From contig JAJEKV010000098.1 in NCBI GenBank assembly GCA_021234155.1, forward strand, positions 1,884,611-1,948,610: a DNA stretch of 64,000 bases, in the 5' to 3' direction. The notes under the pieces were generated by a model. It saw nothing but the letters and a program-made list of their open reading frames with translations, was not told where the DNA came from and searched no databases. The DNA is from Isoetes taiwanensis. Lineage: Eukaryota > Streptophyta > Lycopodiopsida > Isoetales > Isoetaceae. A program made the position numbers and the translations under genes. How positions within the stretch are numbered: the stretch's first letter is position 1; every line of letters begins with the position of its first letter. Positions 1 through 64,000 of the stretch are shown one piece after another.

Positions 1-2850
1 TGGTAATGCACTTCGTTCCAGTTACGTATTACTAGTCGGGGTTGCATGAAGATTGAAGAGATGGTCGACATATCGGAAGACCTCTTTAACGGAAATCATG
101 GATATGGTTATTGCTTTATGCGTACACCATTAATTAAAGTTTGTAAAACCAGTGAAAGCGAGATAGGTGTAGCTTGGAAGAGTATACAAAAAAAGGCGAA
201 ATTACTGCCTAAGAATTTGAGAGCAAGAAGTTTGGTGAAAGAGAAAATAGCCAAATAGGGTCCCTTATATGGTAGAACGCCACAGTTTTAGTGCGCACAA
301 AAGGTTCTCGTCGAAAGACCTTTGTTCTAAGCCCTATGGATCTCAAGTGCAGGGTAACATGAAGTGCAATTCTAAAGCAAAACAAATAAAAACTACATGG
401 CGATTTGTTGGATTACATTCCTTGGTCAAAATTTGGTGTTCAAATTCGCCGTCTGCGAAAGGGGTGTCGTGGCTACTGCGAGGTCTTTGGTAATTAGCTT
501 GGGAAGTGGGCCTAATTCTATCAAAACTAAACATTTCCTAGGGTTATAAGACTACTAAAATGATACCTATTTGGATTGATTCTGAACTAACTTAATGACT
601 TATTTCATGCTAAAAGGACATCTAAAAGTGCAATTATCATTTCGGGTCACTTGGAAAGAACTGCGTGTGAGCGAGAGCCTTTGGAGGCCAGGGTAAAACT
701 GATCTTGGCTACATTTGACATTTTTAGAAAAATTAGGGTGCTACACTACATTTCAGATAAAATTCTAAGCATTCTAACATCTTTTAGTATAAAAAAAATT
801 AGATCCAATTTTGCCCTAAATGAAGTGACTTAAGTCACTTGGCCTTGAGAGGCATCGTCATGACTTGAGACCTTTGAATGCTTGAGTGGCCAGAGATGGG
901 TTGACTTAGGGCAGAATTTTTTTATTTTTAAGGTCAAAATTTTCCTAATTTAGCAATTGAGGAGCATTCTAAGTATAATGGAAAGATTCTACATCGATTC
1001 AATTTATACAAAATTTCTTGTTATGCCAATAGAGAAACTAATTTCTGAGGAAAAGATGCTTTTATAGATATAAAGTTGGAATATACAAAAGATATTTTAT
1101 ATATATGAGAATTTGGCTTATGTACAATATTGAAGCTCTTCAAGGGAAAGCACTGCTCCTTGCGGATCCTCACCAGCTGGTGGAGATCCTTGAGAGGCTG
1201 ACAGTCACCAGCTTGGCATGGATCGGCGTAGGTTACCTTCTTCAAAAGTTGCACGACCTGCGCCTCTGCTTGGCTTCACTGCCCGAGGCTTTCGGGGCCC
1301 GAGTCGAGGGGTGTGGCCACTGTGGTTGGTCAGGAAGTCCTGCATTATTTGAAGGGCGGATTCGAGCGGCGCCTTCAGATGAGATAGTGCAGCGGTAGAA
1401 AGTGCCTAATCTCTCACTAACCTACCGAGCATGCTTGGAGTTGGGCAGTGGTGAACCTAACCCCGTGACTCCGGTAGTGGTGGCCCGGCGGCCGGCTGGT
1501 TCTTGGGCCTCCACGCCCCTCTAACGTACTTTGTATGTTACGCTTGCAATACCGATCATTGTACCTCTTCCATCTTGGCGGAGGTACTCTTGGTATACTT
1601 TCTTGTGGCTATTTGGAATTCCGCGATCTGCCCGGCATGAATTCCTTCGCCTATACGCTTCTTTATTACCTTAGGTGGCGGGCCGCAGGAGTGGTGAGTG
1701 AAACGTCGAGGGTGAGGGTTTCCACGGCGTCTTGCTCGGGCTCTTCTTCCTCTGCCCAGGCTTCTTACTGTCTCCTCTTCCTCCTCCTCACTCCTGCGTG
1801 TGGGTAGGTTCTCGGCCGAGGTTCACGGAGGTGGGCCGTGCCACTGGCTGTCTGGTCCCTTTTTGGACGCTTCTCCCTTCTTCATGCACTTCCTCGGCCA
1901 TTGGCTACCTTCTCCTTGCCCTTCTCTTCACGGAGGTCGCAGGCCTCTGACTGCTTGCTTCGCTGCTTACTCTGCTTCCTTTGCTCATCCTAGCTGCTGC
2001 TTTGCTGATCTGCACATCCTTCTAGCTGTTTGCTCATCCCACATTCTTTGCTCTCCCTACTCACGGCCCGGCCCGGTGAGGGTGTCGGTCTCCTCAGGTA
2101 AATTTGGATATGCGGCCGAGTACTCTGCTCCCTCTCTTGGGAGGCATGGAAGGTGTCGATGCAGTAGAGCTCGGCGACTCCTCCTCCTTCCACAGGCTGA
2201 GATGATGGGGATCTTCTTCCCCACCACCTAGCACTACTTTGCCATCGAAGATTTATTAGCCACGGGGTGAACTTCATTTATGCATTTGAATTAGCGTGCC
2301 ATATCTTACGGTTAAAGAGGCTGATTAGGTTGGCCGGGAGATCAAAGGGCAGAGAGGTTTAGGGAAAGATATGGGAAAATGGATGGCAAGGGTATTTAAA
2401 AGGGAAGATGCTCTGAGAATATTCTCCTACTATCATTAGCCACATTAATTAGCCTCCCTTATTGTTGCCACTATACATACTTATTAATTGATGGTTCACT
2501 GGCACGTATTATACCTTAAAATTCGAATTTTCCTAATGGTTTGAAGTGCTAATTATGGATTTGCACCATTTTCACGGATCTCAGTGGGATGATTCTTGTT
2601 ATTTTGGGTGAGAATTTGATGCTCATGCATAATTTTTCCTCCAATTTTCTAGAATGTTAATTTGACTTATTCTTTCTCCTACACATCCTTTAACTTGACC
2701 TAATTTTACCCACTACCTAGGAGAAAAAATTTTCCCCTATTTTCGAGAGGTTCAATGAGGTGGAATTTTCATCCCACTACTATTATCTTTAGGTTAGACT
2801 ACCTAGCTAGGGATATGGTGAGTGCTAGTTCTTGGTCAACCAAGAACATA
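1..2850. other. Region without a recognisable gene
   Basis: Only short unsupported open frames were seen. The part from 1260 to 2230 is richer in G and C than its neighbours, with long C/T-rich stretches near 1730-2080. If the LTR proposed just downstream is real, this would be the internal region of that minus-strand element, but no gag, protease, integrase or reverse transcriptase motif was found, so the element would be non-coding or badly decayed. Confidence 0.4.
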
Positions 2851-2863
2851 GCTCTGACTACCA
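2851..2863 (-). other. Possible LTR-retrotransposon primer-binding site
   Basis: On the minus strand this reads TGGTAGTCAGAGC, one inserted base away from TGGTATCAGAGC, the initiator-methionine tRNA primer-binding site common in plant LTR retrotransposons. It lies one base inside a CA dinucleotide that would end a 5' LTR on the minus strand. The order fits an LTR element read right to left. A chance match of this length is possible. Confidence 0.35.
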
Positions 2864-2864
2864 T

Positions 2865-4472
2865 TGTGGCGCTCATACAAAATATCTGGTATGCGTAGGT
2901 ACCGTAAATCCCCCATCACGTCGCCCATTTGCCACGGGCCCTCCATCTATCCACACTCAGGGGATCCTAGTCTCGCGAGAAGGGACGCAGGTGATAACTA
3001 GCGCCCTTCCCCTATGGGCTCCTATCATAGTGGAAGCATAAACAGCGTCGGAACTAGCAATAACAATACGCTCCGAACTAGCTTTCGAGTGGTACATCCA
3101 TACATCCATAGGTACAATAGAGATAAACATATGCCATAAAACATGAGAGGCTCCCTACCCGAGGCTGAGACACATGGAAGGTAGGCGGCTAGGCCTGAAT
3201 GCATTAGGCCAGAATCACTTAACAATGGCGGCTACTCGACCCGTAGCTGAGGTTGGCGGCAACTCCATCGCCCCTTCGTGCATAATTTGCAGATGGGCTG
3301 GGTCGAACTTCACAGTATGACTCTAGCCCCTTAGGATATGCAATCTCATGGCATCACACCCATAGCGACTACTCGGGTTGCATCTCCCGTCCAGTTGAGG
3401 AAGGAAGGTTCCATCTCCCCTCAGGGGCCTAGAGGTTCCAGGCGACTAGAGAATAGGTAATTGTCACACTGTGCTCACGACAACCCCCAAAGGCAAAGCG
3501 GGCCATCACAGCTCTTGAGAGCCGGGGCGGCACCATTGCTCTAGGAAGTGCTCCGGACCCCATGCAGAGCCCACTTTCGAGTGACCCAGGCCATAAGCCT
3601 AGCACGCTATGGGGTCCCGGTAGCCACAATGTGGGAACCACTCCCTCAGGTCTAGCCTCCAGCCCACATGGATTATATATAGTCTTTGAGGAGGCTCCCA
3701 TAGCTAGGTGGATTCTATACACGGTAGCAATAATATGGGAACTAAAGGGTCTAAACTAGGAGCATTACTAAGTAATGTACTAGGTCTCTACCCTTCCCAA
3801 TACTGAGAGGAGCAAACATGATCAACCAACATCACATCCACATAACATAATCATAATAAGGAGAACATCTAAACCTAATCATACATATCTAACTACGGTT
3901 AGGGTTCATTGATTAGGGTTCAAGATGTTATTGGGGAGTTCCTAGGAAGGCTCTCTTAGAACCGCAGGAAATGCTAACTCATCACAGGTCCCTAACTTCC
4001 AGATGATCACCACAAAACTCTAATCCAAATACCTGCTCACGAACTCCCTCCTATCACGTCTCCATGGTCTTCAAGGTGAATTAGAATGAGTGCTGCATCC
4101 CCAGATGCGTGCCTGCGGCTGCGGGGATCTTGTGCTAGGCTTTATGCTACTGACAAGCGACTCTCGAAGCGAGTTTGGCGAAGAAGGTTCCCAGGTGTTG
4201 GAGCCAAAAGGAGAGCCTAGGGTTAGGGTTTTAGGCCTATATAGGTTAGGGTCCACATGTGTACCCGCATTGGCTCAATGGGATATGGCCATATGGCGGT
4301 TGCCCAATAGGATGAGGCCCTATAAATTTGGCCTTATCTAAAAGAGGGTATCTAGAAGTTATATAAATAACTTAGATATGCACCATACCACTAATTAGGG
4401 TAATCAAGGCTACTAAAGGAGCTTGTATGGTAGCAGACGAAATATACGTATTTATAAGCGTATATTTCTCAC
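2865..4472 (-). mobile_element. Candidate LTR of a minus-strand retrotransposon
   Basis: The block starts with TG next to the primer-site-like motif and ends with CA exactly where similarity between the two segmental copies begins (about 4478 versus 46808). Read on the minus strand it would be an LTR of about 1.6 kb starting TGTGATGTTCTGTG. It has no long open frame. Several TTAGGGTT-like words occur at 3890-4250. The matching second LTR would lie left of the window, so the call rests on one boundary motif and a junction. Confidence 0.3.
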
Positions 4473-5796
4473 AGAACATCACATTCATTGTACTAAAGAG
4501 CCTTGGCGAGGCTAATCTGAAGGCTAGAAGGAAAATTATGCATGTAAAATCATGTGAGCCTTGCCCCGCTGGGGTGTGAACTTATAGAAGTGGGTACTTC
4601 TACTATTTTCTTCCTCACATGGTATTGTGTGGCATGACAACTTGATATGAGAAGATGAAGCTAGATATGGTGGGTATATTGATCATGATAGGCAACCATT
4701 AAACATCTCAAAGTAGCATAAATGGGAATGATTTTTTCTTGTGTATGGGTGGTTGTTTTGCCTAGAGGTTCGATTGCCTTCTCTCGCGTTTTTAGTTCTA
4801 TATTACGATTACATAATGCTATCTTGATGTTTTATTCTTGAATGTAGTCTTTTCGTCCCTCAAAAACAAAGTTAAAGGCAAATAAATACGACGATGTGTG
4901 TTCATCGTTTTATAGCTTATCATAGGTCCTAGATTGTCCATTATTATGTCCCTCCTATCTCTATGATCTTGCCATGTGGCCACCTTCCCCCAAATTGGCT
5001 CAACTTGCTTCTAACCTTTGTCTTCCCTATCTCTAAAATTTCACCATGTGGCCACTTTCCTCCAATCTAGTGGCTGCATCTAACCCCTGCATGCCTTACA
5101 TGGGTTGGGCAGCTTTACTTGCGAGCCGCATGAAACCCCTTACCCCTTAAGAGCCTACGGGGCACTTTATCCCCTAACATATGCATAACGGTAACTATCG
5201 ATATCTTCATCTGGCCCCAGAACTACAACTTAAGGGCATACTTTCTTTAGCGCTCGCGACATTTAAATCACTATATCTAATCTTCTAATGTCTCTATTTA
5301 GAACTAAATTGCAAGGAGACCACATCATGATTTTTAAAATCCGCAGTATTTCTAGATTATAGTATTTGCCAATTTGTTAGAGTTTAATTCATGATTTCTC
5401 AAAGAAATAAGTTTCATGGCTTAAATTGGAATTTGAAGCACATAAAATGTTAAGAGGTTAATAAATATGCTGGCTTAAATTAGATTGAAGCTAAGGAATG
5501 ATAAAGGAGTAAAAATGGCTTTGGCATTTGCAAATGATTTGATTCATTAAATGTAAAAACCTAAAAATGAAAAGCCAAAGCCTCTTTCCTTCAATCTTGG
5601 CCAAATGTTTGTAACCCGAGTCTGACGAGAATGAGCAAGCTACTTTGGAGCCCAGCAAAAATAGAACACTAAGGCCGAGGAGAAAATGAACCAACGAAAA
5701 CCACCACTCTAACATCAAAGGCACAAAATATTTGCTAGCCATCCAATCCACATACAAATCCCAAGTAATTTCTTCAAAGATTGCTTGGTAGGGGAG

Positions 5797-5935
5797 ACCA
5801 CATTTTCTCTTGGTGGTAGTTCTCTCTCAGATAAGTGGCCACAATCTCTCCTTTCTACATATAGGAAACTACATTCTTCTCTTGGTGGTAGTTCTCTCTT
5901 ACATTCTTCTCTTGGTGGTAGTTCTCTCCAGATAC
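5797..5935. repeat. Short repeats with core CTCTTGGTGGTAGTTCTCTC
   Basis: The 20 bp core occurs three times, near 5806, 5877 and 5907, the last two almost directly adjacent. The other segmental copy keeps at most one degenerate version, near 48175. It is a local expansion in the decayed copy, with no coding role visible. Confidence 0.7.
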
Positions 5936-7610
5936 TTATTACAATCTTTTCTTTCTCACGTAAAGTTTGAAGTTTAGGCTTCATTCATCACTTTTCATCC
6001 CACATTTCTACCATGTTTTTCTTTTTTAGAAATGTCTTCAAGTTAATTGCAATTCTATGCTCTACTTTGCGATTCGGTTATATAACAAATTTACTTTGCA
6101 ATTCCGGTTATCTGACAAATTTAGGACAACAAATACCTCTCATATACTTTCTGATAGCGGAGGATTCACCTTTCATTAGTATAACCCATGAGAGTTCAGC
6201 GGAGGGGTGTTTTGGACCATTTCATTATGTATACTTAGAGGTTAAGAGGTGTTTTGACCTTGATCTCTAGAGCAATATCTATACACATAGGGGTCAAATT
6301 GCCTTTTAAAAATGTGTATACAAGGGGGTTTTGCTGCAGCCGAGCAGTCACCATACCCCCTTTATGTATAGGGTGCATCCCAGTGCAATAGCCTCTCAAA
6401 CTTCGAGAAACTAATGCACTCTCAAAATGCACTTACTTGGTCTGCGTTAGCGTAAACCGGATATGTTCAAACTAGCAGCTTGAGCACATGCAAGCTCCCT
6501 CTCAACAATGCTGACTGGCTATCCTGAAATACCGGGCTCACGAAGATCATCCATGACACAAACCTCTGAGAAACATTGTAAGATTAGTAACAAGCAAAGA
6601 ATATAAAAGAAACACGAAAAACAAAAGAATGATACTTACGCTTTTGACACAATCTGAAGCGAAGCCACGGATCAAACAAAGTACAAAATAGAACTCTGAA
6701 ACTTCGTCTATACTTAAAGTATGCTCGGAACTTTGGAAACAAATTAAAGGAACGAAAACCCGACTAAATTTCTTGCAAAATAGGCATCTGGCTAGTCTTC
6801 AGTCGTGCTACATGGCTCTCACATATTGTAGCAACATCACCAGAAACAAGAATCTTCCTAAATCTTCTCACCACTTAGATCCAACTTCAAGCAAGAAAAA
6901 CGATAGGCGCCGAGAAACTATGACATGGCTGTGGCAAAGGAAAAACGAGCAAGATTCTTGAAAACTTCGTCCAAATGCTTCATCTGATCATCCTGGCACA
7001 CTTAGATTAACCACCACGACACTTAAGCACCACTTAGGAGCTTAGCGGCGATGGCGAGGAAAAAAAGAGCAAGATTCTTCAAAAAGCGAACAATATTCTT
7101 CAAAAACTTCGTCCAAATCCTCACAAAACTTTGTCCCAATCATCCCTAACACTTAGATAGCTTTCCCGCCCGACAACAGCGGCTGAAGCGCCCACTTTGC
7201 AAACAAGAAGATCGCCAACCAAAACCGCAGGCCTGCTTGAGAGCAGGATGAAAAAAAAGGAAAAATAGCGAATAAAAACTGTAGCAAACTGCGTTTGGGT
7301 AATGTCACACAGGTGACATTCCCGCACGTGTCAACCTTCTTGGCGTAAACCTTACCGTTTCACGTGGGAATATCACCTAAAAGTGACATTCTATATATTC
7401 TTGGCGCGACATTCAAAGAACTCACTTTCCGTCCTGCGCTACTCAAAATACATAAAATTTAAAGACTTACCACATCCCTCACTACTCTGATAAATTTAAA
7501 GAGTCTTTCCACATCCTCACTACTCAAATACATTAAAAAACTGAAGCGCCATGCGTCCTTCTAGGCTTATACTCCAAACAACAGTAAGAGATACTAAAGA
7601 TTACATTCGC
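5936..7610. other. Insertion-like stretch without a gene
   Basis: This part has no counterpart in the other segmental copy, which has only about 0.4 kb here. It is AT-rich with short unsupported frames. Around 6960-7110 a phrase containing GAAAAA(C)GAGCAAGATTCTT recurs, suggesting internal duplication. No terminal repeats or coding motifs were recognised. Confidence 0.4.
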
Positions 7611-7825
7611 AACCAAAGACAACTTCATACTCAAATATACAACAGAAACACTAAGAGATACTAAAGATTTCATTCATGGTAGTAAAGCTTAAGCTTTTAA
7701 AACATCTTTATTCATATACAACCACCACGTATGTACACAAGGACATAGGGCTCGTCTTCTCGAGCCCATAGCACTCTAACAACTATCTACAACTATATAA
7801 CAAGGCACAGCCATCTGTAATGCCA

Positions 7826-10094
7826 CCACATTACATTACACATCCCTCTCCTCACGTTGCCTCTGCTTCTGAGTAGCAGGAAAAATCACTGCCTCGTCTT
7901 CTTGGCGCTGGCCAAGCAATTTTCCACATCACCTACTCAACCCAAAATGCGCTAGATAATATTGGCAGCTGGTATGCGGTTCAAAACCCCATTGGCTCCA
8001 GCAAAGTACGAATTCATATAGGTCTGGGTATGACCAGAAGTCATCACGTCAATGACAATTACAAAACTTGCTCAAAAGAGCACGCATACTTTAAAGAGAG
8101 CACATACGAAATGGCAAATAGAAATCATTCCATGTACCTATCAGTATTGATGGCAGCAAACGTTTCATAACCCTCGTCACCAACAAATTCAACATGAGGA
8201 AATCTTTTGGAATGACCACGAGTTTACCCTTCTCTAAACCTTTGTTTCACCACTCGTTCGCCCTTGTCTGAAATAAGTTCAAGCTCAGCATTGCCTTTAA
8301 CGCAATAGATGACCTTATCACCCATTAGCCAGATGTAGTTCAGGACATACATTTGCTCTCTGCGCAACACATGTAAGCAGCACCAGATCCATAATGACGT
8401 ACATTTTTCATCAAATATCACTTAAGACCAGAATTTCTACAAAAAGCGAGAACAAATTTGCACCAAAGCTAACAACAACAAGACGGGAGTAAACCACTTA
8501 ATATCGAATTCTAGCTGGTTAATACGCTACATTGTAATGGCTAGTTAATGAAGTAACTCAATACGTATACAGAAATTTTGAGGAACACCTATGAGTGTCA
8601 TTCAGACCAAGGCTTGCTACTGGCTAAAACACCTAAAATGAAATGGTGGGAAAATTGATGCCACTCCAGTTGATTCAAGGGAATCAAGAAAAACGAAAAC
8701 AATAAAAAAATAAAATGCCTCCTTCAGATTTAAATAACGTGCTGACATGCCCAATGCTGCCAAGCAAACGCATCTCACTGTTCACCTCCAGATTGTCCCA
8801 CCATGCCTTGCTGCAGCCTCTGAAATCACGACCAATTGATGGATTAAATCCGACGCTTAAGATTGAGCATAGATCTTTCTCCCTCTCATTGATTCCCTAA
8901 GACACCTTGATGATTCTATCTTGTATACTTGTCTATCCAAGGGCTGCTCACAGTTTTCTTCCAGAAACGTTCCATTACATGAGCATTTACGAGGTGAAAC
9001 CAGCCCTACCACTCAATAGCTGAAATTTCTGCAGCAAAAACACGCATATACGGTAATTACTGCAAGTGCACTACATCATAATACTAAATTCTGATTTAAG
9101 TAGAGAAACAGACCCTGAAACGATCAGTCTCTCTGCCAAAATACGCCATGCCAATACACTGTGCAGGTTCTTCGCCATCGTTAAAGAACCAAGAGAGCAC
9201 TCCTTTAGGAGCAGCTATTACATCTCCCTTATTGACCCTGAACTGATTTGCCTGACCAAAGGAACCTGCACGTTCAGTGACTAGACCAACAATTCCAGAG
9301 CCTGCAAACAATGAAACACAATGTTGGGTTTTAAAAGGAACTACAGCAGAAACATGACTAAACAGCAGAAACATAAAACTAGAACATGGACCAAGCCATT
9401 CCACGAGATCAGTACTCGGGATGGATGGGCTGTAATTGCTTTGTAGACTTCCGGCAGAAACAGACTAAAGCATGTGAAGGTACCTGGGCGGACTGCAGTA
9501 GCTCAAGATCGATACGATAAAGTTCTCTGAACAGATTACAAAAGAACATGGAGGTCAAAACAAAAAGGCAAGAAGGCATGAAGGATAAACATACAAAGCA
9601 TGGAAACTAAAACATGCAGAAAAACCCTCTAGATCGATATTAACAAGTTCTTAGTGTTGGAAACCAAGCAGAACAACAACACCCGGAAAAAAACATAAAC
9701 ATAAACATTCAAAATGTACACCTTGCACCACAGTTTTGATGGCATGAGAATTCAAGTACATGTGGAAGAGCCAATCCGCCGGGGTTAATAGTAATTCTGG
9801 CAGCTTCAAACCATGGCGGCGAAGAGCAGGAGACTCAGGGCCCCAAAGTTTCGATTTTGCCGGCTTCTGATTCAAACTCAAGGTGGGTTCGCGAGGCTTA
9901 AAACTCCTGCGCCTTTTTTTTTTTTTTTCCTCCTCATGCCGTTCTTCGCGACCTGCCGGATCGGAGCGCTCGCTCCTCCAGAGGATTAAACCACTTAAAC
10001 TCATCATTTTTCCCGCAACTTTCTTCGCGGGCGTCTGCTGCGCAGAGCAGAGCCAGAAACAGAAAACCCAAAATGACCTAAGCGCCATAGCCAT
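7826..10094 (-). pseudogene. 11S-type cupin pseudogene
   Basis: This is the disrupted twin of the intact cupin gene at 49028-51333. The start region near 10094 still encodes MAMALRSFWVF. Exon 2 (about 9290-9105) keeps an open frame with GSGIVGLVTERAG through RETDRF. Exon 1 is shifted in the signal-peptide and acidic regions. Exon 3 (about 9020-8710) has several indels and a stop. Exon 4 (about 8365-8150) has inserted bases before its core, and a stop follows KQRFREG where the intact copy reads QLVVIP. Exon 5 (about 8030-7826) is shifted again. The RY element upstream is kept (10179-10186) but TATAAA has become TATAAG. If some indels are assembly errors it may be less damaged than it looks, but the number and spread argue for a pseudogene. 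Confidence 0.85.
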
Positions 10095-10178
10095 GGCTGT
10101 TGTCACGAAGCAGAATACAACACAAAGGAACTGTGATGGTTTGCTCCGGCATGCACAGAGCCAACTTATACCCATAGC

Positions 10179-10186
10179 CATGCATG
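10179..10186 (-). promoter_or_regulatory. RY element CATGCATG of the cupin pseudogene
   Basis: The same palindromic RY (legumin-box core) element seen upstream of the intact cupin gene, at about the same distance from the start codon. In land plants RY elements bind B3-domain factors such as ABI3 and FUS3 in seed or spore maturation programmes. Function here is inferred. Confidence 0.5.
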
Positions 10187-10231
10187 CAACCCTCTCAAAT
10201 TCAGTAACTTGGTGCCGCCTTCTGACCCCCA

Positions 10232-11067
10232 CGTTCAATAAATACTTACAACAGGCCAGAGACATAGAGGGTGATTTTTACTTTGGGGAACCGGCTCGGA
10301 GTTTACTTCCCGAATTAGGGAATTGGCAGTCTCCATAAGTTCGTCCGATGAGAGAGATATGGCCGAAAGAGTGATAGGGGTCAAAGACTGCTCTACTCGG
10401 TAGCTCTTGAATATGATTCTAAAGAAAGCCATTACATTTTCCCGAGCTTATTTGTTCCTATTCAATCTTCTTTCTTATTTTGGAGGTCTTGGTATACATT
10501 ATTGCTAGGAGCGCGCGTATATAGCACGCGCGTCACGGCGTTCAACCTCAACATGCGGCCCCCCTCATCCAACTCCCCCGCCATGAAAGCGAAATTAAAT
10601 CTTGGTTTTGAGCGACCCACATGACGTTCAATGGCGAAATTTAGTAAAAGGGCATTTTAGGTGGGTTGTTTTCTCCTGAAATTATGCTGCCTCATTTTCG
10701 TTGCGCCTCGAAGCAAATCTATGACTAAACAAGAGCACACAAGCGGTGTCAGTTTCTAAAGGTGAGTGGGCGGTGGATCCCGAATGTGCATAAAGCTTCG
10801 ATTCATGATCTTTTTTGGGTTTCTCCGGTAAAATCAAGAGCACACAAGCGGGGACAATTGGATTTCTAAGGTGGTAGAAGTACGCGAGATGGATCCCGGA
10901 ATGTGCATAAGAACTTCAGTGCATTTTTCGTCCCGCTCTACATACATACCCTGGCCAGGGTCGCGATTAAGTTTTTTGCTTCTTAGGTTACTGCTGATTG
11001 TGAGGAAGGAAGTCGGTTGTAATAGAGTAAATTTCTCTACTCACGGGGATAATTCGTCTTTTGCAAG
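10232..11067. other. Non-coding stretch with a local tandem duplication
   Basis: No supported gene. From about 10731 to 10920 a unit of about 115 bp occurs twice, each with an AAGAGCACACAAGCGG start and a GGATCCCGNAATGTGCATAA part. The stretch near 10505-10545 has a short run of alternating CG/TA bases. Confidence 0.5.
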
Positions 11068-14000
11068 AAATGTGGCGTGGGAAATGGGAAAAATTGCATG
11101 AAGTTTGAAAATATACAAGGTTACGGAGGCACAAACCACCATAGTGGGAGCTTTGTTAAGGTCTACACAATGGATGCTATGCCATTTCATGAAAGGCATA
11201 AAACAAATACATTGTAGAGTTTCGATTTCTTCTCGATTACGGTTGCTTCAATGTGCTTGATGGAGGTCCTTCACATTAATTCCCATTTTGGATTATTGAG
11301 AATCCTTTATTGTTCTGGTCCGATGTGCATTTGTTTTGCATGGTTGGGTTTGACGCACCAAAGTAATAGTTTGCTCATGGCTTCTGGTCTGGTTATGAAC
11401 TTCAATATTCCTGATGAAACTTTGGACATTTCAGGGGAATGTTGGAGAATCAAGCATCATGTCTATCGTGTAGGCTTTAGTTAATGTGATTCTTATTGGA
11501 TCGTGGTGGTTCCACTTGGATGTAAGTCTAATTTTTTGTGATTTGATTGTACCGTGATTTTTGAGCAATTGTTATAACAATCCATTTTATGATTCGCTGA
11601 AGTGGTAGTATTTCCATTTTTGAGGTTTATCATTTGGAATAGAATGTAAATTGTGGAGGATGCTAACTTGGTAATTTCAGGACAACAAGACAGAGATATT
11701 CGGGCTTCTTTTTCCGTATGCAATGGAGGTACTTGCTCCATTTCTCTAAATGTTTAATATATTCTTCAATGATTTTGCAATTTAGTTAAGTAGAGAGTTT
11801 TGATGATTGAAACATTTTTAAGGTCCACTGCTCATTCCTTTTTCTGATTTGTGAGGAAACCGAGAGATGGAAATTATAAGCGATTATCCACCGGACCAAA
11901 TATATTCTATTCACAATTGGAACATGTTAAGTGGCATGGCAAAATTAAGTAGGCATGCATAGTCTATGTGCATTTAGAATTTATTTTTTAGAAATGGGAT
12001 CTCTCTATGCTATCTGAGCCCTTATATATTAGAGATTCGTTTTGATTAATAGTGGTATAAATATGTGTGCCTGATTCCACAAAATTCTTCTCCACAAATG
12101 CTTTCTTTGGGCCGGTACCTTAATGAACAAATCCACATACCATATAATAATGCATGGTTTGCAGTCCTGAGTTTATGCTAGAGTGCTACTTTCCATTGCT
12201 AACTGTAATTCACTACAAGGGATAGTCGTCCTTCAACGGCGATAGCGGCCAGCCAGCGGCGAGGTAATGGAGTCGAACATCGGCGAGCATGTTAAGTTCA
12301 TCGTATTTATCGTCGTTCAACGGCTGTTTCGCGTGGATTTCGGCGTCGTTCAACGGCGTTTATCGAGAGCTGGCGATAGCCGGTTAGCTGTCGGCGTAAT
12401 GCTGGCATGGCTGGCGAGCTGGCGATGTCAAACATTCATTTGGGCGTCGTTCAACGGCGTCTCCGCGAAGCTGACGTCGTAGCCGCGTCTGCGTGAAATG
12501 AAACATTGCCAAGGCGGCAGCACATTAATGTCAGGCAGCGCCCGATACCGTGAACACCGACCTCCAAAAGAAAGCGCCAAAGTAGCTCACTTCCATCACA
12601 CTTTCATTAGTCAATTGGCTAGGATGGATGGGGTTCTAATATCTTAGTGGGCGTGAGTGTTTCCTTCTTTTCGCCAAAACCGGCCAGTGTAACTTTGCTC
12701 TAGGGTAATTTAAGCCATTCAGACGATTTGGGGAATTCGATTTGCCATTCGGAGCCTCACGATTAAAGAGCGACAAAAGCGATCTTACGGTTTCTGGCCA
12801 GGCAGCCAGGGGCCCTTGGTTTGACAAGTTCTCGGACCGATCACGGAATCTTTTGGGCCTTCGAAGAGGGGCCTGAGCGGAGGATCCAGCGGTCGGATAG
12901 AGCCGGAGCTCGAGAGGTGGTCATTAAGCGTCACGGCCAGTGGCTACCGAGGAAGAAGTACGCCTCGGGAACTTTGGATCCAGCCTCGTCCGGACTCTCC
13001 CCTGTATGTGAGGGATCCTGCGGAGTCACGGCTTCGTTTGACTTGGGGAAGGGTGCAGCTCGGTTGCCACAGCGAAACGCCCTGCGGCCGTTCTAATACT
13101 AACCCTTTGACCTAGACCTTCTCAAAACCAGAAAATTGGGGCTGTCTTTGGAGATGAATTAGGGATCCGGTGGCAAAAATCCGGAATTTATTTTAGATTG
13201 CAATGCATTAATTCTGAATTTACAGTGTCGCCCTTTACCAAAAAGCCCCCGACTACTTGCCACATCGGAGGAGGGCGGCCCAAACTCGCTCGTCGGTTCC
13301 CCTTTGCTTCAGTATTCACCATTTCTTGCTTCGGCCCGGTCCCAGTGCAGGACCCGGGCTCGGCCCCAGCATAAACCCTTCTAGAGCTGGCAACCCACCC
13401 GGGGTTTCGTTTTGAGCCCTCTCCTTGTCCCGGTCGGCGGGACGCAGGTGACTTCGGAGTGGGGGTGTTGGCCTTTGAGCACGGACCTAAAATCCCGGGA
13501 AGCTGGTGCTGATTTTTCTTCTCGAGGCCACGGGGACCCGGTGGTGACCTCCCTCTCGGGTCAGCGATTTGGCTCGCCAATGGACTCGAAACGTCGACAT
13601 TGCCACAGGGACCAAGTTAGTGGCGAAGACCACCCAAACTCCAAGAAGCACCAAAGTAGCTCACTTCCATCACACTTCCGTAGTCAATTGGCCTAGGATG
13701 TGGATGCGGGGATCTTGTCGTGGAGGCGTGAGTGTTTCTTTCTTTTACCAAAACCGACCTTGTAACTTGCTCCCTAAGGGTAATTTCGCCATTCAGTTGA
13801 TTTGGCGAAGTCGATTTGGCATTCGAACCTCTCCGATTAGAAACGATAAAAAAGCGATTGCAGTTTCTACAGAAGCGGTAGGTATCCCGGGGGCCTTCCG
13901 TGATTTACGACAAGTTCTCCCGGACCCGATGCAGATCTTTTGGGCCTTCCCAAAGAGGGCCACAGATGGAGGATCAGCGGTGGGATAGGGAGGCCCGGGC

Positions 14001-17000
14001 TCAGGAGGAGTGGTCATTAGCGATGCAGCCGAGGGGGCTATTTGCCGAGGAAGAGCTGCCTCGGGAACTTTGGATCCGCCACGGGGTCAGGACTCTCCTC
14101 TTGTGAGGGATCACACGCGAAAAGATCGGCCTCGTTTGACTTGGGAAGGGTGCCAGCTCGGTTGCCACTGCAGCGGGCGCCGGCCAGTTCAATAACTAAC
14201 CCTTTGACCTAGACCTTCTCAGAAAATTCCGAAGGGTGGGCGTGTCTTTGGAGATGAATTAGGGATCAGGCGGCATCGAATTTATTTTAGGTCTGAAATG
14301 CATTAATTACGAGATTTATGAATGTCTTGCTTCAACATTATTATACTTCAACATTATTGGTATTATGCTTCAACATTATTGGTTATTATGCTTCAACATT
14401 ATTTGGATTAAGTAGCTACTATATAAATTCTTTAGGCTTGCTCACTTCTCACTTTTCACCTTGCTGCTTGATCTCGATCCTTCTTCTTGCTCCTTCATCT
14501 TCCTTGTTCCTTGATTTTTCTTGCTGCCAGTCCTCCTTGTTCCTTGATCTTCTTGCTTTGATCTTCCTTGTTCCTTGATCTTCTTGCTACTTGATCTTCC
14601 TTGTTCATTGCTTCTTGCTACTTGATCTTGATCCTTGTTCCTTGCTACTTCATTCCGTGCTCCTTACTTATAATCTTGTTCCTTGCTCTTGATCTTGTCT
14701 TGATCTTGTTCCTTGCTACTTGATCTTGCTCCTTGATCTTCTGCTACTTGATCTTCTTGCTCGCCAGTCTTCCTTGTTCATTGCTTCCTTGCTACTTGAT
14801 CCTTGATCCTTGTTCCTTGCTACTTCGCTACCTCTATCCTTGCTACTTGATCTTGTTCCTTGCTCTTGATCACTTTACTTACTTCTGCTTGCTCCAGGTG
14901 TTCCTTGCTCAAAACCGGTGATCCTTACTTTTGCAAATGATTGGACCCGATCCTCTGGGCTACTCAGAAGGCACACAAGCATGCCCGAGGGCATTCTTAT
15001 CTGACTGGAATGGATGAGCTATGGGACCATTTCTTGGAGTGGAGAGGTTCGCCCGCAGTCCCACCAAAGGAGCTTACAATGAAGTTGATCAACTTCGTGG
15101 AGGCGATTTGATTGTGGTCATGAGTATGATGGAGTAATCAATACGAGATGTTATAGGAGACTTGCAATGAGGGAATGCTTGAACCCCCCTCCTTATCGGG
15201 CCGAGATGCTACATCAATTGAGGCCTCTTCTTGCGTCTTTGGATATTTAGCACCTCACGGATGCATTTTATGCTCGAGTTCATTCATAATTGTAAAGGGG
15301 CGGATGTAGCCTTATTAGGACAATACTACTTGAAATTGCTTGATTTTTGTGGAGTTAGGTCTGCTCTTCTTCCGTGAGTATTATCTGTGGAATTACTTTT
15401 TCTAATATTCATTTTTATATAGTTGGGAAAAGAATCCCGGTAGGAAAAGCGTGAGCTCTTGACTCTAACCGGATCATGGAGTTTACACCTCCTTGGTGAA
15501 AGGAAAGGGAAGGGAAGGGGTTGGGGTTAGGAACACGGGGGAAGGTTACTAGGGACATACATGGATTCATACTTTGGTCTCTATTGTGTTTGGAAGTTGG
15601 TATATGATGCGGTGTTATTATGTTCTCTAAATATTCATGTATGTATGATACCGCAGATGCTGCGTGTATACAACCCACATAAAGGTCTATGATGCAGTCG
15701 CGTACGTGTATACAACCCCTGCATAAAGGTCTATGATCACGAATGCTGTAAACGTGTATACGAAAAGCCTGCATAAGGTCTATATAACCCCATAATAAAA
15801 ATTCCAGTTTACTAAAATTTTCCCATTATAATGAAATTATGTATGGACTCATTATGGAATTAATGAAATTGAATATCTGTTTCGAAATTCAAGGCTGGAA
15901 ACATCAAATCATAACCGCGGTTACATTCCGCGGTCTGAGAAACAAAGAATATAAGTAGTAGTGCATAATTGCTTCTAAGAACTTTCATCAATCAAAAGCC
16001 TGATGCATGAACAATTCAAACCTTGAAATTGAAGAATACAGTCCGCGCTCGGTCGAAGCGGTGATAAAACAACGACATATGCTTGGAACATCATCAAAAG
16101 GCGAAACATTATTACCAAAGGGAAGTGGATGTGACAAGTTCAACACATTCTTTCAAAACATGAGGAGGTGAATAGCCAAACTAACAAAAGAAAAAACTTT
16201 TAAAACAATATAATGAAAGAACAAGCGCCACAAGAATCAAGGAGGAGATCCACATGGGAAGGTGACAAAGATATCCTTTTTATTTATGGTGCTTTCCTTC
16301 ACTGAGGGCAACCTAAGCGATAATTACAAGCATTATGGGCTATGTACTATAGTTATAATAAAAAGGCGCGTCGTTTAACACAAAGGCGTCGTTAATATGG
16401 ACGTCGGTGATTTTGGTATTACTTTCCAATGGTATTCTTTTTAGATAAAGAAAATACACCAAGGTCTTACAGACATGGCTAATTCAACACAAACCTTACC
16501 ATAAATAGACAACATATAATAGAAAGACCAAAGCTTCACTCTATGCCCACTTCAGCCTCAATAAGATCCTCCGGATCAGACTCATCAGCCTTGACTTATT
16601 TGAGCAGATCCGACTGATCATCAAGTTTTGAGAGTAATACTAGCGTGATAGGCGAGTTACCAAACCTTCGCATTGTCTTCTTTGCTTCTTGTAGAAGCTT
16701 CTTAAGCGAGTCGGGCGTGTTGTGCATCAAGCGTCCTCCATTTTCAGCAGCCTTTTTAGGTGCCTTTGCCACGTAAATAAAGCGTTTCAAGATATGAGGC
16801 AGTCCTCGGCTCCACCCCTCTTGAGTTGTTCCTCGCCATTTCCTTAGCCCATCCCCTTCGAGGAGCTTGAGTGAATTGAAGGCTTCTTCTCGTTCGGATC
16901 TGGTTCATCTCGTTTTGTACCTCCAGTACAACTGATTCGCGCCAGCCTAAGATTGCCTCACTAATATAGAGGAAGCTGCATTTCGGTGATGGTGTGTCCA

Positions 17001-20000
17001 CATCTGGCATGCTTAGTAATGCAGCCATTTTGAGGTGTCTGAGATGAATGTAAGAGGAAGCTGACGAAGGTGCTTGCGAAGAGATAGAATGAAAGGCGAT
17101 GAAGAAATTTGGATGAAGGGACCTCCTACCTCACCTACTTGCCGCGATTCGAAATTGTGGCTCCTTTTAATAACATCATCCAAAGCCGAAACATCATCAA
17201 ATTAAAGGCATTTGCAGAAGGTTGGGCGGTTTCGCGTTTCTTCCAAAACATGAAATTGAATAATAGCCAACAACCAAGAAAGAAACTTTAAATAATATAA
17301 TGAAAGAACAAGCATACAAGAAGAATCTCCTTTTAATAACATCATCAAAAGACGAAACATCATCAAAAGGCCGAAACATTATTACCAAGGGAAGTGGATG
17401 TGACAAGTTCAACACATTTTCTTTCAAAACATGAGAGGAATTGAATAATAGCCAACAACCAAAGAAAAACTTTAAAATAATATAATGAAGAACTTTCTTG
17501 TGAGAATCAAAGGAGATCCTCATTGGGAAGGTGACAAAGATATAGGGACCAAATTCTTTTTATTTATGGAGTTTGCTTTCCTTCGCGAGGGGCAACACAA
17601 GCGATAATTACAGCATTATGGGCTATGTACTATAGTTATAATAAAAATAAAGACGTCGTTTAACACAAAGGCGTGGTTATAAGCGTCGGTCAGCAGCGTT
17701 AACGACGTCGTTGAGCGGCTGATGCAGCGTCGTTGAATGGCGTCTACGTAACTGAAGCAGGGCGGCTTTCCGCCCGCCTAGTTTTGGTTCTAAGCGGCTG
17801 GGCGTTTTTCGGTAAAGCGATTTTTGGCCTTGGATCATCCCTTCTGCAGTCCTTTCAAGCTTCAAGCAAGCATCAAAGGTATTTCAATGGATCAATCAAC
17901 TCTATTTTTGAATTGGAAGCTTGTTGTTTGATAGATTTAGGGCTTCTTGTTTTCTTGTTTGTTTCAATCCATCCATTTCTATCCTCCTCTTCTTTCCATC
18001 CTTGTTTTCTTCAATCCATCTTGCCTCTTGCTTAGTATGAATCGAATCCTCCTCCTTCTTCTTCCAATCTTCTTCCAATCATTGGTTTTCCTTCCTAATC
18101 TTCAGTTCTTCCAATCTTCTATTCATTTTCTTCTTCTTCTTCTTCATCCTTTCTCATTCTATTCAATCTTTCTTTTCCTATCTCCCCTTTCTTCTTCTTC
18201 TTCTTCTTCTTCTTCTATTTCTTCTTCTTATTCCTCTTCTTTTTCCATGGAAGGGCGTCGTTGAAAGGCAAGGGCCCATTCTTCCTCTATTTTTATTACA
18301 AGAAGGGGGCGTCGTTGAAAGGCGGGGTACGCTAACTTTATATTCTTCCTTTTTTTATTTTTTATTTTTTGTTTTACATGTCAATATATAGTTCTTTTTA
18401 ATTAACAATGTAAAATAGTTTTAATGTCAATGATCTTTTTAGCGGAATGGTCTTTTTGTTTTTATTTCTTTATTTATGTAAGTTTCTAATTATTGAATGC
18501 CTTTATTTTTTTGCATGTACACTAATAACAAAATCATTAAGCTCTTGGAAATCGATTTTATTTCGAGACATTCTAGGTAAGAATTTGAGTTTGAGTAGAG
18601 ATAAAATTTTAATGTTTTATTTGGGTTAAAAAAAAACTTGGGGAGACTTGGACAAAGAGCGTAGTCGGCTCATGGTGGGAAGACTAGGTGTTCGAGTCCA
18701 AGCTCACGTTCTCTGTAATTTTATTGATTAATGTATTTAGTTTAGAAAAATTGGGGAGACTTGGACAAGGGGCATGGTCGGCTCATGTGAGTGGAGAAGA
18801 CTAGGTGTTCGGAATTATCCGTTATCTTTATATTTTATTGATTAATGTAATTTAGTTTAGAAAAATTGGGAGACTTGGACAAGGCATGGTGAGTCGGCTC
18901 CGCCTTGAGTGGAGAGATTTAATTATTCAGAGTTAAGCTCCTGCTCTCTGTTATTTTTTATTAGTATATCCAATAAATAGAAATCTTTCTGAGGATTGGA
19001 CAAAGTGAGGGGTTTTGAGAAAAAAATTGCATTATTGATTTTCGGGTTTCTAGTTAAGAATGTTGTTTTTAAAATGTTAGGGATGTCAAAGAAACAACGA
19101 TGTAAGGTGTGGTTAAGAGCAAGAAAAATTTCAATAGTTGGTTTTAAAAAAATTAAAGGGAAACTAACTCTCTTAAGAAAGTAGGTAAGATTCATAATGA
19201 AGGTTTGAAAAGTCACAAAGCAAGATTAATGGATAGAATTGGTTTGGAGAATTATGGCCAGTGTGAAGACACAAATGGTTAGTGAGATTAGATAGCGTGG
19301 TCATAAATGAGATGTAATACTTCTTGAGAAGTCAGCCAGGAGATGCAGTCCAGCGTGTAAAACCACTTTTGTCGGACGTAATGAAAGGAAGTGCCAAATT
19401 GAGTTAGCACAAAATATGGCTGAGTCAGAAGAAATGTTGACTTCTCTCCTTGACACATGTAAAACCAATGATTGGAAACCCCATGGATGGCCCGAACATG
19501 TTTGAAGCATTAGGTCAGAAGCTTAAAGTTCAATCACCAGGGCTGAGTATCAGGAATGGGTAGCTTTCATGGAATTCCTCAAAGAAGCGGCGAGTGCAGA
19601 TCCACAAGAACATCATTGCGGATCTCAATGCCGCGTCGGTTGGAGAATAAAATGCTTTGCATCGGGGAAGCTCTAGTGGAGCAGGACCTAGCAAGGCCCA
19701 CTTTTCTTTGGAGAATTTGTTGATCCCATACCCGTAGAGGCCGTGGATGTGATACGCCTTATTGAGGAGAAACCAACACATCGCACGTATCAAATCAAGA
19801 TCAACGGAACACAACACTTCAAGATGATGAGCTATCTGGAGTGGATGGGTTTTCAAAGGGCAAAAGATAGGGCGTAGACGTATGAGATGGCTCAAAGATA
19901 CATACGCTTCAAGAGCCCGCATCCTGCTTTGGCTACATCCATTGGACTTGCATATGAAGTTGCTAGCTCTAGTGGGGATACCATAGGGCCAATGGTGATT

Positions 20001-23000
20001 CTACCTTTCATGAATGGAGAGACACTTGCACACTTGTTTGACTATTTACCTAATAACTTGTCACGTTTTAGAAGATGGTCAAATGCAATTGCTAGAGCGC
20101 CAAGAAGAAATGACAAACACATAGGCTGAACTTAGGAGCAAAATCACGAGTTGTATGTCGATATGTTCGAGGAGATAGCTCTTGCCCTAGCGAGAAGGTG
20201 TCGTTGAGATCCACAAAGGCCACTTCACTCACACAAAAAGCTTAATTGCAAGAGAGTCAAATTACATTTTGATGATGAGTACCAAAATGTGTGGGTGGCC
20301 ATTGGTGATTGGGACAATGCAATTCATTTTCGCCAAAGAGCGTGTCGTCCCTTGTTGAAGTGTCGGTACTTACTTTACGGATGGACAAGCAAAATATCCA
20401 TGGTTAGAGGAAGCGGTGTTTGAGAAATCAAAGGATGATGATCGTGTATGGGGACACGAAATTCATGATGTCTATGCATTGGGATATATTTATGAGATGC
20501 TTACGGATTTAAATTTCAAGCTTTCACGACGAATGGAGTGGTTTAATAATAACAACAATGCCCAATGGATTAATCCAACCCATATGTACCAACGGCGTCT
20601 TGACAAGTTGGAGGAGCAAAAAACAAGAATGATATGCCTACGTGAAGGCGTATTCTCATCCACGACCCAAAGCTTACGAAGTTGTTGAAGCCTTACAAAG
20701 TGTTGGAATATCTTCTACCATGGTTGTGAGACAAAGACGACACATGAAGTGCATGGATGCCTTGGAGATGTCAAAATTGTTGTTGTCACAACTCAAAGAA
20801 TGAATGCAATATTGTATATCTTGCCATGTTTAAGAGTATTAATTTTTTTAATTGTCTAATAACCAAATATATAAAGACACTTTTAATTATTCAAATCCCA
20901 ATGTTTTGTAATGAACTTCCCATGTTGCTAACATTTGTTGCTTTCCTACTATGTTATCCATCGCACTCCATATAAATAACTTGCAAGTTTTTGCACATGT
21001 CCGGCAACCATGGGATGCGGCCGCGATAGCATATCTATTGTTCACAACTTTACTTCTCGCGTGGCTTGGTAGCCTTCTTGTGACCCTAAACGCAAAGGCC
21101 TTTAAGAGAAGTTGGTCGTTCGGGTTTAGCTCGCCACCACCGCCACCTCCACCATTGTCTTGATTTGGTATGGATTTTTTTTCTAGGATAAAATGTAAGT
21201 TAACCATTTATTTTAACGTTCTAATGTTTTTAAATGTAGCGTGTAAATGCGGTTCGTCCTTCTTTTCCTATGCATAATGTTAGTAAAATTAGTGGTTATG
21301 GGCGGATCTTCTTCTCACCACCCGAGAAGGGCGGAAAAGGACCTGCATCGGCGGGAAGACGAAGGCGGGGAACTCAAGAGATATCAACGAGGGCGATAGC
21401 CACAAGATAGGTGGAATGCCTTGCAATTGGGATGTCGCCCAGAAATGGAGATTCTTGCCGGGCTATTGAACAAAGTAGGCGGAGTGCGGCCCATGACCCT
21501 CCACGTCATAGCTCATACACTCCTTGATTCAATCTTGAAGCCCTTCCGACACGAGGAGATTGAACCCCCACGAAGAAACGCACCGTCGTTCACGTCGGAG
21601 TGGGCCTAATTCCTCTTCAAGCTCTGTTAAAAGATGTTGCACCACCGCACCACCTCCCGTCGGCATGTCTTTGAATGTGGTGAGTTCATCTTGAATTATG
21701 CCCTTTTTTGTTCACTAACACATATTCATATGTTAGTCGTATGTTGAGTGTAATAACAAGAAGTTCTTGCGCCACAACACTGCGGATGGCGGCGATTTTT
21801 GGAAGATGGCTAATAGTGTCACAAATAGCATTTGCCAAAACGTCCATAAGGGTGAATGGAACTCGGGAGCCTATGATGAGGAAAAAGAGGATCAAAGGCG
21901 ATTTTAGAAGCGAGAATATCCAGAGCTCAAGTCGGGAGAGATCTCATGGAGGAGGTTTGTTCAAAGCAGGGTAAACATGTTAAAGCCACCGGGTATTAGG
22001 CTTTTTAAGTTCTTCATTATAACCTCATTGTACTCATATTTTATTTATATTTTGCAGAGCTAATCAGAAGAAGCAGCTGAAAGCTCTTGCCAAAGCTACA
22101 GGAGTCCCGATAGAGGAAGTGGCACAGCCTATCTGGTTGACTCATGAGGCATTTCAAGTACATCATCTCTCCCATGAGTCGTATAATTAGATGACGCCAT
22201 GTGGACTAAGTCCTTGTATTGCCACTACAAGAGGATAGCCATTTTTCATCACTTTAATATCACCTAAATTTTCAAAAAGTACCAAATGATATAAATAATG
22301 ATATTCAAGGTATGGTAACACTACCAATGACAAAATTCTAGCATCTATAGTATCATCAGCATCATCATAAATATGGTCAACAATTATATCAGTGCTAATT
22401 AATGATAGTATATGTGTTACTAATAGCATCATGATTAATATCACACATTGCATTAACATTACCATCATTTATTACTCGAATGATATTAATGACAATATAA
22501 GTGTTGTACTTATGCCAGTTACAATATCACCCATAGCTTCATCTATAGTGTCATATATTGACAATATTATATCAGTGCTAGCATATGATGCTATATGTGT
22601 TGATAATAGCATCATGGATAATATTACGACTTGCATCACTCTTACTATCAAAGTTACCATCATTTATTACTCAAATGATATTAATGAAAATATAAGTGTT
22701 ATATCTTATGCCAATTACAGTATCACCCATAGCTTCATCTATAGTTTCACATGTTGACAATATTATATTAGTGCTAGCATATGGCGCTATATGTGTTGAT
22801 AATAGCATCATAGATAATATCACGACTTGCATCACTCTTACTATCAATGCTCGTTGTACTTTTAATAATAGTAGTACAAGTGTTAATGATCATGAGAATT
22901 CTAATATCATTCATAATGGCACTACCTTTTTCACACTCGCATACACAAAGTACACAAAATGATAATATTAGAGGAAGAAAGAAAAAAATTCTATTGGAGT

Positions 23001-26000
23001 GCCACTTCATCTCTTATATCATGTGCAATATCCTCTAATTCATCATCACCAAGCTGTAGATGAAGTAAATGTGAGGCCTCGTTACCAATCTCTTCGTTAT
23101 CTTCAACATCATAATCCAAGATATTATTTGGTGACTCTATTGGTGAACAAACCAAATTTTCACCTAAATTGCTGTGATTATCACTCGAATCACGATCCTC
23201 TACCTGATCATCTACCATATGATTGATATCATCTTGCACATCTTGCATAACATCAATTCCCTCAAGTAAAAGAGTTGGATCGGTCTCGAGAAGATGTCAA
23301 GTCGATCGCAAAGTGGAAGGATCTATCATGCGGCGAGATCTAGGTGTTGCATGAACCACAATCCACCAATTAGTATCACTCACGATTTTTATGGAAGAAA
23401 ACACACTCAACTTGTTTAGGATAAACAAATGGCTCATCCATTTCTCTTAAAATTTAGTAGAATTAACCTCATAAAAACTGATGGATGTTGTCTCATTGTG
23501 CAGTGTCTCCCTCGATAACATGCTTTGAACCACTTTACCTTTATCAGATTGACTTTGAAGGGCGAAAATCCACTTCAATAATGTCTTCTATTTGGCCAAC
23601 ATAATTGAGATCACTTTCTCTTGGTTGGTTGTCTCTAGCAGGGCGCTTGACATTTTGCTCAAAGCATCTTTTGCAATACCACTATCAAGCGTGACTCTAC
23701 TTTGATCGGTGCGCATGACTCGAAAATGTTGCCCATACGCCCACATTGATGTGTAGAATCTTGCCTATAAGAGTTAGAAATTTAGAAAAATTAATAATAT
23801 TTGAATGACAAAATGTACTAACAACATTGTTTTTTAAAGAATGGAGTAAGAGTGCGACATACCTTCTTTGAACAACCAAGGGCTATATTATAGTCATCTG
23901 TTTGGAATTTCACACCCACGGCTTTACGCTTCTCTCATCTTCTCTAACAACCATTCTCGTGGCATTACATCGGCAATACTTCTAGATCTTTTGAGGGTCC
24001 TTGGCGTTTTCCATGTCTTGACTTCTGACTAGTCCATGACTTCTTCTAGCTTCCTCTCTTTCCTTCTGAGCAATTTCATATTTCTCTCCATAAATCAAGC
24101 TATCACGGTTAGCTATTACCCACTTGTTTATCTCTAAGTGCATTTTCGTGTTGAGTTTTCGTTTTCCACACCAATGCCTTCAAGAACTTCTCCTATATCT
24201 TCTACACATTGTTACGTCTTCCATATCGCGTGGAGCATCTGCGTCTAATGATGAGTTGCCTCACCCATGAAAAAAATCTCTCTTGTACATAATGCCCTTG
24301 ACCATGCAGCATTACGGTCTAGCCATTTGTGAACAAATCCTTTCAAAACTTTCATATAAGCGTTCTAAAAAGAACATCCAGCGACCGAGGGGCGGTCCAA
24401 CAAAGCGTATTTCTTACGGAATGTGTACTAAAAAGATGTAATTTGGAGATCAAACAAGCTAGTAGGAAACTCTGCGCTCTAATATGCACAATAATTACGC
24501 AACCGACCTCCATGGTTGATATTTGAGGGCATTGATTTCTTTTAATGACACCCATCTTTATAATAATAATCAAAATTATCTTCCATAATGGTAAAATAAA
24601 ATATATTGCCAAGTTTCTAATGTAATACCTTGCGAATTTGCCCAATCGATAAATTTGCATCTCGAACTCTTGGTGTCGAAACAATTATCTATTGCACATG
24701 GTAAAAGATGCTAGACAACAAAGATGTATATGTAAGAAAAACATAAATGATGAATTTTTAGAAAGATATATATTCTTTTACACGTAGAAAGTTGTGCCAA
24801 TGGTGTGATTTCATACCACTAAGTTCCTTGTCTTTAGTAAATGCTTTTTCTTGAGCGAGGCACTATAACTTTGTTGGTGTCCTCATATTGGATATCACTT
24901 GTTTGACACCTTTTCCTCTTGTTTGCTTTCGGTTTACCCAAGGTGCATCCTTGTACTTTCCATTATCCAATGGCCACAAGCTGTGGCATGATATTTAAAT
25001 CTTTCAAGTCATTTCTACTTCCTAGAATATCACACTCCCACAGAAAAATTAATAAGCCATATTGAATGCCCAACATTTTTAAAGATGTGCATGGGGTCAA
25101 GCAAGTGTGCAATTTTTAGATGTCGCCCGATTACTCAAGGCGATAAAAATAGAGAGCCTTTTCATGCGGGAGGTGGAGTAACTAAACTATCATCAAACAC
25201 ATTTTTGAGACTTACAAGCATCGTCCAAGTACACAACCAATCCTCGGGGAGTTCTTCTTTTGGGTTTCGATAGTTACATTACCTTTCCATGCGATGTGTT
25301 GATGGCAAAAAGAATTTCTTATGTCCACGATATATTTGCTTGGATAGATGCTTTGGCCAGATAAGATGTTAAGTTATCTCCACATGATGGGCATCCATTA
25401 TACCCACTTGTTTGTAACCCTACATATGAAATTTAAACATTAGAATGAAGAGATTATTATATTATAATAAGATAGGTATGCTCAATAGATTGGATACACG
25501 TGCAACACTTATCACGGATAGTCATGGATAGTGGGGAACAACATATAGCATGAAGCGTAGGGACATGGGTGATCTTGTAATGTACACTACAAAAATTGCC
25601 CTGTTCACGGCGTCTATTACGGCGTCGGGCGTCGTTGAGCGTCGATGAGCGGCAAAAATTCGATGAGCGGCGCTATAGCGGCGTCGTCGTTTTTCCACGT
25701 TTTCAGCGAATAGCGTCGCTATCTGCTTGTCACTGCTTGGCGTCGTCTCGCGGCAACGTGGCGTGGATTCAAGCAACGCCGCATTACCGCGTGGGCGCCC
25801 TTGTGGCCTGGGCGACGGCGTGGCATCGGCAGCGAGTTCTTTGCGGCGTGGCGACCGCGATGTTTGGCGTCGTTTAGCGGCGTCCGTGCGGCCGATAAGC
25901 GGGGATTGGGCCGGCGACGGCCTTGGCGTTACCCAGCGCCCGTTCTTGGCGTGCGACCGCGTATGGCGATGTCGTTTACGTTGCTTCGTGTATTTCAAAA

Positions 26001-29000
26001 AAAAAAATTTTTTTTTTTATAAATTGAAAAAATAATAATAATACATTTATTATGAATGAAGTTAATACATTTAATTTAAAGCCTATGAAAATGAATTTAA
26101 CCAATAAAAGAAATATAAGATTTTAACGTCATTAAATGATGTAAACTTAAATATATTAAAAAATACAAAAAATAAATGAAGCCCCAATTTTTTTAGCTAA
26201 ATACATTAATCAATAAATTAAGCTAAATACATTAATCAATACATTAAGCATATTGAAAATTAAATGCTTACGGTACAAGGTGGCAAAGTTGTTTTGCACA
26301 AACAACGCATTTGCTAGGAGTGTACATGCAAAACAATAAATTCAATGATTAGTAAAATATTGGTATAAATAAACAACTTAAAGGAAAAAAAATATGGAAA
26401 ATCAATGGGAGGGGTGGTTTCAATGGCGTCCCTTCTTGGATAACAATTTAACCTAAATAAAAGCATTAGTATTTTATTAAGCGTATTGAAAAAAAATTAA
26501 ATCCTTACGGAAGGGTGCCAACTTGTTTTGCAAAGAACAACACATTTTGCTAGGGTGTACATGCAAAACAAAAATTCAATGATTAGAAAGAAATAGTATA
26601 AAACAACTAATAAGGAAAAATTTTGGAAAGAAGAAGGGTCTAGATCTTTTAACGGCGTCTTCTTAGATGGGAAAAAATTAGAAGAGGAATGGAAGAATTC
26701 GAAGAAGAAAAGAAAACTAAGAAGAAGGGAGGAACCGAAAATGGGGAGGAAGAATCTGAAAGAAGATGAAGCGCAAGAGGAGGATTAAGAGTAAGAATTT
26801 GAATAAGAGGAGGAAGTAGTAGTATAAGAGGAGGAAGAATGAAGAAGAAGATGACAAAGGGAATGGAAGAATATGTATGGAAGAAGGATGCAAGAATGGA
26901 AGAAGAATGAAGGTTGAAGGAAGAACAAACAACAAATACAAAAAGCCCTAAATCTACCCAAAACAAGTTTAGATTCAAAAAACGAGTTGGTTGATCCGTT
27001 GCACATACCTTATGAAGCTTGTCTTACACTTTATAATAGACCCCAAAAGTAGATCCGGCGCCCGAAATCGCCGCAAAAATGCTCCTCCATAAGCTTTGCT
27101 TGCTTTCGAAAATAAAAGCGGCCCGGGATTGCCGCTTTGTTTTCGATTTAAATCATAGGTCGTCGTTTAACGGCGTCGTGGCGTCGTTAAGCGGCGACGA
27201 CAAAAGCGTTGAACGGCGTTTGTAACGGCGTTTTTTTTCGACGACCAAAAAAAAAAAAAAAAAATTTTTTTAAATAGTATAGAATGCATGTACACTTGAT
27301 ACATAGGTTTATTTAACCGGATAGGGGTTTATTTGACTTGCTACACCCGTTAAAAGTTATGAAATATACCACCATGAAAATGTTCAATGTTTTGTGGTAC
27401 ATCCGTTGAGCTATGAGGGTATATAATCGATGATGATAACTAGTAATACCTTACACTTTCGATAACTAATACCTTACCAACATGCAAAGATGTAGTTTAT
27501 CTTAAAAATTTTATTTTGTTAGATTTAAAAGGTTAGGTTTCCACCAATAGTATATGTAGCTACGTGTTCACTTGTTACGACATATATATATATATATTTT
27601 TAATTTTGTCCCATATATGAGAACTAATACCCTACCAACATGCGAAGATGTAGTTTATCTCAACATGCACGTATGTTGGCGATGACTTAGGATGCTAGGT
27701 GACAAAAAATCGTGATTTAAGTCCATTACTATGCATTAATTACAAAGCAATTCACGAATGTCTTGCTCACCAAAAGCGGGCCTTGACTTCTAAGCGCCTA
27801 GCGGGGAGGCTGAGGTCCAAACTCCATTCCGTCAGTTCCCCTTGCTTCCAACGTTCTCAATAGTGATGGCCCGTCCCAAGTGCAAAAGACCAAAACTTCG
27901 GCACCCAAAACGCCAAACCACTTTAGAACACGGCAACTCATAGGGTTTTTTACGTTTGGAGGCTCTATCCTTGTCCGGTTGACTAGGACCTTGCTTATGT
28001 GTCTTGATGTAGAGGGGTGTTGGCCTTGAACAAAACTCTAAGATTTCATAAAACCACCCGAGCGGCTTGCCCCAAAATCCTCTCCCAAAGGCCTTCTAGA
28101 GCCGGGCCGGGCACTTCCCTCTCCCTTTAACCGTGATGCATCTCACCAATGGACTCGAATGTCGACATTGCCCTAGGGACCAAGTTTTTGTGGCGAAGCC
28201 CACCCCTTCTCGAGAAAACCAAACTATCTCATGTGCAACACACTTTCGTGAGTCAATTGGCCTAGGAGGTGGGAATAATCTTTACAATGTAGGGCGTAAG
28301 TGTTTCTTTCTTTTGCAAAACTGCCAGGTGTAACTTGGTCCCTAGGGTAATTTTGGCATTCCGGACGATATGTGGCGAAAGTCGGATCGGCATTTGAACC
28401 TCTCATGAATGTCCGAACGACAAAACACTTTGGTTTCTACTGCTTGTCGCCCGGACCGGGGCGCTTGCGGTTTGATATGTTCTCTGGGGACGGATGTTGG
28501 TTTTTGGACCTTCGGACCCGGGTTCCTTGAACAAAGGATTCAAGCGGTGGGATACGGGAACCGAGATCCGGGAGTGTGGTCTTTAGCGTCGCCCCCCGGC
28601 GGGCTTGCCCGGAAAGGCTGCCTCGGGAAGCTTTTGGGGCTCGCCTCACGGGGTTCCGGACTCTCCCCTCTAATGAGGAGGCCTTGCAAGGTCCCTGGCC
28701 TTGTTTGACTTGGGCAAGTGTGCCGGCTCGGCTTCCCAACAATTTTGCCGGACCGTTCTAGTGCAAACTATTTGATCTAAACCATATCCAAAATTTTTTG
28801 AAAGTTGGCACATATGTTGGCGATGACTTAGGAAGCTAGGTGACAAAAATCAAATTTAAGTCCGGTACTATGCATTAATTACGAATTCTGAATGTCTTGC
28901 TTTGCAAAAGCGGCCCTTGACTTCTAACTTCCTGGCGGGAGGAGTACGGGTCCAAACTCCATTCCGTCGGTTCCCCACCTGCTTTCGGCGTTCTCAAGCG

Positions 29001-32000
29001 CATGTGATCGGCCCCGTCCCAAGTGCAAAAGACCAAAACTTCGGCACCCAAAACGCAAACCACTGCTATAACACGGCAACTCATAGGGTTTTGTTTTGGG
29101 AGGCTCTATCCTTGTCGGTTTGACTAGGACCTTGGCCGGATGTCTTGGCGTAGGGGGGTGTTGGCCTTGAGCCGGGACCCTAAAACCACCGGAAGCAGCT
29201 TGCCCCAAAATTCCTCTCTCCAGAATGCCACGGCGGGACGGGCAACTTCCCCTCTCGGAAGGTGATCTATCTATTTTTGATGGACTCGAGCGTCGAAATT
29301 GCCCTAGGGACCAAGTTTTGTGGCGAAAGCCCACCCCTTCGAAGAAGCGCCAAACTATCTCATGTGCAAATTTTCGTAGTCAATTGGCCTAGGAGGTGGG
29401 CTGGCCCGAATCTTTGCAATGTAGAGGCGTAAGTGTTTCTTTCTTTTTGCAAAACTGGCCAGGTGTAACTTGGTCCCTAGGGTAATTTTGGCATTCGGGA
29501 CGATGTGGCGAAGTCGGATGCGGCATTTGAACCTCGCAATGTCCGAAACGACAAAACACTTTGGTTTCTACTGCATGCGCCCTTGGGGGCGCTTGGCGGT
29601 TTGATATGTTCTCGGGCGGATGTTGGATTTTTGGACCTTCTCGGACCAGGTTCCTTGAACAAAGGATTCAGCTTGATTGGGATCACGGGGAACCGAGATC
29701 GGGAGTGTGGTCTTTAAGCGTCGCCCCGGGGGCGGGCCATTTTGCCGAGAAATTTTGCCTTGGGAAGCTTTGGGGCTCGCCTCACGGGGTTGGACTCTCC
29801 CCCCTCTAATGAGGAGGCCTTGCAAGGTCCTGGCCTTGTTTGACTTGGGCAAGTGTGCCCATTTCGGCTGCCCAACAACGAGTACTGCCGTTCTAATGCA
29901 AACTCTTTGATCTAAACCTTATCCAAAATTTTTTTGAAAGTTGGCTGTATGTTGGCGATGACTTTAGGAAACTAGTGACAAAAATTTAGAATTTAAGTCC
30001 GTACTATGCATTAATTCGAATTTACGAATGTCTTTATTCTTTAAAGCGGGCCTTGACTTCTAAGCGCCACAACGGGAGGATACAGGTCCAAACTCCATTC
30101 CGTCGGTTCCCCTTGCTTGGTAAGGTTCTCAAACTTGCATGTGATCAGCCACGTCCCAAGTGCAAAAGACCAAAACTTCGGCACCCAAAAATTCAAACCA
30201 CAGCTAGAACACGGCAACTCATAGGGTTTTACGTTTGGGATGTCTATCCTTGTCGGTTTTACTAGGACCTTGCGTCGTGTCTTGGCGTAGAGGGGGTGTT
30301 GGCGGGCTCGGACCCTAAAACCACCGGGCGGCTTGCCCCAAAAGTCCTCTCCATAAGGCCACAGCGGCGGGCCGGGCAACTTCCCTCTCCAGGCAGCAGT
30401 GATCTGTCTCTGCGCCAATGGACTCGGAACATCGACATTGCCCTAGGGGACCAAGTTTTGTGGCGAGGAAGCCCACCCCTTCGAAGAAAAAAGTGGCAAC
30501 TATCTCATGTGCAGCACACTTCGTAGTCAATTGGCCTAGGAGGTGGGCTGGCGAATCTTTACAATGTAGAGGCTGGAGTGTTTCTTTCTTTTGCAAAACT
30601 GGTAGTGTAACTTGGTCCCCTAGGGTAATTTTGGCATTCCCGGACGATGTGGCGAATTCCGGATCGGCATTTGAACCTCATTAATGTCCGAACGACAAAA
30701 CACTTTGGTTTCTACAATATGTCGCCCGGGGCGCTTCAGCGGTTTGATATGTTCTCCGGACGGATGTTGGATTTTTGGACCTTCTGGACCAGGTTCCTTG
30801 AACAAAAGGATTCAGCGGTGGGATCTGAGAGCAAAGATCGGGAGTGTGGTCTTTAGCGTCGCCCCCGGCCAGGCTGCCCGAGGAAAAGGCATATTCGGGG
30901 AAGCTTTTTGGGGCTCGCCTCACGGGGTTCATTCTCTCCCCTCTAATGAGGAGGCCTTGCAAGGTCCTGGCCTTGTTTGACTTGGGCAAGTGTGCCCGGC
31001 TCGGCTGCCCAACAACAGTACCTAGGACCGTTCTAATGCAAACTCTTTGATCTAAACCTTATCCAAAATTTTTTGAAAGTTGGCACGTATGTTGGTGATG
31101 ACTTAGGAAACTAGCTGACAAAAAATCAGAATTTAAGTCCGTACTATGCATTAATTACAAATTTACGAATGTCTTGCTCTTGCAAAAGCGGGCCTTGACT
31201 TCTAAGCGCCTGGCAAGGAGGATGAGTCCAAACTCCATTAAAAGTCGGTTCCCCTTGCTTAGCGTTCTCAAGCTGCATGTGATCACCCACGTCCCAAGTG
31301 CAAAAGACCAAAACTTCGGCACCCAAAATGCAAACCACTGCTAGAACACGTCAACTCATAGGGTTTACGTTTGGAGGCTCTATCCTTGTCGAGTTGACTA
31401 GGACCTTCTTGGCATGTCTTGGCGTAGAGGGTTGGCGCCTTAAACCGCGGACCCTAAAACCACCGGAAGCGGCTTGCCCCAAAAGTCCTCTCCCCGGTTC
31501 ACAGCGATGGGCGGGCAACTTCCCTCTCTCGAGCACCGTGATCTATCTCTACCAATGGACTCGTAGCGTCGAAATTGCCCTAGGGACCAAGTTTTGGGCG
31601 AGGAGCCCACCCCTTCTCGAAGAAGGCCCAAACTATCTCATGTGCAACACACTCGTAGTCAATTGGCCCTAGGAGGTGGGCTGGCGAATCTTGCAATGTA
31701 GGGCGTAAGTGTTTCTTTCTTTTGCAAAACCGTCGTGTAACTTGGTCCCTAGGGTAATTTTGCATTCGGACGATGTGGTGAAGTCGGATCGGCATTTGAA
31801 CCTCCGCAATGTCCGAACGACAAAACACTTTGGTTTCTACATTGTCGCCCGCGGGGCGGCTTGCGCCGGTTTGATATGTTCTCCCGGGCCGGATGTTGGA
31901 TTTTTGGACCTTCTCGGACTAGGTTCCTTGAACAAAGGATTCAACGGTCGGATCTACGGGAACCGAGATCGGGAGTGTGGTCTTTAAGCGTCGCCCCCGT

Positions 32001-35000
32001 GAGTGCTTGCCGGGAAAGGCTGCCTCGGGGAAGCTTTTGGGGCTCGCCTCACGGGTTCGGACTCTCCCCTCTAATGAGGAGGCCTTGCAAGGTCCTCCGC
32101 CTTGTTTGACTTGGGCAAGTGTGCCCAGCTTCATAAATTCTTAACAACATGCTGCCCTGACCGTTCTAATGCAAACTCTTTGATATAAACCTTATCCAAA
32201 ATTTTTGAAAGTTGGCACTGTATGTTGGCGATGACTTAGGAAGCTAGCTGACAAAAAATCAGAATTTAAGTCCGTACTATGCATTAATTACGAATTTACG
32301 AATGTCTTTACTCTTGCAAAAAGCGACCCTTGACTTCCTAGCGCCAATAACGGAGGAGTGTGTCCAAAGTCCATTCCGTCCAGTTCCCCTTGCTTGGCGT
32401 TCTCAATCTGCATGTGATCGCCACGTCCCAAGTGCAAAGACCAAAACTTCGGCACCCAAAACACAAACCACGCTTTGAACACGGCAACTCATAGGGTTTA
32501 CGTTTGGAGGCTCTATCCTTGTCGGTTTGACTAGGACCTTGGCGCCATGTCTTGGCGTAAAGAGGGGGTGTTGGCCTTGAGCATGGACCCTAAAACCACC
32601 CCGAAGCGGCTTGCCCCAAAAGTCCTCTCCTAAGGCCCGGGCGACGGACGGGCAACTTCCCTCTCCCAACCGCGGATCTATCTCTGCCAATGGAATCGAA
32701 ACGTCGACATTGCCCTAGGGACCAAGTTTTGTGGCCGAAGCCCACCCCTTCTCGAAGCGTAAAACTATCTCATGTGCAACACACTCGTAGTCAATTGGCC
32801 TAGGAGGTGGGCTGGCGAATCTTTTACAATGTAGGGCGTAAGTGTTTCTTTCTTTTTACAAAACTGGCCCGGTAACTTGGTCCTTAGGGTAATTTTGGCA
32901 TTCCTGGACGATGTGGCGAAGTCGGATCGCCATTTTGAGCCTCCGAATGTCCGAACGACAAAACACTTTGGTTTCTACATTGTTGCCCCGCAGACGCGGT
33001 TTGTTTGATATTCTCCCGGACGGATGTTGGATTTTTGGACCTTCTGGGACCGTTTCCTTGAACAAAGGATTCAACGGTCGGATCTTTAGAACCGAGATCC
33101 GAGTGTGGTCTTTAGCCACACGCCCCCCGGGCGAGCTTTTGAGAAAGGTCACGGAAGCTTTTGGGGCTCGCCTCCGGGGTTCGGACTCTCCCCTCTAATG
33201 AGAGGCCTTGCAAGGTCCTGGCCTTGTTTGACTTGGGCAAGTACCGCCCGCCCTGGAAGCAGTAAGAACAGCCTGCATCGTTCTAATGCAAACTCTTTGA
33301 TCTAAACCTTATCCAAAATTTTGAAAGTTGGCCGATGTTGGCGTCGACTTAGGAAGTCACGACAAAAAATCAGAATTTAAGTCCGCACTATGCATTAATT
33401 ACTTAATTTACTGAATGTCTTGCTATCGCAAAAAGTGGGCCTTGACTTCTAAGCGCCACAAATAAAGGAATACAGGTCCAAACTCCATTCCGCATCGGAT
33501 TCCGCTTGCTTCGCGTTCTCAATCGCATGTGATCGCCACGCCCCAAGTGCAAAAGACCAAAACTTCGGACCTCCAAAACGCAAAACCATCAAGCTGGGAA
33601 CACCGGCAACTCATTAGGGTTTACGTTTCAGGCTCTATCCTTGTCGGTTCGACCAGGACCTTTGGGCGCGGTCTTGACGTGAGGGGGGTGTTGACGCCGA
33701 GCACGGACCCTAAAACCACCCTAAGCGGCTTTTGCCCCAAAAGTCCTCTCCGGTTCCCGGCGTTTTCCGCAACTTTCCTCTCGGGAATCAGTGATTCGGC
33801 TCGCCAATGGACTCGAACGCCGACATTCCCCCTAGGGACCAAGTTTGTGTGGCTGCTTCTCACCGCTTTTGGAAGAAGCGCCAAACTATCTTATGTCCAA
33901 CATACTGCAATAGTCAATTGGCCCAGGAGGTGGCCGTTGAATACCGCAATGTAGGGCTGTAAGTGTGTCGCTTTTTGCAAAACCCCGTTGTAACTTAGTC
34001 CATAGGGTAATTTTGGCATTCCAAAAGATAAGCGACGTCGTTTCATAATTTTTTTTAGCCGTTTTTTTTTTTTTCCCAAAAAAAATAGTGACGCTATAAA
34101 CGACGCTTACGTGGCGCTGGCGACAATAGCGTGGCGCGATCATGCCACGCCTTTAAAACCGCAAAGCTTTCGCCGCGTCGGGATATTCTATGGCGCCGTT
34201 TAAATCGACGCCATGTCGACGTCGGCAGGACACTTTTGCGTTGTGTTCGCATGTCGGCAAACCCGCAAATAGGCCAGCGCCGCGCTTCAAAGATTTTTAG
34301 TCGCCGTTCAACGGCGATCATGTCGACGCGGATCTCATCAATGGCGTGCGACCTTCGGCATGTAAACAAGTAGGCTTGGTTTTTCTTGGATGCCACCCGC
34401 CATAACTTTTGGTTTGAATACGCTCAACTTTGACGTCCGGTAATGTGTTTTGATTCTTTGAACTGCCCGGCAAATTAGCGGCGATTTGATATGGCATGGG
34501 CCAATCGGATCGTCAGCCCCGAGAACGTCGTTGAGCGAAAGTCAAAGCGGTGCATTTCGTTGTTGAACGAGAGATGTGGATGGCCCATGTTTTCGACGAC
34601 GACATTGAAATATCGACGCGCTAGCGCCGTTGGATTTTTTTCCGACTATCCCTTGTAGTGATACATGATTAATCCCCCGTCCATAGTACTTGCAACTCTT
34701 CTATAAGTGGGGCTAGATACACATCCATATTTCTTACTTGATATTTACCTATATACAACACAAAAATATGAGGATGAAGTAAAATAAAAGAAAAAAAAGA
34801 AAAAGAAATAGCAAATAAAAGACAAGTTTTGTTCAATAAGTGTTAGGCATAAGATGCCCCGCCTTTGTTGCTAGCCAAGGAGGGATATTGTAATTCACCA
34901 AATTTCCATTGAATTACACTATGACTTGATGACCTTTTGACCAAAAAGGACAAACATGTCATCCAAGCCGATGGCAAGGCGATGTTTCTTGGTTCTTCTT

Positions 35001-38000
35001 TAAATACCGCCATTTATCCTCAATGTGCTTCATTGCTTTTGTTGAATTGCCTATACCGAGGACGAAATAGTGCCATCCGGTGCAGCGGTGTTTTGAATGA
35101 AATTCCACAAGTGCACTTAGCGATGGGCAACGGAAGATCCTTTTGTAACCTTGGTATGATTGGCATGTGACGCAAAGACCTTTCTAACCCTTGCCGTTCT
35201 CATCTTAGTATCGCACCTTGGTTCATTGCATTTTGGGCACATATTCAAGTTCTCGTATTGATTGGCGGTAAAGAACACAATCTTGATTCAACATGCATAT
35301 ATGGAGTTATATTCCAAACCTAGTTCATCCAAGCATGCAATTGACCACTCTTCTTCTTTTGGAAGGCAATGACCTTCGTAATATGTCCCCTAATAAGCTG
35401 CAAATCAACATATATTCAATAAACTACATATTCCATTGAAAACCAAATAATATTTTTTGTTACCTAAATAGTCTGAAACAAGAGCTTTGTTGCTCCATCC
35501 GGCATTGTTATGTTGTAGATTTACTATTAGTAGACATGTCGCTAGACGCGAGAACTTAGAATTTGGATACAATGGCTTGCATGCTTCTATGTTTAACGAC
35601 GTTGCCATCCCTAATATTTCCTCATTGTCTATTGTTGGATTGGCTTGGTTTTCATTTCCATCAAAGGGCGCATCATTTGTTGGAAAGAACTGCTGAATTA
35701 CGTCTAGTAAACCAGGCTCTGGAGCAAAATCTCCAGGCAAAGCAGGCTCTGGAGCAAAATCTCCAGGCAAAGCATTGGCTTCCTGTTATATAGGTACATC
35801 ACACGCATTCATAAAATGTAAGGCATTTTTAATAGAAATTTGCAATAAACAAGCAATACTACACTTCATCAATGCTTACTTTATTTGCATTCGTGCTCGG
35901 AGTGGGTGCATCCGCACACCACCCATATGATAACTTGTGTTGCTCCCGAATGTCAAATGTTAGTTTCTTACTGCCAGAACACTTTGTACACCAACATAGT
36001 GCCTTTTGATCAAAAATCTTATCGTCTAGATCTTTTTCATGAGAAGATGCGGATGATGAACTCCACCTATGCAACAAAATGAAATTTAGTATTTTTCTTA
36101 CTAGCAAAGATATTTCACAACTAATATGACTTTATGTAATAATGTAAGGGCTTGAATTGTATAGGAATTTTCGACCTTTAAAGGTGCCTAACCTTGCATC
36201 CTTCGACCTTCGAACAAAAAGACAAAAAAAAAGAAAAAGAAAATAAGTGCCTAACCTTGCATCCCTGGACCTATGAAAAAAAAAATCTCAATGAAAAAAA
36301 AAGGGGAGGGGGGACCAAGCAGCAGAATTGAATGGAACTATAAAGGAAAAAAATGAAAAGCCTCGTGAAAAAAGAAACCCAGCAAAAACTAGGCATGGAA
36401 AAGAAGCAAAGACTAGGGCATGAAAAAAAAAACTAAAGCAGGATCGGGAAGAAAATCGAAGCAGGTTTGAAGGAGGGGAATCGAAGCAGGATCGAAGGAA
36501 GAAAATCGAAGCAGAATCGATTGAATGAAATGAAAAGTATCAGATGCATCAAAAGATATTGATATTCAGAATCGAATGCTATTCAGAAATTGATATTCAG
36601 AATCGAATGCTGACGAAAATAATCGATTGAAGCAGCAAAAGATTGAAGCAATGCTTGCATACCTTCTTCTAGGGCGATGTCGACGTCTTAGTACACGTCT
36701 TCGTCTTCCTGTTTCTGATGACATGGAGCTCGATTCCGAAGGTTTAGATCCATCTCTAGCCATGGCCGAATCTATTGAGCTCATGGGAGTTGCAATGAAG
36801 AAGTTTCGATCTTTCACCTTTTATTTGAAATTACAGGTTGAATGCAGGTGAACGTTTGGTGCAGGCAAAATTTAAGGCAGAATTGTTGAATGCAGGAAGA
36901 CGTTTGGTGCAGGCAAGATTTAAGGCTAAGTTTTAGGCTGTATTTTGGGATATCCAAATGCATCAACGGCTTCCAAATGCAAATGAAATGACCTTATTTA
37001 AGCCCTGTTGTGCATTCGATTCAGCAGTTGGTTGCAATGGATGATGCAAGAAGAAGATCCAAGGGCAAGGAATCTGCAATGGGTTCTAGTAGCAAGCAAC
37101 GTAGATCTCTTTCGAGATCAAGCAATGCATCTATGTCCATTGATCGTTCCATTACAAACGAGGCCCTAACCCAATCCCAGATTTTGGAGCAGATTGCATC
37201 ACTTACACAGTTACTTGCTCCAGAAACAAGGGACAGAGCCAATGAGATAATGGGACGTGGTAGTCATGGCTGCAAGGAAACTAGGAAAAGTGGAGCAAGC
37301 AAGAGGAAGTTAAGTGATGCATCAACTTCTAGACGCAGGAGAATAGATCAAGACGAGCCTGTTGAAGATGCTGATGAAGAGATCGAGTGTGATAAGAGTT
37401 CAAGATCAGTCGTGATGAAAAAACTCCCAAAATCCAAGGTTCTGTCCTCTTTTACTTCTATGTTTACATGTTTTTTCCAGTAATTTCAGATTATTGTTAC
37501 TTAGAATATATGATTTATATAGCCCTCTCCCTTTCGATTCTTGGCCACTTAGGACTGCCAATATACATGGGTGCATTTGCTTTTGTTGGACTGGCTTTTT
37601 TTGTGCTATCTTTTGTTATTTTGGAGCGGATACATCTCATTCCAGATATATCTGAGTTTAGCAAAAGAGGACAGCAAAGAGTTTCCCTGTTATGGACAGC
37701 AAAAGAGGAGAGCAAAGTGCAGTAATGATTGCGACATCAGGGCAGCAAAAGGGCATGAATGCACTTGCTTTGTTGCTACCATCAGGTCTTGCCAGCTTTT
37801 ATCTAGTACGTACTATGTTCTATTTCCTGCTCTTTAAAACCCTTTTGTTTCAAATCATTTCCAATCCAGTTGTCTGAAGGCTCAAAAGAACTCTGTCAAT
37901 TGTCAGACTATCTTCCCCCTTATCTGCAAGATGCACCGAGCAGTCACGATCTGCAAGTGCATTCTCATGGAATGCAGGAGAATTTTCTTTATTGGGTAGA

Positions 38001-41000
38001 GCATAAGCAAGATCCTGCATATGCGCATTACATCTGGCTTCCTTCCAGGGATAACATATCTCACTTGCATCTTGCCGTGTGGGACACTCAAAGTAATTGG
38101 GAGCAACATCGTGCCGCTATATGATCCCTGTTTTCTATAGTCTGAGAGAACTCTGCTATAGTACTCCTATTATGATGCACATTAGTTGCTGTTAACATTT
38201 TAAAATTTGCAGAGATCCCGTTATCCTCCTCATCCACATCCCACTCAGATTCATAGGTGCACCAATTACCTCCAATACGCATTCAAGTTACAAGATATTG
38301 CAGCGAATGTACTGTCTAACACTATTTCTACCACTGCCTGATCCAATGGCACTGTCACTTGTGCTTCTTCCAGCACTAGTGTTGTTGCTTTCTGCTTTCT
38401 GATGATCCTTGAGAACAGTGGCCTACCCAGAAATGTGTTGCTGCCGAAACAGTAGCCTATTATTTGATATGAATCACAGCAGAAATGGTGCTCCAGATAG
38501 GTATGTTTTCAGCAACTTGATGGTTGCTATATTAAGTATCTCTTCTGGAAATCAGAAACTTCCTGTTGCAAACTTTGAATTGGAGGTGGAAGAAAGATGG
38601 ATCAAAGCAAAAAAGTTTTCCTTAGATGTTTCTATAAACTTGCAGCTGCAAACTTCGAATTGCAGTGTTCTTGTATATTTGATTTGATTTGTATTACTTG
38701 TCTTAGACTTGTGTTTATGGAGGTGGCCAAATACACATGGACAAGGAAGGTAAAAAGTTTATGGATGCGGCAAAAGAATACATGAAGTACCATTGCCACG
38801 ATCTCCATCATAAATGGCCAAATGTGAAGCGTAGCCATAAGGACCGTGTAATTGCTGAATTAAAGGAGCACTTTGGTCCTGGTTTTTCTAGACGGCATGT
38901 GCTAAAAAGGCTCGCTCGGAAATGGAACCAATACAGGTGACTTTTGCTTTATAGTTTGTAAATAATTTATGAACTAAGTAAGAAAAGCTTGAAATTATAA
39001 TTTCGCTTAATATTTTATGAATTTTGTTATCCTTATTCAAGAATTAAGTAAGTAGAATTTGAGTTTACAGAACTGGTTTGAGAAACGAAGTAAGAGAAGA
39101 TCCTAGGATGACTAAGCCTGATGAGGTAAGTCAAGACGCATGGGATTTATTTGTTGAGGATAGTAAAAAGGTGTATGAACGAAATATTCGAGCTGCTGCG
39201 GCAAGAGAATCAAAGCAAGTAACAGGATCGGGTGGGGATGACTATATCAAGACCCAATTTGTAAGTTAATTTTATTTGGCATTTAGAATGTTTTTGTTCT
39301 TGATTAGTTCTTACTAGCTTTAAATGACCATTTAGTTCATGCACTATTGCGGCTATCCGACGGACATCGAACTTGATAATATAAAGAAGGCAGGTGGATT
39401 CCAAAAGTGGATTAAAAATCAAGAGACCTTTGGTAAACAGGTATGAACTTTTATTTCGATATTACATTTAAATTATACATGTTTAAAAATAACTTTGTTA
39501 TTTGCATAGTTTAATGCAAGAGATTTCGTGGGCAAGGGTGCCACAAAGCCAATCTTCAAACCCAAAAGCGTAGAATCAGATCACATGAACGTAGACGCAC
39601 GCATTGAAGATGAAATGGACGTAGTTGGATTACATGATGAGGTATATTATCACTAATCTTTTTTATTTCAAGAATTAGATAAGAACTAGCTAACCATGGT
39701 CTTTTATTTTTAAACATGTAGGAAGAGGATAAAACTGATAATACTGGATCCTCTCATAGTGATGCTAGCTCCTCAACTGAGTCAGCAAGTACGTCAGGGA
39801 GCTCCAGTAGCGAAAATGAGTCCGAAGAATCACCTACACCACCTAGGAAAAAGAAAACATGTAATGACATTGCAAAAGAAATTTATTTGCGACGTGGGGA
39901 GTCTGAGCCATCAGCGGCATCTATGTGAAAAAAACCTATTTAAGTTGATGTATTAGAACTTTTATATGTTTTTTATTTCGAGTGTTCGTTTGGAATATTT
40001 GAAATCTTAATATAATATTTTGCTTGAGCAATGATTTTTGGGTTTTATAAATGGAAAGCTTTTTTACTTATTATTTTTACTTGAAATATAACATTATAAA
40101 ATTAATCAATACCTTAATGAATAACAATGCAAATCATGTACAAAATTTTATTAGAGACGAAATCCTTGTATGGTATTAAAAGTGGTGGAAAATGTGAGAC
40201 TATATTTGATACAACTATGGTCTAACTTCTAACAATACATGATATTATATTTGACGTTAATAATGATGCAACTTCAACCTCTATCTGATATTGTACGTGG
40301 CATTGTAAATGATGCTACATTTGATATTAATCATGTTAGAAAGGACGATAGAAAGAATGACGCTCGTGTTGACATTATGAATGATTTGCTTATAGCAATA
40401 TAGGTGATGCTATAGTTAACACCATTATAGCGATCGTGATGACATTATGAATGATCTAATTATAGCAATAGTTGTGATTCTATGGTTGACAATATTATAG
40501 CACATGTGGTTGCATTATTATAGCGCATGTGTTGACATTATGAATGATTTTATTATAGCAATACATGTGATCCTACAGCTGACAATATTATACCAAAAAT
40601 ACATGATACTATATGTGATGCAAAAACTGATACTATTATGCCACCGCAATGCCATAAAAAATGATAGTACAACTGTTACTATTGGTGATGTTATATAGAT
40701 GACGCGATATCATCAACAGCTACCGTCATTTATTATGCCAAAAACTAAAAAATTGAAATGTGCAATTTTAAGCAAATAAATGATGGAACTGGTGGCTTAG
40801 ATTGCTTATTCTCTTATAGTGTGCATTGTAGTGGGGAGAGTCGTATAATTAGATGACGCCATGTGGACTAAGTCCTTGTATTGCATTGTAGTGTTTGAAG
40901 GCCAACATATTATCAAAGAAAGGGGAAGCTAGAACAAAGGCAGCGCTGGACGCGAGGTACGACGAAGCAAGTGGCAGCTATAGTGCCAATAAGACTGGGT

Positions 41001-42966
41001 CTGGCGGTTATGGCTTTCTGGATAAGCTATTTGTATAAATTTGGTTTATAATGTAGGTTCTCGAGTTGAACACTAACATTAGTTTTGGTGCTCATTCTCA
41101 ATAGAAGTCATTTGCTGGTCGCCCCGCTGCTAAAGATGAACGCGAAAGGGCCTTCAAAAAGGCAAATATGCGGCCATCCAAAGACGCTAACCGGCGTGAA
41201 TCGGGGAAGTGTGTATCATTCATTAGATAATTAATTGTGACTACAATGAACTAATTGTTGCGATACAATATAATGCAGGTAAATGAAGACGAAGGCGCCA
41301 ATGAAGAAGAAGAAGAAGAAGAGAGCAACAACTAAAGACTCAATATATTTTGTAATGTGCAAATTACATTGTGAAATATATTAATTGAATTCAATCTAAA
41401 TTTTTTATGCTTTGTTCTTATTATTTGTGATTTTTTTTTTTTTTTTTTTTTTTTTTGTTATGTTAATTTTATGCTCGATTCTATTTTTTTATTCTTAGAT
41501 TTATTAAACATTTAATTACATATTAAATAATAATGCTTATCTACCATGATACTGAATACTAATATAATTTAATCAATAATTGTTTCTATTTTTCGAATTT
41601 TTAAATTTTTAAATTTTTATTCTCGATTTATTTTGTTCATATTTAATATTTATTAATACTATTAATATTATTGTTAATATTAATATTATTTAATATTAAT
41701 AAATATTACTAAATATTTATTTATATTAAATATTTGTTAATATTGAATATGAATATTAACTGTCCGTTAAATAATATTGAATAATATTAAATAAATATTT
41801 TTTTTTTTCAAATTCCTTTGATCGTCGTTTAAGGGCGTTGATGGCGTGGTTTGCCACGCCGTACGCCACCTCATCATTCGCCTCGACGTCGGTAGCGGCC
41901 GCCATGCGTCGCCAAACGTCGTTGAACGGCGTGGTGGCGTGGGCGCCACGCCAGCCAGAGCAGTGGCGACCACGCCGCCAACGCCGCTGAACGATGTTAC
42001 ACACGCGGCCGCCCGCGTCGGCCGCTTCGCTACCGGCAACGCCATCGCCGGCGCCGCGACACGCGACATGATGACGTGTACTTTTCGTCGTTTAACGACG
42101 TTGCGGCTCATCGACCACGCCACCGGCGGCCCGGCGCCAATCCATCGGGTAAAGGCGGTGCAGCGTGGGCGACCCACGATAATGCGAACGACGTTGAATG
42201 ACGTCAGGTCGTCGCTTTAAGACGACGCGGTTGCGACGCGTATAGCGACGCATAAAGGTCGTTTATCGACGCTCAGACGTCGAAATAGACGTCGTTTATC
42301 GACGCTTTGACGTCGATCATCGACGTGCAAACGACGTCTGGACGTCGTAATAGACGTCGTAACAGGGCTTTAATTTTGTAGTGATTGGCACCCTATTTGC
42401 AGGTTGAAAAGGTGCTCTGTCATTGGATTTGGCTTGGGGCTGCTAATCCTTTTTGTGAGTTTCATATTTATGAGGTGAGTGAATATTAAAGCCATTGTTT
42501 TGTTTCTGGTGATTTATGTTGTTGCTTGGCGATCTTCATTTATGATTTACTTTCCTCTCTAGAATAGTTTTGCATTTTTTCCTCCATATCTGTTTGAGTG
42601 CTTGCTGGTGGTGGTCTCAAGTACTCATGCAACGGATCTAATGGATCTAATGTTAACAAACATTGATTTAGTCAGTATATAGCTTATATGATCTAGATAT
42701 ATGTCGTGTATACCTTTACAATTTTATCATAGGCAGCATTTAATCGTACTAAAATGTAAGCTGGATCGTACACAAGAAGTTGAGAAATCATAATAACAAA
42801 AGGGTTCCCATTATGTCAATATTACTGAATGACATTATTTCCTTTTTTCAATTATATTGTTTGGTGGTAGTTTGGCAGTTTTTGTGCAAATGGCAGCGCT
42901 TATTATAAGCAGACAATGGAGCATCACATTGTTGATTCGCAAAACCGGGATGTGCAGTTTTATTGA
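11068..42966 (+). CDS. Putative host gene (3' part) split by the CACTA nest
   Basis: Short exon-like blocks with good splice sites join in phase 0. They are 11068-11160 (weakest), 11435-11521 or from 11474, 11681-11728 (encodes DNKTEIFGLLFPYAME), 42403-42474 (VEKVLCHWIWLGAANPFCEF and HIYE) and 42871-42966 (FGSFCANGSAYYKQ to a TGA stop). The donor at 11729 and the acceptor at 42402 belong to one intron that would be about 0.5 kb long without the 30 kb transposon. The exons from 11474, 11681, 42403 and 42871 would give about 95 C-terminal residues rich in Trp, His and aromatics. I do not recognise the family. The 5' exons are uncertain, and if the exon begins at 11435 an in-frame TAG lies at 11471-11473. 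It could instead be an old pseudogene or chance frames, though phase-0 agreement across both flanks of the insertion is unlikely by chance. Confidence 0.45.
12211..12500 (+). repeat. Left (type A) subterminal region of outer element
   Basis: After CACTACAAGGGATAGTCG the sequence is GC-rich and holds several copies of GTCGTTCAACGGC words near 12313, 12346 and 12444, in direct and degenerate forms. In En/Spm elements, clustered subterminal motifs bind the element-encoded TNPA-type protein. The full motif here, CGYCGTTNAACGRCG, is itself a palindrome. Confidence 0.75.
12564..14332 (+). repeat. Satellite family, 1.6 units, diverged copies
   Basis: Two successive segments align to each other with a period of about 1097 bp (landmarks ATGCATTAATT near 13204 and 14300, GTCAATTGGC near 12611 and 13683). 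They also align in the same orientation to the 1.13 kb array at 27668-34030. Shared words are CCAATGGACTCGAAACGTCG, GAGTGTTTCTTTC and GACTCTCC. The open frames inside are not conserved between units, so it is non-coding satellite DNA. Confidence 0.85.
14325..14405. repeat. CTTCAACATTATT short tandem repeat
   Basis: Four copies of TTATGCTTCAACATTATTGG with small variations occur directly after the satellite block. They form a short AT-rich tandem repeat of about 21-24 bp. Confidence 0.8.
14440..14930. repeat. Degenerate pyrimidine-rich microsatellite
   Basis: About 490 bp built from words such as CTTGCTACTTGATCTT and CCTTGTTCCTTGAT in irregular order. The strand bias to T and C is strong, and the apparent Leu/Ser/Phe-rich frames are artefacts of the repeat. 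Confidence 0.85.
14935..15375 (+). pseudogene. Fragmented coding-like stretch in outer element
   Basis: Pieces in all three plus frames read like protein, for example GMDELWDHFLEWRG, PPKELTMKLINFVEA, NPPPYRAEMLHQLRPLL and ADVALLGQYYLKLLDF, with frame changes between them. I do not recognise the family. It may be a 5' piece of the transposon gene whose later pieces lie at 19.3-22.2 kb. Function is unknown and the frame is broken. Confidence 0.3.
15376..16084. other. Non-coding stretch with short repeats
   Basis: No gene is supported. Between 15640 and 15785 a phrase of about 55 bp containing GTGTATACAACC and CATAAAGGTCTATGA repeats about three times. The rest is AT-rich. Confidence 0.4.
16085..17690. 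repeat. Pair of direct repeats, about 330 bp
   Basis: The block from about 16085 to 16410 (CATCATCAAAAGGCGAAACA through GGGCTATGTACTATAG and GTCGTTTAACACAAAGGCG) recurs at about 17345-17690. A partial third copy lies at 17165-17330. The repeats bracket 16.4-17.15 kb, which holds the small minus-strand gene described separately. It could be a tandem duplication or a terminal-repeat structure. No target duplication was established. Confidence 0.7.
16596..17028 (-). CDS. Hypothetical protein, about 140 aa, one frameshift
   Basis: Two overlapping minus frames form one likely product. The first starts at 17028 (MAALLSMPDVDTPSPKCSF) and runs to TLYLRGKGT. A shift near 16790-16756 joins it to the second frame (VAKAPKKAAENGG through DDQSDLLK), which ends at 16596. 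The protein would be basic with a helical C-terminal half. No signal peptide or membrane segment is visible and I recognise no domain. It lies between direct repeats inside the outer CACTA element, so it is probably transposon cargo or a captured fragment, not a stable host gene. Confidence 0.3.
17690..18320 (+). repeat. Module shared, inverted, with 26630-27245
   Basis: It starts with GC-rich words such as GACGTCGTTGAGCGGC. The middle contains GGATCAATCAACTC and TAGATTTAGGGCTTCTTGTT. A long CTTCTTCTT/TCCTCC tract follows, and the module ends GGGCGTCGTTGAAAGGC. The reverse complement of 26630-27245 follows the same order. The module therefore belongs to the shared transposon family, and its opposite orientation supports the innermost element being inserted backwards relative to the outer one. 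Confidence 0.75.
18636..18975 (+). repeat. SINE-like unit with tRNA-like boxes, three tandem copies
   Basis: A unit of about 115 bp repeats at about 18636, 18750 and 18866. Each copy starts GGGAGACTTGGACAA, has a TAGTCGGCTCATGG-like stretch resembling a pol III A box, and ends with a T-rich tail containing TTTATTGATTAATGTA. The first copy also has GTGTTCGAGTCC, close to a B box (GGTTCGANTCC), which decays in copies two and three. No cloverleaf could be folded, so it is at best a tRNA-derived SINE relic. Confidence 0.45.
22176..22222 (+). repeat. Left copy of 47 bp duplicated flank of middle CACTA
   Basis: The 47 bases ending GTCCTTGTATTGC recur at 40838-40884. They are not part of the transposon. 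Removing 22223-40821 and one TGC restores two adjacent copies of a unit of about 60 bp, each ending ATTGTAGTG. The middle element therefore inserted into the first copy of a pre-existing tandem duplication. Confidence 0.8.
22405..22870. repeat. AT-rich subterminal repeats, left end of middle CACTA
   Basis: A unit of about 180-198 bp repeats about 2.5 times, with TATATGTGTTGATAATAGC landmarks near 22412, 22592 and 22790 and TATCACCCATAGCTTCATCT between them. The region has short ATAGCATCATRNNTAATAT words on both strands, as expected of a subterminal binding region. Confidence 0.75.
25585..26000 (-). repeat. Type B subterminal region of innermost element
   Basis: GC-rich, with repeated GGCGTCG, CGTCGTT and GAGCGGC words. 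The first 40 bp match the reverse complement of the end at 42383 (GCCCTGTT, then GTCTATTACG). The apparent Arg-rich frames on both strands are compositional artefacts. Confidence 0.75.
26001..26629. other. AT-rich stretch of innermost element
   Basis: No coding sequence. A block of about 220 bp around 26240-26400 recurs at about 26480-26620 (GCATATTGAAAATTAAAT then TACGG, and TGCAAAACAAAAATTCAATG), a local tandem duplication. Short AT repeats such as TAAGCTAAATACATTAATCA occur near 26210. Confidence 0.5.
26630..27245 (-). repeat. Inverted copy of the 17.7-18.3 kb module
   Basis: Read on the minus strand it has the GC-rich motif cluster (GTCGTTTAACGGCGTCG near 27174), then AAGCTTCATAAGGTATGTGC, GGATCAACCAACTCG, TAGATTTAGGGCTTTTTGT, and a C/T tract of CTTCTTCC words ending in ACGCCGTT. 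The order and spacing match 17690-18320. Confidence 0.75.
27668..34030 (+). repeat. 1.13 kb satellite array, about 5.6 units
   Basis: The landmark CTATGCATTAATT occurs near 27728, 28868, 30003, 31143, 32277 and 33388, giving periods of about 1140, 1135, 1140, 1134 and 1111 bp. Each unit contains CCAAACTCCATTCCGTC, GACCAAAACTTCGG, CCTATCCTTGTCGG-like words, ACATTGCCCTAGGGACCAAG, GTCAATTGGCC, ACGACAAAACACTTTGG, CTCTAATGAGGAGGCC and TTGACTTGGGCAAGT. No frame is conserved across units, so the many short frames are not genes. Units differ mainly by short indels at GC-rich spots. The array orientation is the same as at 12.6-14.3 kb although the host element is reversed. Confidence 0.95.
34031..34660 (-). 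repeat. Type A subterminal region of innermost element
   Basis: GC-rich after a T/A homopolymer block, with CGCCGTTCAACGGCG-like and GTCGACG words and the terminal GACTATCCCTTGTAGTG. The apparent ORFs on both strands are compositional. Confidence 0.75.
35714..35773 (-). repeat. 30 bp tandem duplication in TNP2 remnant
   Basis: CTCTGGAGCAAAATCTCCAG plus ten bases occurs twice in tandem, which duplicates ALPGDFAPEP in the TNP2-like frame. It keeps the frame open and is a small replication-slippage event. Confidence 0.8.
36108..37036. other. Divergent intergenic region of middle CACTA
   Basis: About 0.9 kb between the start regions of the minus-strand TNP2 remnant and the plus-strand Ptta-type gene. 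It is A-rich, with repeats of AAATCGAAGCAGG (36440-36520), CAGAATCGAATGCT (36565-36610) and ACGTTTGGTGCAGGCAA (36850-36915). It probably contains the promoters of both genes; no clear TATA box was picked. Confidence 0.5.
37037..39928 (+). CDS. Ptta/TNP1-like CACTA protein, multi-exon
   Basis: Supported exons are 37037-37438 (MDDARRRSKGKESAMGSS, basic and Ser-rich), 38707-38936 (YGGGQIHMDKEGKKFMDAAK; HKWPNVKRSHKDRVIAEL), 39071-39260 (VSQDAWDLFVEDSKKVYERN), 39336-39440, 39510-39641 and 39722-39928 (Ser/Glu-rich tail, PPRKKKT, TGA stop). From 38707 on, phases agree and each junction has GT/AG. The block of W, basic helix and VLKRLARKW followed by WDLFVE resembles the plant transposase Ptta/En/Spm domain. 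Exons between 37439 and 38706 are unclear; frames such as SEGSKELCQLSDYLPPYLQD (from 37873) may be one. Such proteins bind subterminal motifs of their element in the nucleus. The 3' exons look undamaged, unlike the TNP2 partner. Confidence 0.65.
40190..40745. repeat. AT-rich subterminal repeats, right end of middle CACTA
   Basis: Irregular repeats of words like GATGCTATAG, ATTATAGC, TGTTGACATTATGAATGATTT (in parts) and ACATGATACTATAT. Composition and word use resemble the left subterminal block at 22.4-22.9 kb. Confidence 0.65.
40838..40884 (+). repeat. Right copy of 47 bp duplicated flank
   Basis: Identical in register to 22176-22222. Both copies are followed by TGC/ATTGTAGTG once the transposon is removed, so it marks a tandem duplication older than the middle CACTA insertion. 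Confidence 0.8.
41400..41820. other. AT-rich linker with a 29 bp T run
   Basis: A poly(T) run lies at about 41432-41456, followed by simple TATTAATATTAAT-type sequence to 41800. Nothing coding is seen. It separates the last exon-like block of the outer element from its GC-rich B end. Confidence 0.6.
41821..42383 (+). repeat. Type B subterminal region of outer element
   Basis: GC-rich, with copies of the palindromic motif: CGTCGTTGAACGGCG (near 41916), CGTCGTTTAACGACG (near 42086) and related words. Nearer the end, tandem GACGTCGTTTATCGACGCT-like words form short inverted repeats. It ends in TTGTAGTG. Confidence 0.75.
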
Positions 42967-44958
42967 TGTGCGTGCCAAATCACAATAGTATTTCAAGACA
43001 AAAAACTTATGGGCATGGTGAACACAGTGTCGAAGGTGAACATATTATCTGTAAGATGATTCTGCATGTTGTTCCCCTCTTTCTTGGCATTATCAAATAC
43101 CTTTTATGCCTTAGAATTTGAGGCGTAGATAAATATCAGGAGGGCAAACAAGAACATGAAGCTTGAAAAATATGGTTAATATAGTCGTCATGATTTCTAT
43201 AATAATAGCCCTTTGTTGGGCCTGCTTAATTGTTGTGAAGCTTGCACAATTCTACAAAATATATAACCAAGCTGTAACTGCAACTCAGTTAAAGAAGCCA
43301 AGGCACTCCTAGCAACGCTGCTGTGCAGCAAAAAGTTTTCGGAAGAAGACATAACTTGAAAATCTTTGAAGGAGTCTAACATAATTGTGCCCAAAGGAAT
43401 TTTCTTTGGACTACCCATACAAACTAGAGCTCAAAAATTAAAGGCACAATTAAAAAATCTTTGAAGGAGTCTAACATAACTGCACCCAAAGGAATTTTCT
43501 TTGACGGCGACCCACAGAAGCTAGAGCTCAAAAATTAAGAAATTAAGGACACAGAAAACAAGCTCATACAACCAAAGCTTCTTGAATCCACCATCCCCTG
43601 GCCACCAAAAATTAGTGCCGGAGGATTAGAACCTCCAGGCCATAGCAGCCTCACCAGAACCCATATTGTGGGGCTTGATTTAAAAAGAAATGTTTGGATG
43701 AATCCTGCTCCGTACAACGAAGTTAACAACAAAAACTCTTGAATCAACCCAAACTCAGATGTAGAAGGGAGAAAAAATGAAAAAAGATAAAAAAAAAAGT
43801 CAGTTTTTTCCAGATCCTGCAGCATAAAATTAATAAATCCCCCTCTAATTGGCATGAATATAGCGCAGAGAAATCCTGTCTCCACCTACAGGGTATTCTA
43901 TTTGCAAACCATTGAAAAAAAAGGCCCACAAAAACCCAAAAAATTATCCAAAATAGAAATAACATGGAAAAACCAAAGAAGATGCTCATTTTCACTAAAA
44001 AAATACAAATTTCAATAGAATATCATACCTAAATCATAGTCCAAACCATTGCAAGAACACCCTTTTGCAATACGAAATAAATTGTAGTAAGCTTATTGCA
44101 ATTCACTTTTGTATTACCGCCCATCCCCTAGAACACAAAAAGATCCAAATATTAGACAACACTTAAGAGACATTATATTCTACGCCAGGGTAAGTGGATA
44201 TAGATTCTTGCGGATTGAAGGATCATTCTTATCCAAAATGAAAAGTGGCATGCAAAAAACGGGGAGAATGAAGTTGACTTACTTTGGGAGCAGGAAGGGG
44301 CCAGGCGCACCCGAATTCTGCAGGTCAAGGGGGTGGTATAGAATGTTTTGATTTATTTTTGTGTTTTTGGTCCCTTTTTTTTTTTTGGGGATGCACAAAG
44401 AAAATTGCATTGCAAATAAAGATGAAGAACAATCTATACGATTTTATTCCTTATTATGTGGAATGGGAAGGGGTCAGGCATTCTTGCCTGCATTGTTCTT
44501 GGTGCTCCATATCCTTGACAATTGAATCACCCCTCATTTCTACTTTGATCATAAAAAAAACTTCATTTTGCAATAAAAGGCGGACATTACACTATTGCAA
44601 TATCGCCTCAATTTTTGCAAAAAGTCGTTTGAGCACCTTTACTTTCAAATTAAAAGCTAGATGTAGGGCTAGCGGATTTCTCTTTCACTTGGTTACACAA
44701 ATAAGTTCGAAATCACATTGTAAAGACATTTCTCCAAATTACAATTCAGTTAAATATTCAATAAAGTCGAAGTCTATTGAGTAGATAACCCTCAGTCCAT
44801 CTATACTCCACTACGTCTATTGAGTAGATAGCCCTCAGTCCATCTACACTCCAAGATAACAACTATCCATTCCATCACCTATGCAGGCATCCCATCCTAT
44901 CCCATTTTTATCTCAACCTATTCTACTATTCTACACATTTCAAGCACCTATGATTAAT
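42967..44958. other. Mostly non-coding region with a local duplication
   Basis: No gene is supported. At 43360-43440 and 43458-43540 a unit of about 98 bp occurs twice (TCTTTGAAGGAGTCTAACAT; CCAAAGGAATTTTCTTTG). Near 44770-44850 the phrase TCTATTGAGTAGATAGCCCT is nearly duplicated. The long frame at 44284-44784 has no recognisable features and a biased composition. Confidence 0.45.
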
Positions 44959-44987
44959 GCCCGGCATCGCCGGGCACACGTTACTAG
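44959..44987 (+). mobile_element. Helitron 3' terminus
   Basis: A perfect 7 bp stem GCCCGGC-ATC-GCCGGGC (44959-44975) is followed by eight bases and CTAG (44984-44987), with T as the next base. A hairpin 6-12 bp before CTRR, inserted ahead of T, is the standard Helitron 3' end. The 5' end (TC after A) was not established; one candidate at 44799 would give only a 189 bp element. Confidence 0.7.
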
Positions 44988-46807
44988 TAACCTATTACTA
45001 TCCTAGAGCCTAACTCTTGGTGTTTTATATTGAGGACTGCTAGCTCGAGGGAGGAGCTATCAGTGGAAGCTGATTGTCAGGCCTTGCCATAATTCTGCCA
45101 GTTCTTAGCACTGAATGACCCGGTTGGGTGGCGAACTGCCATAGATTGATTATTGTATCTTGACCTAGCTCTAGTTTTGATGAAATAGAGCTTGGCCAAT
45201 CTGAGTTATTCGTGTAACTCATATTCTGTATTTATTTCAAATAGAGATCTTTTTGTCATTGTTAACAGTTTGACTGTGAATTATATAGCAATTCTGGATG
45301 GATTGCTGATTGCAAGACCATGAATTGTCCTAGAGCTCTTGAACAAGGGTTCAGGGAAATAAAAGGTATGGTTCATTGGTGTTTTCCAAGGCTTTATCCC
45401 AAACCCTCGGGCACACCAGACCATATCACCTTAACGTTAAATCTTCCTAAAATATCTTTTCGTGAGCGATTTTGTAAATCTTTAGATTAAAGATAATAAA
45501 AGGGTCCTTTTTAGGGGGATTTTAGAATTTTGTAAATTTTCAATTTCAAATGCACTTCTTAACTAAGTGCATATCAATTTAAAAATTGTTTCTTTCTATA
45601 CATTAAACACGAGCTAAAGGAGTTTTGGGCCACTATTTAAAGTCAATTTTGTGTGGAAGGCATTAAATTTTCATTTCGAAAAACCCTATACGAGGGATTT
45701 TTTGGCCACCCTATGCACGCACAATACATACCACCTCTTGTATAAGTGTAGCCTCGGGCCTAGTTCTGCGGCTATGGATGACGTTAGACTATTGGTTATG
45801 CACGAACAATACATATCGCCTTTTATATAATTGCATCCCCCGAGCTAATTCTATCGGTACATACGACGACATACCATTTTAACCAAGCTGAGAACATAGG
45901 TGATATTATGCCTTGACACTATAGCTGATGTACTATGATTTAAAATTAGCTTCATCTTTAATATCAGTTACAAGCATAAGTGTCATCTGCCTCTATTGTC
46001 GATGTTATGTTCGAGACTACATATGACTCTAATGATGACGCTAACACTAACTCTGTCTTTGGCATTGTATCTGACTCTAATGCCTTGACTTTGTATCTGA
46101 CTCACTTTATATCTGACTATAATGGTGACCTCAAATTTTGGCGCTATATTTGATGCAAACAACATATTTTAATTATGCTCTACCATTGACTTTACATTTC
46201 ATGATGTTATTTACTTTACACCTAACTATATCTGATGCTACCCTTGACTCATATAGTTAAACTTGCTACAAGTATTGGCATATCATCTAACTCTAGTTCT
46301 GTCACTATCTTTGAATCTATAAATGTGACTCTAATACTAATGTCTTTGGATCTATGAATGTGACTCTACAGTTGATGCCAACCTTCCCTAAGTTTAGGTA
46401 TATATCTTGGTCTTAATAATGAAGATCTTTAATTCTGATCTATGCGCTTGACATTAATCAATGAGTGTCTACCATCCGCTCTATTTATGCTACTAACCTC
46501 GACACTTTATGATGCTATCATCTATATGATTCACAACAAGAAGTTAAAGCAAAGTCAATGTGGTCCTTATGGTCTCAGCAGTAGGTGCGACCTCCTTCTG
46601 CTCCTTTTTAGTCTTCAGTTCAGTCTACAGTTGATGCTTCTCAGATCTTACCTTCCCCTAACTATAGTTGGTGCTACGGCTATCCCTCCTTCCCCGAGTG
46701 CCTCTATAGAACAGACAACTGCGCTTGTGGTTGTTCTTGACTCTCACATTGATGATACTATTTTCATTTAGTTTGGGTGCCTCTGGTTATCATGTCTGAT
46801 AGCCCCA
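44988..46807. other. Non-coding region with irregular repeats
   Basis: No gene. Two copies of a unit of about 85 bp lie at 45709-45800 and 45801-45885 (CACGCACAATACATACC versus CACGAACAATACATATC). From 45900 to 46450 short words such as TATCTGACTCTAATG and GTGACTCTAATA recur irregularly, resembling the subterminal style of the middle CACTA, but no CACTA terminus was found beside them. Confidence 0.45.
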
Positions 46808-48623
46808 CCATTCACTGTACTAAAGAGACTTGGCAGAGGGATAATTTGAAGAAGGCTAGAAGGAAAATTGTCTGTAAATTCATGTGAGCCTTGCCCTTTC
46901 AATGTGAATTTATCGAGAAGTGTTGCTTCTACTATCTTTCTTCCTCACCATATTGTGTGGCATGACAACTTGATATCAGATGATGAGAAGCTAGATATGG
47001 TGGGGTATATTGATCATGATGAGGCAACCATTAAACATCTCAAATTAGCACAAAACACAAAAGAGATGATTTTTTTTACTGTGTATGGGTAGTTTTGCTT
47101 AGAGGGTTCGATTGCCTCCTCTAGGTTTTTAGTCTTATATTACAGATTCTATAATGTATCTTGAAGTTTATTCTTGAATATAATCTTTCGTCCCTAAAAA
47201 ACAAAGTTAAAGCAAACTCCATGCTACGATGTGTGTTCATCATTTCTAAAATGGAAAAATGGAGTTTTATATTTAGAAATAATTCATATTGGTTAGAAGC
47301 AATCTTATAATAGGCCCAGATTGTCCATCATGTCCTCCCTATCTCTAGGATCTTGCCATGTGGCCACCCCTAAATTGGCTTTACGTGCTTCTAACCTTTG
47401 TCTTCCTATCTCTAAAATTTCACCATGTGGCCACTTTCCTCCAATCTAATGGCTCTAATTGCTTCTAACCCCTGCATGCCCATACATGGAGTTTGGGCAC
47501 TGGCTTGTCCTAATGGGCACGCCAAACCCTTACCCCACTTAAGAGCCTACAGGGCAGTTTATCCCTAACATATGCATAATAGTAACTATCCAATATCTTC
47601 ATCTATTTAGAACTACAACAACTTAAAGACATCTTTTTTTTTCTTCAATCGCATGCTACATTTAAATCACTATCTAATCTTTTGATGTCTCTATATAGAA
47701 CTAAGTTGCAAGGACTCCACATTGTGATTTTTTTTAAATCACCAATATTTCAAGAATATAGTTCAAGTTTAATTCATCATTTCTCAAAGAAATAACTTTC
47801 ATGGCTTAAATTGGACTGAACCTTGCAAATGTTAAGGGGTTAGCGAATAGCCTTTCATGACTTAAATTAGATTGAAGCTAAAGAATGATAAAGGCAACGG
47901 TGCCCCACGTTGCTAGGCAATGATTTGGTTCGATAAATGTAAAAACCTAAAAATGAAAAGCCAAACATTTTTCTTTCAATCTTGGCCAAATGTTTAACTT
48001 CGAAATCCTCAGCAAATGCTAAGAAAGCAAAATCGAAAAACACTAGGGACACAACAAATGAAACATCAAGAAACCACTACTAAAACGTCAGAACTAAATC
48101 ATTGCCCGCCATCCAATCCACATACAAATCCCAAATGAAATTCCAAATGTTCTCTTCGTGCCAGAAGACAAGAGACTACATCCTTCTCTTGGTAGAAGTC
48201 CTAAGGCACTTATTACATTTTTTATTTCTACATATGATGACTGCCTCACATTTAAAGAACTCGTTAAAGAAACTCGTTCCACACCCACAGATCAAAAATT
48301 TGCCACAGATCAAGTATCAAGGGTATTTTGTGAATTTTAAGGAGGGCATTTGACGAATTATGTCAAAACATAAGGGTATTTCAACAATTATCAAAACTAT
48401 AAAATACAATGTACGTTGACCAGGGGCATTCCAAAAATTTTTTAAAAATTAGGGGTATATGAGAAAATATGTCAAAACATAAAGGTATTTTGTAGTTTTT
48501 CCTTAAAAAAACTGCCCTGTCTCCTCCCTAGGCTTCTACTCAAACATACAACGAAGCGCACTAAAAGATATAAAACAAAGACAACTTCATACTCAAATGC
48601 AACAGACGCTCACTAAGAGATAC

Positions 48624-48900
48624 TAAAGATTTCATTCAAAAGCAGAGACAACTTCCGAACAGCTGATAAAACCAGGTAGTAAAGCTCAAGCTTCATTCAA
48701 AAGCAGAGACAACTTCCGAACAGCTGACAAAACCAGGTAGTAAAGCTCAAGCTTTTAAAGAACATCTTTATTCATATACAACCACCACGTATGTACAAGG
48801 ACATAGGGCTCGACTAAAGATTTCATTCAAAAGCAGAGACAACTTCCGAACAGCTGACAAAACCAGGTAGTAAAGCTTAAGCTTTTAAAGAACATCTTTA
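48624..48900. repeat. Three tandem-like copies near cupin 3' end
   Basis: The phrase TTCATTCAAAAGCAGAGACA through AACCAGGTAGTAAAGCT and AAGCTT occurs three times, beginning near 48632, 48692 and 48818. The last two include ACATCTTTATTCATA and CAACCACCACGTATGTACA. The decayed copy has a single version near 7660-7740, so the expansion happened after the segmental duplication or was lost there. Confidence 0.8.
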
Positions 48901-48902
48901 TT
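48897..48902 (-). terminator. Likely polyadenylation signal of cupin gene
   Basis: AATAAA on the minus strand, about 126 bases after the stop codon of the cupin gene. The same signal is repeated in the duplicated unit near 48770. Confidence 0.45.
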
Positions 48903-49027
48903 CATACACAACCACCACGTATGTACAAGGACATGGGGCTCGTCTTCTCGAGCCCATAACACTACAACAACTATCTACAACTATATCACTTCACAACTAT
49001 ATAACAAGGCACAGCCATCTGTAATGC

Positions 49028-51333
49028 CTACATTACATCACGGCCCTCAGGTTGCCTCTGCTTCTGAGTAGCAGGAAAAATCACTGCCTCGTCTTCTTTG
49101 CGCTGGCCAAGCAATTTCTCCACATCACCCCTGCTCAACCCAAATGCGCTAGATAATATTGGCCTTGGTATGCGGTTCAAAACCCCATTGGCTCCAGCAA
49201 AGTACGAATTCATAGGTCTAAACATGACCAGAAGTCAACAGTCAATGACAATTGCAAAACTTGCTCAAAAGAGAGCACATACTTAAGAGAGCACATACGA
49301 AATAATAAATAAATCATTGATGGCAGAAATAATAAATAAATCATTCCATGTACCTATCAGTATTGATGGCAGCAAACGTTTCATAACCCTCGTCACCAGC
49401 AAATTCAACATGAGGAAATCCTTTTGGAATGACCACGAGTTGCCCTTCTCTAAACCTTTGTTTCACCACTCGTTCGCCCTTGTCTGAAATAAGTTCAAGC
49501 TCAGCATTGCCTTTAACGCAATAGATGACCTTATCACCATTGTGAATGTAGTTCGGGACATACATTGCTCTCTGCGCAACACATGTAAACAGCACCAGAT
49601 CATAATGACGTACATTTTTCATCAAATATCATAAGACCAAATTTCTACAAAAAGCGAGAACAAATTTGCACCAAAAGCTAACAACAACAAGACAGGAGTA
49701 AACCACTTAATATCCAATCCTAGCTGGTTAATACCTTGTGTAATAGCTGGTTAATGAAGTAACTCAATACGTATACAGAAATTTTTAGAGGGAGCACCTA
49801 TAGTGTCATTCAGACAAGGCTTGCTACTGTGCTAAAACACCTAAATGAAATGGTGGGAAAATTGATGCCACTCCAGTTGATTCAAGGAATCCAAGAAAAA
49901 CGAAAACAATAAAAAAATAAAATACTTACTCCTTCCAGATTTAAATAACGTGCTGACATGCCCAATGCTGCCAAAGCAAGCATCTTTCCACTGTTCACCT
50001 CCCGAATTGTCCCACCATGCCTTGCTGCAGCCTCTGGGAAATCACGACCAAGTTGATGGATTAAATCCGACGCCCCAAGATTGAGCATAGATCTTTCTCC
50101 TCTCATTGATTCCCTAGACACCTTGATGATTCTATCTTGCTTCTCTTGTCTATCCAAGAGCTGCCTCACAGTTTCTTCAGAAACGTTCCATGCATGAGCA
50201 AGAACACGAGGAGTGAAACCAGCCCTACCACTCAACAGCTGAAATTTCTGCAACAAAAACACGCATATATGGTAATTATACTGCAAGTGCACTACATCAT
50301 AATACTAAGTAATGTTCTGATTTAAAATGAGAAAACAGACCCTGAAACGATCAGTCTCTCTGCCAAAATACGCCATGCCAATACACTCTGCAGGTTCTTC
50401 GCCATCATTAAAGAACCAAGAGAGCACTCCTTTGGGAACGGCTATTACATCTCCCTTATTGACCCTGAACTGATTTGCCTGACCAAAGGAACCTGCACGT
50501 TCAGTGACTAGACCAACAATTCCAGAGCCTGCAAACAATGAAACACAATGTTGGGTTTAAAGCAGAACTACAGCAGAAACATGACTAAACAGCAGAAACA
50601 TTGAGGACTAGAACATGGATAAATAATTCACGAGATCAATGTGATATCTCAAGATGGATATGAACATGTTCTTGTATTCTTCACAGAACTACAACAGAAA
50701 CAAGACTAAAACATGTATGAAGAATTCTCAAGACCGATATAATAACTCAAGATCGATACGATAAAGTCCTTTGAACAGATTACAAAAGAAACGCATGGAG
50801 GTCAAAACAAAAAAGGCAAGGCATGAAGGATAAACATACAAAGCATGAAAACTAAAACATGCAAGAAAAAATCCTCTAGATCAATATTAACAAGTTCTTA
50901 GTATTGGAAAACCAAAGCAGAACAACAACATCCGGAAAAAAAACATGAACATAAACATCCAAAATGTACCTTGGACCACAGTTTTGATGGCATGAGAATT
51001 CAAGTACATGGGAAGAGCCAGTCCACCGGGGTTAATAGTAATTCTGGCAGCTTCAAAGCCATGGCGGCGAAGAGCAGGAAACTCAGGGCCCCAAGTTTCG
51101 ATTTTGCCGGCTTCTGATTCAAACTCAAGGGTGGGTTCGCGAGGCTTAAAAAACTCCTCGCCTTTTTCCTCCTCATGCCGTTCTTCGCGACCTGCCGGAT
51201 CGGAGCGCTCGCTCCTCAGAGGATTAAACCACTCAAACTCATCATTTTCCCGCCTTTCTTCGTGCCGGGCATCTGCTGCGCAGAGCAGGGCCAGAAACAG
51301 AAAAACCCAAAATGACCTAAGCGCCATAGCCAT
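49028..51333 (-). CDS. 11S globulin (legumin)-type two-cupin protein, 425 aa
   Basis: Five exons, 51333-50970, 50528-50341, 50247-49930, 49571-49354 and 49217-49028, join with GT/AG sites into 425 codons and a TAG stop. Residues 1-22 form a signal peptide ending in CAADA. An Arg/Glu-rich linker follows. Cupin 1 spans about 60-200 (ITINPGGLALPMYLN; DVIAVPKGVLSWFFNDGEEP). A helical region has LAHAWNVSEETVRQLL, a legumin signature. Cupin 2 spans about 285-370 (AMYVPNYIHNGDKVIYCVKG; GQLVVIPKGFPHVEF). Proteins of this family are secretory-pathway storage globulins of seeds or spores. It is odd for a legumin: no Asn-Gly processing site precedes cupin 2, and the mature part has only two cysteines, so a cleaved disulfide-linked dimer is not expected. 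The first ATG (51333) was chosen, with a second Met two codons on. Confidence 0.92.
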
Positions 51334-51402
51334 AGCTGTTGATCACTAGAGCAGAATACAACACAAGGGAACTGGTGGTTTGCTCCGGCATGCAGAGCCA
51401 GC

Positions 51403-51408
51403 TTTATA
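51403..51408 (-). promoter_or_regulatory. TATA box of cupin gene
   Basis: TATAAA on the minus strand, 70 bases before the start codon, in GGGTATAAAGC. The pseudogene has TATAAG at the same place. Confidence 0.6.
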
Positions 51409-51416
51409 CCCATAGC

Positions 51417-51424
51417 CATGCATG
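51417..51424 (-). promoter_or_regulatory. RY element CATGCATG beside the TATA box
   Basis: A perfect CATGCATG lies about 9 bases upstream of the TATA box. It is the core of the legumin box of seed-storage promoters, recognised by B3 factors (ABI3/FUS3/LEC2 class). It is shared with the pseudogene, so it predates the duplication. It suggests maturation-stage expression (inference). Confidence 0.6.
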
Positions 51425-51473
51425 CGTCCCTCTCAAATTCAGTAACTTGGTGCCGCCTTCTGACCCCCACGTA

Positions 51474-52249
51474 GCTTGTTTCCTCCTTCGTATCCTCTTG
51501 TAAATCTCTCTTCGCCAAGCTTGTGCAGCATCAACCCGAATATCCATTCTTCTTCTGATTTTAGGGGCATATTTCCCAAGTCCAAATCAATCCTGAAAAA
51601 CATACAGGTCAAATGCTCACATGGCATCCATCTTAATTCGAAAAATTTCATGTTGTTGAGCAAATTCCGGTATAAAGAAAGTTTTTTCCGATCGACAACT
51701 GAAAATTTTTCGATTCCATTTAATGCATGACATGAAAATTTCCCCTAACTTTCTATCTCATACTCGTTCCATCCTTGCCGTTTATCCAGGGAATATACCA
51801 AAGGATATTCCTTATCCTCCAACCCTAACCGTCAAGCCAAAAAAAGATGGGTCAAACCCCATTTTCCACGTCAGCCGGTTTTAAGTCAATCATGCAATCA
51901 ATTAAACAGCATACACAATGAATAACATGAAGGGAAACAAGCATCCATCTTACATAAAAGAGTTCTTGAAATTTTCCATAAAGTGTTCTCATTCCTTTAG
52001 CAGTTTACATCAGTGCATATATGCAAACGGCATAGATTGATATTACAAAAACATGAAGCTCTGATAGAGCTAAACATGAAACTCTGAGCTCTGCCACAGG
52101 ATTCTTCCATACATTGACATTAAAATTACAATTGAACCTCTGATAGAGTGAAACACGAAGGCCTGAGCTTTGCCACAGTGTTTACAATAGTGCGACACCC
52201 CCAATGAAGGAGGCAACACATGCGTCAACAATGCCCATCGAATTGTTCC
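51474..52249. other. Non-coding stretch with an 85 bp duplication
   Basis: No gene is supported. At about 52045-52105 and 52130-52190 the phrase CTCTGATAGAGYNAAACAYGAA through CTGAGCTYTGCCACAG occurs twice. Confidence 0.4.
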
Positions 52250-52630
52250 TTAGAAGTTCGTCAGCCGGCCTCCTGGAAGAGCATAACATGACACAAAAAA
52301 CAGACTATTTCTAAAAAGAGAAAAGAGTCCCTTCTCAGCTTTAAACGGACGTAATTTTAGTGCTCCAAAGGTCTCGAGTTTCCAGAGGCAAACTAGAAGA
52401 ATAAGAAAAGGGATCTGCAGTGAGAAGCTGGCGAGTAACAGAGCTAAGCTTTTCATCCAAATTGAAAGCTGCTCTAAAGGGCCATAAGAAAAAACAACCT
52501 TCTTGAACATCTGAGCATCTTTGGAATTCGGCTGCTCTGAATTGTGCCCTGCCATGGCCACGCTTCCCTCCCCTGTCGCCTTGCCTTGAAACATTCCTGC
52601 CCCTGCGCCATAGCCACGCTGCCCTTCCAT
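52250..52630 (-). CDS. Hypothetical small protein, about 126 aa
   Basis: An open minus frame that could start at 52630 (MEGQRGYGAGAGMFQGKATG) and end at 52250. The first 50 residues are Gly-rich and polar. Residues of about 60-90 are hydrophobic (LALLLASFSLQIPFLILLVC) and could form one membrane segment. The frame extends upstream to 52759, but the residues before MEGQ look less coding. No domain is recognised, and chance cannot be excluded in a region with no other gene support. Confidence 0.25.
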   Translation of the reverse strand: MEGQRGYGAGAGMFQGKATGEGSVAMAGHNSEQPNSKDAQMFKKVVFSYGPLEQLSIWMKSLALLLASFSLQIPFLILLVCLWKLETFGALKLRPFKAEKGLFSLFRNSLFFVSCYALPGGRLTNF

Positions 52631-52759
52631 CGAAAATAGAAACCCAACTCCTATAGAAAGAAACTTAAAAAAAAACCCACAAGACATTAGGAAATCCAAA
52701 ACCATATTTCTGAGGTCAACATTATATGGTTTTGGCATACTCATACTTGCCAAAACCAT

Positions 52760-53589
52760 AGAAAATCTTATGTAAGCCCTGCCCCTTTCTTCAATTACAG
52801 AAGATAATTGCCAGCTCGAAACATGAAATATCTCACTAAGGGGACATTAGGAGATTATATGGTAAGTTCTATACATTTTTCCAGCATTGATCCCATGTAG
52901 GTGTATTATAGCTTTCCTGTATAAAATACATGTCGACTTGCAATCAAGTACATAATGAATTACTTCAAAAGAACGTCGAATGTTTATGTCGCAAGGCTTT
53001 CCCAAACCACAGCTAGTTCTTCACCAATGATCGATGCTGGAAGTATGGAGTTCACCATGGCCCTATTGCCTTGCAGTTGATAAATCTCTATGCCAAAACA
53101 TAGACTAAGAAATTCAACACTTTCTTGACTTCGCTTCAACTCTTAGCCCCTTTTATAGTCACATCAAGTTGCTTCTTCAAAAGAGAGCAGTGTCATGATA
53201 TGCGCAACATTGGATTGCCTAAGAGTGTATTGTTATGTATTGTTTTTGTTCAAACAAGAAATTCATCGCATCAACCTTGCATATTTCTTTTTACTAACTC
53301 ACTTACAAGGAAGGATTTTTGTGAAGTCTAGCTTGTGGTGTCAATTTACAACCTACGAAAATTTAACCTGCCATAAGGTTTAAAAGTTGTGGTTTTGGTA
53401 TTTTATAACATAAGATTTCTAAAGGTTTGGAATGGGTATTCGTAGCATCTTATCTTACTGGAAACGGGCCCAAACTGACGGGCCGGGCCCTTTTCTTTTG
53501 CACCGTTCCTCAGCTCGGCCCCGGCCGGAGCCTCGCCTCGGTTTGGACATCCTTGGCACTATTCATCGACTTGGCCTCGGCCTATGGGG
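52760..53589. other. Region without a recognisable gene
   Basis: Short frames only. Composition changes from AT-rich to GC-rich at about 53455, where words such as CTCGGCC and GGCCTCGGCC mark the approach to the tandem unit. Confidence 0.4.
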
Positions 53590-54297
53590 ATGTTCTTTTG
53601 CTTTGCACTAACTCCTCGGCCCCTTTTCTTTTGCACCTACCACCAATTTGAATGTATCATATATGAGGAGCTAACTTATATCTACTACAATTTTAAAGTA
53701 TCACCCATGCAGAGCTTATACACTCTTACTACCAATGCCTACTACCCATGTGGAGATTATACACATCTACTTCCAATTCCAAAGTATCACCCATTGGGAG
53801 CTTACTCACACCTAGGTTCACCCATTAGAAGCTGACTCACACTCGCACATGTTAGGAGCTTACTCAACGTCGGCCCGGAGCTGAACAGAATTATGCCTAC
53901 CCATCGCGTTGGATACGTGCACATTTATGTATGGACCCACATGAGGACTCATGAGGACATACACCCATGAGGGCCTATATCACATCACCAACCTATTACC
54001 TTTCAAGTCCCTTATTCACACCTCGCCTCAATCTGGACATCTTTGGCACTATATCCACCCGCGTCTCGCTTGCCAAAATGCGCCCGCTACTGACACCCCC
54101 ATTAAGCCGCAACTCTCCCTAGGCATCCTTCACGTATGAAGGGCCGTGACACTCACAATTGAGTCACATAAATAGAAAGAAACAGCCGAATATTTTATTT
54201 ACATAAGTGCCTCTTTATATACAACATTTGGAGTGTATATTCGATGGTCTTTTAGCAATGCACCCTCGGCTTCTTTTCTTTTGCACCTAGCAGTAAT

Positions 54298-57175
54298 TTG
54301 AATGTATCCTATATGAGGAGCTCACTTTATGATGACATTGCTCAATTCAAACAGTTGGGGCATGTTATTCTTCTTGGTGATTTCAATGCTCGCACTGCTG
54401 AAATGCAAGCTGCTCAACTCATACTTGAGGATGTCCGTGACCCTTTATGGATGTCTGCTAATGATACAGTCTTTCCACGTTCATCGCCTGATGCTAACAA
54501 ACCCGTCTCAACATTTGGAAGGGAGCTCATCCAGTTGTGTGAAGTCTTTGAGATGGTACTTTGTAATGGCTTAGAGCAATGGCCACACTCTAAGGGTATT
54601 ACATGCAGACAGGATAGGCAGGGTGGTGGTACTAGTGTTGTTGATTATGTCATTTCCCAAGTGCAAGCCTTGGATCTCATTTCAAATTTTCGAATTGGCA
54701 CAAGGCATAGAGATGAGGAGATAAAATCTGATCACTATCCACTTTATTTGTCATTAAAGTGGCAGCTTCCACCTCTTCAACCCATTGCTATCCAGGCTCC
54801 TGCCCCTCGCATTCGCTTGACTTATTCTAGATCTTTTGAATATGAACAGACATTAGCTCCTGCGCTTGCAGGTATTTTGGATTACCCAACTCTTCAAGAG
54901 CGTAATGCAGCATTTGCTGATGCTTTGCTTACTTCTGATGCCTCTTGCTTTGGTACACGCACTTCTGGTGTTGCTCATGCTGGTAGGAAATCCTTTCCTA
55001 GAAATGCCTGGTTTGATGAAGACTGTAAGCAGCTTAAAAAACAATTGCGAACGATAGTTGAGCCAGATATGCGACATAATGCCATTCAGAATTATAAGTC
55101 TGTTTTGAAATGCAAGAAGGCACGCTTTGTTGCTGCGCATCAGAAGCAAATGTTTGAATTACTGCTACGTGAGCCTCGGACCTTCTGGCGCAAAATATTA
55201 TATCGACCATCTTCTACCCTTGGACATATTTCTATGCAGCAATGGGATGAGCGATTGGTCTACTTATATGATCATCCTGGGGTCCTTAATTCCGTGCCTC
55301 CTTTGGTAGGTGATATTCTTCAATTCACAGAGGAGGAAGTCAAAGAAGGACTGCGGCATCTATCTAATGGCAAGTCTCCTGATCTTCAAGGTTTGCAAGC
55401 AGAATTGCTTAAATGGGGGGGTCCGCTATTGCTTCCAATCATCACTACTCTTTTAAATCAAGCTTTGCAAGAAGGCTTGTCAGAAACTTGGGCTGTCAGT
55501 AAGGTCGTACCAATTTACAAAGCAGGTGATAAGCATGACCCTTCTAATTATCGCATGATCATGGTAAGTTCCATATTTTCAAAGCTCTTAGCCAGTCTTA
55601 CTGAGAAGCAGTTGACATCATGGGCAGAACATACTGGTGTACGTGATGTAGGACAGGCAGGCTTTCGTCCATGCCATTCTACGATAGACCATATTTTCAC
55701 ATTGCGTATGCTTATTGAACATAGTCGAAGTTTGAAACAAGACCTCTATATATGCTTTGTGGATTTTACTTCTGCTTTTGATACAGTACCACGTGAGCTT
55801 CTTTGGCAGTGCTTGCAGGCACTAGGGGTTCCACAAGATCTTCAAAATGCAGTTTATCGGCTCTATGAAAGGGTTTTTGCTAAATTTCCAGCATTAGGTA
55901 CTCAAATCACTAGCAATATTGGAGTTCGTCAGGGTTGCCCTTTATCTCCTACACTCTTTGGCTTGTACATTGATCAATTGGAAGAATGGCTTGATAATCA
56001 TGGCGGCGGAGGTCCACATTTGGCACACTATATCATTAGGCAACTTATGTATGCTGATGATGTTTCACTTTTGGCACATACCGCTGCTAGTATCTTTGAA
56101 CATTTACATGCTCGCGACAGTTTTGTGAGAACACAGTCTCAAGTGTTAATCTCCAAAAGACCAAGCTTTTGGTAGTTCAATCTTCTCGTCACAATGTTCC
56201 CACTATGCACTATGATAGCCGCGAAGTTGAAGTTGTAGATAGCTACAAGTATCTTGGTGTAGAATTCTGTAAGAACACACTTTGGGAACAATGTATTACC
56301 AAGCGGGTGGCTGCTGGATGGAGAGCTCTATGCAATGCAAAATAATTATTTTCGCGCAGAAATTCATGATTGGCCACGAAAAGCCCACTTGTTTCGGGCT
56401 TTGGTAGAGCCTGTTTTACTGTATGGTTCTGAAGTGTGGGGGCCTGCCATTAGTGCTAGTGCTTGGGAGAGCTTGGAGCGGGTGCAAAAGTCCTTTCTCA
56501 CTTACAGCCTCGGAGTTAAAACAACGGTGCCCTATGCTATTCTTTTACAAGAGACAGGTTTTTGGCCTCTTCAACATTCTGCCATGAAGCGCCATCTCCA
56601 CATGGATGATGTTAGGTATCCTGTTCTTGCACTTGCCATGGCTGAATCTCCTCAGCGTTTGAAACGATGTTGGAAAGAGCATTTTACTACATGGTTTGCC
56701 CGTTGGGCTGTGCAAACGAGCAATCGGCCTGATGCTTGCCGCTTCGATCCCGAGCTTTTGCAACAATATCTCAATGGTCGTTTTTCTCAAAAGATATGGG
56801 ACGCAGTTACTTTGGCCCAACTGAAAACTGGTCATTATCATGCACACATAAATCCCACCTTGGCACCAGGGCCCCAAGCTTATTTGCTTGCTTCATTGTC
56901 CAGGAACAAGCTTGTAGCTATTGCATCAATTCGCACGGGGTCCCACAGGCTACGGATTGAGACAGGTAGATGGGAGCGGCCGCAATTGCCGCGAGAAGCG
57001 AAAGCCATACTCTTCTGAGTTGCCCTGCTTTTGAGATAGTCCGGAATCATTTTTTTACCTTAGCATTCCATTCCACGCTTCCACAACTTCTCAGAGCACC
57101 ATCTGTGCATGACTTGGCCTTATACATACTTGAGGTTCTAGATAAACGTCTGCAATTACTGAGCCCTCAGTAGTC
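54298..57175 (+). CDS. LINE ORF2-like: endonuclease plus reverse transcriptase, shifted
   Basis: The main frame is 54298-56175 (625 codons). It starts inside the flanking repeat, so the true N-terminus and most of the endonuclease are missing. GDFNART (residues 27-33) and SDHYPL are endonuclease motifs. The RT region has NGKSPD, KVVPIYKAGD, GFRPCHSTIDH, FVDFTSAFDTV (about 486), GVRQGCPLSP and YADD (about 584). Frameshifts near 56110-56165, 56340 and 56985 move the C-terminal part into other frames: SYKYLGVEF, then RALVEPVLLYGSEVWGP to 57018, and finally SHTLLSCPAF, ending near 57173. This enzyme would nick DNA and copy its own RNA at the nick. With the truncation and shifts the copy is dead. 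No RNase H was seen. Confidence 0.9.
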
Positions 57176-57345
57176 ATTATCTCCGCTTATCTAGTATCAT
57201 CATTACTGCAAAGGTTTTTCCCTTGAAAACCTTTCGAGGCAGGGGTTTTTTAATCCTAGTAGTAATGATTGTACTAGCCCATTGTATGGGTCCCATGACC
57301 TATTGGTCTCCGTGGACGTTAAAAAATCTATTCTATTCTATTCTA
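54323..57345 (+). mobile_element. 5'-truncated non-LTR retrotransposon, about 3.0 kb
   Basis: Boundaries come from comparison with the unbroken repeat unit at 53590-54245. The 3' end is a short (TTCTA)n repeat (57326-57345), preceded by AGTAGTAATGATTGTACTAG in the 3' region. No clear target duplication is seen. The simple-repeat tail, not poly(A), separates it from the L1-type fragment at 61.6-63.0 kb. Confidence 0.8.
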
Positions 57346-57905
57346 TACTTATATCTACTACAATTTTAAAGTATCACCCATGCAGAGCTTATACATACCT
57401 ACTACCAACGCCTACTACCCATGTGGAGCTTATACATGTCTACTACCAATTCCAAAGTATCACGCACTGGGAGCTTACTCGCATCTGGGTTCACCCATTA
57501 GAAGCTGACTTGCACCCGTTAGGAGCTTACTCAACGTCGGCTCGGAGCTGAACAGAACCATGCCTATCCATTGAGTTGGATACGTGCACATTTATGTATG
57601 GACCCATATGAGGAATCATGAGGACATATACCCATGAGGCCCTATATCACATCACCAACCTACTACCTTGCAAAGTCCCTTGTTCACACCTCGCCTTTGT
57701 TTGGACATCTTTGGCACTATATCCACCCGAGTCTCGCTTGCCAAAATGTGCCTGCAACTGACACCCCCATTACCAGGCCACACCGCAACCCTCCCCAAGC
57801 ATCTTTCACGTATGAAGGGTCGTGACACTCACAATTGAGTCACACAAACGGAAAGAGGGCACATCAGCCGAATACTTTTTTTACATAAGTGCCTCTTTAT
57901 ATACA

Positions 57906-59857
57906 ACATCTAGAGTGTTTCTGTGATCACGATTTTGACTCCGTCTTGTGAAGTGCACCTTGAGAGAGCGACATAAAGTTGTCCATGCGCGAAAACTGGC
58001 GCTAGCAAGTAAAGCCCAATGGTCTCCAAAGATTAGCCTTGCGACTTATTGATCGTCAAGAAAATGCCAAGAAGCTCGGGTATTGTCTATGAAGGGCATG
58101 TGTGAATCAGATGCATCAAGTTGATCTTTAGCAACAGGACTGGGGTGCCTCTGAATTCACCCGTGACTATCTCTGCCCGTAAGACTCTCTGTGTTGCGTG
58201 TGTGATGCGCACGCGTATTCCGCTACAAAGGCCACCCTGAGGATACATACTATTGCTTCCACCTTGATATTGAGCTTGTGAGGTGGCAGTCCGGAAGATG
58301 TGAGGCGATTTATGAATTCAATCAAAAAATTTCTAATATCTTCTTCATCTTCCATGTTAAGAGTATCAATACCAATATATGGGTGCAAGTCTCCATGCAA
58401 CCTTTGCAAAGTCTTGTTGCTAAGGATGAGTGTATCCTCATTTTTTGGAGATAGTATAGATTTTTTGAAGAGATGTTCCATGTTTGCTAGAACAATTGAG
58501 CATATCTCGGCGGCACATTATCATCGGGGTGAGCAGGCCCAGATCTATTGTACAGCTGGCCATGGATCTTAAAGCAATATGGGTCTGGTGTACTGAACTG
58601 TTGTATATCTGCTTCGAATGACACAAATGCCAATGCATTATTGTAAATCCTGATGTGGGACTTGAGCTCCTTGCTCTTTGGGTGATCCTGAATGAGTAGG
58701 TAGTATAGCAACTACGGCATTGCTGTCAATGCAGGGAGGCTAACTTTTTCGTCATAACAGCACTTTATATCATTGTGTTTAAATGCTAGTGCATGGCAAT
58801 GCTTGCACGCCCAGTCCAATTCTCCACAATATGAGGCTCGACGTGCATTGAATGGCCAGTTCGGGCTATTCTATAAGTTGAGGGATTATCTAGGTTTGCT
58901 CATCTTTGTTGGGCCTCTACAGCCAACCTCTCAGCATGTTGCTCCTCCGCCTCCCCCCGTTGCGCCATGAACCTGCTAGCCGCCACTTCCTCTACATGGT
59001 GTTGCAGCCTCGCAGCACATTCATCTTTTGTCTTTCCCTGTCGCGCCATGAACCTGCTGGCCGCCACTTCCTCTGCATGGGTGGTGTGCCAGCTTCATAG
59101 CACATTCCTCTTCTGTTTTCCCTGTCGCGCCATGAACCTGCTGGCCGCCTTTTCCGCCAGGGCGCCGACTTAGCAAAGACACTCCTCCTCTGCCTCCCCT
59201 ATCGTGCCATGAACACCTTTGCCACCTTTTCACTCTGGCATGGTGCGCCCGGTCTATGACACACTCCTCCTCTGTCTCCCCCTATCGCGCCATGAACCTG
59301 TTGGTTGCCTGATGCACCAGCCTAGCAGCTCACTCCTCCTCTGTATCACCCTGTCGTGCCATGAACCTGTTGGCAACCCTTTCCTCTATCTGGTGCGCCA
59401 ACCTAGCAGCACACTCCTCCTCTGTCTCCCCCTGTTGCACCATGGACTTGTTGGCCGCACTTTTCTCTTCTTGGTGCGCCAGCCTAGTAGCACACTTCTC
59501 CTTTGTCGCCCCCCTCGCGCCACGGACCTGCTGGCTACCCTTTCCTCTGCCTGGTGCACCAGCCTCGCAGCATGCTCCTCCTCTGTCTCTCCCTGTCCCG
59601 TCATGGACCTGCTGGCTGCCACTTCCTCTGTATCGTATGCCAACCTCGCAGCATGCTCCTCCTCTATCTCTGTATTCTTTATTTGCGCTCTTCTATTTCT
59701 TTGTGCTTCGGCTGCTTTGTCCAATCTTGTTTGTCGCTCCTCTGGTGTCCCTGTTGCGAGCTGTCGCTCCTCTGGTGTCTTCTATTTTGGTATCTTTCTC
59801 TATCCCGAGTCTAGCTTCCTGCTCCTCTAATGTCTCCTCTTTTTGTTTGCGCGGCAT
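57906..59857 (-). pseudogene. Helitron RepHel gene, internally deleted
   Basis: Start MPRKQKEET at 59857. Nine degenerate repeats follow, then a Helitron helicase-like domain end (NNALAFVSFEADIQ; PDPYCFKIHGQLYNR; PPRYAQLF, 58680-58490). Within about 50 bp this joins the C-terminal PIF1-type helicase region (ILSPKNEDTLILSNKTLQRL; FINRLTSSGLPPHKL, 58460-58260). The end has LTINKSQG, LAPVFAHGQLYVALS and SRCTSQDGVKIVI, stopping at 57906. Normally the Rep HUH domain and most helicase motifs lie between these two parts, so several hundred residues are deleted. Frameshifts occur near 58240, 58060 and 57945. RepHel drives rolling-circle transposition; this copy cannot. It abuts the 655 bp repeat unit on its 3' side. 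Confidence 0.85.
58930..59690 (-). repeat. Nine 27-28 aa coding repeats in Helitron N-terminus
   Basis: The DNA phrase CATGAACCTGCTGGCCGCC or a close variant recurs near 58966, 59047, 59131, 59206, 59290, 59358, 59442, 59520 and 59604, mostly 78-84 bp apart. Translated on the minus strand the unit is like GETEEECAARLAHQ then EEVAASRSMARQ: highly charged and probably coiled-coil. Helitron ORFs of several lineages have N-terminal ETxEQRAARL repeats, which this resembles. Some units have shifted out of frame. Confidence 0.85.
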
Positions 59858-59949
59858 TGTTTTATTTTTGCCTTTTTCTATAAACTATCTATTATGCACA
59901 AACAATATATAGAAGCAGAGTTAAAATAGGGGGTTTATCTATGGTCAAT

Positions 59950-60815
59950 CTCGGAAAACGCCAATTCTAGAAGATCCAAAAAGCTTATCCATAAGCATCT
60001 ACAATATTCTAGAACTTTTTAGAACTATCTAAAGGATTTTATTTTGAGTTTTTGTAAAGTTTCAAAAAACTTTGTATTTTTAGACTGGCATGCTTATCTA
60101 TGAGGTCCTGGAACATTCTACAACATCCTATCTTCATTATTTGAGATGTTTCAAAAAACTTTCTATTTTTAGATTGAGGTGATTACCCATGGGCAAGGTT
60201 CTAGAAGCATCTAGAACATTCTATTTTGAGTACGAGTATTTGTAAGGTTTCAAAAAACTTATTATTTTTAGGCTGAAATGCTTATTCAAGGGCATCTGGA
60301 ATACTCTAGAGCATTCTATTTTGAGTGTTTGCAAAGTTTTCCAGAAACTTTCTATTTTTAGACTGAGGTCCTAACACATGAAAGAAAACTTTCTATTTTT
60401 ATATTGAGGTGCTTAGACGAACATCTGAAACACTCCAGAACATTCTAGAAGGTTCTAGAAGCATCTGGAACATTCTATTTGGAGTATTTGCAAGGTTTCA
60501 AAAAACTTACTATTTTAGACTGAGGTGTTTATCCAGGGGCATCTGAAACGTTGTAGAACATTCTGTTTTGAGTGTTTGCAAAGTTTCTAAGAAACTTTCT
60601 ATTCTTAGACTGAAGAGAAGGTTCTAGAAGCATCTGGAACATTATATTTTCAATATTTGCAAGGTTTCAAAAAACTTACTATTTTGAGACTGAGGTGCTT
60701 ATCCAGGAGGATCTGAAACATTGTAGAATATTCTATTTTGAGTTTTTGCAAAGTTTTAGAAAACTTCCTATTTTTAGACTAAGGTACCTTCTATTTTTAG
60801 ACTGGGGTACTTGCC
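59950..60815. repeat. Minisatellite, about ten units of 85-95 bp
   Basis: Units contain GTTTCAAAAAACTTNCTATT, TTTAGACTGAGGTGCTTA, CATCTGGAACATTCTA and TTTTGAGTATTTGCAAG. Landmarks fall near 60066, 60151, 60250, 60341, 60383, 60498, 60590, 60671, 60755 and 60787. Some spacings are short, so units are truncated or fused. No coding frame is kept. Confidence 0.85.
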
Positions 60816-61559
60816 CATGAGCATTTGGACCGGTGGAATAAGGGGGAATTGTCCCATCACTGACAGATCCCTCTGGTGTGTAAAGCCTACCCTGGATCTA
60901 AGCTGGCTAGGCTTAATGGTTTTCCACTGCGTGTGGGTAAGACATGAGTTCGACACCTCTTGGGTGATGCGTCACCTTCAATGAGGTTCAAGTCGACACA
61001 CGCAAAGGCCCTCTAGCCGCCGGTGATGGGCATGCATGCCTCCTCGGAGGGAGGAGACTCTCCTCCCCCTCCTCATCGGGATCGAAGATGCAACCCAGCA
61101 GTAGCCCCTTTGGCTACGCACCCGGCAGGCTACGGTCCGGTCCCAAGACTCGTCAACCTACTCTGCAAAGTGTGCACGGGAGGGGCGGATGGAGTGGACT
61201 ACCCAACGGCCATGTTCTTATTCCAGCCCAATCCATTTGCCATGAATTCGGTCTGCCTTGACTTCTGGAGACCCAAGCCGTCAGTCAATCCCCCATGAGT
61301 CTGAGCCTTGGGTAGGATCCCCCCATGTTGATGTTATTGATGTTGTTACACATGTTATGTTATGATGTATTCACCCTTCGAGGTGACTTCGTTGATGTAT
61401 TGATGTCATGTGCTTAAGTTTATTCACGCTTCCGCAGCTAGGACGGTCCCGAGGAAAGACGGGGCAAATGACCCATCCATTCTTCCTCACCGATCCAGTG
61501 CTTGGGATTGGTGTCAGGTGAATGGCCCCTGTCAGTTTGGCTGCCAGGGGGATGAACTC
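60816..61559. other. Unassigned stretch before the L1-type fragment
   Basis: No recognisable gene. It is more GC-rich than the following DNA, with CCTCCTCGGAGGGAGGAG near 61039 as a short inverted repeat. It may be part of the upstream LINE or a different repeat. Confidence 0.4.
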
Positions 61560-62976
61560 CACCTTCTGATACGATGGGAGCATCGTAGAAGAAGTAGGGG
61601 ACGTCACAGGTGGCTTGGTCGAAGTGCATCCTTCCAAAATGGGCAGGTGGTCTGGGTATGATGGACTTCTTACTGCAGAGCAAAGTCCTTATTTCAACGT
61701 TCATTCGGAGACTCCTGAATGGTGAAGATGACTCTCATAGTTTACGCCTTGTTAGACAAGCGCTTGGTCATTGTATCCCTCTAGGCAAGAAGGCTGTCAA
61801 ACAAGTCCTGCCTTGGGCATTATTTCAGCTTCTGCAGCCTTTTCCAAGTGCTTCTCCATTTCTGCGTGGATTGTTGACAGCATGGGAGGCAGTCAAACAT
61901 CTTTTCTGGCCATGCCTCCATCCACACCATATTGGAAACTCCATGGTGGTGGGCACCACCGCCTCCAGACCCCTCCGCACCTCCACTGGCAGCATCAGTT
62001 CATTCCCTTACACAGAGATGATGGGTTCTTGCAGGTGTTGTCACTATTCAAGCATAGTATGAAGTGGATCGCCTAATGTCTTGGCCTGAATTTCAGGCAA
62101 AGTTCTTGCTCTCTCATTGGGATGTGTCTCTATGGGATAAGGTTGCAGAAAGTTTGCCTCTTATAGTGCAGGTTGGTGTTACCGAAAGAATGACGTGGGA
62201 CTGTCATAAATATTCACAAAGGCAAGCACTTTGTCAGATCAGTATATCGCCTTCTTTTAGCACCACAACCCCTCCAGTTGCCAGATGGGTGGTACCTACA
62301 GGTTCCACAATCATTTTGTGTCGTACATGGCGATGGCTTTGGGATAGGCTGCTCCACCCTAAAGTCTCTGTACTATGGTGGCAGGTTATCCACATGTGCC
62401 TACGTGTTAATGCCTTCCGACATCACTATGATCCTCGCATATATGCAGTATGCCCGCTCTGCCTTTCAGACGTTGAGACTCTTGAGCACTGTCTCTTCGA
62501 CTGTCCAGAGGTTCAGCCAGCATGGTCCTAGCTACAAGGTTTGTTTAATAGTACATTGAACTGCCAATGCATCCTCTTGGCGTCCTATCCCAATGCATGG
62601 CCTCCAGCTAAACAGAGGGCATTCTATCTTGGTTCTGATTGGCTCCTATGGTTGATATGGGAGTGTTGCAGATACCACATCTTTCAGGGCATTTATTCAT
62701 CTGCATGTGGTGCTATTACGGTGGCCCAGAAAAAGATACTGACAACTTACAAGTGTTCCTCCCTTGAATAAGAAATGAAGGAACGCATCTGGATTCAGTA
62801 TATTCAAATTGATTCTTATTGTTAGTCTCCTATTCTGGAGTAAGTATATTGTGCTCCAGGCTCGTGCTCCTGTGACATCTTTTTGTGCTTACACAATTAG
62901 ATGAGACATGTAAATTTTGTACTTTTTATCTGATTAATAAACTTTTTTGGCTTTCATCCTTCAAAAAAAAAAAAAA
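61560..62976 (+). mobile_element. 5'-truncated L1-type LINE with poly(A) tail
   Basis: Frames encode the C-terminal part of a plant L1-type ORF2. VAWSKCILPKWAGGLGMMDF (near 61607) is the conserved region after the RT. The stretch 62064-62531 contains LHPKVSVLWWQVIHMCLRVN and CPLCLSDVETLEHCLFDC, matching the zinc-finger domain found in plant reverse transcriptases (zf-RVT). A frameshift lies near 61925-62064 and the frame changes again after 62530. RT and endonuclease are absent. A run of 15 A residues at about 62962-62976 is the 3' tail. Confidence 0.85.
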
Positions 62977-64000
62977 ACTATAAGGCAAAAGGGCCATAGC
63001 CCTTTCTAGTAGCTCCTTGGACATCACCATAAAGAGAACCAGTTGTCTCGCATGAATGGGCCACATACATAGAATTATTGTATTAAGAAAACTCGTTAAG
63101 ACAAGCATATTATTTTATTTAGATTTATTTCCACTTGACTTATGCGGTAATCGTTTATAATACATTTTATTATTCATGATGCTTGTGCACAAAGTCACAC
63201 ACTAATCTAATGTTTAATGTATTATAATTGTATATTCCATCCTTGTGTAGTACAAAGGGAAGGAAAATGATGTACTGCACGAACCAAATTAGAAAGGAAT
63301 ATCATATGGGCATCAGAACAAATGGCAGACAAATGGTATTGAGAGAAGAAGAAAGTAGAGACCATTTTAGCACGCAAATAATGCATTAGCGTACATTGAG
63401 TGAGCCCTCTCCACTTACACGTCCGACAATTGAATTGAGTTTTATTGAACCTGACAAATTTTTGTTGAATGTATTAAGGACACGTTGTTATCTTTGCAAC
63501 ATATTCTTAATAGAAGCAGCTATTAGATGAGCTAGATACCATAAGTCAGACCAAAGGCTTAATATGATTCTTTCATTGTGTCAGGACATTGGCATAAATC
63601 ATAAGCTTCAACGCTTCGTTAATTAACTCTATTAATCTACTTCATATATAGGCATATGGATATCAAAGTTGATAACATTGGACTTTTGTTACCTAATCAG
63701 GGAGAATAGTCTCAACCAACAAAACATCAAAGTGGGATAAGTCACTTAGAAAAAATCTTTGCATTTTGACTTAATATGCACATCCGTATGGGAAGCAATT
63801 GGAAGTATGGATTAGAATATGAATTGAGCTGAATGAAGGAACATTGTAGATCCACCTTCATAATAGATGTTTCAAGCTAATAATACAATCTTGTCATCAA
63901 TTTTGAAGCAAGATCACCTAATTATTTCTTATTTATACATAGTATGAATGATACCAAATTAAACAACTGCAAGAAAACAACCTTTATTTGAAACATAAAC
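62977..64000. other. AT-rich region, nothing recognised
   Basis: Only short frames without recognisable features on either strand. No repeats longer than a few tens of bases were noticed. Confidence 0.5.

Follow-up and report, generated by a model that had tools for sequence, protein, structure and literature searches.

Three nested CACTA-type elements in Isoetes taiwanensis, the outermost and innermost of one family

The locus and its flanks

The window, i.e., the whole stretch of 64,000 bases from Isoetes taiwanensis that was analysed, contains three CACTA-type elements inserted one within another. Their limits are as follows:

12211-42383, plus strand: outer CACTA-type element, type A end on the left and type B end on the right, recognised by CACTA termini, ATT/ATT triplets and end alignment
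12211-22222 and 40825-42383: the outer element's own sequence
22223-40821, minus strand: middle CACTA element, with TGC/TGC triplets, ends identical at 14 of 18 positions and a tnp2 gene on the minus strand
22223-25584 and 34664-40821: the middle element's own sequence
25585-34660, minus strand: innermost CACTA-type element, type B end on the left and type A end on the right, i.e., with polarity reversed relative to the outer element

The nest is flanked on either side by cupin matches (Cupin_1, 33.8 and 28.6 bits; cut-off 22). Direct repeats surround it, 7678-10234 with 48866-51472 (88%), which hold the cupin matches, and 4482-5764 with 46809-48134 (75%); these flanking repeats are a tandem gene duplication. 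A LINE occupies 54256-57015 (open frame of 639 codons, RVT_1 at 89.6 bits, Exo_endo_phos_2), and a separate fragment at 62058-62528 matches zf-RVT. An Rfam search returned no matches.

Boundaries of the three elements

All six ends start with CACTA; five of them read CACTACAA and the right end of the middle element reads CACTATAA. The outer element begins at 12211 with CACTACAAGGGATAGTCG, preceded by ATT, and ends at 42383 with TTTTGTAGTG, followed by ATT. For the middle element the corresponding boundaries are TGC before CACTACAAGAGGATAG at 22223 and CTTATAGTG before TGC, with the last base at 40821, and for the innermost element GTA before CACTACAAAAATTGCC at 25585 and CCCTTGTAGTG before ATA, with the last base at 34660. 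The initial annotation had described three nested elements at 12211-42383 with the target duplications ATT, TGC and GTA/ATA, and both its coordinates and its triplets proved exact. The 3-bp target duplication of the CACTA superfamily is present at each level, complete (3/3) in the outer and middle elements and with one mismatch (2/3) in the innermost.

Among the nine possible pairings of a left with a right triplet, two agree at 3/3 (outer-outer and middle-middle), two at 2/3 (inner-inner and outer-left with inner-right), one at 1/3 (inner-left with outer-right) and four at no position. A full match is expected by chance about once in 64 for each pairing, so the triplets alone are modest evidence.

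Relationship of the outer and innermost elements

The ends of these two elements are:

12211-12567, plus strand: outer element, type A end, matching the inner A end exactly over 18 bp and carrying four CGTCGTTNAACGGCG-like subterminal sites
41810-42383, plus strand: type B end of the outer element, recognised by alignment with the inner B end and by site positions
25585-26000, minus strand: type B end of the innermost element, in alignment with its outer counterpart (local score 75, z 17.1)
34030-34660, minus strand: type A end of the innermost element, with 18 bp identical to 12211-12228

Alignment of the four ends, a check named together with the proposal that the outer and innermost elements form one family, showed that ends of the same type resemble each other. 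The two B ends align over about 217 bp (largest shuffle score 34) and the two A ends over exactly 18 bp with a score of 36 (z 6.5, largest shuffle score 31), whereas the four A-B pairs reach z values of 0.4 to 3.3, all z scores being based on 200 dinucleotide shuffles per pair. The typing of the outer element as A left/B right and of the innermost as B left/A right holds, and homologous ends in matching polarity are present in both. A and B ends have 8 exact bp (CACTACAA) and 10 of 18 ungapped identities in common, in the outer and innermost elements alike, compared with terminal inverted repeats of about 10 bp or more in the CACTA superfamily; the occurrence of the same A/B pair in two separate elements suggests that the pairing of A with B is real. 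The likeness of the A ends stops at 18 bp, and their subterminal regions are dissimilar past that point.

A 15-base site, CGTCGTTNAACGGCG, was found with up to two mismatches in 26 matches at 19 places, against 0.10 expected, and all 19 places fall within outer or innermost sequence (20,647 of the 64,000 bases; about 5e-10 if places are independent), both the 0.10 and the 5e-10 being flattering figures for a site picked after viewing these very ends. The sounder point is its absence, at the same tolerance of two mismatches and across the 64,000-base window, from the middle element and the flanks. These sites, chosen post hoc, supply the outer and innermost elements with subterminal repeats of 10-20 bp. 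The CpG observed/expected ratio is 1.54-1.84 in the element ends (12211-12567, 25585-26000, 34040-34660 and 41810-42383) and 0.64 and 0.52 in the flanks.

Past the terminus the two ends of the middle element align with each other no better than shuffles (z 0.6), and with the A ends they give z values of -0.7 to 3.4. Their agreement at 14 of 18 positions is equalled by that between the left end of the middle element and the outer B end, so that they are no more alike than other end pairs here; on the same ground, the notion of the B end as the exception among the ends was dropped. By eye, the A end at 12211 and the middle left end at 22223 resemble each other if a gap of one base is allowed: CACTACAAG[A]GGATAG.

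In addition to the ends, the following interior features were located:

17860-18560, plus strand: module common to both elements, outer copy, inverted in the innermost element
26290-27030, minus strand: inner copy of the module, in inverted alignment to the outer copy
19300-22187 (approximate limits), plus strand: one or more coding regions of the outer element, broken

The module scores 144 in inverted and 18 in direct alignment. BLAST gave three inverted pieces, 17867-17963 with 27021-26924 (82% identity over 100 columns), 18453-18532 with 26389-26310 (74%) and 18720-18756 with 26217-26182. Its position ahead of the coding region suggests that it may act as promoter or leader. Ten coding pieces of the outer element searched in Pfam gave weak matches below the cut-off and no tnp2, and six-frame pieces of the middle element found no counterpart in the outer element or the flanks by tblastn at E 0.01, in a run made without a positive control. 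No tnp2 was recognised in the innermost element by a Pfam scan covering two reading frames of its array.

With ends, site and module in agreement, the proposal of one family with opposite end polarity is well supported. The largest part common to the two elements is a tandem array of 1.13-kb units:

12568-14331, plus strand: outer copy of the array, direct relative to the inner array
27667-34021, plus strand: inner array of about 5.6 copies

Two outer segments compared with one inner copy score 234 and 246 in direct and 22 and 25 in reverse orientation; compared in reverse with the inner array as a whole, they score 29 and 38. The array is direct, unlike the inverted ends and module, and its orientation relative to the ends is therefore opposite in the two members. 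The initial annotation had placed the elements in opposite orientation with an inverted common internal module, which is correct for the ends and the module, but it missed the direct array; the interiors are not collinear and the elements are not mirror images. The array also begins and ends at different points of the 1.13-kb unit in the two elements. Identity is 71% between the two outer segments, 79-87% among five inner segments and 59-66% between outer and inner. An exact 25-mer of the array had no match in viral_contigs.

From these comparisons the array would have been flipped, exchanged or captured twice. Accordingly, a refinement of the family relationship has to be weighed, in which the innermost element is a composite, with the B end and module of the outer family joined to the array and A end of another relative, or in which the array was captured independently or flipped later. 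The conflicting orientations, the different array edges, the unlike A subterminal regions past 18 bp and the lower identity between outer and inner arrays than within either all speak for it, whereas no exact CACTACAA was found between module and array (in an exact search only) and part of the low array similarity could be sequence error. We regard this refinement as a serious possibility, if somewhat short of an even chance. More tentatively still, the two elements may represent a CACTA family that is polar, its dissimilar A and B ends having 8 bp in common, and that carries a 1.13-kb satellite array whose orientation relative to the ends varies among members; if true, the array would be repeatedly captured or would flip inside the element, and these transposons would serve as carriers of a long satellite.

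The target site of the middle element

Evidence for the middle level that is independent of the triplets lies in a perfect duplication at its target:

22176-22222, plus strand: first copy of a 56-bp perfect duplication, broken after TGC by the middle element, with the rest at 40825-40833
40838-40893, plus strand: second, intact copy of the 56-bp duplication, which has a single TGC and forms an internal empty site

The 47-base stretch that precedes the middle element (22176-22222) is repeated exactly at 40838-40884. When the left flank was joined by script to the right flank past its TGC, the first 56 bases were identical to 40838-40893, after which one copy continues with GGGA and the other with TTTG; the four bases GGGA separate the two units. 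The second copy, with its single TGC and no element, is an internal empty site, and it fixes both breakpoints of the middle element together with the 3-bp duplication. The TGC duplication claimed for this level was borne out and gained an empty site; the 56-bp duplication at the target had escaped notice. An alternative limit, in which the middle element would end at 40837 and have a 47-bp target repeat, was rejected: the nine bases past the right TGC equal those past the TGC of the intact copy, as the 3-bp duplication explains. Read on the minus strand from its right edge, the duplicated stretch (22176-22222 with 40825-40837; 40838-40893) gives CACTACAAT, probably by chance.

It can be asked whether the 56-bp duplication is older than the middle element or arose when a break was repaired, at the time of its insertion or later. 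The two copies are identical although the surrounding elements look decayed, GGGA stands between the units, and CACTA elements in wheat were shown to duplicate genes via repair of insertion breaks, according to PMC4290129. A simple earlier tandem duplication is one step cheaper, and we consider the repair origin rather unlikely.

The tnp2 gene of the middle element

The coding features of the middle element are:

34672-34842, minus strand: tnp2 piece upstream of the innermost insert, matching Transposase_21 at profile 79-104 with 19.3 bits (E 0.0007), short of the cut-off of 28.6 bits
25215-25584, minus strand: tnp2 continuation downstream of the innermost insert, 32.8 bits in the joined reading and no match alone
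36992-39925, plus strand: second gene, in open exon-like pieces, while the tnp2 gene is broken

The minus-strand pieces to the right of 34664 and to the left of 25584 form a single tnp2 gene when read together, in keeping with the claim that TNP2 resumes across the insert. Alone, the upstream piece reaches 19.3-19.8 bits (profile 79-104 or 86-104). Joined across the junction 25584/34664, which carries a stop and a frame change over which the query was assembled by hand, it scores 32.8 bits with 120 letters (profile 86-143), above the cut-off; with 62 letters the score is 27.0 bits, slightly short of the cut-off, and the best stretch extends to profile position 140. Wrong joins, with one control per kind, gave 17.6 bits (X-padded), 18.1 bits (hand-scrambled continuation) and 17.3 bits (another hand-typed continuation). 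A 40-letter downstream piece alone had no Pfam match at E 0.1, and a further downstream piece past the insert showed no tnp2 at E 10. The join is good without being perfect, and it is through these hand-joined pieces that the middle element possesses the tnp2 transposase of the CACTA superfamily.

The pieces of the second gene that were tried gave no Pfam match above the cut-off, and one exon-like piece found nothing in a PDB search. By its position it resembles a TNP1/TNPA-type gene.

The junction also bears on whether like ends should be paired with like, giving an A...A element at 12211-34660 and a B...B element at 25585-42383. The two A ends do form perfect 18-bp inverted repeats, and the outer-left/inner-right triplets ATT/ATA agree at 2/3, equal to the inner-inner pair. 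However, such units would overlap, which is impossible by simple insertion; the inner-left/outer-right triplets agree at 1/3 only, the outer and middle pairs at 3/3, and tnp2 resumes across 25584/34664. We rejected this pairing as very improbable on the overlap, the triplets and the tnp2 junction.

Sequence quality of the array

The four full inner copies of the array were aligned, the two partial copies being excluded; of the 1190 columns, 435 are variable. Variable columns make up 0.54 of those at consensus CpG and 0.06 of those more than 20 bp away from one, and the longest invariant run spans 37 columns, compared with a mean of 15.6 after shuffling. Between the copies (28751-33275), the differences are clustered in garbled blocks rich in CG and the types of substitution are near-random, a pattern not shared by the host repeats. 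Four array pairs have transition/transversion ratios of 0.83-1.07; the ratio is 0.85 for the outer array segments, 0.63 for the B ends and 1.00 for the module, against 1.89 for another outer repeat pair, 2.0 for a repeat of the middle element and 1.95-6.0 for four pairs of host repeats. When two of the four array pairs were each compared with the cupin pair, Fisher tests gave 2e-5 and 7e-4. Ordinary CpG decay produces more transitions, and greater divergence or misalignment lowers the ratio; because of the latter, a low ratio is no proof of error. Consensus error in CG-rich, perhaps methylated DNA is plausible. In this assembly, divergence may be overestimated where element DNA is rich in CG, and the sequence should not serve to date either the divergence or the gene decay of these elements.

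That the nest or its junctions are themselves an assembly artefact is scarcely credible: the clustered array differences and their low transition/transversion ratios relative to host repeats would favour it, but the junctions carry exact CACTA ends and triplets, the LINE frame in the flank is open for 639 codons, and an internal empty site is not expected from an artefact.

Order of insertions and proposed mechanism

The nest has three levels, its outer and innermost elements are kin, and the order of insertion is outer, then middle, then innermost into the tnp2 gene of the middle element. This order, proposed in the initial annotation, is supported by the triplets, the internal empty site and the tnp2 reading across the junction. 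We explain the nest by three successive cut-and-paste insertions of CACTA (En/Spm-type) elements, with a probability of roughly 0.9; the case is carried by the internal empty site and the alignment of the B ends.

The tnp2-type transposase of CACTA elements acts at the CACTA ends and leaves 3-bp duplications, and the subterminal repeats of En/Spm are bound by a second protein, TNPA. This mechanism fits the anatomy of the nest. In the proposed sequence of events, a polar element of the A...B type without a recognised tnp2 would have inserted at ATT between the tandem cupin genes. A different CACTA element with tnp2 would then have entered at TGC in one copy of the short duplication inside the outer element, and a second member of the outer element's family would have inserted, reversed, at GTA into the tnp2 gene of the middle element. 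A tnp2-type transposase would have cut at the CACTA ends, a partner protein would bind the CGTCGTTNAACGGCG sites, and the outer and innermost elements may have been mobilised by a transposase supplied elsewhere. The tnp2-type transposase with 3-bp duplications and TNPA at subterminal repeats are summarised as background in two reports (PMC2613891, PMC8978399).

At this locus three insertions can be put in order, the proof coming from an internal empty site, and one CACTA family is seen to have been active both before and after another.

Comparison with known CACTA elements

The nest is a well-preserved example of an ordinary process, of a known kind; a partial literature search found no account of this particular nest, and we make no claim that it is unpublished. 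Nested insertions are common in large plant genomes such as wheat, and the nested clusters of wheat chromosome 3B, as described in PMC4290129, likewise hold elements inside older elements, CACTA included. Our nest does not differ from these in principle; it has one CACTA family at both the outermost and the innermost levels.

The middle element resembles the CACTA superfamily in its tnp2. For the soybean CACTA (En/Spm) element Tgmt*, CACTA ends, a 3-bp target duplication and repeated subterminal motifs unequal at the two ends are likewise described (PMC2613891). Tgmt* has near-identical 13-bp terminal repeats with three mismatches, according to the same report, whereas the outer and innermost elements have 8 exact bp and no recognised tnp2. 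Terminal repeats of 145-158 bp are given for bean pvCACTA1 in PMC4938662. Next to these examples, the A/B ends lie at the lower limit of length.

For tandem arrays inside CACTA elements there is precedent in the Jozin-type elements of Chenopodium quinoa, which contain a 171-bp satellite (PMC8978399), and Jozin appears as a satellite source in a review table (PMC9659126). As in the elements described here, Jozin carries a long tandem array near one end, its 171-bp monomers lying near the 3' end in all elements that its authors analysed (PMC8978399). The nest adds a further case of such arrays, in contrast to Jozin with units of 1.13 kb and with opposite orientations relative to the ends in its two members.
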